A stretch of 64,000 nucleotides of DNA from positions 1-64,000 of the forward strand of contig NZ_JABFAM010000013.1 in NCBI RefSeq assembly GCF_013623775.1. The letters run 5' to 3'. The notes below the pieces were generated by a model. That model did no database searches, was not told the DNA's origin, and saw only the letters and a list, made by a program, of their open reading frames with translations. Origin of the DNA: Rufibacter sp. XAAS-G3-1 (GTDB lineage: Bacteria; Bacteroidota; Bacteroidia; Cytophagales; Hymenobacteraceae). A program made the translations under genes and the position numbers. Of the stretch, positions 1 to 64,000 are shown piece by piece; within the stretch, counting starts at the first letter, position 1; every line of letters begins with the position of its first letter.

Positions 1-1
1 C

Positions 2-46
2 AGGTATGTTGAAGTTAATCTTATACCTGGTGATTTAGAACTATAG
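2..46 (+). CDS. C-terminal end of an unidentified gene (partial)
   Basis: The first bases read as an open frame of 14 codons ending in TAG at 44-46. Too little is present to assign a family. It is reported only because the frame is open from the window edge and the next recognisable gene starts about 150 bases later. Confidence 0.3.
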   Translation, partial: RYVEVNLIPGDLEL

Positions 47-200
47 CAGTTGGAAAAATTATATCGGGGCAATCTAAAGGTTGTGCGTAATTAAATAAAA
101 TAAAAATGACACAAGGTCGCGAGCCTCCATCAAGAAATCACTTCAACAACTCTAGTTCAACCAAAAACAATTTTAAAAATTAAGAAAAGCTAAGCAAAAA

Positions 201-657
201 ATGGAAAATTCTACTTCAACAAAATGGTATAATAAGAAAGGACTTGTAACATTATGAATTTTTATTTTCTTTCCTGTTGGCCTATACGCTCTCTGGAAAT
301 CAAATAACATTTCAAAAGGCTGGAAAATCGGAGTTACAGCAATTATTGCATTTTTAGTAATTATCAATTTAGGAAGCGACGACGAGAATAATTTAGAAAC
401 ATCAGCAGATACACCGACTACTACAGAAGTTCAATTAACTCAAGCACAGAAAGATAGTATTGCCAATGTTGAAAAAGCAGCCCAATTAGAGGCGCGGAAA
501 AACAACACAATTACAGCTGAGCAATTATATTCCGCTTATGAAGATAATGAGGTAAAAGCTGACCAGAACTTCAAAGGACAAACTTTTTACGTGACTGGAA
601 AAGTGACAGACATTAAAAATGACATCATGGACGGCATCTACGTAATTCTGGAAGGAG
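201..657 (+). pseudogene. Broken membrane-anchored OB-fold (tRNA_anti-like) protein
   Basis: From the ATG at 201 the frame encodes a short basic N-terminus, a hydrophobic segment, a linker and the start of an OB-fold domain of the tRNA_anti-like type (motif with YEDNEVKAD and VTGKVTDIKNDI). An in-frame TGA at 255-257 interrupts it, at a position where this family often has an aromatic residue. Near 655 the frame runs directly into GC-rich IS110-family sequence, so the C-terminal half is lost. The gene therefore has a nonsense codon and a truncation. The family assignment rests on the VTGKVTDI-type core. The function of these small proteins is unknown to me. Confidence 0.6.
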
Positions 658-974
658 ACGTCCGCCTGGTCGTCCTTGCCCCGGACGATGCCCATGGGGC
701 GCCTGATGCGGTAGGCGTTCTCCGAGACGAACCTGAGCCCCTTCCCGGACAGGAACCTGCCCAGGCCGACGGAGTAGACGCCCGTGTCCTCGAAGCCGAG
801 GATAAGGCCGTGGTCCGGGCCGGGGCTGAGCTTGGCGGCTCATTTGGCCAGTTGGCCGAAGCCAGCCTTTGTGTTTTTGAACTGGGAGTGGCAGTGCCCG
901 TTGTCGGGGAAAAGCGCGGTGGCATCCAGCACCAGCTTGCTGACGTCGATGCCGATGAAAAGGTTTTTTCCCAT
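655..974 (-). pseudogene. IS110-family transposase, N-terminal fragment
   Basis: Read on the minus strand from the ATG at 972-974, the frame begins MGKNLFIGIDVSKL, the typical IS110 DEDD-type N-terminus. After a TGA at about 840 it continues in the same frame with GFEDTGVYS and RGKDDQAD, matching the second and third acidic motifs of the family. It stops abruptly near 655, where it joins the OB-fold gene. This is an IS remnant with one nonsense codon and no C-terminal Tnp_20 domain. Long plus-strand frames over the same bases are shadows. Confidence 0.75.
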
Positions 975-1184
975 ATCTTTAATTGGCGTTAAAAATAAGG
1001 TCGGGCGACTCTCACCTTTAGCAGGCATGCAGGCCTAGTGTTCTATCTGGTCAAGGCCGACCGGAAGAAATGGGGGGAGGACTAACACAATGTAGGGGCA
1101 TGGAAACCTATGTAAACGTTTAGTTCTCCTCTCCCATTTCAAATATAAAGAAATTGCACTATTAAGGATTGGGCAAATATAAAG
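975..1184. other. Non-coding tail of the IS110 remnant and flank
   Basis: About 210 bases upstream of the truncated IS110 transposase hold no credible gene. In intact IS110 elements the non-coding end specifies the bridge RNA, so this stretch may be a leftover of that end. No terminal repeat can be identified by eye, so the outer boundary of the element is uncertain. Confidence 0.35.
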
Positions 1185-1246
1185 GTGTAAACGCCAGTGG
1201 CCGACAGCCTCCCCTCCGCCGTCTTTCACACGAGGCCATTAGAGGG
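1185..1246 (+). repeat. attC-like imperfect palindrome, site A (degenerate)
   Basis: This stretch aligns with site C at 4015-4080: both have GTGTAAACGCC/GTGTAAACAGC on the left, GGCCGAC-GCCT/GGCT in the middle, and a right end of GAGGCCATTAGAGGG against CTAGCCGTTAGGGG. It lies directly upstream of the first toxin-antitoxin cassette. It is more eroded than the other sites; the right-hand core reads ATTAGAG rather than GTTAGGG. Confidence 0.45.
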
Positions 1247-1271
1247 TATTTAAAATATAATTTTACTTATA

Positions 1272-1288
1272 GTTACCATAATGGTAAC
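1272..1288. promoter_or_regulatory. Palindromic operator of HigBA-1
   Basis: A perfect palindrome, GTTACCATAATGGTAAC, sits 35 bases before the higB start. The same architecture (GTTAC, seven bases, GTAAC) recurs twice upstream of the second HigBA locus. HigA antitoxins usually repress their own operon by binding such palindromes, so an operator role is a reasonable inference. Confidence 0.6.
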
Positions 1289-1322
1289 TTTTTTCTTTAT
1301 ATTTGAGTTATAAAAGAAAGAA

Positions 1323-1616
1323 GTGAGAGTAATAGCAAAACGGGCACTGCGGGATTTCTGGGAAAAGCATGCTGATAGTGAGAAGCAGCTACAGGCCTGG
1401 TATAATGAGGCAGAGCAAGCAACTTGGAAGTCTCCAAACGACATCAAGAAAGATTATCCTTCAGCTAGCATATTGGAGGACAATATAATGGTTTTCAACA
1501 TCAGGGGAAATAACTATAGGTTAATCGTAAGAATCAACTACAAGTATGGCGTCGTGTGGATTCGGTTCATTGGTACGCACGCCGAATACGATAAAGTTGA
1601 CGCAACTAAAATTTGA
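1323..1616 (+). CDS. higB: HigB-family type II toxin (mRNA interferase)
   Basis: The protein has 97 residues and matches the HigB_toxin branch of the RelE fold: N-terminal MRVIAKRALRDFWEKH, central FNIRGNNYRLIV and C-terminal WIRFIGTHAEYDKVDA. Members are ribosome-dependent mRNA endonucleases neutralised by a downstream HTH antitoxin. The start is GTG; the family N-terminus begins at this residue. The antitoxin gene follows after six bases, so the two are probably cotranscribed. The closest relative seen here is the toxin at 26882-27175, which shares the WIGTHAEYD motif. Confidence 0.88.
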   Translation: MRVIAKRALRDFWEKHADSEKQLQAWYNEAEQATWKSPNDIKKDYPSASILEDNIMVFNIRGNNYRLIVRINYKYGVVWIRFIGTHAEYDKVDATKI

Positions 1617-1622
1617 GACGAA

Positions 1623-1979
1623 ATGAATATAAAGCTTATAAAAACAGAGGAAGATTACCAATTAGCGCTTCAACGGCTGGAAGATATATTTGACGCTGAG
1701 CCGGACACGAAGGAAGGAGATGAACTGGAGGTTCTTTCTTTTTTGATTGACTCTTATGAGAAGGAGCATTTCCCGATTGAAGCACCAGACCCGATTGAGG
1801 CGGTAAAGTTCAGAATGGAGCAGCTTGGGATAAAGCAGAAAGACTTAGCAGAAGTTCTGGGCTTCAAGAGCAGGGTAAGTGAGGTATTAAACAAGAAAAG
1901 AAAACTTACGCTAGAAATGATAAGGAACCTTCATAAAAGTCTAAATATTCCGACAAACGTGCTGATTCAGGAATATTAA
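1623..1979 (+). CDS. higA: HigA-family HTH antitoxin
   Basis: The protein has 118 residues. Its N-terminal half is acidic (an LEDIFDAEP-type segment). Its C-terminal half is an XRE-type helix-turn-helix, with LGIKQKDLAEVLGFKSRVSE followed by a family-typical KRKLTLEMIRNLHKSL region. It lies six bases behind higB, the reversed toxin-first order typical of HigBA. It should bind and neutralise the toxin and repress the operon through the palindrome at 1272-1288. It is homologous to the antitoxin at 26412-26816. Confidence 0.88.
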   Translation: MNIKLIKTEEDYQLALQRLEDIFDAEPDTKEGDELEVLSFLIDSYEKEHFPIEAPDPIEAVKFRMEQLGIKQKDLAEVLGFKSRVSEVLNKKRKLTLEMIRNLHKSLNIPTNVLIQEY

Positions 1980-1986
1980 AGAAAAA

Positions 1987-2060
1987 CACCCTCTAACGGC
2001 TGGTATATACAAAACCCTTGCTCCGCTGCGGGCTTTGCATATACTAGCCGTTAGGGGCAA
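1987..2060 (+). repeat. attC-like imperfect palindrome, site B
   Basis: The left arm CTAACGGCTGGTATATAC and the right arm (reverse complement CTAACGGCTAGTATATGC) pair with two mismatches. The right end is CGTTAGGGGC. The centre contains a further GC-rich partial hairpin. Outer TAAC/GTTA ends, long imperfect arms and position directly between two toxin-antitoxin cassettes are the features of integron attC sites, though the core GTTAGGG departs from the usual GTTRRRY. Confidence 0.55.
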
Positions 2061-2105
2061 GCAATAAAATCAACAACTATCACATTAGAATCGTAACTTA
2101 CTAAA

Positions 2106-2348
2106 ATGAAAACTTTAGTAATAAACTTACCTGAAACGGTTGATATGACGGCAAAGGAGGCTGTCATGGTACTTGCTGCCCAACTTTACGAAATGGGCAA
2201 ACTATCGCTCGGACAAGCCGCAGAGTTTGCTGGATACTCTAAAAGAACGTTCATGGAGTTGCTTGGCAGTTATGGAGTATCCGTGTTTAATTACCCTGTT
2301 GACGACTTAGACAACGACATCCTAAATGCAAAGAACAATCATATCTGA
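2106..2348 (+). CDS. UPF0175-family antitoxin
   Basis: This 80-residue protein has the UPF0175 pattern: a VINLPETVDMTAKEAVMVLAAQLYEMGKLSLGQAAEFAG segment leading into a short helix-turn-helix and an FMELLGSYGVSVFNY motif. Such proteins are the antitoxin partners of DUF3368 PIN-like ribonucleases. The next gene starts inside its last codons (22-base overlap), which supports translational coupling. Its partner is inactivated, so this antitoxin is probably an orphan now. Confidence 0.8.
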   Translation: MKTLVINLPETVDMTAKEAVMVLAAQLYEMGKLSLGQAAEFAGYSKRTFMELLGSYGVSVFNYPVDDLDNDILNAKNNHI

Positions 2349-2782
2349 CACAAGTTGTCTGATAATATTGGACAAAGTAGGTGAAATAGAATTACTCAAA
2401 GCACTTTATAGAGAAATAAGTATAACCTCAACTATCGCGCATGAATTCGGGCGGGCATTGCCAGACTGGATTTCAATTAAAGACGCTGCAAACAAGACTT
2501 ACGAGGATTTGCTCAAAGCCTCAGTCGCCTAACTCAACAGCAAGCGCAATAGCACTTGCTGTTGAGTTAGGCGACTGCCTACTGATATTGGATGACTACA
2601 AAGCAAGGAGATTAGCTTCCAGCCTGGAGCTAAAATTTACCGGAACATTCGGCATATTAGTTGAAGCCAAACTTAGCGGTTATTTGCCGTCAGTCAGACC
2701 TATCCTCGAAAAAATAAAGGAAACAGACTTTCGCCTTTCTTTGGATTTAGAAAGAAAGATTCTGGAGAAGGCTGGAGAATAA
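2326..2782 (+). pseudogene. DUF3368 PIN-like toxin, frameshifted
   Basis: The first frame (2326-2532) gives the PIN N-terminus with the metal-binding Asp in ISDTSCLIILDKVGE and ends at an in-frame stop. The second half (ASAIALAVELGDCLLILDDYKARRLA and onwards to 2782) continues in the +1 frame and carries the second acidic cluster. Together they make a normal-length DUF3368 toxin of about 150 residues. The break coincides with a perfect 22-bp inverted repeat at 2523-2576, so the lesion looks like a palindrome-forming mutation and not a simple indel. The toxin should be inactive unless translation is recoded. Confidence 0.75.
2523..2576. repeat. Perfect 22-bp inverted repeat inside the PIN toxin
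   Basis: Arms 2523-2544 and 2555-2576 are exact reverse complements separated by ten bases. The right arm encodes native DUF3368 sequence (the ALAVELGD region). The left arm replaces expected coding sequence and shifts the frame. Its outer ends read CGCCTAAC and GTTAGGCG. Confidence 0.85.
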
Positions 2783-2789
2783 AAAAGCA

Positions 2790-3960
2790 GCTGCTAACAT
2801 GAACTCTGTTAAAAGTCAATAAAATCAGGCGGAAAATCTTTTAAAATCTGGTTGGTAGGCAACACCCGAATGAATAATAGCGAAAGCCTGCTTGAGCAAC
2901 TTTTTGCAAACAGCGATCAAGGCCAGTTTTCGGTTTTTCCCTTTCGCAACCAGCCGCTCATATAACTCCCGGCAGGCCGTGTTCGCCCGCATTGCCGTCA
3001 GGCTGCACATGTATAGTTTGCTGCGGATCTGGCTGCCTCCCATCTTGGTTATTCTGACTTTACCCCGGACACTAGGCCCGGAGCTATACTCCCGGGGACA
3101 CAGGCCCGCTTTGGCAATCAATTGACGGTAAGAAGTAGCCTGCCTGAACCCGCCAAAGGACAGGAGCAGCATACCGGCCGTTTTGCTGCCAATGCCGGGG
3201 ATAGAGCTTAGCAGCCCCGTCTGCTCCTTGAACTGCTCCCGCAGGTGACCATCCAGCTCCTGCTCCAGCAGGCGGATCTGTTTCTGCAGCACCAGCAGCG
3301 TAAGCTTCAAGGTTTCCAGGGTCGCTTTACTGCTGACCGGCTGTTGCCCCAAAGCCTCCGGGGAGTTAAGGGTCATGGTTTTTTGCTTAATGAGCTGCTC
3401 AATGGCCTGCCCCGGCTGCCTTCATTCCACCAGCCGCGCATCGTCGGGCCGCCAAAGCCTCAGCTCGTTCTGCTGGCCGTAGCGCATGATCCACTGGGCG
3501 TCCTTCCGGTCAGACTTGCCCTTGCCAAGGCGCATCTGGATGAAACGCTTGATGACCAACGGGTTTACCACCGCCACTTTTGCGCCCTGCCCAACCAGGA
3601 AATAAGCCAGGCGCATGTAATAGGAACCGGTGGCTTCCATCACATACAGGCTCTCCGGCCCGCCGCCTTTGAGCAGCCTGCGGAAGCCTGCCTTGGCGTT
3701 CTCCACCTCCAGGTGCCGGGGTTCACCGGCCACTAGGTGGCAGGCAGCCAAGGTTTCTTTACTCACATCAATACCGACTACTGTTTGCATAGCTTAGGGT
3801 TTTTAGTAAGTTTAACAAAAACAGAAAGGGAGAAGACTATTGTGGCTTTATCTATCCTGATGCAAGCTCTCGGGCTTTATGGAACTCTTCAAAGTAACAA
3901 TAGGAAAGGAAGGGGATTATCATGTTAGACAGGCTCGCAAGGGCCTCATTGTATAATAAA
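2790..3960 (-). mobile_element. IS110-family insertion sequence (decayed)
   Basis: The element contains one disrupted transposase gene on the minus strand (2825-3790) and about 170 non-coding bases on its 5' side, where IS110 elements specify their bridge RNA. Outer limits are estimates, because IS110 elements have no long terminal repeats. It lies between the broken toxin gene, whose trailing bases contain CTGCTAACATG, and attC-like site C. Confidence 0.65.
2825..3790 (-). pseudogene. IS110-family transposase with an in-frame TGA
   Basis: Translation from 3790 gives MQTVVGIDVSKETLAACHL, VMEATGSYYMRL and GKSDRKDAQWI (the D-E-D-D RuvC-like motifs). A TGA at 3422-3424 follows. After 15 more codons in the same frame the C-terminal Tnp_20 domain appears, with SSIPGIGSKTAGMLL and the EYSSGPSVRGK region that holds the catalytic Ser. 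Without the stop the protein would have 321 residues, a normal length. One nonsense change (for example CGA to TGA) is the simplest explanation. Confidence 0.85.
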
Positions 3961-4014
3961 TCTTGTTCCTTCCCTTCTTCTCTTTTATACAAGTTAGTTA
4001 GTTTTTGCAAACAT
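3791..4014. other. 5' non-coding part of the IS110 element and flank
   Basis: No gene is visible between the transposase start and attC-like site C. By analogy with characterised IS110 elements a bridge RNA would be encoded here, but I cannot confirm the fold by eye. The bases are AT-rich and contain no long inverted repeat. Confidence 0.3.
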
Positions 4015-4080
4015 AGGCTAGTGTAAACAGCATCTCGGCCGACGGCTTCCGCCGCCGTTTACACTAGCCGTTAGGGGAAA
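4015..4080 (+). repeat. attC-like imperfect palindrome, site C
   Basis: The arms GGCTAGTGTAAAC and GTTTACACTAGCC are perfectly complementary. They enclose a GC-rich inner palindrome (GCCGACGG and CCGCCG), and the site ends with CCGTTAGGGG. It precedes the DUF433/DUF5615 cassette. It is the best-preserved member of the family in this window. Confidence 0.6.
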
Positions 4081-4141
4081 ACATAATTATCAGAATAAAT
4101 AGATTTTAACCTATTTTTTATAATTAAAAGTATAAGTGGAT

Positions 4142-4378
4142 ATGCAAGAAGAACTCATAAACAGGATAACGATAGATTCAAATATTTGCCACGGTAAACC
4201 TATCATCCGTGGATTGCGGTATCCGGTCGACAATATGCTCGAACTTTTGGCATCCGGTATGACAATAGAAGAACTCCTGGAAGATTATCCGGACTTGGAG
4301 AAAGAAGATTTTCTGGCTTGCCTCCAGTATGCGGCTAAGCTGACCCAGATAAAAAGTATCTACAGGATAGCTTCATGA
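4142..4378 (+). CDS. DUF433 antitoxin
   Basis: The protein is a short DUF433 member (about 78 residues from the ATG at 4142; a GTG six bases earlier is possible). ITIDSNICHGKPIIRGLRYPV is the family signature, followed by LLASGMTIEELLEDYPDLEKEDFLACLQYA. DUF433 proteins contain a degenerate HTH and pair with DUF5615 PIN-like toxins. The next gene overlaps by four bases (ATGA), as expected for a coupled antitoxin-toxin pair. Confidence 0.85.
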   Translation: MQEELINRITIDSNICHGKPIIRGLRYPVDNMLELLASGMTIEELLEDYPDLEKEDFLACLQYAAKLTQIKSIYRIAS

Positions 4379-4611
4379 AGTTCATTGTAGATGCACAATT
4401 GCCCAAAACTCTTTCTGACTTCATTAAATCCAAAGGCATAGACTCCATCCATACACTCGAACTGCCTGACAAGAATAGAATGCAAGACGGGTACATCACC
4501 CGATTAGCCACAGAAGGAGAACGTATTGTCATCTCAAAAGATGCAGACTTTCTGGAGTCGTATGTACTAAGAAAAGAGCCTCCTAAGCTTTTGATTATAC
4601 GAGACTGTTAG
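4375..4611 (+). CDS. DUF5615 PIN-like toxin
   Basis: This 78-residue protein begins MKFIVDAQLPKTLSDFIKSKG, with the first PIN-type Asp at residue 6, and later has ISKDADFLESYVLR with a conserved DAD acidic motif. These are the hallmarks of DUF5615 (Mut7-C-like) proteins, putative ribonucleases. It is complete and overlaps its antitoxin. Its stop codon lies inside the CTGTTAGGGGCAA sequence that resembles an attC right end. Confidence 0.85.
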   Translation: MKFIVDAQLPKTLSDFIKSKGIDSIHTLELPDKNRMQDGYITRLATEGERIVISKDADFLESYVLRKEPPKLLIIRDC

Positions 4612-4622
4612 GGGCAATCTCA
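4605..4622 (+). repeat. attC-like right-end core, site D (partial)
   Basis: CTGTTAGGGGCAAT matches the right ends of sites B and C. No convincing left arm is visible, although CCTAAGC about 30 bases upstream could be a remnant. The core overlaps the toxin stop codon and precedes the next cassette-like gene. Confidence 0.35.
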
Positions 4623-4635
4623 ATAATTACCCAGA

Positions 4636-5412
4636 ATGAGAAAAATATTATTGGTTTTAAGTTTATTATCTACCTCATTAGGTTATAGTCAAAATAAAAT
4701 ATGGCTGATTGGAACAGCACACAAAGAAGAAAACTACATAAACCCTGACAGCTTAATTACTGCCTTGAATAAGGTACGGCCTGATATAATACTATTAGAG
4801 CTTGAAGATGAGCATTTTACAAAAGACTTTAAGTTCAACACGGCAAAATATTCCTTGGAAGAATTCCTAAATGGCAATGAAAATATTGCTGGTTATAACT
4901 ACCAGCAACAAAACGGCACCCTACTCCGACCATTTGACATAAATGGAAGGCATGAATTTTACCAGAAAGAAAAGTATCACGAACAAGAGAATAAGATGTT
5001 CGGTGAAATGCTTAACATATACAAAGACAATAGATTCTCTGAAAACTGTAAAGCTGACTTTGAGATTTTGCTTTCCGCATTAAGCAGTTACTCAGAGCTT
5101 AGTTTCAGTTCTTTGAGGGAGGCAAATTCAGATGTTGCAACTAGATTCCATGCACTAAAGAATAAAATCAACTTTGAACTCATGATTTCAATCATTAAGA
5201 GAACCAAGGAGTTGGAGAAGTGGCTAAGTTTTGCTGAACTCAGAAAGAATTATTGGAACAGAAGAAACCAAGTAATGGCCGAAAATATAATCAAGTATGC
5301 CAACGAGTTTAAAGGAAAGAAAATCGTGGTTCTAATTGGCAATGACCACAAATACGCTTTAGTTGAAATGCTGAAAAAAGGCGGTTTTGAAGCTAAGAAC
5401 TATTATGAGTAA
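4636..5412 (+). CDS. Secreted TraB/TIKI-like (ChaN-type) protein
   Basis: The protein has 258 residues with a clear signal peptide (MRKILLVLSLLSTSLGYSQ). The N-terminal WLIGTAHKEENYINPDSL and DIILLELE segments, and the C-terminal RRNQVMAENIIKYANEF followed by VVLIGNDHKYALVEMLKK, match the TraB/TIKI/EreA-like fold, with His in GTAH and in GNDH as candidate metal ligands. Members include TIKI metalloproteases and haem-associated ChaN, so substrate cannot be inferred. It is the last gene of the accessory strip and ends before a strong hairpin. Confidence 0.65.
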   Translation: MRKILLVLSLLSTSLGYSQNKIWLIGTAHKEENYINPDSLITALNKVRPDIILLELEDEHFTKDFKFNTAKYSLEEFLNGNENIAGYNYQQQNGTLLRPFDINGRHEFYQKEKYHEQENKMFGEMLNIYKDNRFSENCKADFEILLSALSSYSELSFSSLREANSDVATRFHALKNKINFELMISIIKRTKELEKWLSFAELRKNYWNRRNQVMAENIIKYANEFKGKKIVVLIGNDHKYALVEMLKKGGFEAKNYYE

Positions 5413-5514
5413 AAAAGAGACTGCCACAACATGGTGTTCTATGGTAACTCCAACAAAAATCATTAAGATAAACTGAGCATTCTTTCCAGGCTTGTTCTTG
5501 GTTCTGTAAGCATG

Positions 5515-5561
5515 CATAAGCCGCATGTCTTCCCTCATTACAGGGAGACATGCGGCTTATG
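5515..5561. terminator. Bidirectional hairpin between convergent genes
   Basis: CATAAGCCGCATGTC pairs with GACATGCGGCTTATG, and TCCCT pairs with AGGGA inside it, leaving one bulged T and a six-base loop. It lies between the 3' ends of the TraB-like gene (plus) and the GH43 gene (minus), so it can end transcripts from both sides. Confidence 0.75.
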
Positions 5562-5589
5562 ATCTTATGTTTGATGACATTTAAACGCA

Positions 5590-6651
5590 CTATCTTTTCT
5601 TTGCCTTTTTTGGCTTCTTTAACGCCATTTCATTGTCACTCAACTCCTGCCCGAAATCAGGCATGCCATCCTTAGTCCATCTCAGTACCCGGGCGCGGGT
5701 GTGGCGGTTGGGGTCGTACAAGGGTTCGCCTTTGATTTCTTTGTAGTCACGGGCATGGTAAATCATCACATCGGTTTTGCCGTCTTCGGCCACAATAAAG
5801 CTGTTGTGCCCCGGCCCGAAACGCTTGAGCGCCTCGTTGGTGAAGAAAACCGGCTCCGGTAATTTGTGCCAGGAGGCGGGATCGAGAAGGTCAGCACCCT
5901 CTTCGGCCCAGAGTAAACCCAGGCAGTAGTTGGCATCGGTGGCGCTGGCCGAGAAGGTCACAAACACTTTTCCGTTGCGGATAATCACGGCCGGGGCCTC
6001 GTTCACGTTATGCCCTTTCCTCTCCCACGCATATTCAGGTTGGGAGATGACCACCTGTTGGTCAGCCAGGGTGGTGGGGTTGGTCATTGGGGCGATATAC
6101 AGGCCGGTGTTCACCTCCTTGGCAGAGGCCCGGTCTACCCAGATCATGTAGCGTTGGGCCTTGTGTTCAAAGGTGGTGGCATCCAGCGTGAACTGATTGG
6201 GTTTACTCACCATCTCGCCTTCCTCTTTCCATTCGCCCTGGGTGGGGTCTTCTGATGCGTTGGACAAAGCGTATTTGCGTATCGCCCATTTGTCTTCCAC
6301 TGAACCGGCCGCGAAATAGATGTACCATTTGCCGTCTATCTGGTGCAGTTCGGGAGCCCAGATGTGGTTGCCCATGGGGCCTTTGGCGTGCTTACGCCAT
6401 ACCACCACCGGCTGCGCTTCTTTTATGCCATTGATGGTTTTCGACTTCCGCATCTCAATGCGGTCGTACTCAGGCACCGTGGCAATAAAGTAATAGGTAC
6501 CGTCTGTGGCTTTCCACACGTGCGGGTCTGCCCTCTGCGTAGCCAAGGGGTTGTTGAACTGGTTCTTCTTCAGCTTCTGCGCGTTAACGGCCAGTCCGCT
6601 GATTAGGAGCGTTATCGCAAGAATGAGTTTAAAAAGTCTGGTGGAGTTCAT
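5590..6651 (-). CDS. Secreted glycoside hydrolase family 43
   Basis: From the ATG at 6649-6651 the protein has 353 residues with a signal peptide (NSTRLFKLILAITLLISG). It shows the five-bladed GH43 hallmarks: catalytic base Asp in QRADPHVW (about residue 42), WAPELH (about 98-103), FTLDATTF as a likely pKa-modulating Asp, and acid Glu in NVNEAPAV (about 218). GH43 enzymes cleave arabinose- or xylose-containing side chains; the exact linkage cannot be read from sequence. The C-terminus is very basic (KKPKKAKKR). It stands alone, far from the pectin locus. Confidence 0.82.
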   Translation of the reverse strand: MNSTRLFKLILAITLLISGLAVNAQKLKKNQFNNPLATQRADPHVWKATDGTYYFIATVPEYDRIEMRKSKTINGIKEAQPVVVWRKHAKGPMGNHIWAPELHQIDGKWYIYFAAGSVEDKWAIRKYALSNASEDPTQGEWKEEGEMVSKPNQFTLDATTFEHKAQRYMIWVDRASAKEVNTGLYIAPMTNPTTLADQQVVISQPEYAWERKGHNVNEAPAVIIRNGKVFVTFSASATDANYCLGLLWAEEGADLLDPASWHKLPEPVFFTNEALKRFGPGHNSFIVAEDGKTDVMIYHARDYKEIKGEPLYDPNRHTRARVLRWTKDGMPDFGQELSDNEMALKKPKKAKKR

Positions 6652-6790
6652 GTTGTTTGTGCTGCTAATCTTTTTTAAATATAAACGTAAAAAAGACATT
6701 TATATTAAATTAGAGACTTCTTTTCAAAACTCGGCTACTTCCTTGTCATTTATAAACGTCTAGCTTCTCAACCCTATAAAAAAAAAGATA

Positions 6791-6830
6791 GCGTTTTAGA
6801 CCTGAAATTCAATAAGCAGGCTCAAAACGT
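6791..6830. repeat. Palindromic intergenic repeat (copy 1)
   Basis: GCGTTTTAGACCTG and CAGGCTCAAAACG form imperfect complementary arms. It is one of about 17 copies with consensus GCGTTTTAGGCCTGTTTTC followed by the reverse complement. It lies about 50 bases downstream of rluF and may serve as its terminator. Confidence 0.6.
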
Positions 6831-6881
6831 TATCCCTTATAAATAGCTGTAATTCTATTTAACCAGCAACTAGGCAGTGCT

Positions 6882-8114
6882 TTACTTGCGTCCTTTCCCC
6901 CGGGTACCGGCGGTTCTGGTGGGTTTCTGGTCAGAACCTGGCTTGGGTTTCCTGGCCGAGGCTGCTTTGGGGTTTCTGGCGGGCAGTGAGCCTTTGGGCG
7001 ACCGGGGCGTTTTCTTGGAGACGTGCTCAGATTTGGTTTTCAGGTTTTTGCCAGCCGCCGGTTTGGGTCTCCGCTCTGCGGGTGCTTTGGAGGTTCTATC
7101 GGTATCGGGTGCATCATCAGCGTGGCTGGAGGCCTCTTTCTTCGGTCTTCTGCCGGGCGTGTAGTCTTTGGGAATGCGGCGGGTGGCACCAGCATCTGGG
7201 GCGGGTCTGCGGGCCGCTTTGGCGTTGGGGTGCTCGTACTCCGCAGAAGTCCGCTTGGGTTTGCCTACGCTGTGCACTTTCACGCCAAATTCCTCTATTA
7301 CCTCGTCTGCTTCTTCCGGTACATCTTCCGCATCTGCTTTGCGGGCAGAGCGGGCCGCTTCTTTGCCCCAGCTGGAAGCATCTTCGGTTTTAGAGGATTC
7401 AGACACCAGTTGGTTGATGGATTTCATCTCCTCCAGGGTAAGATAGCGCCAGTGGCCGGTAGGCAGGTCGTCTAGTTTCACGGTCATGATGCGCACGCGC
7501 TTCAGCTTCTCCACCTTGTAGCCCAGCGCCTCGCACATGCGTCTTACCTGGCGGTTCAGGCCTTGGGTTAAGACAATCCGGAAGACCTTGTGGCCTTGTT
7601 GCTGCACAAAGCATTTCTTGGTCACGCCCTCAAACAAGCGTACCCCGTTGCTCATGTTCCGGATGAACTCGTCCGTTACGGGCTTGTCCACCATCACCAC
7701 GTATTCCTTCTCATGGTTGTTGTCGGCGCGCAGGATCTTGTTCACAATGTCGCCGTCGTTGGTCAGGAAGATGAGCCCTTCAGAGGCATTGTCCAAGCGC
7801 CCGATGGGGAAAATACGCTTGGGGTAGCCAATAAAGTCAATGATGTTCTTCTTGTCTTTGGTATCTGTGGTGGTGGTAAGGCCGGTGGGTTTGTTGAAGG
7901 CAATGTAAATGGGCCGCTCGTTGGGTTTTTTAGACCGGATGGCTTCGCCGTCCACGGCTACTTTGTCGCCGGGTTTTACGGTAGCGCCTTTTTTGGCGTT
8001 GCGGCCGTTAATGGTCACGCGGCCTTCCTCAATGTACTGGTCGGCCTCGCGGCGCGAGCAGAAGCCCGAGTCGCTGATGAATTTGTTGAGCCGAAGTTTA
8101 TTATCTGTTGACAT
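6882..8114 (-). CDS. rluF: 23S rRNA pseudouridine(2604) synthase RluF
   Basis: The protein has 410 residues. Residues 1-60 form an S4 RNA-binding domain (RLNKFISDSGFCSRREADQYI). The catalytic domain carries FPIGRLDNASEGLIFLTNDGD with the nucleophilic Asp at 108, then KILRADNNHEKEY and QGLNRQVRRMCEALGY. It aligns closely with E. coli RluF along residues 1-240. After about residue 240 there is a 170-residue low-complexity tail rich in Lys, Arg, Pro, Ala and Ser, a common but unexplained addition in Bacteroidota pseudouridine synthases. The enzyme should modify U2604 of 23S rRNA. Confidence 0.92.
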   Translation of the reverse strand: MSTDNKLRLNKFISDSGFCSRREADQYIEEGRVTINGRNAKKGATVKPGDKVAVDGEAIRSKKPNERPIYIAFNKPTGLTTTTDTKDKKNIIDFIGYPKRIFPIGRLDNASEGLIFLTNDGDIVNKILRADNNHEKEYVVMVDKPVTDEFIRNMSNGVRLFEGVTKKCFVQQQGHKVFRIVLTQGLNRQVRRMCEALGYKVEKLKRVRIMTVKLDDLPTGHWRYLTLEEMKSINQLVSESSKTEDASSWGKEAARSARKADAEDVPEEADEVIEEFGVKVHSVGKPKRTSAEYEHPNAKAARRPAPDAGATRRIPKDYTPGRRPKKEASSHADDAPDTDRTSKAPAERRPKPAAGKNLKTKSEHVSKKTPRSPKGSLPARNPKAASARKPKPGSDQKPTRTAGTRGKGRK

Positions 8115-8198
8115 GTTGTTGCTGATTCTGAATACGATACGTGTGCGGGAAAAGGAGCGCCAGCATTTTGGCGCCTATGTTTCTGAAAAAGAAACAAA

Positions 8199-8414
8199 CT
8201 AGGCGAAAGTGTCCAGATACAGGTCTTCTACCTTTTTCCGGGCCCAGGGCGTTTTGCGCAGGAAGGTAAGGCTGGACTTGATGCTGGGGTTGTGCGTGAA
8301 GCTGTTGATCCGGATGCGGTCACCCAACGCATCCCACCCGTAGTGGTCTACCAACTGCACCAGAATCGTTTCAAGGGTTTTCCCGTGCAGCGGATTGTTT
8401 TTCTGTTCTTCCAT
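8199..8414 (-). CDS. VF530-family DNA-binding protein (DUF2132)
   Basis: From the ATG at 8412-8414 the protein has 71 residues and matches VF530: [21 protein letters not shown], then [30 protein letters not shown]530 homologues fold as small helical proteins reported to bind DNA; their cellular role is not established. An upstream in-frame methionine would add 14 residues not seen in the family. The gene is about 85 bases downstream of rluF and probably cotranscribed in the reverse order of listing (VF530 is 3' of rluF only by coordinate; both read leftward, VF530 first). Confidence 0.82.
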
Positions 8415-8478
8415 ATTTCCAGTACGAATATTCCCTAGCAAAGCAAGCATTAACAACCCGATATCAAAACCAGTCTAG

Positions 8479-8502
8479 AAGCCTCGTTATGAGGCTTTTT
8501 TA
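8479..8502 (+). terminator. Hairpin with T-run at the left edge of the element
   Basis: AAGCCTC, a five-base loop and GAGGCTT are followed by a run of T. This is a rho-independent-type terminator for plus-strand transcripts, yet no plus-strand gene ends upstream of it. It may isolate the mobile element from read-through, or be a relic of the pre-insertion arrangement. Confidence 0.5.
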
Positions 8503-8615
8503 TTGCCCTCTATGTTTTTGTTTATAGGTAATATTCGTTTTCTTTGTGTAAATGTTGTTCCTTTTATGTACATTTCCAAACATAAAGGGAGAATTTTTTC
8601 AATAACAGCTATAAA

Positions 8616-8641
8616 ATGGCACACAATGGCATTTGATGGCA
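8616..8641 (+). repeat. Three ATGGCA direct repeats at 10-bp spacing
   Basis: ATGGCA occurs at 8616, 8626 and 8636, exactly one helical turn apart, 31 bases before the first gene of the element. Such phased repeats are typical binding sites for excisionase or integrase arm domains, or for an autoregulator. The assignment is inferential. Confidence 0.45.
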
Positions 8642-8671
8642 GCAAAAGACAGTCTTTGACACAGGGAACGC

Positions 8672-9043
8672 ATGAGTAACATACGGATTGAACGGGCTTG
8701 CCAACATTGCGGCGCCTCATTTGAAGCCAAGAGCACAGTTACCAAATACTGCGGCCTCCGTTGTGGCCAGAGAGCCTATAAGCTAAAGGTTAAGCTGGAG
8801 AAGATTGAAGCAACCAAGAAAGAGGCTGCCCAGGTTCCAGCCTCCAAGCCATTTGAGGAACTGAAGGCGAAAGAGTATCTGACCATAGAGGAACTAACAC
8901 AACTTCTTCCCATAAGCAGGCGCACTGTTTACCGGTTGATTGATAGGGGAGAGCTTAGGGTTGGCAAGCTAGGGAGAAGGACACTGATACGCCGCTCCGA
9001 CATTGACTTGCTTTTCACTACCCCAAAAACACCTGAGGCATGA
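8672..9043 (+). CDS. Zinc-ribbon plus HTH_17 DNA-binding protein (excisionase-like)
   Basis: The 123-residue protein has an N-terminal zinc-ribbon-like segment (ACQHCGASFEAKSTVTKYCG with Cys pairs), a basic linker, and a C-terminal MerR/excisionase-type helix-turn-helix (YLTIEELTQLLPISRRTVYRLIDRGEL followed by RRTLIRRSDID). Its stop overlaps the integrase start (ATGA), and this arrangement is usual for Xis-like or integrase-regulating proteins in Bacteroidota elements. The phased ATGGCA repeats upstream are candidate targets. Confidence 0.72.
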   Translation: MSNIRIERACQHCGASFEAKSTVTKYCGLRCGQRAYKLKVKLEKIEATKKEAAQVPASKPFEELKAKEYLTIEELTQLLPISRRTVYRLIDRGELRVGKLGRRTLIRRSDIDLLFTTPKTPEA

Positions 9044-10161
9044 AGATCACCAAGGTAAAGCTTCGCACCAAAGCCATGCTCAATAATCGGGAGAGCGTTC
9101 GCCTGGACTACTACCCACCCATACCAAACCCAGAAACTGGGAAACTAACCCGCTTTGAGTATACCGGCCTTTACTATTTCACGAAGCCCAGGACAGTTCT
9201 GGAACGCACTCATAATAAGGAAACCAAGGCCCTAGCAGAAAACCTACGGGCTCAGAGGCAGCTGGAGGTTCAAGCCGGGCAATTAGGTTTCCTAACTGCA
9301 AAAGACCTGCATGCAGACTTCATTGCCTTTTTCAGGGACTTAAAGGAGAAGAGAGATGGAACCACTCAAGGTAACTGGACAGGCACCCTTAACTACCTGG
9401 TTAAGTTCTTTGGCATGACAAAGCCCATGAAAGAACTGTCTGCAAAGGATTGCGAGGCTTTCAGAGAATTCCTGTTGACTTATAGGGGGCCTAAGGAAGA
9501 AGATGCCTCTCTCTCCCAGAATACGGCGGGGTCTTACTACGGGAAGTTTAAATCTGCCCTTAAGCTGGCCTTTAAAGAGGGACACCTACTGAAGGATTTA
9601 GATAAGGACACCAAAAACATAAAAGCTGAGGAGACGGAACGGGAGTTCCTGACATTAGAGGAGCTTAAGGTTTTGGCTTCCACCCCCTGCAAAAACACCT
9701 TACTCAGGAAGGCAGCGCTGTTCTCAGCACTTACCGGGCTACGCTACTCAGACATTGAGAAACTGACCTGGCCAGAGATCCAGCACAGCCAAGCAGACGG
9801 TTACTCCATACGCTTCAGGCAAAAGAAAACGAAAGGTACTGAGACCTTGCCTATCTCAGAAGAGGCGGTTTCCCTGCTTGGTGAACGCAGTTCAGGGAAT
9901 GTCTTTGAGGGGCTTAGCTATTCCCGTACCCTGCTTAAGAATCTAAAGACGTGGGTTGAGGAGTCTGGCATTCCTAAACACATCACTTTCCACTGTTTCA
10001 GGCATACCTACGCCACGCTACAGATTTCTATGGGCACAGACCTCTACACCGTTTCCAAACTGCTAGGGCACCGGGATCTGAAGACTACGCAGGTTTATGC
10101 TAAGGTGATGGATAAGGCTAAACAGGAGGCCGCTGGAAAGATTAAGTTGTTAGATATTTAA
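9040..10161 (+). CDS. int: Tyrosine recombinase (site-specific integrase)
   Basis: The protein has 373 residues. An arm-binding N-terminus is followed by a SAM-like core-binding domain (about 90-200, with a QGNWTGTLNYLVKFFG-type motif) and a catalytic domain. Catalytic residues are visible: Arg235 in LTGLRYSDIEKL, His318 and Arg321 in HCFRHTYATL, His344 in LLGHRDLKTT and Tyr353 in TQVYAKV, so the enzyme is probably active. It is translationally coupled to the preceding HTH gene. It would integrate and excise the element; its att core was not identified. Confidence 0.93.
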   Translation: MKITKVKLRTKAMLNNRESVRLDYYPPIPNPETGKLTRFEYTGLYYFTKPRTVLERTHNKETKALAENLRAQRQLEVQAGQLGFLTAKDLHADFIAFFRDLKEKRDGTTQGNWTGTLNYLVKFFGMTKPMKELSAKDCEAFREFLLTYRGPKEEDASLSQNTAGSYYGKFKSALKLAFKEGHLLKDLDKDTKNIKAEETEREFLTLEELKVLASTPCKNTLLRKAALFSALTGLRYSDIEKLTWPEIQHSQADGYSIRFRQKKTKGTETLPISEEAVSLLGERSSGNVFEGLSYSRTLLKNLKTWVEESGIPKHITFHCFRHTYATLQISMGTDLYTVSKLLGHRDLKTTQVYAKVMDKAKQEAAGKIKLLDI

Positions 10162-10172
10162 AGACAGTTACT

Positions 10173-11891
10173 ATGCCAACAATATCGGAAGACTTTGAAT
10201 ACGAATTAAGCTCAATTAACAATGGCTTAGATGAGAGGTATAGAATTGGATATGAATGCAAGAAAATCATAGTTGAAGATGAGTATTTCAGGGATTCCCT
10301 TTTCAATGAGTTCTCTCTTCTTGCTCCAAAGCCCAAATTCCATTGGTATGTCAAAAACTTCATAAGTGATGAGGTTTATTCTAATGCAAGAACTAACTCT
10401 AATCGATTTAAAGACGACCAAGCAGATAGAGTAATCTATTGGTTATTTGATAGATTTAACAAGAAGCAAATAAACAATGATGTTGAAGATAGATATTGTG
10501 GGAGGTCACTAAAGGATACCAGTACGATTAAACTGTTAAATGAAATTCACAATAAAGTTGAGGCTTTTAAAAGATATGTTCTGGTAGAAGGAAATGAAGA
10601 TTATTCAACTTTTGCTAGGGCAATATGCAGGGTAATAATAGATCTTACTAATCAATTCACCATGCCAGGGCTAAAATTTGCTGTATTGAATACTTTTAAA
10701 GAAGAAAAGGAAAATATCCATATAGATATTTTAAACGCCTTAGGAAATCGGAACAGTGATAAAAGTACATTCAAGGCTAGGTATGAAATGTTAAAGACTT
10801 ATGCTGATGCTATAATTATTGAAGAGATTGGAAAAAGCTCTGAAATAATTAATAAACCAAAAGCTTATAGTGGACAGGATTGGCTTGATTCATATAATGA
10901 AAGATACATAAAGTACCTTGGTGTAAGTAGGCCTAGTTTGACATATAAAGATTCCATTAGAGAAGAGTATGTGACAACTGAAGAAGAGGCTGAACAAACC
11001 AATGCATACTGGAGTAGCGCCAATGTGAAAGCTGGATATAAAGGAACTAGATTCAAGCTAATAACTTCTAAGTCTCAAGCATGGGAGAGGCTAGTGAACT
11101 ATGAGGCACAGATGCTACTTGAGTCTTTACAAATGAATTTGTATGATACATTCGGAACCCCTAAGCCAGATGTTTGCAGAGAAAAGCTTACTTCTATAAA
11201 CGACTTTATAGCTAGTGCGGAAAAGGAAAGCATAGAAGAAGCTTTCAAAGGTCATACAAAAGAATCTATAAAGCATGAATATCTCCGGCTTAAACATAAT
11301 TATTACCAATTAAATGAGTGCCCAATTGTTAATGGTCCTCTGCCGGCTCAAGTATATGGTAAATACTTCTTGTTCAAAGAATGGCTTGAAACTAAACTAA
11401 ACCATAAAAGGAATGATGATAGTTTTAACCTTACATCTACTGATCATTCAAAATCAGAGAACACATCGACACCTCCAATTAAGCTGATTACTATCCCTGA
11501 AGATAAAATAAATATTATCTATGATGAGGTTAAACATCTTTTTTCTGAGCAACAACATCTGTTGCTGAGTGCATTGAAGGGGGAGAAAATAACAGGAAAG
11601 CTAACATTCAATGGCTCACAAAAGCAATGGGTTGAACTGTTTAGAAGAATGCATTACAATGGAGTACTTACTCAGGATAAAAGGCAAACTGAGGATTGGA
11701 TTAATACTTATTTTCAGTATCAAGACAAGAAAAGTGGTTGCATGAAAAATTTTGGAGGCACAACATACGCCTATCTTACCAGGCCGGCTGGTGATCTAAC
11801 AGAAAGTAAACGCCTATGCAAAACAGAATGGCTAAAGTATAAGTCTAGTAAAATGTTGAAAGGAGAAAACAACCTTAATAAGATCAATTAA
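10173..11891 (+). CDS. Unknown 572-aa AT-rich protein, RteC-like C-terminus possible
   Basis: I do not recognise this protein. It is soluble-looking, rich in Lys, Glu, Asn and Tyr, without signal peptide or membrane segments, and clearly more AT-rich than its neighbours. Residues 1-400 are mostly helical with no known motif. The last 90 residues (LFRRMHYNGVLTQDKRQT, then a KNFGGTTYAYLTRP-type segment) loosely resemble the C-terminus of RteC-type regulators of Bacteroides conjugative elements. It lies 11 bases after the integrase. Its composition and its place beside the integrase suggest acquired cargo or a large regulator. Confidence 0.5.
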   Translation: MPTISEDFEYELSSINNGLDERYRIGYECKKIIVEDEYFRDSLFNEFSLLAPKPKFHWYVKNFISDEVYSNARTNSNRFKDDQADRVIYWLFDRFNKKQINNDVEDRYCGRSLKDTSTIKLLNEIHNKVEAFKRYVLVEGNEDYSTFARAICRVIIDLTNQFTMPGLKFAVLNTFKEEKENIHIDILNALGNRNSDKSTFKARYEMLKTYADAIIIEEIGKSSEIINKPKAYSGQDWLDSYNERYIKYLGVSRPSLTYKDSIREEYVTTEEEAEQTNAYWSSANVKAGYKGTRFKLITSKSQAWERLVNYEAQMLLESLQMNLYDTFGTPKPDVCREKLTSINDFIASAEKESIEEAFKGHTKESIKHEYLRLKHNYYQLNECPIVNGPLPAQVYGKYFLFKEWLETKLNHKRNDDSFNLTSTDHSKSENTSTPPIKLITIPEDKINIIYDEVKHLFSEQQHLLLSALKGEKITGKLTFNGSQKQWVELFRRMHYNGVLTQDKRQTEDWINTYFQYQDKKSGCMKNFGGTTYAYLTRPAGDLTESKRLCKTEWLKYKSSKMLKGENNLNKIN

Positions 11892-11960
11892 TAAACACTA
11901 TACCATTTGTATCCCAAGATATAAATGGGTCTTGAATGGGGTACTCCTTACTTAGGTCAT

Positions 11961-11993
11961 TTGCATCATTAGTTCACTAAACTATTGATGCAA
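11961..11993. promoter_or_regulatory. Inverted repeat abutting the start codon of an HTH gene
   Basis: TTGCATCATTAGTT and AACTATTGATGCAA are complementary at 13 of 14 positions around a five-base loop. The right arm ends at the A of the ATG start at 11993. As DNA it could be an autoregulatory operator; as RNA the hairpin would mask the ribosome-binding region. No normal Shine-Dalgarno sequence precedes the start. Confidence 0.55.
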
Positions 11994-12346
11994 TGGAAGC
12001 TTTAGTATTAACCCAATTATCTATACCAGAGATACGGCAACTGTTCAGACAGGAGTTGGTGGCCTACTTCTCTGAGGCAGCAACACAATCAGCAGCCCCG
12101 CAAAATGACAGGCTTCTTACAGTAACTCAAGCAGCCGAGTTCCTTAGCCTGGCTACTCCTACCATTTACAGCCTGGTAAGCCGTAATGAGATTGTTTACA
12201 TGAAGAGGGGCAAGCGCCTGTACTTCTCTGAGCAAGAGCTTACGGCATGGTTAAAGGGAGGAAGAAAGGAAGCAGCTGAAGCAAAGCTACCTGCCACTAC
12301 TTCAGCCCTAAGAGGTAAGGGCCCTAAAAAAGGAGGTGCGAAATGA
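11993..12346 (+). CDS. Helix-turn-helix (HTH_17/excisionase) protein
   Basis: The 117-residue protein carries RLLTVTQAAEFLSLATPTIYSLVSRNEIVYMKRGKRL with FSEQELTAWLK, the classical HTH_17 fold found in Bacteroidota elements directly upstream of replication genes. The C-terminus is a basic, flexible tail. The stop overlaps the next start (ATGA). It is likely a regulator or replication accessory protein of the downstream ATPase gene. Confidence 0.8.
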   Translation: MEALVLTQLSIPEIRQLFRQELVAYFSEAATQSAAPQNDRLLTVTQAAEFLSLATPTIYSLVSRNEIVYMKRGKRLYFSEQELTAWLKGGRKEAAEAKLPATTSALRGKGPKKGGAK

Positions 12347-12549
12347 GCAAAACATTCCACACCTCCGAAGATAATTCTTTAGATCCGCAAGCTAAAGATA
12401 AGAAAATCAATCACTTCCTGCAAACAGTGCCCTTCCTTTCTTTTTCAGATAAAGGACTGGAGAATATCGCCAAACGGTTCGGAATCTCTGTTGAAAGTCT
12501 CAAACTAAGGATAGAAGAGTTCGAGCAAGGAGGCGGGGTAAATGTTTGA
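12343..12549 (+). CDS. Small hypothetical protein of the replication operon
   Basis: A 68-residue protein with no family I recognise. The C-terminal half (FSDKGLENIAKRFGISVESLKLRIEEF) looks like a short HTH-type three-helix unit. It overlaps both neighbours by a few bases, so the three genes form a coupled operon. It may modulate the adjacent ATPase. Confidence 0.6.
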   Translation: MSKTFHTSEDNSLDPQAKDKKINHFLQTVPFLSFSDKGLENIAKRFGISVESLKLRIEEFEQGGGVNV

Positions 12550-13657
12550 CCCATCCGAAAGAATCACTGTAGACATACCGGAGGACTTTGATTTAAATGA
12601 AGCCTTTGGGGATACTCCGCCGCCCTCCTATACTTTTGAAAAGCCAAATCTGCTGGAAACCTTGGAGCCGCATAGGTTCCACTCTTACAATTCAATACCT
12701 AGGCCTGATGCTATTATCAGTGTAGACGGGAATATCCTTTCCACGGCCGGGAACATCACCACCATTGCAGGCCAAGCCAAAGCGGGCAAAAGTGGGGTTG
12801 TTGCTGCCATATTAGCCGGAGCCTTAGCTATACCTGGAGACACCCCGCCAGACACCCTAGGCATCACTGTAAAGCGAAATGACGAAGGCAAGGCCCTAAT
12901 TCATATTGATAGTGAGCAGTCACGGTATGACCATCACCGGAGTATGATGCAGGCAATTAAAAGGACACCCCGCAAAACAGAAACTGACTGGTTCTACTCC
13001 TTTAATCTCCAGCTGTTTGATGTTAAGGATCGCCGACAAAAGCTTCTCCAACTATGCGAAGTCCTTTCCGAAAAGCATGGCGGTATCTATATGATCATTT
13101 TAGATGGTGGTGCTGATTTCGTGAATGATACGAATGAACTGAAGGAGAGTAACGATGTAGTGCAGGAGTTTACGGCCTTAGCGGTCAACTATAACTGCCC
13201 TCTTATAAACGTGCTGCACTTCAACCCGGGCATAAGCGAAAAGGGGAGGGGGCATTTCGGAAGCCAGTTGGAACGCAAAAGCGAAAGTGTTATTGCGATT
13301 ACCAAAGACCAAGATAGCGGAATCAGTACGATTGAAGGCAAAAGGCTGCGCAACAGCGGCAACCTTCCACCTATCCAATTTGAATATGACACTGACTTAG
13401 GATACCATGTATTCATAGGGATCAAAAAGAAGGTCAGCAAAGAGGAAACCAAAGAAGCGGGCCTCTCTGATTTGGTTTTTCAGCTCTTTCCGATCGGTAC
13501 TGAAACATACACAACTGCAGAACTACAGGCGCAAATAATGGAAGTTGAAACGGTTAAAGAAAGAACCGCCCTTACCAGAATTAAGAATCTTAAAGATTGC
13601 GGTTTGATTGAGAGAGACCCGGCCTTGAACAAATACACCTATACTAATAAGCCTTAG
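12542..13657 (+). CDS. RepA-like AAA/RecA-fold ATPase
   Basis: The 371-residue protein has a Walker A motif GQAKAGKS (77-84), an IHIDSEQS segment, a Walker B-like IYMIILDGG (Asp188) and a later LINVLHFNPG sensor. This is the RecA-like fold of RepA-type hexameric helicases (AAA_25) that drive replication in plasmids and integrated elements. The C-terminus contains a winged-helix-like region. The order HTH protein, small protein, ATPase, iteron-like repeats and primase points to an autonomous replication module. Confidence 0.82.
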   Translation: MFDPSERITVDIPEDFDLNEAFGDTPPPSYTFEKPNLLETLEPHRFHSYNSIPRPDAIISVDGNILSTAGNITTIAGQAKAGKSGVVAAILAGALAIPGDTPPDTLGITVKRNDEGKALIHIDSEQSRYDHHRSMMQAIKRTPRKTETDWFYSFNLQLFDVKDRRQKLLQLCEVLSEKHGGIYMIILDGGADFVNDTNELKESNDVVQEFTALAVNYNCPLINVLHFNPGISEKGRGHFGSQLERKSESVIAITKDQDSGISTIEGKRLRNSGNLPPIQFEYDTDLGYHVFIGIKKKVSKEETKEAGLSDLVFQLFPIGTETYTTAELQAQIMEVETVKERTALTRIKNLKDCGLIERDPALNKYTYTNKP

Positions 13658-13760
13658 TGCAAAGGTGCAAAATAGGTGCAATTGCACTACTGCACTACTA
13701 GGCGCATACATGGTGCAAAGGTGCAACCCCTATATATATAGGGTTGCACTGTTGCACTAC
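13657..13760. repeat. Iteron-like TGCA repeat cluster (candidate replication origin)
   Basis: Nine TGCA cores lie within about 100 bases between the ATPase stop and the primase start. GTGCAAAGGTGCAA occurs twice (13657 and 13713), a perfect palindrome GTGCAATTGCAC lies at 13676-13687, TTGCACTAC recurs, and a 29-base palindrome (13721-13749) has GTGCAACCC arms around a TATATATATA core. Repeats plus an AT-rich melting element next to rep genes are typical of an origin. A transcriptional operator is the alternative. Confidence 0.65.
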
Positions 13761-13790
13761 CTGTAACATCAATACTTAAAAAGCCTATTT

Positions 13791-14972
13791 ATGGAAAGCA
13801 TCTTAAATGTTACCGTTTCCGGTTATTCCACTTTCGCAGCAGAACCAAAGGACGTGAATCTTTTATCCTACTTGAAGTCCACCAAATACAGGGCTGCAGT
13901 AGATGAGATCCGGAAAGAGGAAGAACCTGCCAAAAGGAAGGCGCTGAAGGAGTACCTACCAGGGATCACACCTTCCGGACGTTTTACCGAAAGGAAGGAA
14001 GCTGGTCTTATTGAACATAGCGGCCTTATCCAGTTTGACATTGACTTCAAGGAAAACAAACACATCACCAACTTTGCCCAGCTTAAAGAGCAGATATGCA
14101 AAATCTCCTCAGTGGCCTATTGCGGGTTGTCTGTGAGTGGTGCCGGGTTTTGGGGCTTGGTTCCGATAGCGGACAGGAGTAAGCACAAGCAGCACTTCAA
14201 AGCCCTTCAGCAAGCCTTCCTAAATTTCGGCATAATCCTAGACGCTGCCCCCTCCAATCCTGCCAGCTTCAGGTATTACAGCTATGATGAGGAACCCTAC
14301 TTCAACCACAGCGCCCAACCCTTAAAAGCTTTCTACACCCCGCCGGCTTACGTGCCTACTGCATACCGCCAAAGTGTAGATGATAATGAACGAAAAGTAC
14401 AGGCCTGTATAAGTGAGATTGAGCGCACATGCACTGACATAACTAAAAATTGCAGTCAGACCGAGTGGGCGGCAATTGGTTATAGCCTAGCCGCTGTATT
14501 TGAAGAAACCGGCCGGGATTACTTTCACCGGGTTAGCCAATACCATCCTACCTATTCTCCAAAAGAGACTGACTCTGTTTATAGGTCCTGCCTTGGTGGG
14601 AAAAAAGGGGATATTGGTACCTTTTTTAAACGGTGCCTTGACTCAGGGATCAAGTACATGGATAGCACCTTGTTTTCGGAAAAGCAGAAGGAGCCAACCC
14701 AAAAACCTTACAAGTCTTACACTCATGTTGTATCCGCTCCAGCTGAGTTACCCCGCGTTTCAGAAGTGACCTTAATACCTGAAGAAGAGCAGGAACAAGT
14801 AGAGTTCTACAATCAGACATTTTCTGAGCTATGCGATGCACTAGGCTATGACAAAGCCATAGAGAAGGTGAACTACTACTTATTCCTTTCCGGCAAACAT
14901 TCAGAGTGCAGCACCTTTATTATTCATACTTGCACCCTCTTATCAACTTTCAAACAATCTAAGGCAGCATAA
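13791..14972 (+). CDS. VirE_N / primase-C-terminal replication protein
   Basis: The 393-residue protein starts with a BT4734-like VirE_N domain (LPGITPSGRFTERKEAGL, LIQFDIDF, YCGLSVSGAGFWGLVPI and an RYYSYDEEPYFN segment), which resembles an archaeo-eukaryotic primase fold. The second half contains a PriCT-type region (WAAIGYSLAAVFEETGRDYFHRVSQ, then a GDIGTFFKRC-type segment). Such proteins prime replication of Bacteroidota plasmids, integrative elements and phages. It follows the iteron-like cluster directly. Confidence 0.82.
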   Translation: MESILNVTVSGYSTFAAEPKDVNLLSYLKSTKYRAAVDEIRKEEEPAKRKALKEYLPGITPSGRFTERKEAGLIEHSGLIQFDIDFKENKHITNFAQLKEQICKISSVAYCGLSVSGAGFWGLVPIADRSKHKQHFKALQQAFLNFGIILDAAPSNPASFRYYSYDEEPYFNHSAQPLKAFYTPPAYVPTAYRQSVDDNERKVQACISEIERTCTDITKNCSQTEWAAIGYSLAAVFEETGRDYFHRVSQYHPTYSPKETDSVYRSCLGGKKGDIGTFFKRCLDSGIKYMDSTLFSEKQKEPTQKPYKSYTHVVSAPAELPRVSEVTLIPEEEQEQVEFYNQTFSELCDALGYDKAIEKVNYYLFLSGKHSECSTFIIHTCTLLSTFKQSKAA

Positions 14973-15001
14973 TTCAACCACTAACCATAAAACCCAAAAC
15001 C

Positions 15002-15535
15002 ATGCAAATCACAACAGAGAACACCGCAAAAACCAACACCCTGCCTAATCCAGCGGACACCCTGAAGGAAGTACTAGGAGCCGTAGCCTTTATGATGGAG
15101 AACGGGCAGATAGCACGTAACGCGGCGCCCCTGGTAAACATCCTGAATGCAACAGATAAGTATCACAGCGATGATATGGCCACGCTACGGCAAACCATTG
15201 TGGGGCACTTTGACCTTGTGGACGGGCAGCCCCTCCGCTGTGAGCAGTTTGAGCCTTATGAGCTTTGGGATAGCCCAGAAGATAAGCTAAGAGATGCCAT
15301 TGCAAACCTGAAGGTGAAAGAATTTGAGCCTCCTTTCGGTGATGATTACCAGAGATTGTTCGGCTCTCCCACCAATGAAGAACCGGGGGAAATCTATGAT
15401 GAGGTGTACCTATCGGTAAAGCAGAAAGAGTTCTTGGAAGGCGTTCTCAAGTACTGGTATAATGGCAAAGGGGAAACCATAACGGATGAAGAGCACCTAA
15501 CCCTCAAAGATGTTACTGAGCAACTGTTCATGTAA
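15002..15535 (+). CDS. Element protein with paralogue at the other end
   Basis: The 177-residue protein is not from a family I can name. Its N-terminal part (GAVAFMMENGQIARNAAPL, then DMATLRQTIVGHF) is clearly homologous to the 95-residue protein at 27335-27622 (LMAVSAMIERGEVSPSAVPL, then DVENLRQSIFGYI). The C-terminal half is acidic. It is the last gene of the replication transcription unit and is followed by a strong bidirectional hairpin. Confidence 0.65.
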   Translation: MQITTENTAKTNTLPNPADTLKEVLGAVAFMMENGQIARNAAPLVNILNATDKYHSDDMATLRQTIVGHFDLVDGQPLRCEQFEPYELWDSPEDKLRDAIANLKVKEFEPPFGDDYQRLFGSPTNEEPGEIYDEVYLSVKQKEFLEGVLKYWYNGKGETITDEEHLTLKDVTEQLFM

Positions 15536-15583
15536 GCCGTGCCAGAAAAACAGCATCATTGATAGATGCAAGAAATGAAACGC

Positions 15584-15620
15584 AAAAGGCCCCTCTACTG
15601 CAGTGAGTGAGGGGCCTTTT
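15584..15620. terminator. Bidirectional hairpin AAAAGGCCCCTC
   Basis: AAAAGGCCCCTC and GAGGGGCCTTTT are perfectly complementary around a 13-base loop. Flanking A and T tracts allow termination in both directions, serving the plus-strand gene ending at 15535 and the minus-strand tape-measure gene. A related hairpin lies at 27285-27314. Confidence 0.8.
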
Positions 15621-15674
15621 CCTTATAAGACTTTTTATGTTAAGTAGAAACCTTTTCTTATAAAGGTGCAATCC
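15617..15674 (-). repeat. Left inverted repeat bounding the tail module
   Basis: The stretch is the reverse-complement counterpart of 25541-25600. Shared blocks in order are TTTTCCTTATAA, TATGTTAAGTAGA and TAAAGGTGCAAT, with more variable bases between them. It lies 15 bases beyond the stop of the tape-measure gene. Confidence 0.65.
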
Positions 15675-15688
15675 TTGATAAATAAGGA

Positions 15689-18600
15689 TTACCCTCCATT
15701 GGCCCTGATGGCATCAATACTAGAACGCACCCCATTATCAATACTGGTAAGGATAGGTGGTAATGCCTGCAACGCTCTATTGGTCAGGTCAATCTTCTCA
15801 TGGGTTAGGCGCGTGTTGTATTCAATCCGCTCCAGCTGCCTCAGCTTCTGCATCCCCATATCCATGTAGTCAACATTATTTTTAGCAAGCAAATCCTTGA
15901 TGTTCACCAAAGACATCTGAACGGCCAGAGTACGCCCGTTCAGTAAGTCCGCCTGTTCGGTGGTGATGCTTTTGATTTGGCCACGTAAGGCATCCTGTTT
16001 TGAGTCCTCCGGCTGATAGTCCACTCCGGCAATCTCCTGCATCTGCTTATACCCTTCATGAGCATCTTTCAGCAGCTTTTCACGCAAGTTCTTCAGGTCG
16101 GCTATTTCGTCTTTAGTTAAACCATCTGCTGCTGCTTTGTCAAAGGCTATGTAAAACTCCTGTAATTGTTCCTCTAGCCACTTTCTCTCGAATGCCTTAG
16201 AAATAGAGCGCTTTATGATTGCCTCAAAGTTTTCACCGAACTCTTTCGCCGCAGGGTCAAGGCCCTGCTCAAACAAGGCGGTAATTTCAGAAAGCAAAGA
16301 ATCAAAGGAAGTTCCTGTGGTTTCAAACCGGATGCTGTTCAGGGTATCGCGGTACTGTTCTGCCGCATCCAATAAAGCATTGATTTGGGCAGCGGCCTCC
16401 GAGTTCCCGTCCGTGATGTTCTGGGCTAAAATATCCCGTAAGCGGGCTATGGCCAATGCGTTATTGTTGATGTCCTGTAGGGAGGCTATCAACTCATTCA
16501 AAGTAGGCACGCCGTTCTGGCCTTCATCCCTTTGGCGTATCCGTCTAAACAGGAGCTCAATGGCAGGTATCTGCTTTTTGTACTCAGTTGTGATGGAAGC
16601 CAGACCCCGCCGGTACTCCGTCAACCTCCGTGCCCCGTACAGGTCTTTGATAACCGCCAACTGAGCCTCCATGAGTTTTGTGCCGCTTTCTATTTGCCTG
16701 ATTCTTATTTCCTCGGCATTTTGGCGCTGATCCTCTGCTAAGGCTTGTTTCCGCTCGTATTCAGCGGTTTTATCGAACAGGGAGGCAATCCCTTTGATGG
16801 TGTTCATAGCGGCAACGACAATACCAATCGCAGAACCAATACCCGAGGCATAACCCCCGATGACTCCCATTAGTGATTCGGCGCCGCTATTGCCCGCAGC
16901 CTTTTCTTTTTTAAGCTCGGCTAAAGATTCAGTGATGCTGTTGATGGTGCTTTTCAAGGTGCCCACGCCTCCGATAACGTCCCCAACCGTATTTAGTAAT
17001 GAACCGAAGTTTTTGTCGATCATTGACACCGAACCAGCGAGACCCTTAAACTGGCCAGCCATGGTAGTAATCGCCTTCGGTACCTTCTCTTCAATGGTCC
17101 TGGAGGCTTGGTTTAGGAGTTTACGGATTTCCTCAATTTTTTCATTGTCTTTAAGACCTGCTTTTATCAACTTCTCCAGCTTCGCCTGGGCGAGGGCTAC
17201 CACCTTTTTGGCGTTGTCAACTGTAAGGTTATCAACACCCTTGAGTAGATCCTCGAAAATGTTGAGTTTCTCTATATTGGCCCTGTCTAGGGAATTTAAA
17301 TCGTCTTGGTAGATGCGTTTCCTTTCCTCAAGTGCGGCTAGGTCTCCATTAAGTAATAAAGCCGCTTCGTCCTTCTGAAATTGCTCAGTAAGGCCTGTTC
17401 TCTGCTGCTGATAGGTTCGTAATCCGGTCAGGAGGTGTTGGTATCTATCCTTTTCCCGTTGCTCCTCTTCTTTGGCGTTTTTAGTAAGGAAGTCTTTCCG
17501 GCTGCTTTCCCCTGTGGTCAAGTCTTCCGGTTTAATCGCGGATAGCTTGGCCAGTTCAGCGGCCGCATCCTTGGCGGTCTGCTTGGCTTTCTCAAGCTCT
17601 GCCCCGTAGCGTTTGTCAGCGTACTCTGACGACACTTCCTCCCTTGCCTGTTCATAGTCAGAAACCAGCTTCTTACTCTCTTCCAGCGCTATTTTTAATT
17701 TCTCGGTGCCATGCTTATACTCCAGGTCGGCAATGACCTTTACTTTCAAATCATCCAAAGGGGCAATATTGATTCCGCTGCCGGGGTTCTTCGTGTTGAA
17801 CCTCACCACCTCCGCCCGGATCTTCATGAACTTATCAATAACCGCCTGAATCTCTGCCTCTTCCGGAGCCATGGACTTGCGGTTGTATTCGGCGGTGATG
17901 GCGGTGATCTGCCGCAAAAGGGTAAGCCTGGCGTTGGCGGCCACATTCCCTTTCTTGGTTTTCTCCGTTACCTCATCGGTCAGGTCTGCCCCGTTCTTTA
18001 TTTCCCTGGTGATGAACTTGGTGAGCCCCAGGTTGTCTTTCTCGATTTTACGGATGCCGTCTAACTTCTTCTCCCTTTCGCCTATCACCTCAACGATGGC
18101 CTGCTGGTTGGCGGAGATGGCAGAGTCTACATCCTGCCGGGTGCCTTCCCGGGCAGAGGTATTGGCCGTTTTTCTTCTCGTCTCATCCAACTGGGCAAGT
18201 TTCTCCTGGAGCTTCAGCTCCTTCTCATCCAGTTCTACTATCTCGCTTATGATCTTCTGCCGGTTACGCTCATTCTCGGTAAGACCCTCTTCCGCTGCCC
18301 GTGCCCTTGCGGTGGCCAGGATGGAATCGGTCAGGCGCTGGTAGGCATCGCTTGCCTTGCCGGTCAGGAACTCCTCATCCTTGATGTTGCCCAGGTACCG
18401 CGGATAATCTTTCTGCAGTTGGTCAACGGCGGCCTTGCGCTTCTCCAGGGAGATGGTGGTGTCTTGGGTTATCCGGTAGAGCGTGCGTAAGGTGGTGAGC
18501 TCCGCCTGCGCGTTCTGGTTACCTGTCAGCGCAACATTGGCCAGGTGTCTCCTTGCCTCAGCCGCCTCGTCCGTCTTCTTCTTGAGGAGGTCCAGACCTG

Positions 18601-19156
18601 AGAGGTAGTTCATCAGCGGCTCTATGGCAAAGGCCAGCAAACCAGCGATACCCAGCCCCGGTAGGATATTGGCTACGGTCTTCAACCCGCTCCACATACC
18701 CCCTAAAAGTCCGGTGTTCCGTTTCACCGCGTCCCCAACCTCGTTAAAGCCAGTTTTCCCGATGTTACGGGTTCTGTTGATCTGTAATTCCGTGCGCTGA
18801 AGGGCGGCGTTGTACTTGGCGATAAGTTCAGGGTTGCCGGTGGTGGCCGCGCCGTTGGCGTAGATTTTCTGCAGGGCAATCAGCTTCTCCAACTGTCCCA
18901 TGGGCTTCTGAATAGCATTCCCGAGGTCATCATATCCGCGGGAACCTGCCCTCGCCATCTTGGCTATCTGCTCCTCCAGCACCTGGGCCTGTTTGTTGTA
19001 TTCCACCAGGCGCCACGGGTCTTTCTCCCGCTGGGCCGAAGCCCTCACGGATTCCAGCTTAATCTTAAGTTGGTCTATGCTTTTGTCAAATTGCTTGGTG
19101 TCCAGACGGGCCACCCAGTCCAGGGACATGTCATCTCCGCTTACGCTTGCAGGCAT
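15689..19156 (-). CDS. Phage tail tape-measure protein
   Basis: The protein has 1155 residues, almost entirely helical and coiled-coil, with hydrophobic stretches near residues 160-180 (NILPGLGIAGLLAFAI) and 755-780 (GGYASGIGSAIGIVVAAM). Its N-terminus (SLDWVARLDTKQFDKSIDQLKIKLE) resembles siphophage tape measures of Bacteroidota. Size, composition and its place right behind tail-assembly chaperone genes support the call. Tape measures set tail length at about 0.15 nm per residue, which would predict roughly 170 nm. A second start at 19129, preceded by GGAG, has a better ribosome-binding site. No minor tail genes follow it; the module stops here. Confidence 0.82.
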   Translation of the reverse strand: MPASVSGDDMSLDWVARLDTKQFDKSIDQLKIKLESVRASAQREKDPWRLVEYNKQAQVLEEQIAKMARAGSRGYDDLGNAIQKPMGQLEKLIALQKIYANGAATTGNPELIAKYNAALQRTELQINRTRNIGKTGFNEVGDAVKRNTGLLGGMWSGLKTVANILPGLGIAGLLAFAIEPLMNYLSGLDLLKKKTDEAAEARRHLANVALTGNQNAQAELTTLRTLYRITQDTTISLEKRKAAVDQLQKDYPRYLGNIKDEEFLTGKASDAYQRLTDSILATARARAAEEGLTENERNRQKIISEIVELDEKELKLQEKLAQLDETRRKTANTSAREGTRQDVDSAISANQQAIVEVIGEREKKLDGIRKIEKDNLGLTKFITREIKNGADLTDEVTEKTKKGNVAANARLTLLRQITAITAEYNRKSMAPEEAEIQAVIDKFMKIRAEVVRFNTKNPGSGINIAPLDDLKVKVIADLEYKHGTEKLKIALEESKKLVSDYEQAREEVSSEYADKRYGAELEKAKQTAKDAAAELAKLSAIKPEDLTTGESSRKDFLTKNAKEEEQREKDRYQHLLTGLRTYQQQRTGLTEQFQKDEAALLLNGDLAALEERKRIYQDDLNSLDRANIEKLNIFEDLLKGVDNLTVDNAKKVVALAQAKLEKLIKAGLKDNEKIEEIRKLLNQASRTIEEKVPKAITTMAGQFKGLAGSVSMIDKNFGSLLNTVGDVIGGVGTLKSTINSITESLAELKKEKAAGNSGAESLMGVIGGYASGIGSAIGIVVAAMNTIKGIASLFDKTAEYERKQALAEDQRQNAEEIRIRQIESGTKLMEAQLAVIKDLYGARRLTEYRRGLASITTEYKKQIPAIELLFRRIRQRDEGQNGVPTLNELIASLQDINNNALAIARLRDILAQNITDGNSEAAAQINALLDAAEQYRDTLNSIRFETTGTSFDSLLSEITALFEQGLDPAAKEFGENFEAIIKRSISKAFERKWLEEQLQEFYIAFDKAAADGLTKDEIADLKNLREKLLKDAHEGYKQMQEIAGVDYQPEDSKQDALRGQIKSITTEQADLLNGRTLAVQMSLVNIKDLLAKNNVDYMDMGMQKLRQLERIEYNTRLTHEKIDLTNRALQALPPILTSIDNGVRSSIDAIRANGG

Positions 19157-19159
19157 GGC

Positions 19160-19483
19160 TTATAGGTTTAAAAGTTGTTGGAATTCCTCCAGGGAAGTAG
19201 GGCGTATGATGTTATCCGGACCACTACCCTCTTTCTTTATATCTTCATTGTCATCTTGGCTACTTTCCGGAATGATGTTCATGAACATGACCAGGTTAAT
19301 CCAGGTCATCTCCCAAAGCACATATTTTGGAGTCCACCGGTAGTACCTCGATGCACCGCCGATTAATGACCACGGGCTATTCTCTCCCCGGTTCCGTTTT
19401 CTGGGTTCACCTTTGGAAGTGCGTTTTGGCTCTTCGTCAAGACTATACAGGTAGAAAAATCCGATAGGTGCACCTGGTAGCAC
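19160..19483 (-). CDS. Tail-assembly chaperone frameshift extension (gpT-like)
   Basis: This open frame overlaps the end of the preceding gene by about 120 bases, sits in its -1 frame, and ends three bases before the tape-measure start. Its C-terminal part (SRYYRWTPKYVLWEMTWINLVMFMNIIPE) is the kind of sequence found in gpG-T type fusion chaperones. It has no proper start of its own; the only upstream candidate is GTG. Production as a -1 ribosomal frameshift product from the upstream gene fits its position exactly. A candidate slip site is the run of five T at 19459-19455 (GAT TTT TCT in the upstream frame). Confidence 0.6.
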   Translation of the reverse strand: MLPGAPIGFFYLYSLDEEPKRTSKGEPRKRNRGENSPWSLIGGASRYYRWTPKYVLWEMTWINLVMFMNIIPESSQDDNEDIKKEGSGPDNIIRPTSLEEFQQLLNL

Positions 19484-19911
19484 ACGGCGCTCAGCACGCG
19501 CAGCACCATCGGCATGTCAAACTCCCTACGGATAAGCCGGCGCAGCTCTTCCTCAGGCTCCTGCTCAGTGTCAGTCAGGGCCAGGGCGATGATTTCCACC
19601 AGTGTGAGCAGGTGGTCGTGCACCAGGGGCAGTATGGCGCCGGTCTTGTCCAGTTCGTGGCCCTGAGGGATTCCGGAAAGCACATCATCGGGTATCTTCA
19701 TGGCCTCGGCCGAGATTCTGAGCACGGTCCCTACTTTAAGGGAGCCTACCAGGTACACTTTCTCCTCCTGGTGCCTGCCCAGCAGCCGGTCAATCTTCTG
19801 GCGCAGGTTCTTGGGCGGCGTGGCGAAGGAGACCTTGATGGCCGGCCGGTGGGTCAGCGCGTCAATGGCATCCTCCGTAATCTCGGTGCGGGTTCTTACA
19901 TTCTTAATCAT
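19363..19911 (-). CDS. Tail-assembly chaperone (gpG-like)
   Basis: The 182-residue protein begins IKNVRTRTEITEDAIDAL and contains a helical core (LPLVHDHLLTLVEIIALALTD, then RRLIRREFDMPMVLRVLSAV). Size, helical character and position immediately upstream of a tape-measure gene identify it as the short chaperone, equivalent to lambda gpG. Part of the ribosomes are expected to slip to the -1 frame near 19458 to make the long form. It is 30 bases downstream of the tail-completion-like gene. Confidence 0.65.
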   Translation of the reverse strand: MIKNVRTRTEITEDAIDALTHRPAIKVSFATPPKNLRQKIDRLLGRHQEEKVYLVGSLKVGTVLRISAEAMKIPDDVLSGIPQGHELDKTGAILPLVHDHLLTLVEIIALALTDTEQEPEEELRRLIRREFDMPMVLRVLSAVCYQVHLSDFSTCIVLTKSQNALPKVNPENGTGERIARGH

Positions 19912-19941
19912 TTATTTGGGGTTTATGGGTGGGTAATCGTT

Positions 19942-20502
19942 TTATCTTTTCCTGAAGGCTGCCAGTGCCTCCCTCAGTTCTCTCTCAGCGATAAAGGAAG
20001 AGCCGGTCAGCACATCGTAGCCTTTCGACTCCACAGCCGCGGCGTACTCCATGCCTGCCACCACTACCAGCACCAAGCCGGTAGGGTACTTGGCAGCGGC
20101 CCTTCTGGCCACGGCAATACCTTTGGCGGTACCCTCTCCTGTCTCTGGGAAGTGTTCTCTGATTGTTTTTCCGTTGTTCTGGATTAGGAAACCCACGGAG
20201 GAAGTGAGCGCACCGGTCCGGTCTTTATAGCGCGGTGTTGCCTGTGTAATATTCCCGCTCCTGTTAGGCTTTATCTTCAAGGGGGACAGCGGAACCGCTC
20301 CAATGGTAAGGCCTGACGCCCGCGCCCTGGTCTTCATGGCCTCCCGGTATGATGGGTCTGCGTGAACCTTTTCGCGCACGTTGGTCACGAACCGATCCCC
20401 CACAAAGTGCAGGGTCTGAATCATGGTATCATACATGGCCTTCAGCTTCCGGTCAATCACCCGGTTGATGTCGCTGCGGCTAAACTGCGCTTCAAATCCC
20501 AT
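19942..20502 (-). CDS. HK97-gp10-like tail completion protein
   Basis: From the ATG at 20500-20502 the protein has 186 residues; an upstream ATG at 20580 would add 26 residues rich in Pro, Arg and Cys that look non-native. The C-terminal half (GTAKGIAVARRAAAKYPTGL, VVVAGMEYAAAVESKGYDVL and SFIAERELREALAAFRKR) matches the gp10/tail-completion family that joins head and tail. In ordinary siphophages a major tail protein gene lies between this gene and the chaperones. Here it is absent. Confidence 0.65.
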   Translation of the reverse strand: MGFEAQFSRSDINRVIDRKLKAMYDTMIQTLHFVGDRFVTNVREKVHADPSYREAMKTRARASGLTIGAVPLSPLKIKPNRSGNITQATPRYKDRTGALTSSVGFLIQNNGKTIREHFPETGEGTAKGIAVARRAAAKYPTGLVLVVVAGMEYAAAVESKGYDVLTGSSFIAERELREALAAFRKR

Positions 20503-20580
20503 ACTCACAGGCTTATTGGTTCGGGTTCTGCGGGGTTGGCAGCAGGGCCCAAAAGGATTCCCCACTGCCTCACCACTCAC

Positions 20581-20718
20581 AAGAAGTCCCTATTAAAGAT
20601 ACCGAAAATCGTTGGAAATACCATGGGTTTTAGCTATATTTATATCATATAATAGCCTGTATAATAGCTTATTATATACATTTACTAAAGAAAATAGTAT
20701 AAGTAGATAAGCCTAGCC
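20581..20718. promoter_or_regulatory. AT-rich divergent control region of the tail module
   Basis: This region separates the leftward tail genes from the rightward small-gene cluster. It contains the direct repeat TATAATAGC at 20648 and 20660 (12-bp spacing) and a palindrome ATAATAGCTTATTAT at 20661-20675. It is the only place where both transcription units can start, so a shared operator-promoter is likely. I cannot assign exact promoter elements. Confidence 0.5.
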
Positions 20719-20883
20719 ATGACACCGGAACAGCAGCAGGAAATAAACAAGATTGTTGATGCGCTTATGGGTACAACGCCTCCTAACCAGGCACCCACGG
20801 AAACGGAAAGAAAACTCACCCCTGAAGAGGCGGAGGAGCAGGCCCGGGTTGACGAAATCATGAAACACTTCCCCATCATCTAA
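20719..20883 (+). CDS. Small acidic hypothetical protein
   Basis: A 54-residue acidic, helical protein starting MTPEQQQEINKIVDALMG and ending DEIMKHFPII. No family recognised. It is the first gene of the rightward cluster and has good codon use and tight spacing (20 bases) to the next gene, which supports its reality. Confidence 0.5.
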   Translation: MTPEQQQEINKIVDALMGTTPPNQAPTETERKLTPEEAEEQARVDEIMKHFPII

Positions 20884-20903
20884 CCACCCTTAACCCCACA
20901 GAA

Positions 20904-21092
20904 ATGGCAAAATCATCATTGAAGAGCCTGTCGGCCGAACACCGGCAGAATGTCGTGAGCGAAGTCCTGGACCTGCTCCGAACCAAGTACGGCCAGCAGA
21001 TAGGCCATATTGAGATTACCCAGTCAGAGCTTGATGCCCTGGGCCATATCCCACAGGCGTCCCAGCAGGAGATTGACGCAGTAAACCTTTAA
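20904..21092 (+). CDS. Small hypothetical protein
   Basis: A 62-residue helical protein (AKSSLKSLSAEHRQNVVSEV). No family recognised. It is 18 bases upstream of the next gene in the same direction and likely cotranscribed. Confidence 0.55.
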   Translation: MAKSSLKSLSAEHRQNVVSEVLDLLRTKYGQQIGHIEITQSELDALGHIPQASQQEIDAVNL

Positions 21093-21110
21093 CCACTTAG
21101 CAAGAGACCC

Positions 21111-21815
21111 ATGGAAACCACCACCCAAAAATTCCCCATCCTGATTCACGAAGACGCGAAAGCCTACCAGAGCTTTATGCAGTCCTACCGATTGCACGTC
21201 CTTCCCACCGTGAAAGACATCAAGGCGATGTATGAGAAACTCAACCTTCAGGAGCCCTTCAGCGATGAGGTATGGCAAGACATCATACACGGGGGCCGCA
21301 AGGTGCAGGCTGCCATAGAAGCCCGGGTGAAAGCCGTCAGGGAATTCCTAGGGGTGAGCACCGGACTCGTCAAAGAAGACGTGATGAGCAAGGCCAACCC
21401 CTATGGCCCGATAGCCGACAGGATGTACCGCTTCCACAACACCTTCAATGGTAACTCGGAACAACTGCACCGGCTTCCCTTGAGCGAGGTGGTGAACGTG
21501 GCAGATGTCCCCGAAATCAGTGAGAAAGGCAAAGCCATGGTCTTGGAGATGTTCAGGGAGTACATCCAGAATGAGGAGGAACTGCGCATCAAAGAAGATG
21601 CTGAGGCCTTTATCGAGGCGTTCAACAAAATGGCGAAGACCCTCAAAGGGGCGGATGTATGGGAAAGAACCTATGGCCCCATGTTCGGGAACGGCCACAC
21701 CATGCACATGATAATCTCTGAAGACAGGGATGATGCCAAGACTCCAGTATTCAGCCTTAACCCAACTCTTTTCTCCTCTTTGAGATACATCCGAAACTCG
21801 AAGAAATATAGATAG
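21111..21815 (+). CDS. Hypothetical protein, paralogue of 22302-22991
   Basis: The 234-residue protein shares an N-terminal module with the gene at 22302: KFPILIHEDAKAYQSFM against EKILIHEDPDLFQGLM, then VKDIKAMYEKLNLQEPFSDE against VSDIAEAYSELNIGPFDNE. Both look soluble and helical. No known domain is visible. It ends before a hairpin terminator at 21822-21851. The duplication implies a function important enough to diversify, for example a structural or regulatory pair. Confidence 0.6.
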   Translation: METTTQKFPILIHEDAKAYQSFMQSYRLHVLPTVKDIKAMYEKLNLQEPFSDEVWQDIIHGGRKVQAAIEARVKAVREFLGVSTGLVKEDVMSKANPYGPIADRMYRFHNTFNGNSEQLHRLPLSEVVNVADVPEISEKGKAMVLEMFREYIQNEEELRIKEDAEAFIEAFNKMAKTLKGADVWERTYGPMFGNGHTMHMIISEDRDDAKTPVFSLNPTLFSSLRYIRNSKKYR

Positions 21816-21821
21816 CATGTA

Positions 21822-21851
21822 GGGTGCCTTTGGAAGATTGGGCACCCTTTT
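21822..21851 (+). terminator. Hairpin terminator
   Basis: GGGTGCC and GGCACCC pair around a 12-base loop and are followed by TTTT, seven bases after the stop of the gene ending at 21815. Confidence 0.65.
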
Positions 21852-21892
21852 GCAGAAACAGGTAATAAAACACTTACCTAACCTTTCCAAAA

Positions 21893-22040
21893 ATGAGCGC
21901 AGAAGATAAAAACAAGGTAGACCCCGATATTTTAGCCTTTGGCAAGAAGAGCAAAGGAGGAGCCTGCCCCCAAAGAGGGCGTAGACCCGGCCGTTGCAGC
22001 CTTCAGGGATAAAATCAGAGCCAGGCAGTTGAAGAAATAA
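21893..22040 (+). pseudogene. Small frameshifted hypothetical gene
   Basis: The ATG at 21893 opens MSAEDKNKVDPDILAFGKKSK. The following frame becomes low-quality (ACPQRGRRPGR) and stops. The +1 frame continues in character as EEPAPKEGVDPAVAAFRDKI to a TAA at 22038-22040, next to the following gene. The repeated VDPDILAF/VDPAVAAF pattern suggests one gene of about 48 residues with a one-base error near AAAGGAGGAG at 21954-21962. A sequencing error is possible. Confidence 0.45.
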
Positions 22041-22044
22041 CCGG

Positions 22045-22296
22045 ATGGAAAGCAACACTATAGAAGAGCAGGCCTTTTTGGATGCCTTGGAGGCTTTTAC
22101 TATTGAGTGGAACAAGATGAGCGTGGCATTAGCCCCCACGGGAATCTGGAAGCATCAGGAAGGCCCCCTTGTAGCAGACAGCCTTACTTTCAACGCCCTT
22201 TTCAGAGAAAGGAAAGAGAAAGACCAGCCCTCCCATCTGTCCATCAACCCAGAAGCACTTGACCTATTCAACTGGCTTAAAAACCACAAAAGATAA
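22045..22296 (+). CDS. Small hypothetical protein
   Basis: An 83-residue protein (MESNTIEEQAFLDALEAF, ending LFNWLKNHKR). No family recognised. It lies five bases from its neighbours on both sides, in the same direction, within an operon-like run. Confidence 0.55.
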   Translation: MESNTIEEQAFLDALEAFTIEWNKMSVALAPTGIWKHQEGPLVADSLTFNALFRERKEKDQPSHLSINPEALDLFNWLKNHKR

Positions 22297-22301
22297 ACAC
22301 C

Positions 22302-22991
22302 ATGAAGACCCAGACTTTACCCCAAACACCCTCTCAGGAGAAGATACTTATCCATGAAGACCCTGATCTCTTCCAAGGGCTAATGGGCAGAGGAAAACAA
22401 TTGTTCGGATTGGTCAGCGATATAGCAGAAGCCTACTCCGAACTGAACATCGGGCCCTTTGACAATGAAGCCTTCCAAGCGGCTATCCATAACCCGTCCG
22501 CCATCAGGGATAAGGTAATGGGCACCGTAGGGCAGGCGCTCGCCTTGGCTCCCTTCAAGGCTAAGAATCTGAGGCAGGAGATGACGGAAGATGCCGAGGC
22601 GCTATTGAGTGACCTTTACAAGGCGGTTACCGTGCTTAGGCAAGCCGGCCAGAGCCCCGGCAGCATTCCCCTTATCTTTCCTCTGTCTTCCATCACCATC
22701 AACGAGGAGGGTTCCCCAGAAATAAACGGGCAGAACCAGGAGAAGCTGAAAGAGCAGTACTGCAGGATTTACCTGGAGTCGCCGGAGGAAAAAGCCCTTT
22801 ACCTCAAACTGAAAGAGCTGGAGAAAGCCTACAACGGAGTGCAGGAGGAATTCAACAAGCACCGGTTCATAGGTCAGCTGGGTGTACACCCTACCATTGA
22901 CACCCTGGTATTGGATTCCCAGAACATGGCTACCCTGAAGCCCGAGGCCACCAAAATGCTGGTGCAGAGATACCAGGCAAACAGATATTAG
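22302..22991 (+). CDS. Hypothetical protein, paralogue of 21111-21815
   Basis: The 229-residue protein has the same ILIHED N-terminal module as the 21111 gene, then diverges to a coiled-coil-like C-terminus (LYLKLKELEKAYNGVQEEF). No domain recognised. Spacing to the next gene is four bases. Confidence 0.6.
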   Translation: MKTQTLPQTPSQEKILIHEDPDLFQGLMGRGKQLFGLVSDIAEAYSELNIGPFDNEAFQAAIHNPSAIRDKVMGTVGQALALAPFKAKNLRQEMTEDAEALLSDLYKAVTVLRQAGQSPGSIPLIFPLSSITINEEGSPEINGQNQEKLKEQYCRIYLESPEEKALYLKLKELEKAYNGVQEEFNKHRFIGQLGVHPTIDTLVLDSQNMATLKPEATKMLVQRYQANRY

Positions 22992-22995
22992 CCGG

Positions 22996-23451
22996 ATGGA
23001 GAGCAGCTTCAACTACTCTATGGTAAAGAAGAGTTTCGCCATTCTGAAAGACCAGGCCGCTTACCTGAGAAGGAAGGGCAACAAAGCCTCTAACTGGGTA
23101 AGGGAAGCGATTGACGAAAAGGTGCTCAGGGAAATGGGGGCCCAGACCCTTGGCGGACTGGGCCTAAATCCTTTCATCACCAATACTGCAGAAGGGCCTA
23201 TGGATTCCATACAGGTCTTTCTGGTGGAACAGGCAACCGACACCCACTCCCTTATTCTGGTGAAGGGCGGCGGCCGGGACACCTGCGGGGAGATACCCAG
23301 CCAGCAGGTAAAGCCTTACCTAAGGTATATACGGAAGCAGCGTTTCAACAAACCGATAGAAGAGCGCCATATCACCAGAGAGGAATTTGAGCAGAAAAGG
23401 GAAAGCGTACTTTTTGAAAACAACAAAAATCAGCAAAAACCATGGGACTGA
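22996..23451 (+). CDS. Hypothetical protein
   Basis: A 151-residue protein that begins ESSFNYSMVKKSFAILKDQA. A central mixed segment contains DSIQVFLVEQATDTHSLILVKGGG in two parts, and the C-terminus is basic. No family recognised. It overlaps the next gene by ten bases, so the two are coupled. Confidence 0.55.
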   Translation: MESSFNYSMVKKSFAILKDQAAYLRRKGNKASNWVREAIDEKVLREMGAQTLGGLGLNPFITNTAEGPMDSIQVFLVEQATDTHSLILVKGGGRDTCGEIPSQQVKPYLRYIRKQRFNKPIEERHITREEFEQKRESVLFENNKNQQKPWD

Positions 23452-23750
23452 AAAAAGGCCAGACGAACAACCCAAATGGAAGGAAACCTGGGGTACCCAA
23501 TAAACTGACAGGCAGCATGCGCGAGCGGGTGAACGGCTTCCTGGATGAGAACTTTGACACGGTGACGGAAGCCTTCACGCAGCTGAGCCCCTCCGACAAA
23601 CTGCACTTCTACACAAAGCTGCTGGCGTTCGGGCTCCCTACCCTAAAGGCGGTGGAGCACTCCGGCGAAATCAAGAATAAACTGGAGGCTCTCTCAGATG
23701 AGCAGCTGAACGAACTGGTGCACCAGGTATTAAGTGCCGTTGACAAATAA
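23442..23750 (+). CDS. DUF5681-like phage protein
   Basis: The 102-residue protein opens with LKKGQTNNPNGRKPGVPNK, the N-terminal signature (KGQSGNPxGRxxGxxNK type) of DUF5681 proteins, which are common near packaging or head genes in Bacteroidota phages. A helical segment follows (ERVNGFLDENFDTVTEAF). The molecular role is not established; a small-terminase-like DNA-binding role is sometimes proposed. It is the only gene of the rightward cluster with a recognisable phage signature. Confidence 0.6.
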   Translation: MGLKKGQTNNPNGRKPGVPNKLTGSMRERVNGFLDENFDTVTEAFTQLSPSDKLHFYTKLLAFGLPTLKAVEHSGEIKNKLEALSDEQLNELVHQVLSAVDK

Positions 23751-23759
23751 CCTGTGTAT

Positions 23760-23975
23760 ATGGGGGCTGAATGTCAACACAAGTTTGTCTTCAAGTATGT
23801 CGAAAAGACAAGCAGAGGTAATGGGTACTACGGGAGGCTATACCAGAAAACTGACTATTTCTTTTGTGAGAAATGTCTTGAGGAAAGGGAAAAGATAGAG
23901 AAGGTGCAAGCAAACATAAACTACCCTGAGGAAATACCCGCCTGGGCAGCAACAGGGGTTAAGCGGCTAGATTAA
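23760..23975 (+). CDS. Small Cys-rich hypothetical protein
   Basis: About 71 residues from the ATG at 23760 (a GTG at 23754 is possible). It has CQHKFVFKY near the N-terminus and FFCEKCLEEREK later, so a CxH...CxxC zinc-binding site is likely. No family recognised. Confidence 0.5.
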   Translation: MGAECQHKFVFKYVEKTSRGNGYYGRLYQKTDYFFCEKCLEEREKIEKVQANINYPEEIPAWAATGVKRLD

Positions 23976-23986
23976 TCAATCACCTT

Positions 23987-24286
23987 ATGAAAAGACAGGA
24001 GAAGATAGAAGCGCTCAGGAAGATACTTGACGGGGTTCCGGTGGAAGAGGCATTCCCTGTTGTGGAAGTGGTCCTTTATGAGAGCTTTGAGAAGGAAGGA
24101 ATAACGGTGGCGCTTGTAGAGCCCCGGGACGGGTATAAGCAATCCGTCATTGTAACCCCTAACCAATTGGCGGCTTCTGTGGTGGATGACATACGGAAGT
24201 GGAACCCGCTGAAACGGGTAAAGGCAATCTACATCTCCAGAGCGGAGCTAGACGCATACGATGCTTGGTTTGAAAAGGAATTCTAA
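23987..24286 (+). CDS. Hypothetical protein
   Basis: A 99-residue protein (KRQEKIEALRKILDGVPVEEAF, split here as a helix then a strand-rich segment VVEVVLYESF). It overlaps the next gene by one base (TAATG). The N-terminal RKILDGVPVEEA echoes RKILAEVLTGAL and REILADVLAGNI in the two paralogues downstream, so a distant relationship is possible. Confidence 0.55.
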   Translation: MKRQEKIEALRKILDGVPVEEAFPVVEVVLYESFEKEGITVALVEPRDGYKQSVIVTPNQLAASVVDDIRKWNPLKRVKAIYISRAELDAYDAWFEKEF

Positions 24287-24645
24287 TGGAAAACACCAGA
24301 AAGATATTGGCGGAAGTACTGACCGGCGCTCTTACCCCTCAGCAGGCGGCACCAGCTTTGCGGCAGGCCATGGCAGAGGAAAACCCTGTGGTATTGGTCT
24401 TGGAAGAGAAGGATGGCACCTACAGCCTGGTAGAGGTATCAGAAAGCTTTAAGGTTTGCGATGCCAAAAAGGGCTTTACCCGGGAAGAGGTGGAAGAGAA
24501 AACAAGGTACAGGAAGGCGCTGTACTTTGACAGCGAAGACAGCCAGCTGGGCAACGCCACCTTAGTAACCCATCCGGACCCAAAGAAGGTTAATACAGTC
24601 ATTGTCCTACCTGACAACGGTAGGCGCTTAAACCAGAGCTTATGA
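24286..24645 (+). CDS. Hypothetical protein, paralogue of 24890-25177
   Basis: The 119-residue protein shares TRKILAEVLTGALTPQQAAP, ALRQAMAEE and LVLEEKDGTYSLV with the 24890 gene (SREILADVLAGN, APALRLAMKRE, AMQEEDGTWSV). No known family. It is coupled to the flanking genes by start-stop overlaps. Confidence 0.6.
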   Translation: MENTRKILAEVLTGALTPQQAAPALRQAMAEENPVVLVLEEKDGTYSLVEVSESFKVCDAKKGFTREEVEEKTRYRKALYFDSEDSQLGNATLVTHPDPKKVNTVIVLPDNGRRLNQSL

Positions 24646-24893
24646 CCATCATAGAGACAAGCAGCGAAGAGTACCGGGAATTGGCGGTTAACGCCATTGT
24701 TAACCAGGACGTGCATGTGCTGAGCCAGCTGAGGGAAGCCAACGAGGCCGGAGCCGGTGAGGTGGTGGTGCTGGGCTCCTTTTTGGATGCGCTCATATAC
24801 TCCACCGATGATGATGACAACGATGATGAACGGGCGGAGGTAATCACAGACCTGACGCTGTACAACTTCTTCCATAACCCGCCAGCGGCATGA
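24642..24893 (+). CDS. Small acidic hypothetical protein
   Basis: An 83-residue protein with an acidic run (STDDDDNDDERAEV) near the C-terminus. It overlaps both neighbours by four bases (ATGA). No family recognised; the extreme acidity is compatible with a protein inhibitor or nucleic-acid mimic, but nothing more supports this. Confidence 0.5.
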   Translation: MTIIETSSEEYRELAVNAIVNQDVHVLSQLREANEAGAGEVVVLGSFLDALIYSTDDDDNDDERAEVITDLTLYNFFHNPPAA

Positions 24894-25177
24894 CACAGAC
24901 TAGCAGAGAGATACTGGCCGATGTATTGGCCGGCAACATTACCATGGTAGCCGCGGCGCCGGCGCTGAGGTTGGCCATGAAGAGGGAAGCACCATTGGTT
25001 ATTGCGATGCAGGAAGAAGACGGCACCTGGTCAGTTACCCATGTAGTAGGAAAGCAATTTGAAATGTCGGACATGTTCCTTAACCCAACGATCAAAGGTC
25101 TCTCTGAGGAAGAGTATAGGGCACGCTACGGAGAACACAACGGTATAGAGTTCAAAGCTGTAGAGCAGGTGGGTTGA
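24890..25177 (+). CDS. Hypothetical protein, paralogue of 24286-24645
   Basis: A 95-residue protein homologous to the 24286 product over its first 50 residues, with a different C-terminus (LSEEEYRARYGEHNG). Together with the acidic gene between them the two paralogues form a tightly overlapped trio. Confidence 0.6.
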   Translation: MTQTSREILADVLAGNITMVAAAPALRLAMKREAPLVIAMQEEDGTWSVTHVVGKQFEMSDMFLNPTIKGLSEEEYRARYGEHNGIEFKAVEQVG

Positions 25178-25225
25178 GTTCTCTTAAATAGTTGATGGTC
25201 TTAAAGTTTATCCTTAATTTGTAGA

Positions 25226-25522
25226 ATGGTATACGCAATTTTGAAAGACACACATGGGCATTTCCAATATAAGGAATGCCAAACTACTGAAGGAGCTCTA
25301 ACACATCTTCTTAAAAATGATTGCTTGCCAATTGCAGTCATTGACAATAGCGGCTATGTTGAGCTAATACATGTTAATAACATGGCCTACGATCCATTCA
25401 AAGTATTCCAAGATGCACTTATGAATTTTAGGGAAAATGATAAATCGCTACCTTATAGCAATTACAACTATGCTGAGGAAGTAATTAGAATGGGAAAGGA
25501 TAACTCCTCATATTTATTTTAA
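25226..25522 (+). CDS. Hypothetical protein
   Basis: A 98-residue protein (VYAILKDTHGHFQYKECQTTE), more AT-rich than the preceding genes. No family recognised. It is the last rightward gene; the right inverted repeat begins 19 bases after its stop. Confidence 0.5.
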   Translation: MVYAILKDTHGHFQYKECQTTEGALTHLLKNDCLPIAVIDNSGYVELIHVNNMAYDPFKVFQDALMNFRENDKSLPYSNYNYAEEVIRMGKDNSSYLF

Positions 25523-25540
25523 TCCTACCCTCAATCGTTC

Positions 25541-25600
25541 GGAATTGCACCTTTAGAAGAATTTCTCTCTACTTAACATAAGATGTGTTATAAGGAAAAC
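25541..25600 (+). repeat. Right inverted repeat bounding the tail module
   Basis: This is the counterpart of 15617-15674 in opposite orientation: GGAATTGCACCTTTA, TCTACTTAACATA and TTATAAGGAAAA align with the reverse complement of the left copy. A shorter related stretch lies at 27308-27340. Confidence 0.65.
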
Positions 25601-25685
25601 CACGCTCTTTCATTCCTGCCGGGGTGTCTTTTCCGGTTGGTTTCTTGCATTCTTCTCAGGAGGTTGATTTATGGCACGGCTCCAT

Positions 25686-25887
25686 TTATCCTACGTGCGG
25701 TTCCGGCGCGGGGCGCCATGCGACGATGGAGTAGCGGAAAGGGATGCCTCTGGGATTCTCTACCTGGAATACCCTCGGCGTACATCCCCGCTATCACACA
25801 TCTGGGCCCTAGGGGGTGCTCGATGGTAAAGAGGCAACTCTGCTCGTGGGTAGGCTTCTGCTCTTCGAAAATGATCCAGTCCTGCAT
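25686..25887 (-). pseudogene. DUF551-like protein, frameshifted
   Basis: From the ATG at 25887 the frame gives MQDWIIFEEQKPTHEQSCLF and ends in character at GMYAEGIPGRE. Beyond that, the good continuation (RGIPFRYSIVAWRP, then PEPHVG and TAA at 25688-25686) is in another frame. The start WIIFEEQKPTHEQ and the end YSIVAWRPAPEP resemble the DUF551 pattern of small phage proteins. One indel near 25760 explains both halves. Confidence 0.5.
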
Positions 25888-25977
25888 GGTTAATGTTGTT
25901 AAGAAGGGAGGCGTTGATTTGAGCGGCGCATGGCTACAGACAGACATGCTATACCAGCTGTAACTATTACTTGAAGG

Positions 25978-26175
25978 CTAGGTGATAGGCTCCCACCTGT
26001 CCACAAACCAAGCGGAGTCATACTCATCGTCCAATTCACCCTTGACGAACTTCTGCCCGGTGGCCAGATAGTAGCCCGTCTTCCAAACGTCTGACCTTAC
26101 ATTATCTATCCTTTGCCATTTAACCTTGCTTCTATGCTGAGGCAAGGTAGCTGGGTCTAATTGTATCACTGGCAT
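25978..26175 (-). CDS. Small hypothetical protein
   Basis: A 65-residue protein (PVIQLDPATLPQHRSKVKWQ, ending AWFVDRWEPIT). The W-x-P ending resembles DUF551-type phage proteins, and the gene lies next to a DUF551-like pseudogene on the same strand. Function unknown. Confidence 0.5.
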   Translation of the reverse strand: MPVIQLDPATLPQHRSKVKWQRIDNVRSDVWKTGYYLATGQKFVKGELDDEYDSAWFVDRWEPIT

Positions 26176-26379
26176 AGCCTACAGGTTGATTGCGGGGCAA
26201 AACAACTTAAAACATGGCATCCATGCATTGTATCGGCCTAGGGATTAAACACGGGGTAACGTGTGATTTTTCACATAGATTCGGATGGTACCCTTTCAGA
26301 GAGCAAGATGTGTTTTTGTTCCAAAAAAACTGCTGCCACCTTATTGACTAAGGGGCGCCCGCTGCTAATGCCATCATAA

Positions 26380-26405
26380 AAAAGCCCCGGCTTCCCGAGG
26401 CTTTT
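26380..26405 (-). terminator. Terminator of HigBA-2
   Basis: On the minus strand AAAAGCCTCGG, a short loop and CCGGGGCTTTT form an imperfect hairpin followed by TTT. It lies seven bases after the antitoxin stop. Confidence 0.65.
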
Positions 26406-26411
26406 CCTATT

Positions 26412-26816
26412 TTAGATCAATTCGAGCGTCCTGTCATTGATGAATACATCTAGTGGAATCTTGAGTGCCTTATGCAGATTGTTAATCTGTTGCAGAGTGA
26501 AGTATCTTTTTCTGCTTAGAATTTCAGATACTCTAGACTTGGGCCCAATCAAAGGCTCAAGGTCTTTGTTCTTCCATCCATTTTCTTCCATTATATACTT
26601 GATAGCATCAATGGGATCTGGTGTGGAAATGGTGTAATGCACTTGCTCGTAAGCGTGCACAAGAGTGGATAGGACCTCTAGTTCATCATCAAGTTCAGTC
26701 TCTGGTTCAGGATTTAAGTCTAAAATTTGGTCAATGCGAGTGATAGCTTCACGGTAGTCTTGGTCGGTACGAATTGGGTGAATTGCTGAATTTGGGGTGG
26801 TAGCGGTCTTTGTCAT
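26412..26816 (-). CDS. higA: HigA-family HTH antitoxin (second copy)
   Basis: The 134-residue protein has the same architecture as the antitoxin at 1623: an acidic N-terminal part (ITRIDQILDLNPEPETELDDE), then a C-terminal XRE-type HTH (YIMEENGWKNKDLEPLIGPKS with RVSEILSRKRYFTLQQINNL). It is the downstream gene of a toxin-first pair, 65 bases after higB. It probably stabilises the mobile element and represses the operon through the GTTAC-N7-GTAAC sites at 27220-27279. Confidence 0.87.
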   Translation of the reverse strand: MTKTATTPNSAIHPIRTDQDYREAITRIDQILDLNPEPETELDDELEVLSTLVHAYEQVHYTISTPDPIDAIKYIMEENGWKNKDLEPLIGPKSRVSEILSRKRYFTLQQINNLHKALKIPLDVFINDRTLELI

Positions 26817-26881
26817 GATTTTTGTACCCTGGATATTTCGTCTTGAACTTGGTATTTGGCGCGGTCAGTTCATTTAGCCCA

Positions 26882-27175
26882 CTACACAGAGTGGGCGTCT
26901 ATTCTATCATACTCTGCGTGGGTTCCGATCCATCTGATGTATACTGTCTGGTTTTTGACCAGAACCACGGTTATGATACGGTAGCGATTTCCTTTGATGT
27001 CGAATATAGCTCGGTTATTACCTAGTATATCTACTGAGTTAAAGACCTTCTTCAACTCATTCAGGTTCTTAATTTCAAGTCCTTTAATGATGGAGACCCA
27101 AACCTCAAGAGGGAGTTTGGAGTCTGCATGTTTGGTATAGAACTCAATTAAGCGGGCATTTGAAATAATCCTCAT
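26882..27175 (-). CDS. higB: HigB-family type II toxin (second copy)
   Basis: The 97-residue toxin has MRIISNARLIEFYTKHADSK, IFDIKGNRYRIITV and VYIRWIGTHAEYDRIDA. It is homologous along its full length to the toxin at 1323-1616 but has diverged, so the two pairs were not produced by recent duplication. It is intact. Within a mobile element it would act as an addiction module. Confidence 0.88.
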   Translation of the reverse strand: MRIISNARLIEFYTKHADSKLPLEVWVSIIKGLEIKNLNELKKVFNSVDILGNNRAIFDIKGNRYRIITVVLVKNQTVYIRWIGTHAEYDRIDAHSV

Positions 27176-27219
27176 TTTTTTTCATATATGAGTAGATAGA
27201 GGTGCTTTAGTGAAACAAA

Positions 27220-27279
27220 GTTACAAAATATGTAACATTTAACCTAGCATTAGGTTACATAATATGTAACCTAATGCTA
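27220..27279. promoter_or_regulatory. Tandem palindromic operators upstream of HigBA-2
   Basis: The first palindrome GTTACAAAATATGTAAC is at 27220-27236. The second is a 35-base perfect palindrome (27245-27279): 16-base arms with TAGCATTAGGTTACAT around AAT. Both contain GTTAC-N7-GTAAC, as does the operator of HigBA-1. They lie 45-105 bases before the higB start. Confidence 0.7.
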
Positions 27280-27284
27280 ATAAA

Positions 27285-27314
27285 AAGCCCCTCTACCAAT
27301 GGTAAAAGGGGCCT
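27285..27314 (-). terminator. Hairpin after the 27335 gene
   Basis: On the minus strand AGGCCCCTTTTACC pairs imperfectly with GGTAGAGGGGCT and is followed by a T-run. The hairpin and adjacent bases resemble those at 15584-15672, next to the paralogous gene at 15002. Confidence 0.6.
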
Positions 27315-27334
27315 ATTTCTTATAGAAACTTTTC

Positions 27335-27622
27335 TTACAACTGAACAGGGTTATCCCTTATCAACTGATTAGCCTGGCACCAGTTCAGGCACTCAGGCTT
27401 GATGTACCCAAAGATGGACTGCCTGAGGTTTTCCACGTCTTCGCTCTCATATCCTTCCAGAGCGTCTATTACGTTCATCAAGGGAACTGCTGAGGGTGAC
27501 ACCTCTCCCCTTTCAATCATTGCTGAGACTGCCATCAACACGCGGCCTAGGGCCTTGGAGTTATTAAGGAGCTGATGAGGATCGGGTTGAGCGGTGGCTG
27601 TTAGACTTACATCATGTGTCAT
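27335..27622 (-). CDS. Element protein, short paralogue of 15002-15535
   Basis: The 95-residue protein corresponds to the N-terminal half of the 15002 product (see LMAVSAMIERGEVSPSAVPL and LRQSIFGYIKPE). It starts within the stop of the upstream gene (ATGA overlap). Function unknown. Both paralogues are followed by a related hairpin, so a gene-plus-terminator unit was duplicated or acquired twice. Confidence 0.6.
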   Translation of the reverse strand: MTHDVSLTATAQPDPHQLLNNSKALGRVLMAVSAMIERGEVSPSAVPLMNVIDALEGYESEDVENLRQSIFGYIKPECLNWCQANQLIRDNPVQL

Positions 27623-27924
27623 ATGATTGCAATTTCACACATACCATTGAATTTATAGAATGCAGTTAAATCCTGCACCTCGAAATGAATTCTGTCACTA
27701 TTCGTCGTAAGGGAAAACCTGGATGGGTTAGACTCCCCGGCTCTCTCAAAGTGCCCTATGCACAATCCCTCGCTTGACTCTGATACACAGATACTGTTCT
27801 CTTTTATGGAGGCAATCTCATGTAAGGGAATAGGTTCTAAAACTAATTTATCACCTTTTGCCGCAAACGGCATTAAACCATCAGAGCCAAGTGTCAATAC
27901 GTGTTTATTTGGATATGATATCAT
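27619..27924 (-). CDS. S24-peptidase-like small protein
   Basis: A 101-residue protein with GDKLVLEPIPLHEIASIKEN and SICVSESSEGLCIGHF, the kind of beta-rich pattern seen in the S24/LexA C-terminal domain. No catalytic Ser-Lys pair is evident and there is no N-terminal HTH, so it cannot be a standard self-cleaving repressor. It may be a degenerate regulator. Confidence 0.45.
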   Translation of the reverse strand: MISYPNKHVLTLGSDGLMPFAAKGDKLVLEPIPLHEIASIKENSICVSESSEGLCIGHFERAGESNPSRFSLTTNSDRIHFEVQDLTAFYKFNGMCEIAII

Positions 27925-27969
27925 AGCAATACAACAATTTAGATGAAGTGAATTTAATCAAATGCAGGA

Positions 27970-28569
27970 CTAATCGTTTTTGGACCACCCTCTTTCGTCA
28001 AAGGTGAACAAGTTAGGGTGCCTCAATTTGACACATTCAGGGATGAAGGGCTTACCGTTTTCCTTGCCGTCTGCATACAGATGTTGCCAGGTGAAATTGT
28101 CTTTTCTGATCATCAGGGTTATCCCTGGTCCCATGCCCCATGTTCTTCTTTCCCCTGTGCGGCTGTCGATGAATGAGTAATATATGACCGCCGCTATGCA
28201 GTCACGGTTTAGCCAGGCAAGCTCCTTCAAGGGTATCGCCAGCGACTGCGGCTCATACCATCCTACATGACCAACACCTGAATCGTTAATGTATACATGG
28301 GGCTTTATCTCTTGCACTATATGCTTCTCTACCCTCAGAGACTTTAATATCATATGTATCTCAACTTCAGCAGTTGAGTAGGAGGTAATCTGGTTATTGT
28401 CTGGATTAACCTCGGGTTCAGGGATTCCGAAGTAAGAACCGGCCCAAGGGCGACCCTCTTCGGGATTTTCCCGCTTTTGATTTTTCCTACCTTCACTTGC
28501 CTTTGTTAAGGCTTTGTTGCGATTAGCGCTAGTCGGGCTATTAGGGATTTTTACTGGCTGAGTATTCAT
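27970..28569 (-). CDS. Hypothetical protein related to 28575-29012
   Basis: The 199-residue protein has a basic disordered N-terminus (residues 1-45) and a globular C-terminal part containing YYSFIDSRTGERRTWGMGPG and FTWQHLYADGKENG. The next gene upstream has a similar order (RTSLIDKATGQAKELDY, LKWSRLNAHTWKPE), so the two are distant paralogues five bases apart. No known family. Confidence 0.55.
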   Translation of the reverse strand: MNTQPVKIPNSPTSANRNKALTKASEGRKNQKRENPEEGRPWAGSYFGIPEPEVNPDNNQITSYSTAEVEIHMILKSLRVEKHIVQEIKPHVYINDSGVGHVGWYEPQSLAIPLKELAWLNRDCIAAVIYYSFIDSRTGERRTWGMGPGITLMIRKDNFTWQHLYADGKENGKPFIPECVKLRHPNLFTFDERGWSKND

Positions 28570-28574
28570 GGCTC

Positions 28575-29012
28575 CTATCTTTTATTTCTGTCAACTGTGA
28601 AAATTACCTCTGGTTTCCAGGTATGGGCATTAAGGCGAGACCATTTAAGATGGCCAACCCTGACTAGGGGACTAAAAGAGTGATAGTCTAACTCCTTTGC
28701 CTGCCCAGTAGCTTTGTCAATTAGTGAGGTCCGGTTTACAAAAGCAATTGCGCTACTGTCGCTGCAGATAAATTCATTGATAGCAGCGGCCTCTTCCTCA
28801 TTATCAAAGCCCTCCATGTCACATATGACTTTAATACGCTTTACTTCTAGATTTTTTGTAATAATCTCGAAATCATGTACTACTTGATATTTTGAAGAGT
28901 GAGGCTTCAGCAGCCGTAAAGGAATGCCAGCAAAGTTCACTGGCTCATTTTCCTGCCGGTCCAGAAGTAATGGTAATTGCTGCTCTTCGGATTGGATTTG
29001 GTTTTCATTCAT
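28575..29012 (-). CDS. Hypothetical protein related to 27970-28569
   Basis: From the ATG at 29010-29012 the protein has 145 residues; the longer frame upstream adds an unlikely hydrophobic N-terminus. It shares an SLID-x-x-TG and K-W-x-x-L pattern with the next gene. It is the first gene of the leftward right-end operon of the element, with a possible operator (CTTGTAAG...CTTACAAG) at 29106-29131. Confidence 0.55.
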   Translation of the reverse strand: MNENQIQSEEQQLPLLLDRQENEPVNFAGIPLRLLKPHSSKYQVVHDFEIITKNLEVKRIKVICDMEGFDNEEEAAAINEFICSDSSAIAFVNRTSLIDKATGQAKELDYHSFSPLVRVGHLKWSRLNAHTWKPEVIFTVDRNKR

Positions 29013-29420
29013 GATCTTGTGGTTTATGGTTAGAAATAGGTTTTCAATCCAAGTGAGCAAGACCAATTTTGAAGAAGAAAAGCGGGATACGTACCCTTCT
29101 TGTTCCTTGTAAGTTTGTACTTGCTTACAAGTATTTGATTGTTAGTTATTTGAATAGATTTGCTATATTCCCAGTACAAAGGTAGTCTTTCTAGGTGAGT
29201 TTTACGCGAATGCGCCAGAGAGGGTGGTTCTGATAGGATTAACCGCGCCAGTTCAGCCAACAACTGCTTTGTTTTTGTCCTGTTTTTCAGGAAATAGGGT
29301 AAAAACCAAAATTTGGCTCTGGATCGGTGCGTCAATTGTCATTCTATGGGGAAATGTCTGTAACTTAAGGAAGTTTTTAGCTCCCTCTTTTTACCGTTGC
29401 ACCAAACCAATTCCTTCCCT
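29013..29420. other. Junction region between mobile element and hutU
   Basis: No gene is present. The region holds an inverted repeat CTTGTAAG/CTTACAAG (29106-29131) near the start of the leftward operon, and a copy of the palindromic intergenic repeat at 29271-29307 that marks return to chromosomal backbone. The right end of the element is therefore probably between these two landmarks. No att core was identified. Confidence 0.45.
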
Positions 29421-31133
29421 ATGGATACCCTTGCTTCTCCGCTTACCGTTCCTCCTTCTTCGCTTACCATAGACGAATTTATCCAAACGTACGCCAGCCA
29501 CCCAGTGTACATGGCACCCCGTGGCCCGCAGCTGCACGCGAAGAACTGGCAGGCCGAGGCAGCCCTCCGGATGTTTCTGAACAACCTGAGCGCAGAGGTG
29601 GCCGAAGACCCGGAGCAATTGGTGGTTTATGGCGGAACAGGGCAGGCGGCGCGTACCCCGCAAGACGCCCGCAAGATTGTAGCACTGCTGCTCACGCTGG
29701 AGGAAGACGAGAGTTTACTCATCCAATCGGGCAAACCGGTGGGCAAAGTCAGAAGCCATGCCGAGGCGCCGCGCGTGCTCATTGCCAACAGTAACCTGGT
29801 GCCCAAGTGGGCTACGTGGGAGCATTTCAACCAACTGCGCGAACGCGGCCTCATGATGTACGGGCAAATGACGGCCGGTTCCTGGATTTACATCGGTAGC
29901 CAGGGCATTTTGCAGGGCACCTTTGAAACCTTCGCCGCCTGCGGCCGACTCCATTATGAGAATGACCTGCGCCACAAACTGGTGGTGAGCGGCGGCTTAG
30001 GCGGCATGGGCGGGGCGCAACCCTTGGCCGCTACCATGACGGGCGCCACGTTTCTGGGCGTAGACATTGACCCCGAAAGAATACGGAAACGGCTGGAGAC
30101 CGGCTACCTAGATAAAATGACCTTTGATTACCGCGAGGCCATGCGCCTGTCCCTGGCGGCCCGCGACAAAGGCGAGGCGGTTTCCATTGGCCTGGTAGGT
30201 GACATTGGCGATGTGCTGGAGAAACTCCTTCAGGACGGCATCACCCCAGATATTCTTACCGACCAGACCTCCGCGCATGACCCTTTGAACGGCTACGTGC
30301 CCCACGGCATGAGCTTGCCCCAGGCCTTGGCCTTGCGCGGAGCAGACCCAGTTATGTACCGCGAACGCTCCTTGAAAAGCATGGCCCGCCACGTAGGTTT
30401 TATGCTGGAACTACAGCGCCGCGGCAGCCGCACCTTTGACTATGGCAACAACCTGCGGGAGTACGCGCAGCAGGGCGGCGAACCCAACGCCTTCCAGATT
30501 CCCGGGTTTGTGCCCGAGTACATCCGGCCGCTTTTCTGCGGAGGCAAAGGCCCGTTCCGGTGGGTGGCGCTCTCGGGTGACCCGGAGGATATTAAAGTAA
30601 CAGATGAGGCCCTAAAAGCACTTTTCCCGGAGAACACGCACCTGATTAACTGGCTGAACCAAGCCGCCATGCGAGTGGAGTTCCAGGGGCTTCCCAGCCG
30701 TATCTGCTGGCTGGGCATGGGCGAGCGCGAAAAAGCCGGACTTTTGTTTAACCAATTGGTGCGCGAAGGCAAGGTGAAAGCACCCATTGTCATCGGTCGT
30801 GACCACCTGGACTGCGGCTCCGTGGCCTCACCTTACCGCGAAACCGAAGGCATGCTGGACGGCTCAGATGCTGTCTCTGACTGGCCGTTGCTCAACCTTA
30901 TGGCCAACGCCAGCGGCGGTGCTACCTGGGTTTCTTTCCACCACGGCGGCGGCGTAGGCATGGGCTACTCCCAACACGCCGGCATGGTCATCCTGGCCGA
31001 TGGTACCGACCGCGCCGACCGCTGCCTGCGCCGGGTGCTGCACAATGACCCCGCCCTGGGCATCTTCCGCCACGCCGATGCCGGGTATGACACCGCCCAG
31101 GAGAATGCCCAAAAGTTTGGGTTGGAGCTGTAG
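29421..31133 (+). CDS. hutU: Urocanate hydratase
   Basis: The 570-residue protein (ATG at 29421) matches urocanase: [15 protein letters not shown]-type N-terminus ([16 protein letters not shown]), [16 protein letters not shown], the NAD-binding [29 protein letters not shown], and a C-terminal [16 protein letters not shown]. Tightly bound NAD+ lets it convert urocanate to 4-imidazolone-5-propionate in step two of histidine degradation. hutI and hutG follow on the same strand. hutH was not found in the window. An upstream in-frame ATG at 29397 is possible. Confidence 0.95.
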
Positions 31134-31560
31134 GAGTAGGCGCGGATTTACCAGAATTGAGTTCCGGCAAGACATGGAATAACCTTGTCTTGCCGGTAGA
31201 TGTAGGGGCAATCCCTGGTGGTTGCCCTAATCTTTGCTGAGGGAACAAACCTCCACAGGTGATTACAATCTATAGTGTCTAAAATACGCCCACCGTGGTT
31301 GCGTGTTCTCACCAACAACCCAGACTGCGGAGGAGGGCGAAAGGGCAACCACCAGGGATTTCCCCTACCTTCAGGAACGCCAATTTCTTGTGGAAACACC
31401 CTTTCAGAACTGCTCTCAGACCAGAAAGCTTGGTCTGTCTATTTTCTCACCTATCAGCCGTTTTCAGCCTGTTTTCTAAAAATAGAAGGAAAATCAGCTT
31501 TGGAATGCCACAGTCATTATCTTGCTGTCTGCACTACTTTCTTCCCGAAACCTGACCCAA
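31134..31560. other. hutU-hutI spacer with inverted repeats
   Basis: No gene is present. A hairpin with 11-bp arms (CCGGCAAGACA) lies at 31164-31196. A longer palindromic unit has 26-bp arms at 31202-31227 and 31343-31368 (one mismatch; starts GTAGGGGCAATCCC). A degenerate copy of the palindromic intergenic repeat is at 31458-31495. The long gap argues that hutI has its own promoter. Confidence 0.6.
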
Positions 31561-32808
31561 ATGACAGAAGAACCAGAATCCTACCTCCTTATCGGGCCTT
31601 TTAGTCAAATGGTGACCATGGCCGGTTTGCCGTTAAATGGATCTCTAGCCGATGGGCAGTTAGAGGCGCTGGAACAAGCAGGTGTGCTTATCAGAGGAGA
31701 AAAGATTGAGAAAGTAGGAAACTATGCTCTCTTACGGCGGGAAGCAGAAGCAACCCATTACCGGCTGCATGAAATAAATACCCCCATGGTGCTGCTGCCG
31801 GGTTTCATAGATGCCCACACGCATCTGTGTTTTGCGGGTGCCCGAGCCAATGATTACGCCCTGCGGGTAGCCGGTAAAAGTTACCGGGAGATTGCCCGCA
31901 GCGGCGGCGGAATTCTGGATACCGTTTCAAAAACCAGAGCTGCCACGCTGGAGCAACTGGTGCCGGAACTCATGGCCCGTTGCGACCGTCACCTGACCGA
32001 AGGCGTGACCACCTGCGAGGTGAAAAGCGGGTACGGCCTTACCGTAGCAGACGAACTCAAAATGCTGGAAGCCATTCAGCAGGTAAACCAGCGGCACCCG
32101 CTGGATTTGGTGCCCACGTGCCTGGCCGCTCACCTGCGCCCGCCCGAATTTCCAGATGCCCACGGCTACTTAGAGCACATTCTTCAGGAACTGTTGCCGA
32201 AAGTAAAAGAGCGGAAACTCGCCCAGCGGGTAGATATTTTCATGGAAGAAACCGCCTTTTCTGAAGCGGAAGCGTTGCCCTATCTACAGGCGGCCCAAGC
32301 CTTGGGCTTCGACATCACCGTACACGCAGACCAGTTCAGCACCGGGGGCAGCAAGGTAGCCGCCCAGGTCAAAGCCGCTAGTGCCGACCATCTGGAGGCC
32401 AGCGGTGCAGGTGAACTCACGTTGTTGAAGGAGGCCGATGTAGTAGCCACCGTCTTGCCCGGCGCTTCCCTGGGGCTGGGGATGTCGTTCGCGCCCGCCC
32501 GTAAAATGCTGGAGGCCGGCCTCTGCGTCGCCATCGCCACCGACTGGAACCCCGGTTCCGCGCCCATGGGCGATTTGCTCTTACAGGCTGCCTTGCTCGG
32601 GGCCGCCGAGAAACTGACTTTGGCTGAGACCTTCGCTGGAATCACCTACCGCGCGGCCCATGCCCTCCGCATGACAGACCGCGGGAAACTGGCCCCCGGC
32701 CTGCTGGCCGATATGGTCGCTTTCCCAACCGGCAATTACCAGGAGATTCTGTACTACCAGGGAAAACTGAAGCCCACCAAGGTCTGGAAAAGCGGAACGT
32801 TAGTCTAG
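31561..32808 (+). CDS. hutI: Imidazolonepropionase
   Basis: The 415-residue protein (ATG at 31561) is an amidohydrolase: LPGFIDAHTHLCFAGARAND with the metal-binding His-x-His, REIARSGGGI, TTCEVKSGYGL, DITVHADQFSTGG and AIATDWNPGSAPMGDL. It opens the imidazolone ring to N-formimidoyl-L-glutamate in step three of histidine degradation. The upstream in-frame methionine at 31522 would add 13 residues not typical of the family. Confidence 0.95.
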   Translation: MTEEPESYLLIGPFSQMVTMAGLPLNGSLADGQLEALEQAGVLIRGEKIEKVGNYALLRREAEATHYRLHEINTPMVLLPGFIDAHTHLCFAGARANDYALRVAGKSYREIARSGGGILDTVSKTRAATLEQLVPELMARCDRHLTEGVTTCEVKSGYGLTVADELKMLEAIQQVNQRHPLDLVPTCLAAHLRPPEFPDAHGYLEHILQELLPKVKERKLAQRVDIFMEETAFSEAEALPYLQAAQALGFDITVHADQFSTGGSKVAAQVKAASADHLEASGAGELTLLKEADVVATVLPGASLGLGMSFAPARKMLEAGLCVAIATDWNPGSAPMGDLLLQAALLGAAEKLTLAETFAGITYRAAHALRMTDRGKLAPGLLADMVAFPTGNYQEILYYQGKLKPTKVWKSGTLV

Positions 32809-32851
32809 CAAAAGAGGTCGTTTTTGTTTTCAGGAAGTACCACAGACACTA

Positions 32852-32959
32852 AGAGCATGTTTAAATTTCATCTTTACGCTGCAAACGGCCATAAAAAGAA
32901 CCTGCGGAAGCCTTTTTCTGGTCATTTTCGCTGGCAAACCTCAAATTTAAACAAGCTCT
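32852..32959. repeat. MITE-like palindromic element
   Basis: AGAGCATGTTTAAATTT (32852-32868) and its near-exact reverse complement (32943-32959; AGAGCTTGTTTAAATTT on the other strand) flank 74 bases of unique sequence. The right end overlaps the TAG stop codon of the minus-strand gene at 32958. The unit sits between convergent genes. Confidence 0.6.
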
Positions 32960-33521
32960 AATTCCGGGATTTCTCCTTTTCCAAAAGAATGCGCACAATG
33001 CGGGTATCTTCATCATCCCAATTGATGTTTTTGACGTTCTCTATCAATTGCACAGACAGACCGTCATACTGGCCAAACGTGTTATAAACCTCTATCAGGA
33101 ATTCGGTCTCGGTGATTTCTTTGATAAACCCGTACAGCCCTAAGTCCTGGTAAAAATTCACGTAGATGAGGTTTTCTTCTTTGAGAGCCTGCTGTAAGAT
33201 CTCTTCAATGCTGCAGTTCCCGATATGGAAAATAGCCGGAACGGAGGTGTCGGCGTAAAGCTTTCTGAGGCTGGCCTCTTTGATCTCTAATCTGCGCAGA
33301 AAAACATCGTCAAAGTCAGCTCCAAAAAGATCAGTGGTTCTGATGATGGTGATCCCGTTGGGCAGCCCTTGCTGCGAGATAGACCTGATGCTGACCGTTT
33401 CTTCGTTTTGGTCAAGCAAATAGCCAAAGTGAAGTTTTGGGCCATCAGATGCGTTGACTCTAAGGGTTACCGGTTTTTGTTCTTCTATTGATTTCTGAAG
33501 TAATGAGTAGATTAATGACAT
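32958..33521 (-). CDS. Hypothetical protein, possible tandem SH3/Sm-like folds
   Basis: A 187-residue acidic protein without signal peptide. Two strand-rich segments with similar rhythm (KPVTLRVNASDGPKLHFGYL with later IIRTTDLFGADFDD, and LIYVNFYQDLGLYGFIKEIT with later VQLIENVKNINWDDED) suggest two small beta-barrels. No family name can be given. It interrupts the hut genes on the opposite strand. Its stop codon is supplied by the MITE-like element. Confidence 0.6.
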   Translation of the reverse strand: MSLIYSLLQKSIEEQKPVTLRVNASDGPKLHFGYLLDQNEETVSIRSISQQGLPNGITIIRTTDLFGADFDDVFLRRLEIKEASLRKLYADTSVPAIFHIGNCSIEEILQQALKEENLIYVNFYQDLGLYGFIKEITETEFLIEVYNTFGQYDGLSVQLIENVKNINWDDEDTRIVRILLEKEKSRN

Positions 33522-33617
33522 GTAAGCAAGCGTAGGTAGATTTGTTCTTTTAGAAATGATAATCTTGGTGTAAAATAAAAAAATATTCTGTACCCTACTC
33601 TAAATTTACTTCCGTCT

Positions 33618-34580
33618 ATGTACAAACCATCAGATAAAACCACCTGGAAAGGAAGGTTAGACTTGCCGGATGGCGAGTTGGGGTTGAGGTGGCATCAGAT
33701 AATACGGTTGCTGGATCTCGCCGGCGAAGTACCAGAGGATCACGGGAATTTCGCCTTGCTGGGCTTCTGCTGCGACGAAGGGGTTCGGCGGAACCAGGGC
33801 AGGGTAGGAGCAGCGGGTGGCCCGGCCGCTGTCCGCCAGGCGATGTCTTCCTTCGCTTCTCATCTGCCATTAGGAGTACAGTTGTTTGATGGGGGCGATG
33901 TATTGTGCGCCAACCAGCATTTGGAAGAGGCCCAAGCGCAACTAGGCAGGAAAGTGGAGCTACTACTCCAGAAGGGTTTTAAGGCGATTGTTCTGGGAGG
34001 CGGGCATGAAACAGCGTACGGGCACTTCTCAGGCATCCGGAAAAGCCTGAAAGAGGGAGAGCGCCTGGGAATCATCAATTTCGATGCGCATTTTGACCTC
34101 CGCAGCTACGCCCAAGGTTCCAGTTCCGGTACGCCTTTCCGCCAGATAGCCCATGACCTACACGCGGCCGGAAGGAATTTCCAGTACCTCTGCCTCGGCA
34201 TTCAGGAATACGGCAACACCCGCCAGCTTTTCCAGACCGCGGCAGAGTTGGGCGTGGAGTACGTGTCTGCCCAGGGGATTCAAGTTGGGGCAACTGGGGC
34301 AGTGCAGGAGAAGATAAAGCAGTTCATGGCGAAAGTAGACAAGCTGTACCTGAGCATTGACCTGGATGTGTTTGCCGCCGCCTACGCACCCGGTGTCAGT
34401 GCCACCAATGCCTTAGGGCTCACGCCGCATACTGTTTTGCCTTTATTGACTCAGGTTGTCAGCAGTGGGAAAGTGGTTTCTTTAGACGTAGTGGAACTCA
34501 ATCCAACGCTGGACTTGGACGACCAAACCGCCAAACTTGCCGCCGCGCTTATTTATCAGTTGGTGCAGGCGTGGGGGTAG
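33618..34580 (+). CDS. hutG: Formimidoylglutamase
   Basis: The 320-residue protein belongs to the arginase/agmatinase superfamily. Manganese ligands are visible in VLGGGHETAYGHF, NFDAHFDLR and LSIDLDVFAAAYAPG. Placement beside hutU and hutI identifies it as formimidoylglutamase, which releases glutamate and formamide in the last step of the pathway. It is divergent from the preceding minus-strand gene and must have its own promoter. Confidence 0.92.
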   Translation: MYKPSDKTTWKGRLDLPDGELGLRWHQIIRLLDLAGEVPEDHGNFALLGFCCDEGVRRNQGRVGAAGGPAAVRQAMSSFASHLPLGVQLFDGGDVLCANQHLEEAQAQLGRKVELLLQKGFKAIVLGGGHETAYGHFSGIRKSLKEGERLGIINFDAHFDLRSYAQGSSSGTPFRQIAHDLHAAGRNFQYLCLGIQEYGNTRQLFQTAAELGVEYVSAQGIQVGATGAVQEKIKQFMAKVDKLYLSIDLDVFAAAYAPGVSATNALGLTPHTVLPLLTQVVSSGKVVSLDVVELNPTLDLDDQTAKLAAALIYQLVQAWG

Positions 34581-35015
34581 AAAAATTCTGTTCGTGTGAT
34601 TTTCGTTCCGGTTTCTCGTTTTAGGCCAGTTTTTAGAAAATCAGGCTCAAAACACCATGAAAAGTTATTACTGACCTTCCGCAGGAGCCTCATTCCGGAG
34701 GCCCGCTGATGCGTTTTAGGACTTTTTTTAGGAAAACGGGCCGGAAACGGCATTGGCAGAGACACTCGTAGGAGCTACGCACACTACGAGGTCTTGGGAG
34801 CGGGCGATATTGCGGAAGGAGGCCCAAAACGCGAAAACCTGTGAGGTCTCCAAGACCTCACAGGTTTAGAAATTTACTGGCGCGAGACTCCGGTCTCGTG
34901 ACTTGGGATGAAGCGAGTCTCCAGACTCGCCGGGAACCACCAGCTATAAAAATTTCGGGTTAAAACAGCAGGAGCCGGTTCCTTTCATAGGAACCGGCTC
35001 CTGCCTTGATAAACC
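34581..35015. other. Repeat-rich intergenic region hutG-ppc
   Basis: No gene is present. It holds two copies of the palindromic intergenic repeat (34617-34653 and 34711-34750), a perfect 15-bp hairpin at 34835-34867 (AAACCTGTGAGGTCT), the short hairpins CGAGACTCCGGTCTCG and CGAGTCTCCAGACTCG followed by CGCCGGGAACCAC, and the ppc terminator. The last motif recurs near 63125. Confidence 0.7.
34969..35003 (-). terminator. Terminator of ppc
   Basis: CAGGAGCCGGTTCCT and AGGAACCGGCTCCTG are perfectly complementary around a five-base loop, 13 bases beyond the ppc stop. Confidence 0.8.
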
Positions 35016-37592
35016 TTAGGCAGAATTGCGTTCAGCGTTGATGATCCCGAAGGAGCAGCGCATGACCAGTTTCTCGAATTTGCTTTTGTCTGGGGTCACA
35101 GCTTCCTGTTCCTCCATTTCCCTGATTTTGGTGAGGGCAAACTGTTGGATGGTGAGCAGCGGCATTTCAATCCGTTGGCGCATCTGAATGGAGTGGAGGT
35201 TCACCGGTTTATCGGCCATGAGGTGCGTATTGCCCGTGAGCCGGAGCACGTACTGTTTGGTGCGCTCAAACTCCTGGTAGATGATGTTCCAGAGCTCGCC
35301 GTATTGGGGATGGTTGGCCAGGAAAGCGGTGAGTGGGAAGAAGCACTTGGTCATGGCCATCTCGCAGTTCCCCAACAAGGTTCTGAAGAACAGCGAACGC
35401 CCGTACAGTTGCGCAATGGCTTCCCACTGCCCGTCGGCTTCCAGTTTCTCCAGCGCGCTGCCCACCCCGAAATAGCCCGGCAAGTTCTGCTTTAACTGGC
35501 TCCAGGAACCAACGTACGGCACCGCGCGCAGGTCGTTCAGGTTCAGTTTGCCGGGTTTGCGCTTGGACGGACGGCTCCCGATGTTCGCCTCGGCGTAATA
35601 CCTGAGCGGACTGGCGTAATTGAGGTACTCCAGAAAGTTAGGGTTGTTTTTAAGGGTGTTGTAGGCTACGTAACTTTCCTCGGCGAGGCGCTGCATCACC
35701 TGCTCTTCCTCAGCGGAAAGCGTGGTTTCCTGAGCAGTGAACAAGGCATTCCGGATGCCCGCGTGCATCAACTGCTCCATGTTGTACTGGGCAGAATCTA
35801 TGGTTCCGAAGTTGGAGCTGATGGTCTGTCCCTGAATGGTCAACTGGATTTCCTTGCTCGCGATTTTTGGGCCCATGGAAGCGTAGAACTGGTGCGTACT
35901 TCCGCCGCCCCGGGCGGGCGGGCCTCCGCGCCCGTCAAAAAACACCACCTGCAAATCATACTGGTGGGCGAGGCGGGTGAGTTCTTCCTTGGCTTTGTAG
36001 ATGCTCCAGTTAGACATAAGGTAACCGCCGTCTTTGGTGCCGTCTGAGAAGCCCAGCATGATGCTCTGGATGTTGCCCCGGCGGTGCAGATGCTGGCGGT
36101 ACTCGTCAGAACGGTACAAGGCCTGCATCACCTCATGGGCATTCTTGAGGTCGTCAATGGTTTCAAACAGCGGTACAATGTCTACGGACAGTTCCTCGGG
36201 TTGCCAGCCGCTGAGCAGAAACAGGCCGTACACTTCCATGACATCCAGGGCACTGGTGCTGTGGCTGATGATGTAGCGGTGGCTGCCGTAGGGGCCATTG
36301 ATTTCCTGAATGGTTTTGATGGCCTGCATAGACGCCAGTATGTCGCGGTGCAGTTCATTTTCCAGGGCTTCGGGAGAAACGGTGGCGTTGGCGTTCAGCA
36401 GGGCTGATATTTTCTCGGAGGGGGAGAGCTCGGCGTAATTTTTAGGCAAAGCATCTGTGCTGGCCGCGATGGCTTCCAGCGCTTCGGTATGCGCAGAACT
36501 GTCTTGCCGAACGTCAAGCGAGGCGAAGTACAACCCAAACAGCTCTACTTTCCTGATCAGGTTTTCGGCATGGTGCAGGAACAGAGAATTGTGTTCCCTG
36601 ATCAAGGTCTCCCGTATTTTCTGCAGCGGCACCAGTACGTCATCTTTGGTGATGTCTGCTTTGTAGCCCGGCAAAAACAGGTTGTTGTACAGCTTCTGCT
36701 CCAGCACCAGGAGTTCATTCAACACGCCTTTGAAGGTCAACCGCCGCTTGAGCCGGCGAACATCCCGGTAATACGACTTGATGATGGCGCCCCTAAGCGA
36801 TTCGGCCACTTGCAGGGTAATGGCGGCGGTCACAAACGGGTTGCCGTCCCGGTCTCCGCCGGGCCAGAAACCTAGCCTGATCAAGGGGTTTTTATCTGAA
36901 ACCGCCTGCGGAAACTGGCTTTTGAGGTAAGCCATGATTTGGCCGGCCGCCTGGTAGAACACGTTTTCCAGGTACCAGATCAAGCTCACCGCCTCGTCAT
37001 ACGGTGATGGTTTCTCGTTTTTGAAGAACGGCGTTTTGCCCAACTGCCGCAGATAGCTGTTCACCTGCGTGGTGTTGTCGTTCAGCAGGGCTTTTGAGAG
37101 ATCGTTGATGATGCCCAAGACCTCGCTGGGATAGAACTGGGTAGGGTGGGCGGTGAGCACCAAACGTACCGAGAAGTCCTGCAGCTTTTCCTTTAACTGC
37201 GCCTGGGTCTGGGTTTGCTCCACCTCGGCCTGCAGGTGTTTCAAGGTGCCGGCCCCGGCCATGTCATGCGTCTCCCTAAACGATGCGTCTTCCAGGGCAT
37301 CAAAGAGAACCACCTGCCGCTCGGCGTACTGCACAAACCTGAACAGCAGATCTATCTGCTCCTGCTCGGTACGGTAGGGCGTGTACTGCCCAAAAAACGT
37401 GCTGATGATTTCGTTGGGGCTCAGTTCTTTCTCAAATCCTTCTTCACAGTGCAACAGGAAAATAGACAGCAATACGCCGGTTTTCTCCACCCTATGGAAG
37501 GGAAGCGAGGTGAACAGGCTGTTGTATAACTGAAACTTCAGGCCTACGTGTTTGTCATAGGTTTGCAGGGCGCTGTTGGAAGAACTATCCAT
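35016..37592 (-). CDS. ppc: Phosphoenolpyruvate carboxylase
   Basis: The 858-residue protein catalyses carboxylation of PEP to oxaloacetate, refilling the TCA cycle. Key motifs are present: VLTAHPTQFYPSE with the catalytic His, GFWPGGDRDGNPFVTA, and FFDGRGGPPARGGG, a Bacteroidota variant of the glycine-rich loop. The C-terminus ends RCSFGIINAERNSA, not the enterobacterial NTG. It is monocistronic, with a strong terminator. Confidence 0.93.
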   Translation of the reverse strand: MDSSSNSALQTYDKHVGLKFQLYNSLFTSLPFHRVEKTGVLLSIFLLHCEEGFEKELSPNEIISTFFGQYTPYRTEQEQIDLLFRFVQYAERQVVLFDALEDASFRETHDMAGAGTLKHLQAEVEQTQTQAQLKEKLQDFSVRLVLTAHPTQFYPSEVLGIINDLSKALLNDNTTQVNSYLRQLGKTPFFKNEKPSPYDEAVSLIWYLENVFYQAAGQIMAYLKSQFPQAVSDKNPLIRLGFWPGGDRDGNPFVTAAITLQVAESLRGAIIKSYYRDVRRLKRRLTFKGVLNELLVLEQKLYNNLFLPGYKADITKDDVLVPLQKIRETLIREHNSLFLHHAENLIRKVELFGLYFASLDVRQDSSAHTEALEAIAASTDALPKNYAELSPSEKISALLNANATVSPEALENELHRDILASMQAIKTIQEINGPYGSHRYIISHSTSALDVMEVYGLFLLSGWQPEELSVDIVPLFETIDDLKNAHEVMQALYRSDEYRQHLHRRGNIQSIMLGFSDGTKDGGYLMSNWSIYKAKEELTRLAHQYDLQVVFFDGRGGPPARGGGSTHQFYASMGPKIASKEIQLTIQGQTISSNFGTIDSAQYNMEQLMHAGIRNALFTAQETTLSAEEEQVMQRLAEESYVAYNTLKNNPNFLEYLNYASPLRYYAEANIGSRPSKRKPGKLNLNDLRAVPYVGSWSQLKQNLPGYFGVGSALEKLEADGQWEAIAQLYGRSLFFRTLLGNCEMAMTKCFFPLTAFLANHPQYGELWNIIYQEFERTKQYVLRLTGNTHLMADKPVNLHSIQMRQRIEMPLLTIQQFALTKIREMEEQEAVTPDKSKFEKLVMRCSFGIINAERNSA

Positions 37593-38434
37593 AAGGTCTT
37601 GGTTTTGATTTTGGGGTAGGTGGCTAGAGAGAAATGGGAACGTGTTTTTATAAGCTTTTATTTCTTACAGTAAATCTAAAGAGTTGTTGTGAAAAGAATG
37701 ACAGAAACAATGATTTCTTTACAAATTATAGGTTGTAAAGTAAGATTAGTTGAAATTGTTGCAAGAAGGGTTTTGCCAGCCTTCTTGGTACATACGGCAG
37801 GTGTTTCCATGCTGTTTTGAAAGAAACAGGCCTAAAACAGATGGGTATGTTTCTAAGGTTAGAGGAAAAGTACGGAGACAGCATTCCGTTATCCTATTTG
37901 TCGTCCTGGAAGGATCTTATGGGCGAACTAGAATAGTTTTGATGGAGCGTTATTGCCGCTTGCCACCAAGATCCTTCCAGGACGACAACAAGAAAAGTAA
38001 GTCAAGCTAATTTTGTCCGCATACTAACATACTGTACCTCTCAACGGGTAGGCTTAAAGTACTCTGTTTTAAGCTTAGTTTGCCGAAAACACCTTAAAAA
38101 CGGCTTATAACTGACCTTCCGCATCCCGCTGGCGGTTCTTGGCGAGTCTGGAGGCTTGCGTCAATTGGGTCTAAACCTGCGAGGTCTTGGAGATCTTACA
38201 AGTCTTCGTGCTGATAGTTCTTAAAAAGTAAAGATTTCACTCGCTCGCCTCAGGCGAGGGTGGGTTACCCGCGGCCTTTGGCCGCTAGGCTGGACATTCC
38301 AGATGACTTTCCTGGCCAATAGCACAAAGGCTTTCAGCCTCTGTTTTAGGCCTGTTTTCCGCAAAACAGCTCTAAAACGCATAAAAAAGGGAAGGCCTTA
38401 AAGCCTTCCCTTCTTCAGTTGGTGCAATCTGTGA
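37593..38434. other. 842-base intergenic region ppc-MFS without genes
   Basis: No credible gene is present. It contains three palindromic intergenic repeats (about 37807-37838, 38065-38103 and 38339-38380), a 20-bp inverted repeat at 37898-37917 and 37968-37988 (GTCGTCCTGGAAGGATCTT arms, 50-base spacer), CCTCAGGCGAGG-type and GCGGCC-type short hairpins near 38240-38290, and the terminator of the catabolic operon. The first 150 bases hold the ppc promoter. Confidence 0.65.
38387..38412 (-). terminator. Terminator of the hexuronate catabolic operon
   Basis: AAGGGAAGGC and GCCTTCCCTT pair around a six-base loop, and on the minus strand the hairpin is followed by TTTTTAT. It lies 23 bases after the MFS transporter stop. 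Confidence 0.75.
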
Positions 38435-39835
38435 TTAGATGTTCACCGGTTTCATTTTAGGTACCAGCGACTTCATCACGGCCCAGGCCAGCAGATACGC
38501 CAGCGCGCAGAACGCAAACATGATGGTGTAGCCGGTTTCTATGCTGCCCGCTTTCTCGTAGTGGTCAAACAGATAGCCGCCCACTTTGGTCACGATCACT
38601 CCACCAATACCGCCTGCCATGCCGCCTATGCCGGTCACCGAGGCCACCGATTTCTTGGGGAACATATCTGAGACGGTGGTGAAGATGTTCGCGCTCCAGG
38701 CTTGGTGGGCAGAGGCCCCGATACCGATCAGAATCACCGGAAACCAGAAGCTGACATGCCCCAGCGGCTGCGCGGCCAGTACCACCAGCGGGAAGAGCGC
38801 GATCACGAGCATCGCCCGCATGCGGCCCTCATAGGGGTTGTAGCCTTTGTTGATGAAGTACATGGGGAACCAGCCCCCAAAGATACTCCCAATCATGGTC
38901 ATGCTGTACAGCACGCTCAAGGGCAGCATCACGTCCGTGCCGGTTAGGCCGTACTGCGCTTTGAGGTAAGCGGGCAGCCAGAAAAGGAAAAACCACCACA
39001 CCCCGTCGGTCATGAATTTGCCGAAGACGAAAGCCCAGGTCTGCCTGAACTTCAGGAGGCTGAACCAGGACACCTTCTCGGCCGCGGCCGGGGAATCCTG
39101 CTCCAGTACGGGCTCAACGTCGCTGGTGATGTAGGCTTTCTCGGCGGCCGAGAGGCGTTTCTGTTTTTCAGGGGTTTCATAGAAAATAAACCAGAAAATC
39201 AGCCACAGGAAACCCACGGCCCCAATGATGAGGAAGGTGTATTCCCAACCCAGGTGCGAGGCGATCCACGGAACGGTCAGCGGGGCCAGGATGGCCCCCA
39301 CGTTAGAACCGGAGTTGAAGATACCAGTAGCCAGCGAGCGCTCTTTCTTGGGGAAATACTCGGCGGTGGCTTTGATGGCCGCCGGGAAGTTACCGGATTC
39401 TCCGAAGCCCAGAAAAGCCCGGGCCACCATGAAACCCAGCACCGAGACGGAGATGCCCGCAAACCCCAGCGCAGTGAACAACGGACTCACCGCCCGGCCC
39501 AGAGGCTCAGCGTACGCGTGCAGGATAGCGGCCAGAGACCAGATGATCAATGCCCAGGCGTAGCCCTTCTTGGTGCCCAGCTTGTCAATGAACCGTCCCG
39601 CAAACAGCATGGAGATGGCGTAGGTGAACTGGAACACCGCGGCAATGTTGGCGTAGTCGGTGTTGGACCACCCAAATTTCTCGGCCAGCATGGGTTGCAG
39701 CAGGCTAAGCACCTGCCGGTCAAGGTAATTGACCGTGGTGGCGAAGAACAGGAGACCGCAGATGGTCCACCGGTAGCCACCAATCTTTTCCTGGGTGGTC
39801 ATGGGTTTAAGGTTTGTTTGTGTTGTTTGGGTCAT
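38435..39835 (-). CDS. MFS hexuronate transporter (ExuT-like)
   Basis: The 466-residue protein has twelve predicted membrane segments and the ACS (anion:cation symporter) signature: TVNYLDRQVLSLLQP at the first helix, a GRFIDKLGTKKG loop and RAFLGFGESGNFPAAIKATAEYFP. Members import galacturonate or glucuronate with protons across the inner membrane. It is the last gene of the operon with eda, kdgK and uxaC, 14 bases after eda, which supports hexuronate as substrate. Confidence 0.85.
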   Translation of the reverse strand: MTQTTQTNLKPMTTQEKIGGYRWTICGLLFFATTVNYLDRQVLSLLQPMLAEKFGWSNTDYANIAAVFQFTYAISMLFAGRFIDKLGTKKGYAWALIIWSLAAILHAYAEPLGRAVSPLFTALGFAGISVSVLGFMVARAFLGFGESGNFPAAIKATAEYFPKKERSLATGIFNSGSNVGAILAPLTVPWIASHLGWEYTFLIIGAVGFLWLIFWFIFYETPEKQKRLSAAEKAYITSDVEPVLEQDSPAAAEKVSWFSLLKFRQTWAFVFGKFMTDGVWWFFLFWLPAYLKAQYGLTGTDVMLPLSVLYSMTMIGSIFGGWFPMYFINKGYNPYEGRMRAMLVIALFPLVVLAAQPLGHVSFWFPVILIGIGASAHQAWSANIFTTVSDMFPKKSVASVTGIGGMAGGIGGVIVTKVGGYLFDHYEKAGSIETGYTIMFAFCALAYLLAWAVMKSLVPKMKPVNI

Positions 39836-39849
39836 ATGGGCGCGGTTTA

Positions 39850-40509
39850 TTAGTTTCTACAATTCTTGGCTAGAGCCAGGGCCTGCGTAGTGAGGTCGTG
39901 TAACTTGTCGTACGCACGGTTGTCCAGCACGTCTTTGCTGATGAGCTTGCTGCCCATGCCCACGGCGCAAACACCGGCCTTGAACCAGGTGCGGAAGTTC
40001 TGTTCCTCCAGTTCCACACCGCCCGTAGGGATGAACATCTGGCCGGGGAACAGTTCTTTGATGGAGGAAAGGAAGGCTGGCCCCAGAATGTTGGCCGGGA
40101 AAAGCTTGATCAAACCGGCTTGGGCGGTCTGGGCGGTATGGATCTCCGTGGGAGTGAAGCAACCGGGCACCCAAAGCAAACCAGCCTCATGCACCAAATT
40201 ACCTACCTGCGGGTCTACAATGGGAGCCACAATGTAGTCGGCCCCGGCTTTGAGGAAGTCGTTGGCCTGCTGCACGGTTTTAATGGTGCCAATGCCCAGG
40301 TGCAGGTCTTGGTACGTTTTCAGCTCAGATTTCAGAAACGTGAAGTTTTCCAGCGCGGCGGCCCCGCGGTTAGTGTATTCCAGCGTTCTCACACCCGCCT
40401 GGTACAGGACTTTGATGATTTCCAGGCTCACTTCGGGGCTCTCGTAGAAAAACAAAGGCAGTAGCCCCTGGTCTACAATCGCCCGGAGGGCCGTCTCTTT
40501 AGTCTGCAT
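39850..40509 (-). CDS. eda: KDPG aldolase
   Basis: The 219-residue protein is a class I aldolase of the KHG/KDPG family: GVRTLEYTNRGAAAL with the catalytic Glu, and LIKLFPANILGPAFL with the Schiff-base Lys. It splits 2-keto-3-deoxy-6-phosphogluconate to pyruvate and glyceraldehyde-3-phosphate. It starts within the end of kdgK (11-base overlap), so the two are coupled. Confidence 0.92.
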   Translation of the reverse strand: MQTKETALRAIVDQGLLPLFFYESPEVSLEIIKVLYQAGVRTLEYTNRGAAALENFTFLKSELKTYQDLHLGIGTIKTVQQANDFLKAGADYIVAPIVDPQVGNLVHEAGLLWVPGCFTPTEIHTAQTAQAGLIKLFPANILGPAFLSSIKELFPGQMFIPTGGVELEEQNFRTWFKAGVCAVGMGSKLISKDVLDNRAYDKLHDLTTQALALAKNCRN

Positions 40510-41527
40510 ATTCTTTTATGGTTTCCTGTATCTCTGCTACCGAAGTGGTGGTAGCGTCGCTCTCAATGAATAATTTCTTGAAGGCCGCCGCCGTGGCAAA
40601 CTCCAGGGTCGTTTTGGGGCTGTTTTGGTGAAAGAAGCCGTAAATCAGGCCCGCCATGAAACAGTCGCCGCTGCCCACTTTGTCCAGAATCTGGTCTACC
40701 ACATACTCCTGAGAGACATGTAGTTGGCCTTGGGTGTACAAGGTAGTGAAATAGCGGATGCCTTTTGCCCCATGGTCAAAACGGAACGTGTTGGCGACTA
40801 TTTTACTTTTTGGGAATTCTTTCAGGATAGCCTCTGAGGTAAGGGTGGCGTGCTGCAACAGTTTGTCTTTCTCAATGTCAGCCACCAAGTCTTCCTGCAG
40901 CGGCATGCCCAGCATTTTATTGGCGGCCCACACGTTGCCCATGATCAGGTCACAGGAAGAAGCCAGGGCAGGCATTACCTCTACCGGTTCTTTCCCGTAT
41001 TTCCACAGCTTGGCGCGGTAGTTCAGATCCAGGGAAACGAAGATTTTCCGGTCAGCGGCGGCTTGGAGGGCTTCGGCGCAGACATCGGCCACGTTCTGGG
41101 TGAGGGCGGGGCAGATGGCACTGAAATGGAACCAGCTTACGTCCTCAAACACCGCGTCCCAGTTGATGGTGCCGGGCGTAAGATCGGCGTACGCCGAACC
41201 CGCGCGGTCATAGATCACCCCCGCGTTTTTGAGGTCTTTTCCCTTGGGCAGGTAATAAAGCCCGAGGCGGTCTCCCTGCATGACAATGGGGGAAGTGTCA
41301 ATCTGCCGCTCCTGCAGGTAGCCCACCAACTGCTCAGAGATGAAGTTCTGGGGCAGCGCAGTGAGATAGGCTGAGGGAACGCCCCAGAGCGCGAGGGCAG
41401 TGGCCACGTTCAGTTCGGCGCCGCCCACGTAGAACGGCAGTTTGTTTTCGCCCAGCCACTGGCCCTCGCCGTCTGGGCAGATTCTCAAGAGCAGTTCCCC
41501 GAAGGATAAGACTTTTCCTGCCGCCAT
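40499..41527 (-). CDS. kdgK: 2-dehydro-3-deoxygluconokinase (PfkB family)
   Basis: The 342-residue protein is a ribokinase-family sugar kinase: the N-terminal GGAELNVATALALWG (substrate site) and C-terminal DKVGSGDCFMAGLIYGF with the catalytic Asp (the usual GAGD is GSGD here). Phosphorylation of KDG to KDPG links both uronate branches to eda. It lies three bases after uxaC and overlaps eda. Confidence 0.9.
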   Translation of the reverse strand: MAAGKVLSFGELLLRICPDGEGQWLGENKLPFYVGGAELNVATALALWGVPSAYLTALPQNFISEQLVGYLQERQIDTSPIVMQGDRLGLYYLPKGKDLKNAGVIYDRAGSAYADLTPGTINWDAVFEDVSWFHFSAICPALTQNVADVCAEALQAAADRKIFVSLDLNYRAKLWKYGKEPVEVMPALASSCDLIMGNVWAANKMLGMPLQEDLVADIEKDKLLQHATLTSEAILKEFPKSKIVANTFRFDHGAKGIRYFTTLYTQGQLHVSQEYVVDQILDKVGSGDCFMAGLIYGFFHQNSPKTTLEFATAAAFKKLFIESDATTTSVAEIQETIKEYAD

Positions 41528-41530
41528 ACC

Positions 41531-42928
41531 TTAGAAGTTGAAGTAGTTTTTGGCGTTGTTGTAGCAAATATTCTCCACCATCTGGCCAATCCAAGCCATT
41601 TCTGAGGCCGGTAACTCGCCGTTCTCCACGTCATTGCCCAGCATGTTGCACAGGATTCTTCTGAAGTACTCATGGCGCGGATAGGAGAGGAAGCTGCGCG
41701 AATCGGTGAGCATGCCCACAAAACGGCTCAGCAAGCCCATGTTGGAAAGGGCGTTCATCTGGGCTTCCATGCCTTGTTTCTGGTCCAGGAACCACCACGC
41801 AGAACCGTACTGGACTTTGCCCGGCGTGCTGCCGTCATTGAAGTTCCCGATCATGGTGGCGTACAGTTCGTTCTGGCTCGGGTTCAGGTTATAGAGGATG
41901 GTTTTGGCCAGTTGGTCTGAGTTGTCCAGTTTGTCCATGAATTTGGAGAGCGGACGCGCCACGTCAAAATCCCCGATGGAGTCAAACCCGGTGTCTGCCC
42001 CCAGTTCACGCATCATGCGGGTGTTGTTGTTCCGCAAAGCGCCCAAGTGGAATTGTTGCGTCCAGCCTTTGGCGTGGTCCATCAAAGCCAGTTCCACCAG
42101 CATGGCTGATTTGAATTTCAGGATTTCGCCTTGCGTGAGGGCCTGTTTCTGGAGTGCTTTTTCAAAAATCTGGCTAATCTGTTCGCTCGTGTATTCTTCG
42201 GCGTACATGGTTTCCAGGCCGTGGTCAGACAAACGTCCGCCCTGGGCGTGGAAGAAATCATGGCGCTGTTGCAGGGCATCCAGTAACTCCTGGAATTTGC
42301 CGATGGAAACGCCCGAGGCGGCTTCCAGCTTTTGCAGATACGCCAGATACCCGGTGTCTTCAATGGCCATGGCTTTGTCCGGCCGGAAGGTAGGCAGCAC
42401 CTTAATGCCGAAATCATCGGCGGCAATTTTCTGGTGGTGCGCCAGGCTGTCAATGGGGTCATCGGTGGTGCAGATCACCACCACGTTCATCTGCTTCAGG
42501 ATGCCGCGCACGCTGTACTCCGGGGTTTGCAGCAAAGCGGTGGCTTCGTCATAGATGGAACGGGCACTCTCGGGGTTGAGGACTCTGTCAATCCCGAAGG
42601 GGCGTTTCAGCTCCATGTGCGTCCAGTGGTACAGGGGGTTCCGCATGGTGAACGGCACGGTCTGGGCCCATTTCTCGAACTTCGCGTAAGCATCGGCATC
42701 GCCGGTGCAGAAACGCTCCGGAATGCCGTTGGTACGCATGGCGCGCCACTTGTAATGGTCACCTTCCAACCAGATCTGCGTCAGGTTGTCGAATTTTCTA
42801 TCGTTGGCAATGTCCTCTGGGTTCAGGTGGCAGTGGTAGTCAATGATGGGCATGTGCTTGGCATGCTCATGGTACAAGGTCTGCGCCGTCTTGGTCTGGA
42901 GGAGAAAGTTATCGTCTAAAAAGGACAT
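41531..42928 (-). CDS. uxaC: Glucuronate/galacturonate isomerase
   Basis: The 465-residue protein matches uronate isomerase, an amidohydrolase-fold enzyme: IIDYHCHLNPEDIA (metal-type His pair, residues 28-41), and the conserved MQFHLGALRNNNTRM-type segment (QFHLGALRNNNTRMM). It converts galacturonate to tagaturonate and glucuronate to fructuronate. It is the first gene of a four-gene operon uxaC-kdgK-eda-transporter. Confidence 0.94.
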   Translation of the reverse strand: MSFLDDNFLLQTKTAQTLYHEHAKHMPIIDYHCHLNPEDIANDRKFDNLTQIWLEGDHYKWRAMRTNGIPERFCTGDADAYAKFEKWAQTVPFTMRNPLYHWTHMELKRPFGIDRVLNPESARSIYDEATALLQTPEYSVRGILKQMNVVVICTTDDPIDSLAHHQKIAADDFGIKVLPTFRPDKAMAIEDTGYLAYLQKLEAASGVSIGKFQELLDALQQRHDFFHAQGGRLSDHGLETMYAEEYTSEQISQIFEKALQKQALTQGEILKFKSAMLVELALMDHAKGWTQQFHLGALRNNNTRMMRELGADTGFDSIGDFDVARPLSKFMDKLDNSDQLAKTILYNLNPSQNELYATMIGNFNDGSTPGKVQYGSAWWFLDQKQGMEAQMNALSNMGLLSRFVGMLTDSRSFLSYPRHEYFRRILCNMLGNDVENGELPASEMAWIGQMVENICYNNAKNYFNF

Positions 42929-43088
42929 GTACTTGGTATGATTTGATGGAAACTACCTGTAAACTCAAATACGCTGGCAAACCAGCCGGGGCGTTTACGG
43001 GGTGATTTTGTGAAAATAGGCTAAAAACAGGCATAATACCCAATGATAAGAGCTGCAATTGTTAGAAAGAGACCTATTTGGTACTTTT
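42929..43088. other. uxaC promoter region
   Basis: Contains one diverged palindromic repeat (42991-43028) and the promoter of the uxaC operon. No match to the operator pair seen upstream of kduI and susC was found here. Confidence 0.4.
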
Positions 43089-44513
43089 TTAGACCGTTTT
43101 TGCCTGTTCTTTTTGCTGTAGCGTTTTCAACTGGGTGGTCATGGCGGCTTGCAGCCCTTCCACTTGGGTAAGGTCAGCGCCCCAGAAATCCTGGTTGGCC
43201 AGCACGGCCTGTACGGTTTCCCCGGGCGTTTCTTTCTGCCAAGCCGATTGGAAGAAAGCCAGCACCTCAGGGGCATCGTTCAGCGGAATCTGCTCGCCGT
43301 TGTAGTCGCCTTTGTAGAACAGGATGAGCGCGGCCAAAGACTTAAGAAGCCGGGTGGGCAACTGGCCTTTTCTGCGGTGATATTCCAAAATAGAGGGCAA
43401 AACGCGCACCTTGAATTTAGACACCGAGTTCAGCGCAATGGAAAGCAGCTCGTGGTGAATGAACGGGTTCTGGAAACGCTCTATCACGTCATTGGCAAAC
43501 TGCTGCAGTTCCTGGGCAGAAAGATCTAGGGTAGGGATGATCTCCTCAAAGATGGTTTCCCTGATGAAGGCGCCGGCTTCTTCGTCTTCCACGGCTTCGC
43601 GCACGGTGCGCAACCCCTGTAGATACGCCACCGGTACCAGCGCCGAGTGGGCCCCGTTCAAGATGCGCACTTTCCTGATGCGGTAAGGCGTGAGATCGGC
43701 TACGATCTTCACCTGCAACCCGGCCTGTTCTGCCGGGAATGCCTTGGCGACAGATGCCGGAGCCTCCATCATAAACAAGTGGAAAGGCTCTGATTTCACC
43801 AGCAAGTTGTCTTCAAACCCCAGTTTCTGCTGAATCTGCTGGCTGGTGTCTTTGGGGAAGCCGGGTACAATGCGGTCTACCAGGGTGTTGCAGAAAATGG
43901 TGTCTTGCTCCACCCAGGCCGAAAAGCCAGCAGGAAGGTGCCAGAGGTCTGCGTACCGGAGCACGATCTGCCGGAGCTGGTCGCCGTTCTGCTCAATCAA
44001 CTCACACGGAATGATGGTGAGCGCCTTTTCCTTGGCCCCGTTAAAGTGCGTGAACCGGCGGTAAAGCAGGGCCGTCAGTTTGCCGGGGAAAGAGGTAGGC
44101 GTTGTCTCAAACGTGGTATCTGCGGGGTCAAACGTGATGCCGGCTTCGGTGGTATTGGAGATAACGAATTCCAGGGCGGGGTTTTGAGCTAGTTTCAGGT
44201 AGGCGGCATAGTCAGCGTAGGGGCTGAGCGCGTTGCTCACGCAAGAAACCAGTCTGGTCTCCTGCACGGTCTGGCCGTCCTGAAGTCCTTCTGTCACCAC
44301 ATGGAACAGGCCGTCCTGCGCGTTCACTTTCTGGTACGCTGTCTTGTCGCGGGGCTGCACAATCTCTACCGCGCCGTTAAAATCGGTTTTCTCGTTCAGG
44401 ATGTCAATGATCCAATCTACGAAACCGCGCAGGAAGTTCCCCTCTCCAAACTGTACCACCTTGGTAGGCCTGGTTTGAGTAATCTGGGCGGTTTTTCTGT
44501 TGAGTGGTTGCAT
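43089..44513 (-). CDS. uxaB: Tagaturonate reductase
   Basis: The 474-residue protein is of the mannitol-dehydrogenase superfamily: VVQFGEGNFLRGFVDWI (NAD-binding), VISNTTEAGITFDPAD, LIPCELIE-like (IIPCELIEQNGD) and RKVRILNGAHSALVP. It reduces tagaturonate to altronate with NADH. Altronate dehydratase (uxaA), needed for the next step, was not found in the window. Confidence 0.93.
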   Translation of the reverse strand: MQPLNRKTAQITQTRPTKVVQFGEGNFLRGFVDWIIDILNEKTDFNGAVEIVQPRDKTAYQKVNAQDGLFHVVTEGLQDGQTVQETRLVSCVSNALSPYADYAAYLKLAQNPALEFVISNTTEAGITFDPADTTFETTPTSFPGKLTALLYRRFTHFNGAKEKALTIIPCELIEQNGDQLRQIVLRYADLWHLPAGFSAWVEQDTIFCNTLVDRIVPGFPKDTSQQIQQKLGFEDNLLVKSEPFHLFMMEAPASVAKAFPAEQAGLQVKIVADLTPYRIRKVRILNGAHSALVPVAYLQGLRTVREAVEDEEAGAFIRETIFEEIIPTLDLSAQELQQFANDVIERFQNPFIHHELLSIALNSVSKFKVRVLPSILEYHRRKGQLPTRLLKSLAALILFYKGDYNGEQIPLNDAPEVLAFFQSAWQKETPGETVQAVLANQDFWGADLTQVEGLQAAMTTQLKTLQQKEQAKTV

Positions 44514-44605
44514 GGGTAAGGTTTTTGTTTTGGGGGTAGAATTTGAAAAACAGGCGTAAAACGCGGGTGCTGCTTTGGTGCGCTGCGGGCGCTGTGGCCG
44601 CAGGG

Positions 44606-45646
44606 TTAAGGTAGCCGCCCAGGTTTCCGTAGGGTAGAGCCCCTGATGATCAACTCGGGCTTGAGCACCGTTTTCTGCGGCACCAGTTTGGTGTCACCGC
44701 CTTTGAAGTGCTCAAAGAACAGTTCGGCGGTAATTCTGCCCATGGTTAAACTGAACTGGTCTACCGTGGTAAGGGCCGGGTCTGAGAAGGACGTGAACGG
44801 CTCGTTCCCGAAACCGGCTATCGCGATTTCTGTGGGCACCAGAATCTTGTGTTCTTTTAGTACCTGCAAGGCTCCCATGGCCCCGTAATCTGAGGCCGAG
44901 AAAACGGCATCGGGCTGTACCTTCAAGGCAAGGAGTTTCTCCATGCTGGTGCGTCCGTCCTCTAACTGCAGGTTGCTCTTGATGATGAGTTCTTCGTCAA
45001 AAGGAATCTCGTAGTCTCTGAGGGCATCGGTGTAGCCGCGCAACCGCTCCTTGAAAACGCTTACTTTCTTGGGGCTGGTGAAGTGGGCAATGCGCCGACA
45101 GCCCTGCAGAATGAGGTGCTCCACCACCTTATAGGCGCCTAAGTAGTCATCAATGACCACCTGGCTTACTTCCAGGGCATCTGTGGTGCGGTCAAACAAT
45201 ACCAGCGGAATCCCTTTTTCATGGCAGCGTTTGTAGTGGTCAAAGTTCTCTGTGTTCTTGCCTATGGAAGCAATGATGCCGTCTACCCGCGCGCTCAACA
45301 ACGCGTCAATGGTTTGCACCTCCTTCTCATAGTTGTCATAAGACTGGCAGATGATCACTTTGTAGTTGAGTTTATTGGCTATTTCCTCAATTCCCCGCAC
45401 CACCGACGCGAAGAACGCCCGGTCTGCCGTAGGCACAATAATGCCAATGATGTAGCTTTTGCCGTTGCGGAGTGCCGCGGCAATGTTGTTAGGCTGATAA
45501 TTCAACTGCTTGGCTGCTTTCAATACCGCCTTTTTGGTGATCTCACTTATTCTGGGGTTGTCGTTCAACGCCCTGGAAACGGTGGATGCCGTAATGTTGA
45601 GTTTCTCCGCTATGTGGTGAATGGTCACCTTTGGTTTACTAGCCAT
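44606..45646 (-). CDS. LacI-family transcriptional regulator
   Basis: The 346-residue protein has a LacI HTH (VTIHHIAEKLNITASTVSRAL), a hinge (NNIAAALRNGKSYIIG) and a periplasmic-binding-protein-like sensor domain. Located between uxaB and kduD, it is the obvious local regulator. The two AATCG-x-TTGCGCA-x-ATT sites between kduI and susC fit a LacI operator. The inducer is probably a uronate or KDG-like intermediate. Confidence 0.9.
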   Translation of the reverse strand: MASKPKVTIHHIAEKLNITASTVSRALNDNPRISEITKKAVLKAAKQLNYQPNNIAAALRNGKSYIIGIIVPTADRAFFASVVRGIEEIANKLNYKVIICQSYDNYEKEVQTIDALLSARVDGIIASIGKNTENFDHYKRCHEKGIPLVLFDRTTDALEVSQVVIDDYLGAYKVVEHLILQGCRRIAHFTSPKKVSVFKERLRGYTDALRDYEIPFDEELIIKSNLQLEDGRTSMEKLLALKVQPDAVFSASDYGAMGALQVLKEHKILVPTEIAIAGFGNEPFTSFSDPALTTVDQFSLTMGRITAELFFEHFKGGDTKLVPQKTVLKPELIIRGSTLRKPGRLP

Positions 45647-45712
45647 ATGGTTATTGGTCGCCCCCGGGGGAGGGTCAAAATCTACTACACGCTTCTATCT
45701 GTCACCGTTGGC

Positions 45713-46504
45713 CTACCGTTCATTGCTGGGTTTCCCTATGGTGGCCAGGATGCCCCCGTCCACGTAGATGATCTGCCCGTTGACGAAGTCGCTGGCGCGG
45801 CTGGCCAGGAACACGGTGGCCCCGCCCAGATCTTCAGGATCACCCCATCTGCCGGCGGGTGTCCGGTGAACGATGAACTCGTTGAACGGGTGGCCGTCTA
45901 CCCTGATGGGCGCGGTCTGCTCGGTGGCGAAGTAGCCCGGCCCGATGCCGTTGACCTGCACGTTGTGGCGGGCCCACTCGGTGGCCAGGTTCTTGGTGAG
46001 CATCTTCAGCCCGCCCTTCGCGGCGGCATAGGCGCTCACCGTGTCGCGGCCCAGCTCGCTCATCATGGAGCAGATGTTGATGATCTTTCCCTGTTTCCGG
46101 GCCACCATGTATTTGCCCACGGTTTTGGACATGACAAAGGGGCCGGTAAGGTCTACGTCCAGCACTTTCCTGAAATCGGCTACCTCCATCTCCAGGGCGG
46201 GGGTGCGCTGGATCATGCCGGCGTTGTTCACCAGAATTTGGATGGGGCCCACCTCTTCTTCAATGCGCTGGATATTGGCTTTGGCGGCCTCCTCGTCAGT
46301 GACGTCAAACAAATAGCCTTTCGCGTCTATGCCGTTGGCGCGGTACTGCTGGAGCGCCTTCTCCATCTTAGCGGGCGTGTTGCCGTTTACCACCAGGGTG
46401 GCACCGGCCTTCGCCAAGGCAGTAGCCATGGCCATGCCCAAGCCGTGGGTGGCACCGGTCACCAGGGCTACTTTGCCGGTCAGGTCGAATAATTGCTGTG
46501 TCAT
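45713..46504 (-). CDS. kduD: 2-keto-3-deoxygluconate dehydrogenase (KduD), SDR family
   Basis: The 263-residue short-chain dehydrogenase has VTGATHGLGMAMATALAKAG (cofactor), NNAG and SAYAAAKGG (catalytic Tyr and Lys). It lies six bases after kduI, and the pair converts the unsaturated uronate derivative, via 5-keto-4-deoxyuronate and 2,5-diketo-3-deoxygluconate, to KDG. Confidence 0.92.
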   Translation of the reverse strand: MTQQLFDLTGKVALVTGATHGLGMAMATALAKAGATLVVNGNTPAKMEKALQQYRANGIDAKGYLFDVTDEEAAKANIQRIEEEVGPIQILVNNAGMIQRTPALEMEVADFRKVLDVDLTGPFVMSKTVGKYMVARKQGKIINICSMMSELGRDTVSAYAAAKGGLKMLTKNLATEWARHNVQVNGIGPGYFATEQTAPIRVDGHPFNEFIVHRTPAGRWGDPEDLGGATVFLASRASDFVNGQIIYVDGGILATIGKPSNER

Positions 46505-46510
46505 GTCTTC

Positions 46511-47350
46511 TTACTTAAGGTCGGTGATGGGGAATTTGTCCATGTCATTGTAATCCAGGTTCTCGCCGGCCATACCCCAGACAAAGGTGTAGTTGGAGGT
46601 GCCTGCGCCGCTGTGGATAGACCAGGGCGGGGAAAGTGCCGCCTCCTGGTTCTTCACCCAGATATGGCGCGTTTCCTGCGGTTCGCCCAGGAAATGGCTC
46701 ACCACCTGGTCTTCGGGCAGGTCGAAGTAGAAGTAGGCCTCCATGCGGCGGTCGTGCACGTGGGCGGGCATGGTGTTCCAGACGCTGCCGGTTTTCAGCT
46801 CCGTCACGCCCATCTGCAACTGGCAGGTATCCACCACTGAGTTGATGAGCACCTTGCGGATGGTGCGGGCGTTTGAATTCTCTGGCGCACCTGTCTCCAC
46901 GGTCTCGGCCTCAGCCAGGCTCACCTTCTTGGTAGGGTAGGCGTGGTGGGCCGGGGCGGAGTTGAGATAGAAACGGGCCTCCCCGTCTTTGGCCGGGTTG
47001 AACAGAACTTCCTTCACGCCTTTGCCTATGTACAGGGCCTCCTTGGGGGCCAAGGTGTATTCCTCGCCCTCTACGGTGACGCTGGCCTGGGGGCCCACGT
47101 TGATGATGCCCAGTTCCCGGCGATCCAGGAAGTTCTCTGCGCGGAGGGTAGGGAAGGTGTCCAGCCGCACCGGCCCGCCCACGGGGTTCACGCCGCCTAC
47201 AATCAGGCGGTCATACAGGGTGTAGGTCAGTTGCAGCGTGTCTGGCACAAACAGATTCTCGATCAGGAAGTGCTCGCGCAGTTTCTGCGTGTCGTAGCCC
47301 TTGAAGTCTTGGGGGTGAATCGCGTGGCGCGTTGTGTGGTGGAGGCTCAT
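46511..47350 (-). CDS. kduI: 5-dehydro-4-deoxy-D-glucuronate isomerase
   Basis: The 279-residue cupin protein matches KduI: GGVNPVGGPVRLDTF, YIGKGVKEVLFNP, and MPAHVHDRRMEAYFYFDL with metal-binding His and Glu residues. It isomerises the product of unsaturated oligogalacturonide breakdown. Its start faces susC, across a 309-base regulatory region. Confidence 0.94.
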   Translation of the reverse strand: MSLHHTTRHAIHPQDFKGYDTQKLREHFLIENLFVPDTLQLTYTLYDRLIVGGVNPVGGPVRLDTFPTLRAENFLDRRELGIINVGPQASVTVEGEEYTLAPKEALYIGKGVKEVLFNPAKDGEARFYLNSAPAHHAYPTKKVSLAEAETVETGAPENSNARTIRKVLINSVVDTCQLQMGVTELKTGSVWNTMPAHVHDRRMEAYFYFDLPEDQVVSHFLGEPQETRHIWVKNQEAALSPPWSIHSGAGTSNYTFVWGMAGENLDYNDMDKFPITDLK

Positions 47351-47370
47351 ATGGTTTGTAGAATTGATGT

Positions 47371-47387
47371 AATCGTTTGCGCAAATT
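47371..47387. promoter_or_regulatory. LacI-type operator, kduI side
   Basis: AATCGTTTGCGCAAATT has the central TTTGCGCAAA palindrome typical of LacI-family operators. Confidence 0.6.
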
Positions 47388-47579
47388 ACAAATTTATCAA
47401 TGCCTTCGGTTATCTGATCTTATAAAAAGATGTAGAAAGTACTAGAAGGTGCGTTGAATCGTTTTGCTAACATAATAAAAAATTGGTGAACAAGGCAGAT
47501 GTTTAGGGTATGTATTTAGAAAAGTATCAAAAAAACGGGTTGTTTTTTTGCGAAAGAATTTAAATAAGCGTAAATATGC

Positions 47580-47596
47580 AATCGGTTGCGCAGATT
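47580..47596. promoter_or_regulatory. LacI-type operator, susC side
   Basis: AATCGGTTGCGCAGATT repeats the kduI-side site with two changes. It lies upstream of the chosen susC start, which argues against the longer frame beginning at 47576. Confidence 0.6.
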
Positions 47597-47659
47597 AGTG
47601 CCATGCCGCCAGCCTTGCCCCAAATCCTTAACACTTTATCAAAAAACAAATTGTTATCT

Positions 47660-50600
47660 ATGCAACAAGCATTACTAAAGAAGAGCCGGTACCTGCTGGT
47701 GCTGGTTTTTTTCTTCACTGCCCTAGCTGGTGCCTTTGCTCAGACTGTTACCATCACCGGGAAAGTGACAGATGAGAAGAAGGAAGGCCTGCCAGGCGTG
47801 ACCGTCCTCTTAAAGGGAACCACCACCGCCAATGCCACCGACGTAGACGGGAACTTCTCCCTGGCGGTGCCCAATGGAACCGGTACTTTGGTGTTTTCCT
47901 ACATAGGCTTCGTTTCTCAGGAAGTGCCCATCAATGGAAGAACTTCTATCAATGTAGCCTTGGTCTCAGATTCAAGGGCTATTGATGAGGTGGTAGTGGT
48001 AGGGTATCAGACCGTCACCAGAAAAGAATTGACCAGTTCCGTATCATCAGTAAACGCAAAGCAATTGCAGGACATACCAGTAAGTACGGCAGCTGATGCA
48101 TTGGCTGGGCGATTGGCAGGGGTTCAAGTTACCTCATCAGATGGGCAACCAGGTTCTGAAGTGACAATTCGGGTAAGGGGTGGAAATTCTATCACTCAAA
48201 GCAATGAGCCATTATATATTGTGGATGGTATTCAAGTTGAAAATGCATTGTCCTTCCTTTCGCCGCAAGAAATTCAATCAATAGATGTGTTGAAGGATGC
48301 GGCCTCTACCGCAATATATGGAGCAAGAGGCTCTAACGGTGTAATTGTGATCACTACAAAAGGTGGACGCGAAATGCCCACTCAAGTGACCTATAATGGT
48401 TTTGCTGGCGTGCGGCAAATTGTGAACAAGTTGGACGTGATGGGGCCTTACGATTTCGCACTTTATCAATATCAGAACTATAATTATAATAGAGATGAGG
48501 AAACCCGTAATAGTTTCCGGGATAGGTATGGGCGCTATGAGGATTTAGATATCTACAGAAGCATGCCTAAAACAGATTGGCAAGAAGAGGTATTTGGTAG
48601 GGCTGCTTTGAGCCAAACGCATGTGTTAGGTGTAACAGGGGGAAGTAAAACAACTTCATTCAATTTTACTCTGAACCACGTGGATGAGGAGGGAATTATG
48701 CTGAACTCGGGAAATGTGCGTACCCTGGCCTCTTTGAAATTTGATCATACAGTAAACGATAGATTCAAAGTTGGATTTACTGCTCGTTATAGCCGCCAAC
48801 AAATTGAAGGTGCAGGAACCTCTACTACGGGAAACGTTGGAAACAGCAGGCTGAGAAATGCTGTTCGCTTTAGACCCTTTATCGCTCCAGGATTTGAAGA
48901 TCAGGTGAATGATTTTGATCCTTTAGATTTTGAAAGATCTAATCTTATAAGCCCAATCCTTTTGGCTAATCAAGAGCTACGCTTTGATAAGCGCAATGAC
49001 ATAATACTCAATGGTTACTTTAGTCTTGATTTGTTAAAGAACTTAACTTTTAAAAGTGTATTTGGGGTTACTGCCGGCGAAAGAAATATTGATGAGTTTT
49101 ATGGCCCGTCCACCTCATCAGCAAGAAGAGAAAACGGACAGCCTATCGTAAACCTAACCGATAGGAATACATTGTCTTATACTAATTCAAACACCTTGAA
49201 CTATAGGACAACCTTTGGGGAAGACCATAATGTCAATGTATTGGTCGGTCAAGAAACTTGGAAGAGGAGTAGGGAAGAGTATGGTGTATATGTGAGATGG
49301 CTTCCAATAGATATTACTCCTGAGCAAGCATTCGCAGGGATTGATAAAGCGACCCCGCCTGCAAACTTAATACAAGATCCGGCGACAACTAATGAATCCG
49401 GAGAGGCTCTTTTTTCTTTGTTTGGATCAGTCGGATATAATTTCAAGGAGAGGTACAGAGTGAATTTTGCTTTTAGACGTGATGCTTCTTCTTTGTTTGC
49501 TCCTGAAAATAGGGCAGGCGTTTTCCCTACTGCTTCTGTGGCATGGCACATTGGTGAAGAGAGCTTTATGGCTGGTACTAAAAGCTGGTTAAATGACTTG
49601 AAGATTCGTTTTGGGTATGGGGCTGTTGGAAATAACCGAATTGAAGCTGATAGATGGAGACCTGTATTCGGTACAGATGAAGATGTAGCCTACGCCTTCA
49701 ATGAAGCCATCACTCCCGGATATTACGCCCCTGCCCTAGCGAATAGAAGCCTGGTTTGGGAAACAACAGTTTCTAAAAACCTTGGAGTAGATATGTCCTT
49801 ATGGAATAGTAGGTTAAATGCTAGTATTGACGTTTATGAAAACACTACTAATGACCTCCTGATTGAGGCGGTAGTGCCACAAACTAGTGGCTATACACGT
49901 CAGCTTCAAAATGTAGGAGAAACTAGAAATAGAGGGGTGGAGTTGCAACTAGATGGTGTGGTAATGGATAAAGGTGACTTAACTTGGACTGCCAACTTCA
50001 ACATTACCCATCAAAAAAACAGAATTATGAGCCTTGGTATTGATGCTACAGGGCAACCACTTAAATCTTATCCTTACCCATCTGGTTGGCTTCCAACACA
50101 ATCTGTTACTTATAATGATTTCTTAGTAGAAGTGGGTAGGCCAGTGGGGCAGTTTTATGGCTATGTAACAGATGGATATTATAAACTTGATGATTTTACT
50201 GCCACTTACAATGCAGCTTCAGATTCTTGGACTTATGTACTTAAGGAGGGGCTCGCAAACAGCAGAGAGGTAGCATTAGGTAATAGAGCTCCGCAACCGG
50301 GTGATTTAAAACTGAAGGATTTGACTCCGGATAATGGTTCAACTATGATTGGTGCCGATGACAGAACTGTTTTGGGAAATAACCAACCGAAATTCTTTGG
50401 TGGCTTGAACCAACAAGTAACTTACAAAGGGTTTGACTTGAGCGTATTTCTTAACTTCTCTTACGGAGCAAAGGTCTACAATGCTAACAAACTTGAGTTT
50501 ACCACCCTTTATGAGGATTTAGACAATAACGTGCTCTCGCTGATGAACGACCGTTGGAAATGGTATGACAACAATGGGGCTTTAGTCACAAATCCAGAGC

Positions 50601-50932
50601 AGTTGGCTGAAATGAATAAAGATTCAAAATACTGGACTCCAGTAAGAGGTAATTACTTCCTTCACTCATTTGCCATTGAAGACGGTTCCTACCTTAGAAT
50701 TTCAAACCTAACCCTTGGGTATTCACTGCCAGAATCTTTATTGAAAAGAACAAGAGTGATCTCAAAACTTAGAGTGTATGCCACTGTAAACAACTTGGCA
50801 ACTATTACTGGCTATACAGGCTATGATCCTGAGGCAAATACTAGAAGAAATACAGGCTTGACCCCTGGTGTAGATCATGCTGCTTATCCACGGAGCCGCT
50901 ACATCCTGGGTGGAGTAAATGTTACTTTCTAA
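47660..50932 (+). CDS. SusC-like TonB-dependent outer-membrane transporter
   Basis: The 1090-residue protein (ATG at 47660) has a signal peptide (LVLVFFFTALAGAFAQ), a carboxypeptidase-D-like regulatory domain (ITGKVTDEKKEGLPGVTV), a TonB box region (IDEVVVVGYQTVTRKELT), a plug domain (VSTAADALAGRLAGVQV, IRVRGGNSI, LYIVDGIQVE) and a C-terminal beta-barrel. It imports oligosaccharides with its SusD partner 18 bases downstream. Context gives pectic oligosaccharides as substrate. Confidence 0.94.
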   Translation: MQQALLKKSRYLLVLVFFFTALAGAFAQTVTITGKVTDEKKEGLPGVTVLLKGTTTANATDVDGNFSLAVPNGTGTLVFSYIGFVSQEVPINGRTSINVALVSDSRAIDEVVVVGYQTVTRKELTSSVSSVNAKQLQDIPVSTAADALAGRLAGVQVTSSDGQPGSEVTIRVRGGNSITQSNEPLYIVDGIQVENALSFLSPQEIQSIDVLKDAASTAIYGARGSNGVIVITTKGGREMPTQVTYNGFAGVRQIVNKLDVMGPYDFALYQYQNYNYNRDEETRNSFRDRYGRYEDLDIYRSMPKTDWQEEVFGRAALSQTHVLGVTGGSKTTSFNFTLNHVDEEGIMLNSGNVRTLASLKFDHTVNDRFKVGFTARYSRQQIEGAGTSTTGNVGNSRLRNAVRFRPFIAPGFEDQVNDFDPLDFERSNLISPILLANQELRFDKRNDIILNGYFSLDLLKNLTFKSVFGVTAGERNIDEFYGPSTSSARRENGQPIVNLTDRNTLSYTNSNTLNYRTTFGEDHNVNVLVGQETWKRSREEYGVYVRWLPIDITPEQAFAGIDKATPPANLIQDPATTNESGEALFSLFGSVGYNFKERYRVNFAFRRDASSLFAPENRAGVFPTASVAWHIGEESFMAGTKSWLNDLKIRFGYGAVGNNRIEADRWRPVFGTDEDVAYAFNEAITPGYYAPALANRSLVWETTVSKNLGVDMSLWNSRLNASIDVYENTTNDLLIEAVVPQTSGYTRQLQNVGETRNRGVELQLDGVVMDKGDLTWTANFNITHQKNRIMSLGIDATGQPLKSYPYPSGWLPTQSVTYNDFLVEVGRPVGQFYGYVTDGYYKLDDFTATYNAASDSWTYVLKEGLANSREVALGNRAPQPGDLKLKDLTPDNGSTMIGADDRTVLGNNQPKFFGGLNQQVTYKGFDLSVFLNFSYGAKVYNANKLEFTTLYEDLDNNVLSLMNDRWKWYDNNGALVTNPEQLAEMNKDSKYWTPVRGNYFLHSFAIEDGSYLRISNLTLGYSLPESLLKRTRVISKLRVYATVNNLATITGYTGYDPEANTRRNTGLTPGVDHAAYPRSRYILGGVNVTF

Positions 50933-50949
50933 TCTCAAATCTGTAAACC

Positions 50950-52815
50950 ATGAATACTAAATATATTAAATCTCTTTTTGTTGCAACAGCAATTGGAGGA
51001 TTCTTAACCTTGTCAGGTTGTGATGAGTTCTTGACAATTGAAAATGATTCAACTCTAACACAAGACGCAATCTTTGCGAGTGTTTCATATACTGAATCTG
51101 CATTAATAGGAGTATATAACATGTTACCTGGCGATAATGGATATGGTAACAGAGTCTCTATTATTTTTCCTAATGCGGCTGATGACTTTAGGGTAAGTGG
51201 AGATCATAATGCTCAAGGGCGCCAAGGTATTGCTCATTATGGTGTTGCACCTGGCAATGGTGAACTAGAGAGGCCCTTTAACCAGCTGTATGGGGGCATA
51301 GAACGAGCAAATATTTGTATAAAAAATATTCCACTATCAGATATTTACACATCTGGCTCTGCCTCTGAGCAAGCAAAAATGCGCAAATTATTAGGAGAGG
51401 CATTGACTCTGAGAGCGCAATTCTATTATGAGCTTGTACGAAACTGGGGAGATGTTCCGGCCCAATTTGAGCCTTCTTCTGATATTCCAGACCTCTATTT
51501 GACAAAAACTGATCAAGATGAAATCTATGACAGACTGTTAGCTGATTTGGCTCAAGCAGCAGAACTTGTGCCCTGGCGTTCAGAAACAGGTGAGCCTACC
51601 ACTCGTGTGACCAAGGCTGCTGTAAAAGCACTGCGAGCTAGAATTGCGTTGGCAAGAGGAGGGTATTCTTTGAGGAGAACTTCAAAGATGATGGAGCGCA
51701 GAAGCAATTATCGGGAATTTTATGAGGTTGCTAAGAACGAATGCCGTGATATCATTCTTCAAAATGAAAATGGTTTAAGTCCTATTTATGAAGATGTTTT
51801 TAGAGCATTGCATGGTAGCTCCAGATCAAGTGGGGCTAGTAGAGAGTTGATTTGGGAAGTTGGAGCCTATGGTGGCGGAACTCAAACCGATACGAAGTTG
51901 GGTTATTCTAATGGGCCAAGAATAAACCAAGCAAATCCTACTTATGGCCAAGCAAATGGGTTGGTTGAGGCAGTTCCAACCTATTTTTATGAATTTGACT
52001 CGATTGGAGATTCACGAAGAGATGTCACATTAGCATATTTTGCTGTTGAGGCAAATAACAATAAGACACTTTCTACTTCACTGGTAATGAGAGAAGGTAA
52101 GTTTAGGAAATACTGGACTAACTTCAATGGTACTATCCAAACCCTAGGAATCAATTGGCCACTTATCAGATATGCAGATGTACTTCTAATGTTTGCAGAA
52201 GCTGAGAACGAATTAAATGGGCCTACGTCAGAAGCAGTTGCCGCATACGAAGAAGTTAGAAAGCGTGCTTTCTTTCAGTGGGAACCTAGGATGGGCACAA
52301 CACCCACAACAAAACCAGAGTTCTTTAATGCTATTGTGCAGGAAAGATTGTTAGAGTTTGGCGGAGAAGGAATCCGGAAATATGATCTTATTCGCTGGAA
52401 TTTATTAGAGCCAACTATACTAGAAACAAGAGCTAAGATGCGTGCTATGATGGAAGGCACTGGACGTTACGCTAATGTTCCTGCAACAGTATACTTCAAA
52501 CCTAATCAACTATTAGGTAGAAATGTGACAGCTCAGGAAGAAGCCCTTAATTTTCAGTTGCTAGCAGGATTTGGGACAAACGGAGAGCCAATTACTGGGA
52601 ATGTAAATCAGGTAATGTACCAACCATCGCCAACTACTACTACCCCAACTGGGTTTACTGGAGTGAATTGGAGAGCTGCTATCACAGAGGCACACATTTC
52701 CGGGCCAGTAAGAGCTTTTGCAAGTCAATTCACACCAAATCAGTCTGAGCTTTTCCCAATTCCTACTGGAGCTTTGAATGCTAATTTTAGACTTACCCAA
52801 GACTACGGTTATTAA
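50950..52815 (+). CDS. SusD/RagB-like surface glycan-binding lipoprotein
   Basis: The 621-residue protein has a lipoprotein signal (FLTLSGCDEF, lipid-modified Cys at 25) and SusD features: a TPR-rich N-terminal part (LLGEALTLRAQFYYELVRNWGDVP) and a C-terminal WPLIRYADVLLMFAEAENEL, FFNAIVQERLLEFGGEG and RKYDLIRWN. It caps the SusC pore and captures the glycan. Confidence 0.94.
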   Translation: MNTKYIKSLFVATAIGGFLTLSGCDEFLTIENDSTLTQDAIFASVSYTESALIGVYNMLPGDNGYGNRVSIIFPNAADDFRVSGDHNAQGRQGIAHYGVAPGNGELERPFNQLYGGIERANICIKNIPLSDIYTSGSASEQAKMRKLLGEALTLRAQFYYELVRNWGDVPAQFEPSSDIPDLYLTKTDQDEIYDRLLADLAQAAELVPWRSETGEPTTRVTKAAVKALRARIALARGGYSLRRTSKMMERRSNYREFYEVAKNECRDIILQNENGLSPIYEDVFRALHGSSRSSGASRELIWEVGAYGGGTQTDTKLGYSNGPRINQANPTYGQANGLVEAVPTYFYEFDSIGDSRRDVTLAYFAVEANNNKTLSTSLVMREGKFRKYWTNFNGTIQTLGINWPLIRYADVLLMFAEAENELNGPTSEAVAAYEEVRKRAFFQWEPRMGTTPTTKPEFFNAIVQERLLEFGGEGIRKYDLIRWNLLEPTILETRAKMRAMMEGTGRYANVPATVYFKPNQLLGRNVTAQEEALNFQLLAGFGTNGEPITGNVNQVMYQPSPTTTTPTGFTGVNWRAAITEAHISGPVRAFASQFTPNQSELFPIPTGALNANFRLTQDYGY

Positions 52816-52846
52816 TCAAAGTTTTTGATTACAAAAGATAGAAGAC

Positions 52847-54454
52847 ATGAAAAAAATAAATTCAAAGTTGTTCCTGCTGGTTTACCCTATGTTATTATTA
52901 CTTGGGTTGGGTATGGTTTCTTGTAAAGAAGATGACGAGGAATTGGGGGGGATGCGGATGTTCCAGCCTGGGGGTGAAATTTCGTCTTCTTCTGGAGAGT
53001 CATCGGTCACCTTAACTTGGGAAACCCCGGCGAACACTGTTGCAGGTACTACAACTTACACTGTGGAGATTGCCAAGGATACGTTGTTTCAGACACCTGT
53101 AATTTTGACGGCACAGACAGATACCGCTACCATCACCTTTACAGAGGAGCAACTTACGATAAAAGAACTCTACTATGCACGGGTAAAAACCAACGCTAGA
53201 GAAGATGGTAGAGAAGAATCAAAATGGTTGACCAGTTCAAGGTTCAGTATCAGAGGGGCTCAGTTGTTCGTGAACAATCCTGTAAACAGCGAAGACCTCA
53301 CCGACAGAGGGGTTCGGTTAAAGTTCATCTCAAGAACAGAATTAACTAGGGTAGTTCTGACCCCTCTAGGAGGAGGAACCCCGATTGTGGTGAATCTTAC
53401 CCCCGCCAACCTTTCTTCTGGTACAATTCTGGTAGATAATCTTGCATCTGGCACCACGTACATAGCAGAAATCTTTGCGGGTACCAAAAGCAGAGGAACT
53501 ACCACCCTCAGAACCAAAGATCCACTAGCCGGAATTTTGGTTGACCTCAGGGGCTTCACGAACAGACCAAGTGTATTACAGGATACCCTAACTCAGATCC
53601 CTAATGGAAGCACTGTTATTTTGAGACGTGGTATGACTTATACCATTGCATCAGAAGTGAACCTGGACAAGTCTGTGACAATTACCAGTGGAACAGATTT
53701 GACAGAACCTGAATTAGCCTCTATTTACTTCACCAGCAACTTCAATATTGCTGCTGGTAGCAACATAGATCGCGTTACCTTTAGAGATGTGATTTTGACC
53801 GGAAGTGATGCTACGGCAAAGTACGTCTTCAATATCAACAAAGCCTCTACAATAAAGGCGATGACGTTTGAAAATGTGAGAGCTGGTAAGTTTAGAGGAC
53901 TAGTGCGAACCCAAGCTAGCCCGGTAATCATCAACAACTTCACCGTAAACAACAGCGTGCTTGATAGCTTAGGCAGTTACGGGGTTCTTACCGTTGACGT
54001 AGCCACCAGCCAAGTACAGAATATTATTATCAGCAACTCTACCATCTACAAAGCAGAGAAAGTGATTGTCAGCAGAAACAACTCCACTTCTGTGTTAATT
54101 GAAAACGTAACGGTGAATGAGGCACCCGCTTCAGGTGGTTACTTGGTTGATTATTCTACAACTGGTACAAACAGTGTAACCAACGGAATCAAGATTAGAA
54201 ATTCAATTCTAGGAATTGGCAAAGCGGGTAGCCAAACCATTAGAGGTATCAGGGTAAACTCAGCCTCTCTGGTGGAGGTATCTGGAACTTACGCCACCTC
54301 TGACCACGTGGAGAGTGCTAATCCGCTTCCAAGTCTTTCAACTTATAACGGCACCTCTCTTACCTTATGGCAAGACCCTAAAAACGGAGACTTCCACTTT
54401 AAAGATGGCAACTTTGCAGGCAAAGCAACTGCCGGAGACCCACGTTGGAGATAG
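52847..54454 (+). CDS. DUF5123/DUF4957-like surface lipoprotein
   Basis: The 535-residue protein has a lipobox (GLGMVSCKED), a fibronectin-III-like domain (about 50-130, VTLTWETPANTVAGT), a second beta-domain and a right-handed beta-helix-like C-terminal half (VTFRDVILTGSDATAKYVF, then NFTVNNSVLDSLGSYG), ending AGDPRW. This architecture (DUF4957 plus DUF5123) follows SusCD in many pectin loci and probably binds pectin at the cell surface; catalytic residues of a lyase are not evident. Confidence 0.75.
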   Translation: MKKINSKLFLLVYPMLLLLGLGMVSCKEDDEELGGMRMFQPGGEISSSSGESSVTLTWETPANTVAGTTTYTVEIAKDTLFQTPVILTAQTDTATITFTEEQLTIKELYYARVKTNAREDGREESKWLTSSRFSIRGAQLFVNNPVNSEDLTDRGVRLKFISRTELTRVVLTPLGGGTPIVVNLTPANLSSGTILVDNLASGTTYIAEIFAGTKSRGTTTLRTKDPLAGILVDLRGFTNRPSVLQDTLTQIPNGSTVILRRGMTYTIASEVNLDKSVTITSGTDLTEPELASIYFTSNFNIAAGSNIDRVTFRDVILTGSDATAKYVFNINKASTIKAMTFENVRAGKFRGLVRTQASPVIINNFTVNNSVLDSLGSYGVLTVDVATSQVQNIIISNSTIYKAEKVIVSRNNSTSVLIENVTVNEAPASGGYLVDYSTTGTNSVTNGIKIRNSILGIGKAGSQTIRGIRVNSASLVEVSGTYATSDHVESANPLPSLSTYNGTSLTLWQDPKNGDFHFKDGNFAGKATAGDPRWR

Positions 54455-54943
54455 GAATAAAAAGAAGCACCAGAAGGATAAGTGCCGTCAAGTAGGCGGT
54501 ATTTGTCCCTCTGGTACTAAGGTGCATCAAGGCCGTTTAGAGTTCCTGTTTTGGGCCTGTTTTTGATAAAACAAGCTCTTAACATAAGAAGCCTGGAAGA
54601 GGCTGAAAACTGAACTTTCTGAATGGCAATAGAAGTGAGAAAAGTCTGAGTTGTTTCTATAGACATACTATGAAGCTCTTAGAGTTTTGCGCCTGTTTTC
54701 CTAAAAACACCCTGGAAACGGCGGTACAAGCGGATGCTTGCGGCAGTGTACAAATAACGGCTTCTTGTTTTCTGCCTGTTTTCATAAAAGTAGCCTAAAA
54801 ACGATGGCGCTGGTTGACGCTTGCCCCAGAAGAATTGCTTTAAATGCCGGTTCATGAAAAACTCTAAACAGGTTCTATATTATTCTGCTGGGTGCAATGT
54901 GCTTGGGTAGTTTCCTTCCCAAGTCTTACTCCCCCTTAAAACT
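54455..54943. other. Intergenic region with three palindromic repeats
   Basis: No gene is present. Repeat copies lie at 54548-54583, 54684-54720 and 54764-54803. The sus trio probably ends here and a new transcript begins before 54944. Confidence 0.6.
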
Positions 54944-56245
54944 ATGATTACTAAGAATTTTACTTGGATCAACGGAATCTTCGCATTCCTGCTCTTGCTG
55001 AACATGGGGTGTGCTACAAGCCAGAACACCCCACAAGGAGCAACCGCTAGTGAATTCCCCCAATCCTTTACCGTACAAGTAACCAACCCATTGAACCGCG
55101 AGCGTGAGAGTGTGCTGGTGCTCATCAGCGAGGCAGACTTGCAACGGAGCCACCGCTCTTTCAACAGACAAGCCTTTGCGGTATATGACGGCACCATTGA
55201 GATCCCCAGCCAGTACAACGCCAAAGACACCTTCAACAAAGGCATAGCACTGGTGCTGGACAACATGAAAGCCGGCGAGACCCGCAAGCTCACTGTTCGC
55301 TACCGTCAATCCGGCACCAACCAGCGCACTTACCCCAAACGCACCCAGGCCGAACTCTCCAAGAAAGTAGGCGGTCGTTTTGAGAACCGAAAATACATTG
55401 GCGGCACGTTCCAGAACATAGATTCCCTGCGCGTCCCCGATGAAGTCACCGACCATTCCTACTACCTGCGCTATGAAGGCCCGGGTTGGGAGTCTGACAA
55501 AGTGGGCTACCGTTTTTACCTGGACTGGCGGAATGGGGTAGACGTGTTCGGGAAGAAGACCAATGCCATGGTGCTGCAGCAAGTAGGGCTGGACGGCTAT
55601 GATTCTTACCACAACCCGCAGCCCTGGGGCATGGATATTCTGAAAGTAGGCAAAGCCCTGGGCGTAGGTTCACTGGCCATCTTTGACAACGGCAAAGCCG
55701 TGCGCGTGGAGAAAACAGACAGCACCTACAGCAAAATCACCCAGAACGGAGACGTGTACTCTTCCATCCTCACGGACTATTACGGCTGGCAAGTGGCCGG
55801 ACAAAAACTGAATGTCCATTCCCAACTCAGTATCCACGCCGGTACCAGACTCACCCGCCACCAGATGCGCCTTGAAAACGGGCAGCCGCAGAACATCAGT
55901 ACCGGGTTAATCAAAGACAAAGCCGCCAAGCTGGTTTCTTCTAAAGGCGAAGCGGGCAAGAGCTACGGTTACATTGCCACGTACGGCCCGCAGACCTTGA
56001 ACACCCCGCCAGACAAGGTAGGCATTGCCGTGCTTTTCAAACCACAGGATCTCATCACGCTTACCCAAGATCCTTTGAACCACGTGGTGCAGTTGAAGCC
56101 TTCTAACGGGCAAGCCGAATATTATTTCCTGGCGGCGTGGGAACTGGAGCCCAACGGCATTAAAACCGAAGAACAGTTTCACCAATACCTGAAAAGAACC
56201 GCTGAAGAACTGGCGCACCCGGTGCAAGTGAAGGTCTCCAGATAA
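54944..56245 (+). CDS. DUF4861-family lipoprotein
   Basis: The 433-residue protein has a lipobox (LLLLNMGCATS) and DUF4861 features: LNRERESVLVLISEADL, the LPAD-like YLRYEGPGWESDKVGYRFYLDWRN region split by conserved Trp and Asp, GWQVAGQKLNVHSQLSIHAG and a C-terminal FLAAWELEPNGIKTEEQF. Members occur only in polysaccharide loci, mostly with pectin or uronate genes. Enzymatic activity is unproven; a hydrolase or carbohydrate-binding role is inferred. Confidence 0.78.
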   Translation: MITKNFTWINGIFAFLLLLNMGCATSQNTPQGATASEFPQSFTVQVTNPLNRERESVLVLISEADLQRSHRSFNRQAFAVYDGTIEIPSQYNAKDTFNKGIALVLDNMKAGETRKLTVRYRQSGTNQRTYPKRTQAELSKKVGGRFENRKYIGGTFQNIDSLRVPDEVTDHSYYLRYEGPGWESDKVGYRFYLDWRNGVDVFGKKTNAMVLQQVGLDGYDSYHNPQPWGMDILKVGKALGVGSLAIFDNGKAVRVEKTDSTYSKITQNGDVYSSILTDYYGWQVAGQKLNVHSQLSIHAGTRLTRHQMRLENGQPQNISTGLIKDKAAKLVSSKGEAGKSYGYIATYGPQTLNTPPDKVGIAVLFKPQDLITLTQDPLNHVVQLKPSNGQAEYYFLAAWELEPNGIKTEEQFHQYLKRTAEELAHPVQVKVSR

Positions 56246-56290
56246 GCCTTGCCCGAAGGCGGAATACAGACTTCTGCCTCGCACCGATAG

Positions 56291-56338
56291 CTTTCCGTTT
56301 CGGGCCTGATTTCTGAAAACCAGGCCCGAAACGGAAAG
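56291..56338. repeat. Palindromic intergenic repeat (best copy)
   Basis: CTTTCCGTTTCGGGCCTG and CAGGCCCGAAACGGAAAG are perfectly complementary, 46 bases after a stop codon. This is the longest and least damaged member of the family. Confidence 0.75.
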
Positions 56339-56454
56339 CCTTCAAACACCTTCCTCGGCGATGGCATTAGTTGCCGGAAGGTGATTTTTTACAAGAGGAA
56401 AACGGGGAATAGATGAAGGGGAGGGTGCCTCTTTTACGTACGACAAAACAGAAA

Positions 56455-57855
56455 ATGAAAGTAGTAAACAGTTTGCCGAAGCTTTCCCTTTTGGGTATCG
56501 CATTCCAGATGATTTCTTTCTCTGGGTGCGCCCAGAAAGCTTCTCCCACCACTACCGCGCCGGTCGCAACCAAGGCAGAGACCGGCCAGGCGTTGGCGTT
56601 TCCGGGGGCCGAAGGGTTCGGGAAGTTCACGACCGGCGGCAGGGGCGGACAGGTAGTAGTGGTCACCAATCTGAACGATGCCGGACCGGGCAGCCTGCGC
56701 GAAGCCATCCGCAAGAAAGGCCCGCGGGTGGTGGTGTTCGCCGTCTCCGGGTATATTGAACTGGAGTCGCCGCTGGACATCAACAACGGGGACTTGACCA
56801 TTGCCGGACAATCCGCCCCCGGCGACGGCATTTGCCTGAAAAATTACCAGGTGAGTATCAAGGCAGATAACGTCATTGTGCGGTACCTCCGGTTTAGATT
56901 AGGCAACAAAGCGGCCCAACAAGCCGATGCGTTCGGGGCCAACAAAGGGAACAGCAACATCATCATTGACCATTGCTCCATGAGCTGGGCCACGGATGAG
57001 AGCGCCTCGTTTTACCGCAACAAGAACTTCACCTTGCAGTGGAGCATCATCGCGGAAAGCCTGAACGCCTCGGTGCACGCCAAGGGCGACCACGGTTACG
57101 GCGGCATCTGGGGCGGAATGGGTGCCTCTTTCCACCACAACCTACTCGCCAGCCACAACAGCCGGATGCCCCGGTTCAGCGGTTCCACCACCACCCCAAA
57201 TACCCCTGATGAACTGGTGGATTTCACCAACAACGTGGTCTACAACTGGGGCCAGAACAACACCTATGGCGGCGAAAAAGGCCGTTACAACATGGTCAAC
57301 AATTACTACAAGGCAGGCCCGGCCACAGCCTCCTCTAAAAAAGACCGCTTGGTGAACCCATCGGCGCCGTTCGGGAAATTCTACGTGGCAGGTAATTATG
57401 TAGATGGTTTCCCAGCTATCACAAAAGACAATTGGGCAGGCGGCGTACAGCCAGATAATAAAGATTCGCTTAATGCGGTGAAAGCCGCTAACCCGTTCCA
57501 AGTCACTTCCATCAACGTGCAAGAACCACAAGCCGCGTTTGAAGCGGTGTTGAAGGGGGCCGGAGCCAGTCTGAAGCGCGATGCTGTTGATGCCCGCGTG
57601 GTGCAGGAGGTAAGAACGGGCAACTCTAACAATGGCAAAAAGAAAACCGGCATCATTGACACCCCAGAAGAGGCAGGCGGCTACCCGGTTTTGAAAGCTA
57701 CCCCCGCTCCGGCTGACCAAGACCAGGACGGCATGGCAGATGCCTGGGAAAAGTCCCAGAAGTTGAACCCGGCCAGCGCCAGTGATGCCGCCGCGTTTAC
57801 CCTAGATAAGCGATACACGAACATCGAAGTTTATTTGAACAGCCTCGTAAAATAG
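56455..57855 (+). CDS. Pectate lyase (polysaccharide lyase family 1)
   Basis: The 466-residue protein (ATG at 56455, lipobox MISFSGCAQ; an ATG at 56413 adds 14 residues) is a parallel beta-helix lyase: AFPGAEGFGKFTTGGRGG, VVTNLNDAGPGSLREAI, NIIIDHCSMSWATDES, and SFHHNLLASHNSRMPRF with the catalytic Arg region. It cleaves polygalacturonate by beta-elimination using calcium. The C-terminus carries a DQDGMADAWE calcium-binding repeat. The next gene starts one base after its stop. Confidence 0.9.
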   Translation: MKVVNSLPKLSLLGIAFQMISFSGCAQKASPTTTAPVATKAETGQALAFPGAEGFGKFTTGGRGGQVVVVTNLNDAGPGSLREAIRKKGPRVVVFAVSGYIELESPLDINNGDLTIAGQSAPGDGICLKNYQVSIKADNVIVRYLRFRLGNKAAQQADAFGANKGNSNIIIDHCSMSWATDESASFYRNKNFTLQWSIIAESLNASVHAKGDHGYGGIWGGMGASFHHNLLASHNSRMPRFSGSTTTPNTPDELVDFTNNVVYNWGQNNTYGGEKGRYNMVNNYYKAGPATASSKKDRLVNPSAPFGKFYVAGNYVDGFPAITKDNWAGGVQPDNKDSLNAVKAANPFQVTSINVQEPQAAFEAVLKGAGASLKRDAVDARVVQEVRTGNSNNGKKKTGIIDTPEEAGGYPVLKATPAPADQDQDGMADAWEKSQKLNPASASDAAAFTLDKRYTNIEVYLNSLVK

Positions 57856-57856
57856 A

Positions 57857-58810
57857 ATGCCCATGAAGAAGTGGATGCCCTTTTTGTTTCTGATGTGCTT
57901 TGGGGTTCTGGCGCAGGCCCAGCAGAAAAAGCTGGTGGTGGCCCAGGACGGGAGCGGCGACCATACCACCCTCCAATCGGCGGTAGACGCTATTCCCGCG
58001 TTCCCCAATGAGCGCCTCGAGATTCACATCAAAAACGGCACGTACCGCGAGAAACTGGTGATTTCCTCCTGGAAGACCAAGCTCTCCTTCATCGGCGAAG
58101 ACAAAGACAAAACCATCATTGTCTGGAACGACTACTCGGGCAAGGGCAACATCAATACCTTCACTTCTTACACGGTGCTGGTGCAGGGCAATGAGTTCAG
58201 GGCGGAGAACCTCACGTTCCAGAATAGTGCGGGGCCGGTAGGGCAGGCGGTGGCGTTGCACGTGGAGGCCGACCGTTGCGTGTTCAAAAATTGCCGCATC
58301 TTAGGCGACCAGGACACGCTGTACACGGGCGTAGACAACAGCCGCCAGTACTATGTGAACTGCTACATTGAAGGCACCACAGATTTCATCTTCGGGCCGG
58401 CCACGGCGTTCTTTGAGAATTGCATTATCCATTGCAAAAAGAACTCCTACATCACGGCCGCATCCACCCCCCAGAACCAACCGTACGGCTACGTTTTCCT
58501 AAACTGTACCGTGACCGCCTCGCCCGCGGCGACCAAAGTGTACCTGGGAAGACCCTGGCGGCCTTTTGCGCAGACGGTGTTTCTGAACACGACGCTGGGC
58601 GAATTCATCCGTCCGGAAGGCTGGCATAACTGGAGCAAGCCCGAGGCTGAGAAAACCACTTTTTACGCCGAGTACAATTCCAAAGGCCCTGGTGCCGCGC
58701 CGGAGAAAAGGGTGAGCTGGTCTAAGCAACTTTCCAAAAAAGAAGCCAGGAAACTGGCCAAGGCCGAAGTGGTGCTGGCAGGCCAAGACCACTGGAATCC
58801 CCGCAGATAA
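57857..58810 (+). CDS. Pectinesterase (CE8), first copy
   Basis: The 317-residue secreted protein (signal peptide ending LAQAQ) has CE8 motifs: VVAQDGSGDHTTLQSAV, NSAGPVGQAVAL, LGDQDTLYTG (catalytic Asp), GTTDFIFGPATAFF (second Asp) and YLGRPWRPFAQTVF (Arg, Trp). It removes methyl esters from homogalacturonan, making it accessible to the lyase and polygalacturonase. It ends eight bases before a palindromic repeat. Confidence 0.93.
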   Translation: MPMKKWMPFLFLMCFGVLAQAQQKKLVVAQDGSGDHTTLQSAVDAIPAFPNERLEIHIKNGTYREKLVISSWKTKLSFIGEDKDKTIIVWNDYSGKGNINTFTSYTVLVQGNEFRAENLTFQNSAGPVGQAVALHVEADRCVFKNCRILGDQDTLYTGVDNSRQYYVNCYIEGTTDFIFGPATAFFENCIIHCKKNSYITAASTPQNQPYGYVFLNCTVTASPAATKVYLGRPWRPFAQTVFLNTTLGEFIRPEGWHNWSKPEAEKTTFYAEYNSKGPGAAPEKRVSWSKQLSKKEARKLAKAEVVLAGQDHWNPRR

Positions 58811-58817
58811 AGGTTTG

Positions 58818-58856
58818 GCGTTTCAGGGCTGTTTTTTAGAAAACCGCCCTGAAACG
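58818..58856. repeat. Palindromic intergenic repeat
   Basis: GCGTTTCAGGGC(T)G and C(G)CCCTGAAACG arms start eight bases after the pectinesterase stop. Position and hairpin form suggest a transcript-end or stabilising structure. Confidence 0.65.
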
Positions 58857-58913
58857 AAAGAAAGAAGAACTCGGCGATAGCTCTCCAGAGCCGCACAAAA
58901 GAAAAATATTCTC

Positions 58914-60155
58914 ATGCAAAAAACGATGAAGCGTACCCTGTTTTTCCTCCCCCTGCTGGCATTGTTGTTCACGGCCTGTACCTCTGGCCAGAACACCAGC
59001 GGAAGCACCATTCCCGCCTCGCCCACCGGCAAACCGTACTCCGTCTGGATGGCCGATTCCGAGATGAAGCGCAGTCCGCAGGGCTGGATGATTGATTTCC
59101 GGCCCGTACCGAAGTGGGACTATACCCAAGGCCTGTTCGCGAGTGCGCTGGAGCGCGTCTGGAAACGGACGGGTGACCAGAAGTACTTCACCTACATCCA
59201 GGCCTTCGCCGATACCATGATTACCGAGAACGGCACCATTAAAACCTACAAGAAAGCAGACTACAACATTGACCGCGTGAACCCCGGCAAGTTCCTTATT
59301 GGCCTGCACAAAGAAACTGGAAAAGAGAAGTATAAGCTGGCCCTGGATCAACTGCGCGACCAGATGCGCACGCACCCCAGAACGTCTGAGGGTGGTTTCT
59401 GGCACAAGAAAATCTACCCCCACCAGATGTGGCTGGACGGCCTGTACATGGCCTCGCCGTTTCTGGCCCAGTACGCCGCCACCTACAATGAGCCGCAACT
59501 GTTCAATGACGTGGCGCTACAGATTGAGCTGATTGACAAGCATACCTATGTGCAGGACAAGAACCTGTTCTACCACGGCTGGGACGAGAAGCGCGAGCAG
59601 AAATGGGCGAACCCCCAGACCGGGCTTTCGCCGGAGGTGTGGGGCCGCGCCATGGGTTGGTTTGCGATGGCCTTGGTAGACGTGTTGGATTATATGCCGC
59701 AGAACCACCCGAAACGTAACGACATTCTGAAGGTTACCCAGAAAATGGCCAGCGCCATTGCCCAGTACCAGGATGCCTCCACCGGACTTTGGTGGCAGGT
59801 GGTGGACAAAGGCGGCCAGGAAGGCAACTACCGGGAAGCCTCCGTTTCGAGCATGTTTACTTACTTTTTGGTGAAATCCGCGAAGAAAGGCTACATCGAC
59901 CAGAATTATTTGACCAATGCCCGTCGTGGCTACAACGGCATCTTGGAGAACCTCATCCAACAGAACCCCGACGGCACCATCAGCATTACGCAGGTTTGCG
60001 CCGTGGCCGGTTTGGGCGGCACGCCGTACCGCTCCGGAACGTACGAATACTACATCAACGAGGAGAAACGTGACAATGACCCTAAGGCGGTGTCCCCCTT
60101 CATCATGGCCTCGCTGGAGTTTGAGGAAATGGGCAAGGCATCGGCCTCTAAATAA
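58914..60155 (+). CDS. GH105 unsaturated rhamnogalacturonyl/galacturonyl hydrolase
   Basis: The 413-residue lipoprotein (LLFTACTSGQ) is an (alpha/alpha)6-barrel enzyme: WDYTQGLFASALERVW, HQMWLDGLYMASPFLA with the catalytic Asp, GLSPEVWGRAMGWFAMAL and DASTGLWWQVVDKG. GH105 removes the 4,5-unsaturated uronate from the ends of lyase products, feeding KduI/KduD. An ATG at 58926 is an alternative start. The next gene begins nine bases later. Confidence 0.9.
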   Translation: MQKTMKRTLFFLPLLALLFTACTSGQNTSGSTIPASPTGKPYSVWMADSEMKRSPQGWMIDFRPVPKWDYTQGLFASALERVWKRTGDQKYFTYIQAFADTMITENGTIKTYKKADYNIDRVNPGKFLIGLHKETGKEKYKLALDQLRDQMRTHPRTSEGGFWHKKIYPHQMWLDGLYMASPFLAQYAATYNEPQLFNDVALQIELIDKHTYVQDKNLFYHGWDEKREQKWANPQTGLSPEVWGRAMGWFAMALVDVLDYMPQNHPKRNDILKVTQKMASAIAQYQDASTGLWWQVVDKGGQEGNYREASVSSMFTYFLVKSAKKGYIDQNYLTNARRGYNGILENLIQQNPDGTISITQVCAVAGLGGTPYRSGTYEYYINEEKRDNDPKAVSPFIMASLEFEEMGKASASK

Positions 60156-60163
60156 AACAAGCC

Positions 60164-61150
60164 ATGACGTTCAAGAAACCTTTTCTGGTGCTGGTCTTGC
60201 TGTTTGGGACTTTGCTGGCGCAGGCACAGAAGTATGATTTTGTGGTAGCCAAAGACGGCAGCGGGAACTTCAAAACCGTGCAGGAAGCCATTAATGCGGT
60301 GCCTGATTTCCGGAAGAACACCACCACCATTTTCATCAAGAATGGTACTTACAAAGAGAAACTGACGCTGCCCACCACCAAGACGGCAGTGAAGATGATT
60401 GGCGAGGACGTGAAGAAAACCATCCTCACCTTTGATGACTATGCGTCCAAGAAAAACCGTTTTGGCGAGGAGATGGGCACCACCGGCTCCACCAGTTTCT
60501 TTGTCTTCGGCGATGATTTCACGGCGGAGAACCTTACGTTTGAAAACTCGTCCGGGCCGGTTGGTCAGGCCGTGGCTGTTCGGATTGACGGCGATAAAGT
60601 CATGTTCCAGAACTGCCGTTTTTTGGGCTTTCAGGATACCTTGTACCCGCATGGCGAGAGAAGCCGCCAGTACTACAAAAACTGCTACATAGAAGGCACC
60701 ACGGACTTTATCTTCGGGTGGTCTACGGCGGTGTTTGAGAACTGCGAAATCTTCGCCAAGAAAGGCGGCAATTTCATCACGGCGGCATCCACCCTGGAAG
60801 GCGCGCCCTACGGGTTTGTGTTCCTGAACTGCCGCCTCACCGGCGATGCCCCCGAGAAGTCCTTCTACCTGGGCCGCCCCTGGCGGCCTTTCGCCAAAAC
60901 GGTGTTCCTCAATACCTACCTGGGCAAGCACATCAAGCCCGAAGGCTGGCACAATTGGAACAAACCGGAGGCCGAGAAACAGGTTCTCTACGCCGAATAC
61001 AACTCCAGCGGCCCTGGAACTTCTAAAACAGAGCGCGTGAAATGGGCCACCCAACTCACCGCCGAACAAGCCAAAGACTACACCTTAGAGAAGATATTCA
61101 AAGACTGGAACCCGCTGGCCGTGAAACCAGCGGCCCAGGTCGGGAAGTAA
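60164..61150 (+). CDS. Pectinesterase (CE8), second copy
   Basis: The 328-residue secreted protein (signal peptide ending LLAQAQ) has the same CE8 motifs as the gene at 57857: VVAKDGSGNFKTVQEAI, SSGPVGQAVAVRID, FQDTLYPHG, GTTDFIFGWSTAVFE and YLGRPWRPFAKTVF. The two copies are clearly paralogous but diverged, and probably act on differently methylated or acetylated pectin. Confidence 0.93.
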   Translation: MTFKKPFLVLVLLFGTLLAQAQKYDFVVAKDGSGNFKTVQEAINAVPDFRKNTTTIFIKNGTYKEKLTLPTTKTAVKMIGEDVKKTILTFDDYASKKNRFGEEMGTTGSTSFFVFGDDFTAENLTFENSSGPVGQAVAVRIDGDKVMFQNCRFLGFQDTLYPHGERSRQYYKNCYIEGTTDFIFGWSTAVFENCEIFAKKGGNFITAASTLEGAPYGFVFLNCRLTGDAPEKSFYLGRPWRPFAKTVFLNTYLGKHIKPEGWHNWNKPEAEKQVLYAEYNSSGPGTSKTERVKWATQLTAEQAKDYTLEKIFKDWNPLAVKPAAQVGK

Positions 61151-61161
61151 GTCCAGGTTTT

Positions 61162-61199
61162 GCGTTTCAGGGCTGTTTATCACAAAACAGGCCCGAAAC
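61162..61199. repeat. Palindromic intergenic repeat
   Basis: GCGTTTCAGGGCTGTTTATC and AAACAGGCCCGAAAC form arms starting 11 bases after the second pectinesterase stop. Confidence 0.6.
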
Positions 61200-61294
61200 A
61201 GAGAAGGAATTGAACAATAAAAGAGGAGAAGGAAAGACAAATTGGAAGCCCTTGCCGCCAGATTTGTACCCATGAAGTCACTAGTTTATTGCCC

Positions 61295-62950
61295 ATGAAA
61301 ATCAGATACTACACCGCTGGGTTGTTTTTCCTGATGGCTTGCCAGACAGAAAAGTCGATACCCACGGTTTCTTCTTCCCCCGCTGTTACCGCCAATGACG
61401 TGTCCAACGTGTGGGTCTCTGACAAAGGAGACGGCACGTTCCAAAACCCTGTCCTGGACGCCGATTACTCTGACCCCGATGTGGTGCGCATAGGCGATGA
61501 TTATTACATGACTTCCTCCAGCTTCAATGCCATTCCGGGTTTGCAGATTCTGCACTCCAAAGACCTGGTGAACTGGAAACTCATCGGCTACGCCCTGGAC
61601 CGACAAGCCCCTTTTGACCATTTCGCCAAGCCGCAGCACGGCAACGGGGTGTGGGCCCCGGCCATTAGGCACCACAACGGCGAGTTCTACATCTACTGGG
61701 GAGACCCCGACTTCGGGATTTACATGGTGAAAACCAAAAACCCGGCGGGCCGTTGGGATTCGCCGGTGTTGGTGAAAGAGGGCAAAGGTTTGATTGACTC
61801 CTGCCCGCTGTGGGACGAGGACGGCAACGCCTATCTGGTGCACGGCTGGGCCGGAAGCCGCGCGGGTATCAAGAGCGTGCTCACCGTGAACCGCATGAAC
61901 CCCGAGGGCACCAAAGTGCTGGACGAGGGTGTGATGGTCTTTGACGGCCATGACGCGCACCCCACCGTGGAAGGCCCCAAGTTTTACAAGCGCAACGGCT
62001 ACTATTACATCTTCGCCCCGGCGGGCGGAGTGAGCACGGGCTGGCAACTGGTCTTGCGCTCCAAGAACGTGTACGGCCCCTACGAGGAAAAAATCGTGCT
62101 GGACCAAGGCCAGACGCCCATCAACGGTCCGCACCAAGGAGCCTGGGTAGATACCAAGTCCGGCGAGGACTGGTTCTTCCATTTCCAGGACAAGGAAGCC
62201 TACGGGCGCGTGGTGCACCTGCAGCCCATGAAGTGGGTGAACGACTGGCCCATGATTGGCGAGGACAAGGACGGGGACGGCAAAGGTCAGCCCGTGCTCA
62301 CCTACAAAAAACCGAACGTGGGCAAAACCTACCCCATCATGACGCCCGCTGAATCTGACGAGTTCAACAACCATTTGCTGGGCTTGCAGTGGCAGTGGCA
62401 CGCCAACCCGAAGGCCACCTGGGCCTTCGCCTCTAACAAAGGCCACCTGCGCCTCTTCACCGACCAAATCCCCGAGGGCGGCAAAAACCTTTGGGATGTG
62501 CCCAACCTGCTGCTCCAGAAATTTCCGGGCGAGACCTTCACCGTTACCACCAAACTTACCTTCAAGCCCAACCCGAAGCTAGAAAACGAGCGCACAGGTT
62601 TGGTAGTCATGGGCTTGGATTACGGCTTCGTATCAATTGTCAGCAAGAAAGACGGCCTGTACCTGACCTACAACACCGCCCTCAAAGCGGACAAAGGCAC
62701 CCCTGAAAAAGAGCAGATTTTAGGAAAACTGACCGGAAACGAAGTACAGTTTCGGGTGAACGTAAGTCCGGGGGCCAAGTGCCAGTTCAGCTACTCAGAA
62801 GACGGGCAGAACTTCAAGAACGCGGGCGCGCCTTTCACGGCAACCGTCGGCAAATGGATAGGGGCTAAGGTGGGATTGTTCGCCATCAGAGAAGACAAAA
62901 CCAATGACTCCGGCTTCGCCGATTACGATTGGTTCAGAATCACGAAGTAA
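61295..62950 (+). CDS. GH43 lipoprotein with C-terminal beta-sandwich
   Basis: From the ATG at 61295 the protein has 551 residues with a lipobox (FFLMACQTE). The N-terminal blades carry YSDPDVVRIGDDYYM (base Asp), VWAPAIRHHNG, LIDSCPLWDEDGNAYL (Asp) and TVEGPKFYKRNGYYY (acid Glu). The last 200 residues form a GH43_C2/DUF1349-like sandwich (GLQWQWHANPKATWAF). In this setting it most likely trims arabinan, galactan or xylosyl side chains of pectin; the precise specificity is not readable. Confidence 0.88.
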   Translation: MKIRYYTAGLFFLMACQTEKSIPTVSSSPAVTANDVSNVWVSDKGDGTFQNPVLDADYSDPDVVRIGDDYYMTSSSFNAIPGLQILHSKDLVNWKLIGYALDRQAPFDHFAKPQHGNGVWAPAIRHHNGEFYIYWGDPDFGIYMVKTKNPAGRWDSPVLVKEGKGLIDSCPLWDEDGNAYLVHGWAGSRAGIKSVLTVNRMNPEGTKVLDEGVMVFDGHDAHPTVEGPKFYKRNGYYYIFAPAGGVSTGWQLVLRSKNVYGPYEEKIVLDQGQTPINGPHQGAWVDTKSGEDWFFHFQDKEAYGRVVHLQPMKWVNDWPMIGEDKDGDGKGQPVLTYKKPNVGKTYPIMTPAESDEFNNHLLGLQWQWHANPKATWAFASNKGHLRLFTDQIPEGGKNLWDVPNLLLQKFPGETFTVTTKLTFKPNPKLENERTGLVVMGLDYGFVSIVSKKDGLYLTYNTALKADKGTPEKEQILGKLTGNEVQFRVNVSPGAKCQFSYSEDGQNFKNAGAPFTATVGKWIGAKVGLFAIREDKTNDSGFADYDWFRITK

Positions 62951-63077
62951 TAGAAAAGGCGTTTAGGAGCCGTTTTAGAGGAAACATCCTCAAAACGGTG
63001 TTCCAAAATTGATGAAGTAAAAGGACTGATGAAGCCATACATTTTGTCCTCCATTTAAAGATGACAAGGCCTAGCTG

Positions 63078-63190
63078 TTCGGGAGTTCTACTCCCGAACC
63101 TATCTGCTGCGGAGTTCTACTCCGCCGGGAACCACGGGCAAAAAAAGGGGAGTGGAACTCCCCGGCAGGTTGCTTCCGGAGTAGAACTCC
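63078..63190. repeat. Array of four GGAGT-N3-ACTCC hairpins
   Basis: Each unit is a short perfect hairpin: TTCGGGAGT/ACTCCCGAA, GCGGAGT/ACTCCGC, GGGGAGT/ACTCCCC and CCGGAGT/ACTCCAG. The second is followed by CGCCGGGAACCAC-type sequence also found near 34927. Confidence 0.7.
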
Positions 63191-63223
63191 AGAAGAGCGG
63201 GGAGCTGGGGTAATTCTCAGGGA

Positions 63224-63398
63224 GAACTCTCACGCATTCCGTCCCCCTTTGAAGGGGGTAGGGGGATGAAAAAGGCGCATGAGGTACCGGCTGCGTTACA
63301 TGGAAATATGAAGAAGTTGAATCTCAGCAATGCGTATTCAGCAAAAGTGAAACATCCCCCTACCCCCTTCAAAGGGGGGACGGAATGCGTGAGAGTTC
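63224..63398. repeat. 45-bp inverted repeat with 84-base spacer
   Basis: The left arm (63224-63268) starts GAACTCTCACGCATTCC and ends GTAGGGGGATG. The right arm (63353-63398) is its reverse complement with one extra base in the C-run. CCCCCTTTGAAGGGGGTAGG is itself a partial palindrome. Confidence 0.8.
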
Positions 63399-63431
63399 CT
63401 ATTTTAAACTAAGTAACGAGAGTAAAATAAT

Positions 63432-64000
63432 ATGAGCATGAAAAAGGGTTTTTCCAGCAAGTTCCTAATGACGTTGGGTTTGGTAAGTGCGCTCCAGTTC
63501 TCCTGCCAGCGGGAAACGGCTGCACCGGCGGCGAGCGCAACTTCCGGCAGTGCCACCACCGCGGGGGTGAACGTCTCCAACGCCAGCGTAGACGCCACCA
63601 TTTATGAGGGCATTGAGTTTGACATGCCCAAAGTGAAAGAGACCAAGTTCCCCAACTACAGCGTGAGCATTACCAAGTACGGCGCGGTGGGCGACGGCAT
63701 CACCAAAAACACCCAAGCCTTTGCGCAAGCCATTGCTGATGTAGCCGCGAAGGGCGGCGGGCGCGTGGTGATTCCGCGCGGATTGTGGCTGACCGGGCCC
63801 ATCGTGCTGAAAAGCAACATCAACCTGCACGCCGAGGCGGGTTCCATGGTCATCTTCAGCCGGGACTTTGATGATTACCCCGTGGTGGAAACCAGCTTTG
63901 AAGGGCTGAACACGTTTCGGTGCCAATCGCCTATTTCGGGCCGGGATTTAGAAAACATCGCGATTACGGGCGAAGGCACTTTTGACGGCAACGGTGACGC
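63432..64000 (+). CDS. GH28 polygalacturonase (partial, 3' end cut)
   Basis: The frame is open to the window end (about 189 residues seen). It has a lipobox (ALQFSCQRE), a Ser/Ala/Thr-rich linker and the start of a GH28 beta-helix: VSITKYGAVGDGITKNTQAF, AIADVAAKGGGRVVIPRG, WLTGPIVLKSNINLHAEAG and ENIAITGEGTFDGNG. The catalytic Asp residues lie beyond the window. It would hydrolyse de-esterified homogalacturonan. The first ATG (63432) or the one at 63438 may be used. Confidence 0.9.
   Translation, partial: MSMKKGFSSKFLMTLGLVSALQFSCQRETAAPAASATSGSATTAGVNVSNASVDATIYEGIEFDMPKVKETKFPNYSVSITKYGAVGDGITKNTQAFAQAIADVAAKGGGRVVIPRGLWLTGPIVLKSNINLHAEAGSMVIFSRDFDDYPVVETSFEGLNTFRCQSPISGRDLENIAITGEGTFDGNGD

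Follow-up and report, generated by a model that had tools for sequence, protein, structure and literature searches.

A compact integrated element of Rufibacter with its own tail tape measure and no recognisable head genes, a probable phage satellite

How a discrete chromosomal element comes to carry the tape measure protein (TMP) and the assembly chaperones of a phage tail, with no recognisable head, is the question raised by a locus of Rufibacter sp. XAAS-G3-1, a member of the Hymenobacteraceae in the order Cytophagales. Among phage satellites, the PICIs are compact islands equipped with an integrase, regulators, replication genes and a small terminase. A tape measure, which the original prediction called unusual in a satellite, is so indeed: according to PMC12987554 (2026), none had been reported before those of the Vibrio cholerae PLEs, which with a TMP and a chaperone of their own make chimeric tails, and in which deletion of tmp lowers transduction by 96 to about 99.9%. 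In this paper, we have analysed the whole stretch of 64,000 nucleotides that holds the locus (contig NZ_JABFAM010000013.1, positions 1 to 64,000; the window), and we argue that the element is probably a helper-dependent phage satellite which would build chimeric tails like those of the V. cholerae PLEs.

The element is discrete and integrated, has its own integrase, and occupies window positions ~8413-29177, a length of ~20.75 kb. These boundaries, established like its gene content and the kinship of its backbone from the sequence, refine the 8600-29100 given originally; they are marked by 13-bp att-like repeats, identical at 12 of 13 positions by eye (Table 1), and are certain to ~15 bp only, the longest exact word common to both ends being 8 bp (8428-8435 and 29165-29172). 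The empty site was found in 13 of the 15 other genomes of the genus, where the left flank sits immediately upstream of urocanate hydratase, the right-hand neighbour of the element in the window. The left-flank matches in these 13 genomes end at window 8415-8428, and in 9 of them the right-hand core (from 29165-29177) is also matched; no left-flank match was obtained at two loci (L287 and L288) among the 15 genomes. The ends given here are those of the window element alone, not of its relatives.

Table 1. Features of the element in window coordinates
Feature	Position	Strand	Basis
Left end repeat (att-like), ATATTTCCAGTAC	8413..8425		read by eye; junction agrees with relatives' empty site
HTH_17 DNA-binding protein	8672..9043	+	Pfam 7.8e-15
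Tyrosine integrase	9040..10161	+	Phage_integrase 8.7e-22, Phage_int_SAM_5 2.5e-13
572-aa conserved protein, no Pfam family	10173..11891	+	homologs in G241, G210, G237
HTH_17 excisionase/regulator-like protein	11993..12346	+	7.6e-13
68-aa conserved protein	12343..12549	+	homologs in G241 and G229, 62% identical across 50 aa
RepA-like AAA ATPase	12542..13657	+	AAA_25 8.3e-6 (just under Pfam's cut-off); phrog_239 primase/helicase 3.7e-7
BT4734-like primase	13791..14972	+	BT4734-like_N 3e-8, PriCT_2 2.7e-8
177-aa protein, conserved in G015 element	15002..15535	+	homology
Tail tape measure protein (TMP), 1155 aa	15689..19156	-	phrog_9959 3.4e-21, phrog_14295 1.7e-24
Second frame of tail assembly chaperone pair (GT-like)	19160..19483	-	phrog_11996 2.6e-10
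Tail assembly chaperone (G-like)	19363..19911	-	same-position homologs in related phages; overlaps second frame
Neck/tail-completion-position protein	19942..20580	-	phrog_5377 4.2e-33 (phrog_5377 itself without assigned function)
62-aa small protein	20904..21092	+	by eye; similar small protein, same place, in G240
Marker 1 family protein, copy 1	21111..21815	+	profile search
Marker 1 family protein, copy 2	22302..22991	+	profile search
102-aa protein, candidate TerS-like	23442..23750	+	weak DUF5681, 0.00065, below cut-off
99-aa small protein	23987..24286	+	weak homolog in G240 (4e-4)
Marker 2 small protein (ILKQ-type), copy 1	24286..24645	+	5.8e-27, itself a model seed
83-aa small protein	24642..24893	+	44% identical in G240 (3e-15)
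Marker 2 small protein (ILKQ-type), copy 2	24890..25177	+	4.4e-23, itself a model seed
HigA-like antitoxin/regulator	26412..26816	-	phrog_1373 2.4e-22
HigB-like toxin (probable toxin gene of the pair)	26882..27175	-	phrog_5734 3.7e-30
199-aa protein common to G015 element	27970..28569	-	39% identity, 5e-30
Right end repeat (att-like), ATATTCCCAGTAC	29165..29177		read by eye against left repeat

The integrase, RepA-like ATPase and primase of the original prediction were all recovered by profile searches, and with the latter two the element has replication genes of its own. Nine further genomes of the family encode a primase with 48-53% identity to this one, homologs of the ATPase occur in G241 and G015, and those of the 572-aa protein in G241 (L120), G210 (L125) and G237 (L130) each adjoin an integrase. 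A HigB_toxin match (1.8e-26) came from one of 23 ORFs scanned, which the output does not name.

The frames of the tail module had been described as intact, and this holds: the TMP reading frame runs uninterrupted for 1155 codons, and both chaperone frames align with overlapping frame pairs of related phages. Different parts of the TMP match different phage TMPs; the GT-like frame has homologs in the phage loci of G043, G022, G027 and G213, and the G-like chaperone matched no Pfam family. The protein adjoining them, named a completion-position protein from its gene position, is 52% identical over 92 aa to a G213 protein and has 78 relatives in IMG/VR; its model (pLDDT 69.6) gave no usable structural match, and no PDB relative was found by sequence. 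The element thus has its own TMP and tail chaperone, as satellites of the PLE type do. The module is inverted relative to the surrounding element genes, and its chaperone overlap contains no perfect slippery heptamer; both observations count against a satellite.

Large terminase, portal, capsid, tube and lysis genes had been reported missing, and within the limits of our queries neither Pfam nor phmmer revealed any. A Pfam scan of 32 distinct ORFs of the window turned up no family of large terminases, portals, capsids or lysis proteins; the same search detected TerS, TerL, portal and capsid in the related phage G022 and capsid in G213, but 0 of 5 neck/tail proteins tried. Furthermore, when 37 proteins from structural regions of related phages, mostly labelled from gene position, were compared by phmmer with 233 open segments of the element, only the completion-position protein and chaperone matched, and capsid or head, tail tube, terminator and tip gave no match. 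Two related phage loci that hold neither portal nor terminase served as controls, and there the same queries recovered the genes for capsid, decoration, terminator, tube and tip. Two queries labelled portal (G213 and G027) match no portal family, and portals are represented by three others; the G022 tube query missed the tubes of G213 and G043, and an equally divergent tube would escape detection. Within these limits, the element is without a head and most structural genes, as satellites are, and has none of the large terminase, portal, capsid and tube that make a complete siphophage. The class of cf-PICIs, which have their own capsid genes, was considered and rejected because no capsid gene was found. 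As for a tail-only particle, for which the element alone would specify a tailocin or injection machine, the TMP, chaperones and completion-position protein would suit it, but queries that work on related phages found no tube, terminator or tip, and a tailocin would not be expected to come with genes for integration and replication. This proposal was rejected on the missing tube, and we regard it as very unlikely indeed.

The element also carries, in two copies each, both marker proteins of a satellite-like Cytophagales family. Marker 1 was found in 16 genomes, drawn from 7 of 204 in the family (profile A1) and 12 of 390 in a sample of the order (profile A5); a sample of 395 genomes of the class gave 2 matches, both within the order and one of them the window genome. 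Both window copies are rows of its profile. Matches in G077 (2e-4) and G334 (3e-6; an 11.5-kb contig) are weak. With three different members as queries, marker 1 had no match in 50,697 phage records, and the model of copy 2 (mostly helical, mean pLDDT 80.4) had no PDB or viral match at E<=0.1. Of 21 element groups, 8 match marker 2 with E-values of at most 5e-10, 7 of them having supplied model seeds (G233 had not), and G082 matches more weakly (0.013); among 6 head-and-tail phage loci, 0 match. Most of the wider element set is without marker 2, an observation that counts against a satellite, as do the phage-locus homologs of the HigBA pair and of the 83-aa gene (33%, 1e-8, in the phage-type locus L022 of G027). 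The 102-aa protein is a candidate TerS-like packaging protein: its C-terminal stretch resembles satellite TerS by eye, and it is 68% identical to a G005 protein. G016 holds both such a DUF5681-like protein and a true TerS, and true TerS occurs in several relatives; that the window, unlike PICIs with their small terminase, offers a weak DUF5681 candidate only again counts against a satellite.

By these comparisons, the window backbone belongs to a capsid-poor, satellite-like family of the Cytophagales linked by the two markers. A search for the gene set in other genomes, proposed originally as a check, returned backbone and markers in integrated elements of other species, many with a TMP. The elements of G005, G034, G222, G233, G240, G241 and G229 have an integrase, HTH regulators, replication genes and markers in common with the window, and most have TerS (none was found in G005); in this compact arrangement the relatives are like PICIs, as the latter are described. 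By Pfam, no large terminase, portal or capsid was found in 63 ORFs (30 + 33) of five hand-picked relatives, a scan that excluded the TMPs of G240, G241, G233 and G016, one end-cut G241 gene and very small ORFs.

A TMP lies within ~3 kb of marker 1 in 9 of the 16 marker 1 genomes, recognised by PHROG matches in the window, G222, G026, G233, G240, G016, G082 and G297, and in G255 only via homology to the G233 TMP; two marker 1-negative relatives, G241 and G015, also have one. ORF reading and phmmer with 16 TMP queries found none in G005, G034, G063, G077, G299, G334 and G432, nor was one found in G229. The TMPs of G222, G233, G240 and G241 differ from the window's in type, position or strand, and among elements of the family a chaperone match was seen only in the window. 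By blastp at 1e-4, the TMPs of the window, G026, G240, G241 and G297 group with those of phages G213 and G022, and those of G222, G233, G016 and G255 form a second group unlinked to the first. The G015 element has a complete, different TMP (phrog_4211 4.9e-21), weakly linked by blastp to another prophage TMP only, behind a chaperone-like pair named from position; convergent to its primase it also keeps, as a relic, 326 aa from the end of a window-type TMP. As no kinship could be detected between at least two groups of these TMPs, they were gained more than once, and recent decay of one prophage, raised in the original prediction, is therefore disfavoured.

Such decay would mean that a temperate siphophage was stripped of its head, tube, tip and lysis genes and that the element is what remains of it, with tail genes that are fossils and intact only by chance. 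The closest relatives of these genes are indeed the head-and-tail phage loci of Pontibacter and Adhaeribacter (G213, G022, G043 and G027), which share the TMP superfamily (~30% identity over residues 410-1155), chaperones and completion protein, and the window retains a subset of the order in G022 and G213 (completion, terminator, tube, chaperones, TMP, tip). The truncated TMP in G015 fits a remnant, as do head-region matches in a few related elements: one protein of G005 matched an unidentified protein from the head region of G213 and G027 (7.6e-30), one of G026 matched a protein of G213 labelled scaffold (3.8e-7), and a segment of 59 aa in G015 matched the G022 capsid (7e-5). These matches count against a satellite. 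In G026, TMP beside TerL was considered as the trace of a deletion and set aside, since the neighbouring 40 kb is also without a structural-query match and a satellite with TerL is equally possible. The phage loci have head, tube and terminator genes, and marker 2 was not found in them. However, the backbone relatives of the window element are compact, often have TerS and, in the Pfam scan above, gave no large terminase, portal or capsid. Nor was the loss one contiguous deletion: completion protein and chaperone stand 30 bp apart, with terminator and tube gone from between them, and the TMP is kept. Sister elements are occupied by TMPs of an unlinked group, and we noticed no gene of the window's element that seemed broken. 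We consider a remnant rather unlikely.

A search for a resident helper found no tail tube of the window's tail type in the window genome, 15 other genomes of the genus and 7 further genomes with related elements; the profile, which covered tubes of this tail type, was positive in 2 of 25 cases, both phages that had contributed to it. The lack of such a tube in the genus favours a remnant and counts against a satellite; that no phage of this tail type was found in the genus also counts against recent decay of one siphophage. In IMG/VR, no window-type contig was found by the window TMP, primase or marker 1, which likewise counts against a satellite; the G233 TMP is present there (100%) in one 15,035-bp contig, and a TerS scan gave 534 relatives, of which 80 were kept.

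The original idea of a satellite that remodels helper tails has gained support, as backbone and markers recur in compact elements in which no capsid was found, many with a TMP; helper dependence, packaging and tail replacement we infer from the PLE parallel. The site-specifically integrated satellite would replicate with its own ATPase and primase, and a helper phage, siphophage-type by gene order, would supply the heads, the tube and tip of the tail, and lysis. Once a helper infects, the satellite would produce its TMP with the aid of its own two-frame chaperone, and this TMP would take the place of that of the helper. The helper tube would then polymerise around the ruler of the satellite, whose genomes would exit in chimeric tails. 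On the other hand, the TMP and chaperones might mainly disturb helper tail assembly and not be built into satellite particles, tail assembly and the TMP being known targets of defence: Tab recognises the TMP (PMC10884400), and Tai is carried by PICIs and P4-like satellites (PMC11364771). Neither system, however, is described as a TMP in these accounts, a full-length TMP with cognate chaperone frames exceeds the needs of a decoy, and the PLE TMP is incorporated into particles (PMC12987554). We therefore assign interference a low probability.

The satellite proposed here resembles the PLEs in having a TMP and tail chaperone without the rest of the tail, and PLE TMPs and chaperones also fall into two sequence groups (PMC12987554). 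PLE11 adds a baseplate hub and the window a completion-position protein; all PLEs have tmp, whereas many window relatives have no TMP (PMC12987554). The PLEs belong to another phylum and use ICP1-type contractile tails, whereas the window tail genes resemble those of phages whose gene order suggests non-contractile tails; the tail function has been shown in PLEs and would be similar in the window element, which we liken to them in its way of working rather than class among them. Putative tmp genes also appear in a sampling of cf-PICIs (PMC12987554, Extended Data Fig. 10). Among other small elements without a full tail, the Pseudomonas satellite AH14b has a tail assembly protein I gene (PMC4936722), and some lineages of Charybdis, whose elements integrate in archaea and are without terminases, have homologs of tail parts (PMC12324425); the descriptions in these two sources name no tape measure, which the window has.

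The window element would thus represent a new lineage and a variant of a very recently described kind of satellite, chimeric tails made by satellites having been known since 2026 in one satellite family and one host, with their benefit left to further work (PMC12987554). With a second such lineage in another phylum, and TMPs acquired there repeatedly, tail takeover would become a general strategy of satellites. Related backbones that differ in whether they have a TMP, or in which TMP they have, are natural comparisons for the role of this protein, be it in setting tail length, in DNA ejection or in evading defences that target the TMP. More tentatively, and as a possibility rather than an expectation, the Cytophagales may widely host satellites that routinely carry, and at times replace, TMP modules from different phage families. 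If so, chimeric tails would be a general strategy of satellites that arose independently of the Vibrio PLEs, and the TMP would be the part deciding whose genome receives a working tail.

Imperfect 13-bp repeats, identical at 12 of 13 positions by eye and sharing 8 bp as their longest exact word, bound the element, and 13 of the genus's 15 other genomes have the left flank directly upstream of urocanate hydratase, the place that the element holds in the window. The integrase, RepA-like ATPase and primase of the original prediction are all encoded on the + strand of the element, and the tail completion, chaperone and tape measure protein (TMP) genes were found on the - strand, the completion protein being named from its gene position.

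Features of the window element and of related loci (TerS and TerL, small and large terminase)
Locus	Coordinates	Strand	Feature
Window	about 8413 and 29177		end repeats
Window		+	first block: HTH protein, integrase, 572-aa gene, HTH regulator, 68-aa gene, RepA-like ATPase, BT4734-like primase, 177-aa gene
Window		-	tail module, convergent with the primase genes: completion-position protein, two overlapping chaperone frames, 1155-aa TMP
Window		+	second block, after the tail module: two copies of the 230-aa marker 1 family, 102-aa protein, small-gene run with two marker 2 copies
Window	21111-21815; 22302-22991	+	two divergent marker 1 copies
Window	23442-23750	+	102-aa protein
Window		-	last block: HigBA pair amid unnamed genes
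Window	26412-27175	-	HigBA pair
L023 (G043 phage)	14792-15497		HigBA homologs (36%), beside the TMP
L145 (G005)	16424-16732		102-aa protein
L145 (G005)	14934-15617		227-aa protein
L018 (G015, C1:500000-519000)	11567-12547		326-aa relic of the window-type TMP C-terminus
L018 (G015)	4923-8487		complete, different TMP
L136 (G000, C7:56000-75999)	about 5346-19781		second element of the same genome
L137 (G015, C19)			second element of the same genome
G222			TerS, marker, TMP 920 aa (opposite strand)
G233			TerS, marker, TMP 865 aa, then 659 aa
G016			marker, TMP 716 aa, TerS
G297			TMP 1411 aa, TerS; near contig end
G255			TerS, 837-aa protein, TMP-like by homology to G233 only
G082			one locus with 928-aa TMP
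G026			TerS-like, TerL, TMP

Large terminase, portal, capsid and lysis genes had been predicted to be lacking, and indeed no such family was detected by Pfam among 32 distinct ORFs of the window. As a control, Pfam recognised TerS, TerL, portal and capsid in the related phage G022 and the capsid in G213, whereas all five neck and tail proteins tried went unrecognised; it is therefore uninformative on the tail tube. When 37 structural-region proteins from related phages were searched against the element's 233 open segments, the completion protein and a chaperone were the sole matches. In two phage loci the same set did recover genes for capsid, decoration, terminator, tube and tip, in part through each locus's own proteins and with portal and terminase lacking a control there. 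The expected absence of a major tail protein agrees with this search, within the limit that a tube as divergent from that of G022 as those of G213 and G043, both missed by the G022 query, could escape it. Furthermore, the gene order in G022 and G213 is completion, terminator, tube, chaperones, TMP and tip; in the window 30 bp separate the completion protein from the chaperone, with no gene between.

The chaperone frames overlap as do their phage counterparts, which at this site have, among other heptamers, AAATTTT (G213) and TTTTTTG (G022); the window carries GATTTTTCT, an imperfect heptamer, at this site. At 1155 aa, the window TMP is shorter than those of G213 (1364 aa) and G022 (1525 aa), with which its residues 25-163 and 410 to 1120-1155 align, the latter at ~30% identity. 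Residues 192-305 share 49% identity with another, prophage-encoded TMP (G240 contig 61), and are the TMP stretch matched by Bacteroides, Parabacteroides and unnamed phages (20 among the matches listed).

Two protein families link the element to satellite-like elements of Cytophagales, i.e. marker 1, the family of the protein at 22302, and marker 2, an ILKQ-type small protein. The marker 1 profile was positive in 7 of 204 genomes of the family, with more rows in 12 of 390 genomes of the order sample, and in 2 of 395 genomes of the class sample, both within the window's order. Over all samples marker 1 occurs in 16 genomes, several with a TMP. With three marker 1 members as queries, none of 50,697 phage records was matched; the predicted structure of marker 1 is mostly helical, and the model had no structural match. 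As in the window, marker 1 is present twice in G240 and at one locus of G082. Marker 2 was found in 8 of 21 element groups (seven of which supplied the seeds, G233 supplying none), plus one weaker, and in none of six head-and-tail phage loci, some of them only partly covered. We call the element a satellite because its markers are without matches in these phage records (marker 1) and loci (marker 2). As marker 2 is present in the window, G005, G034, G222, G229, G233, G240 and G241, these constitute the core group, the wider set being looser. Further backbone genes are common to the window and G241, G229 and G015; one of the window's small genes and its HigBA pair have homologs in phage loci.

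Among the Hymenobacteraceae (Cytophagales) are Pontibacter ummariensis NKM1 (G240), P. virosus DSM 100231 (G241), P. roseus DSM 17521 (G229) and P. arcticus 2b14 (G034). The G240 and G241 elements are compact, with integrase, HTH, replication and small genes, TerS and then the TMP; no TMP was found in G005 and G034, among others. In 63 ORFs of G240, G241, G222, G233 and G016, Pfam identified integrases, replication proteins and small terminases, and no large terminase, portal or capsid. A large terminase is carried by G026, G063 and G299, whose marker-bearing loci (L021, L291 and L295) gave no capsid match; in G026 the TMP directly follows it. Besides TerS, TMP and the G026 TerL, the structural queries gave three head-region matches in 20 element groups: the 227-aa protein of the TMP-less G005 element, which has no Pfam family, to a G213/G027 head-region protein of unassigned identity (7.6e-30), a G026 protein to one we labelled scaffold (3.8e-7), and a 59-aa segment of G015 to capsid (7e-5). 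The remaining flanks of G026 and G015 had no match to these queries. The packaging genes of the window element are uncertain, a point against the satellite reading. By eye, the G005 marker region is closest to that of the window; the 102-aa protein is 68% identical between these two species of the genus, far above the other shared genes, and may have been exchanged recently.

Loci in G232 (L123) and G231 (L129) have the same primase family with other cargo, partly restriction-like by eye, and their genomes gave no TMP match. In the L136/L137 element, integrase- and primase-like genes adjoin restriction-type genes (by eye), and related primase alignments cross equal numbers of stop codons in both genomes.

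According to PMC12987554, the PLE satellites of V. cholerae build chimeric tails that are about 10 nm shorter from a satellite TMP and chaperone, and tmp deletion lowers transduction by 96% (PLE1), 99% (PLE4) and about 99.9% (PLE11). By analogy, we infer that the window element would follow this scheme, with a different helper. Of the tail-remodelling satellite originally proposed, satellite status has gained marker kinship, and tail remodelling stays a putative function. Against this scheme, a tube of this tail type was found neither in the genome of the window nor in the 15 others of its genus nor in seven more that carry related elements (the tube profile was positive in 2 of 25, both being phages that had contributed to it), so any helper would have to be incoming or of another tail type. 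Also against it, searches of IMG/VR with the TMP, primase and marker 1 gave no virome evidence for the element. In titles and abstract openings, most subscription papers being outside the scope, no description of this group was found under satellites with a tape measure or chimeric tails, or under satellites in Bacteroidetes, Bacteroidota or Pontibacter.

Blastp separates the TMPs into two or more groups that are not linked to each other. The first comprises the window, G026, G240, G241 and G297, and is tied to phages G213 and G022; the second comprises G222, G233, G016 and G255, with G082 added by phmmer. The best phage matches of the second group are short or near 25%, and its members may therefore have inherited their TMP within satellites. 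TMP position and strand differ among elements. Within the same genus, G015 has the relic facing the primase convergently, like the TMP of the window, and the complete TMP (phrog_4211) behind a chaperone-like pair without a family match, so this tail module looks replaced. The unlinked groups, the varying position and strand and the G015 module disfavour the recent decay that had been considered, and suggest that the ruler module was gained and at times replaced in these elements, rather than being left by one decaying prophage.
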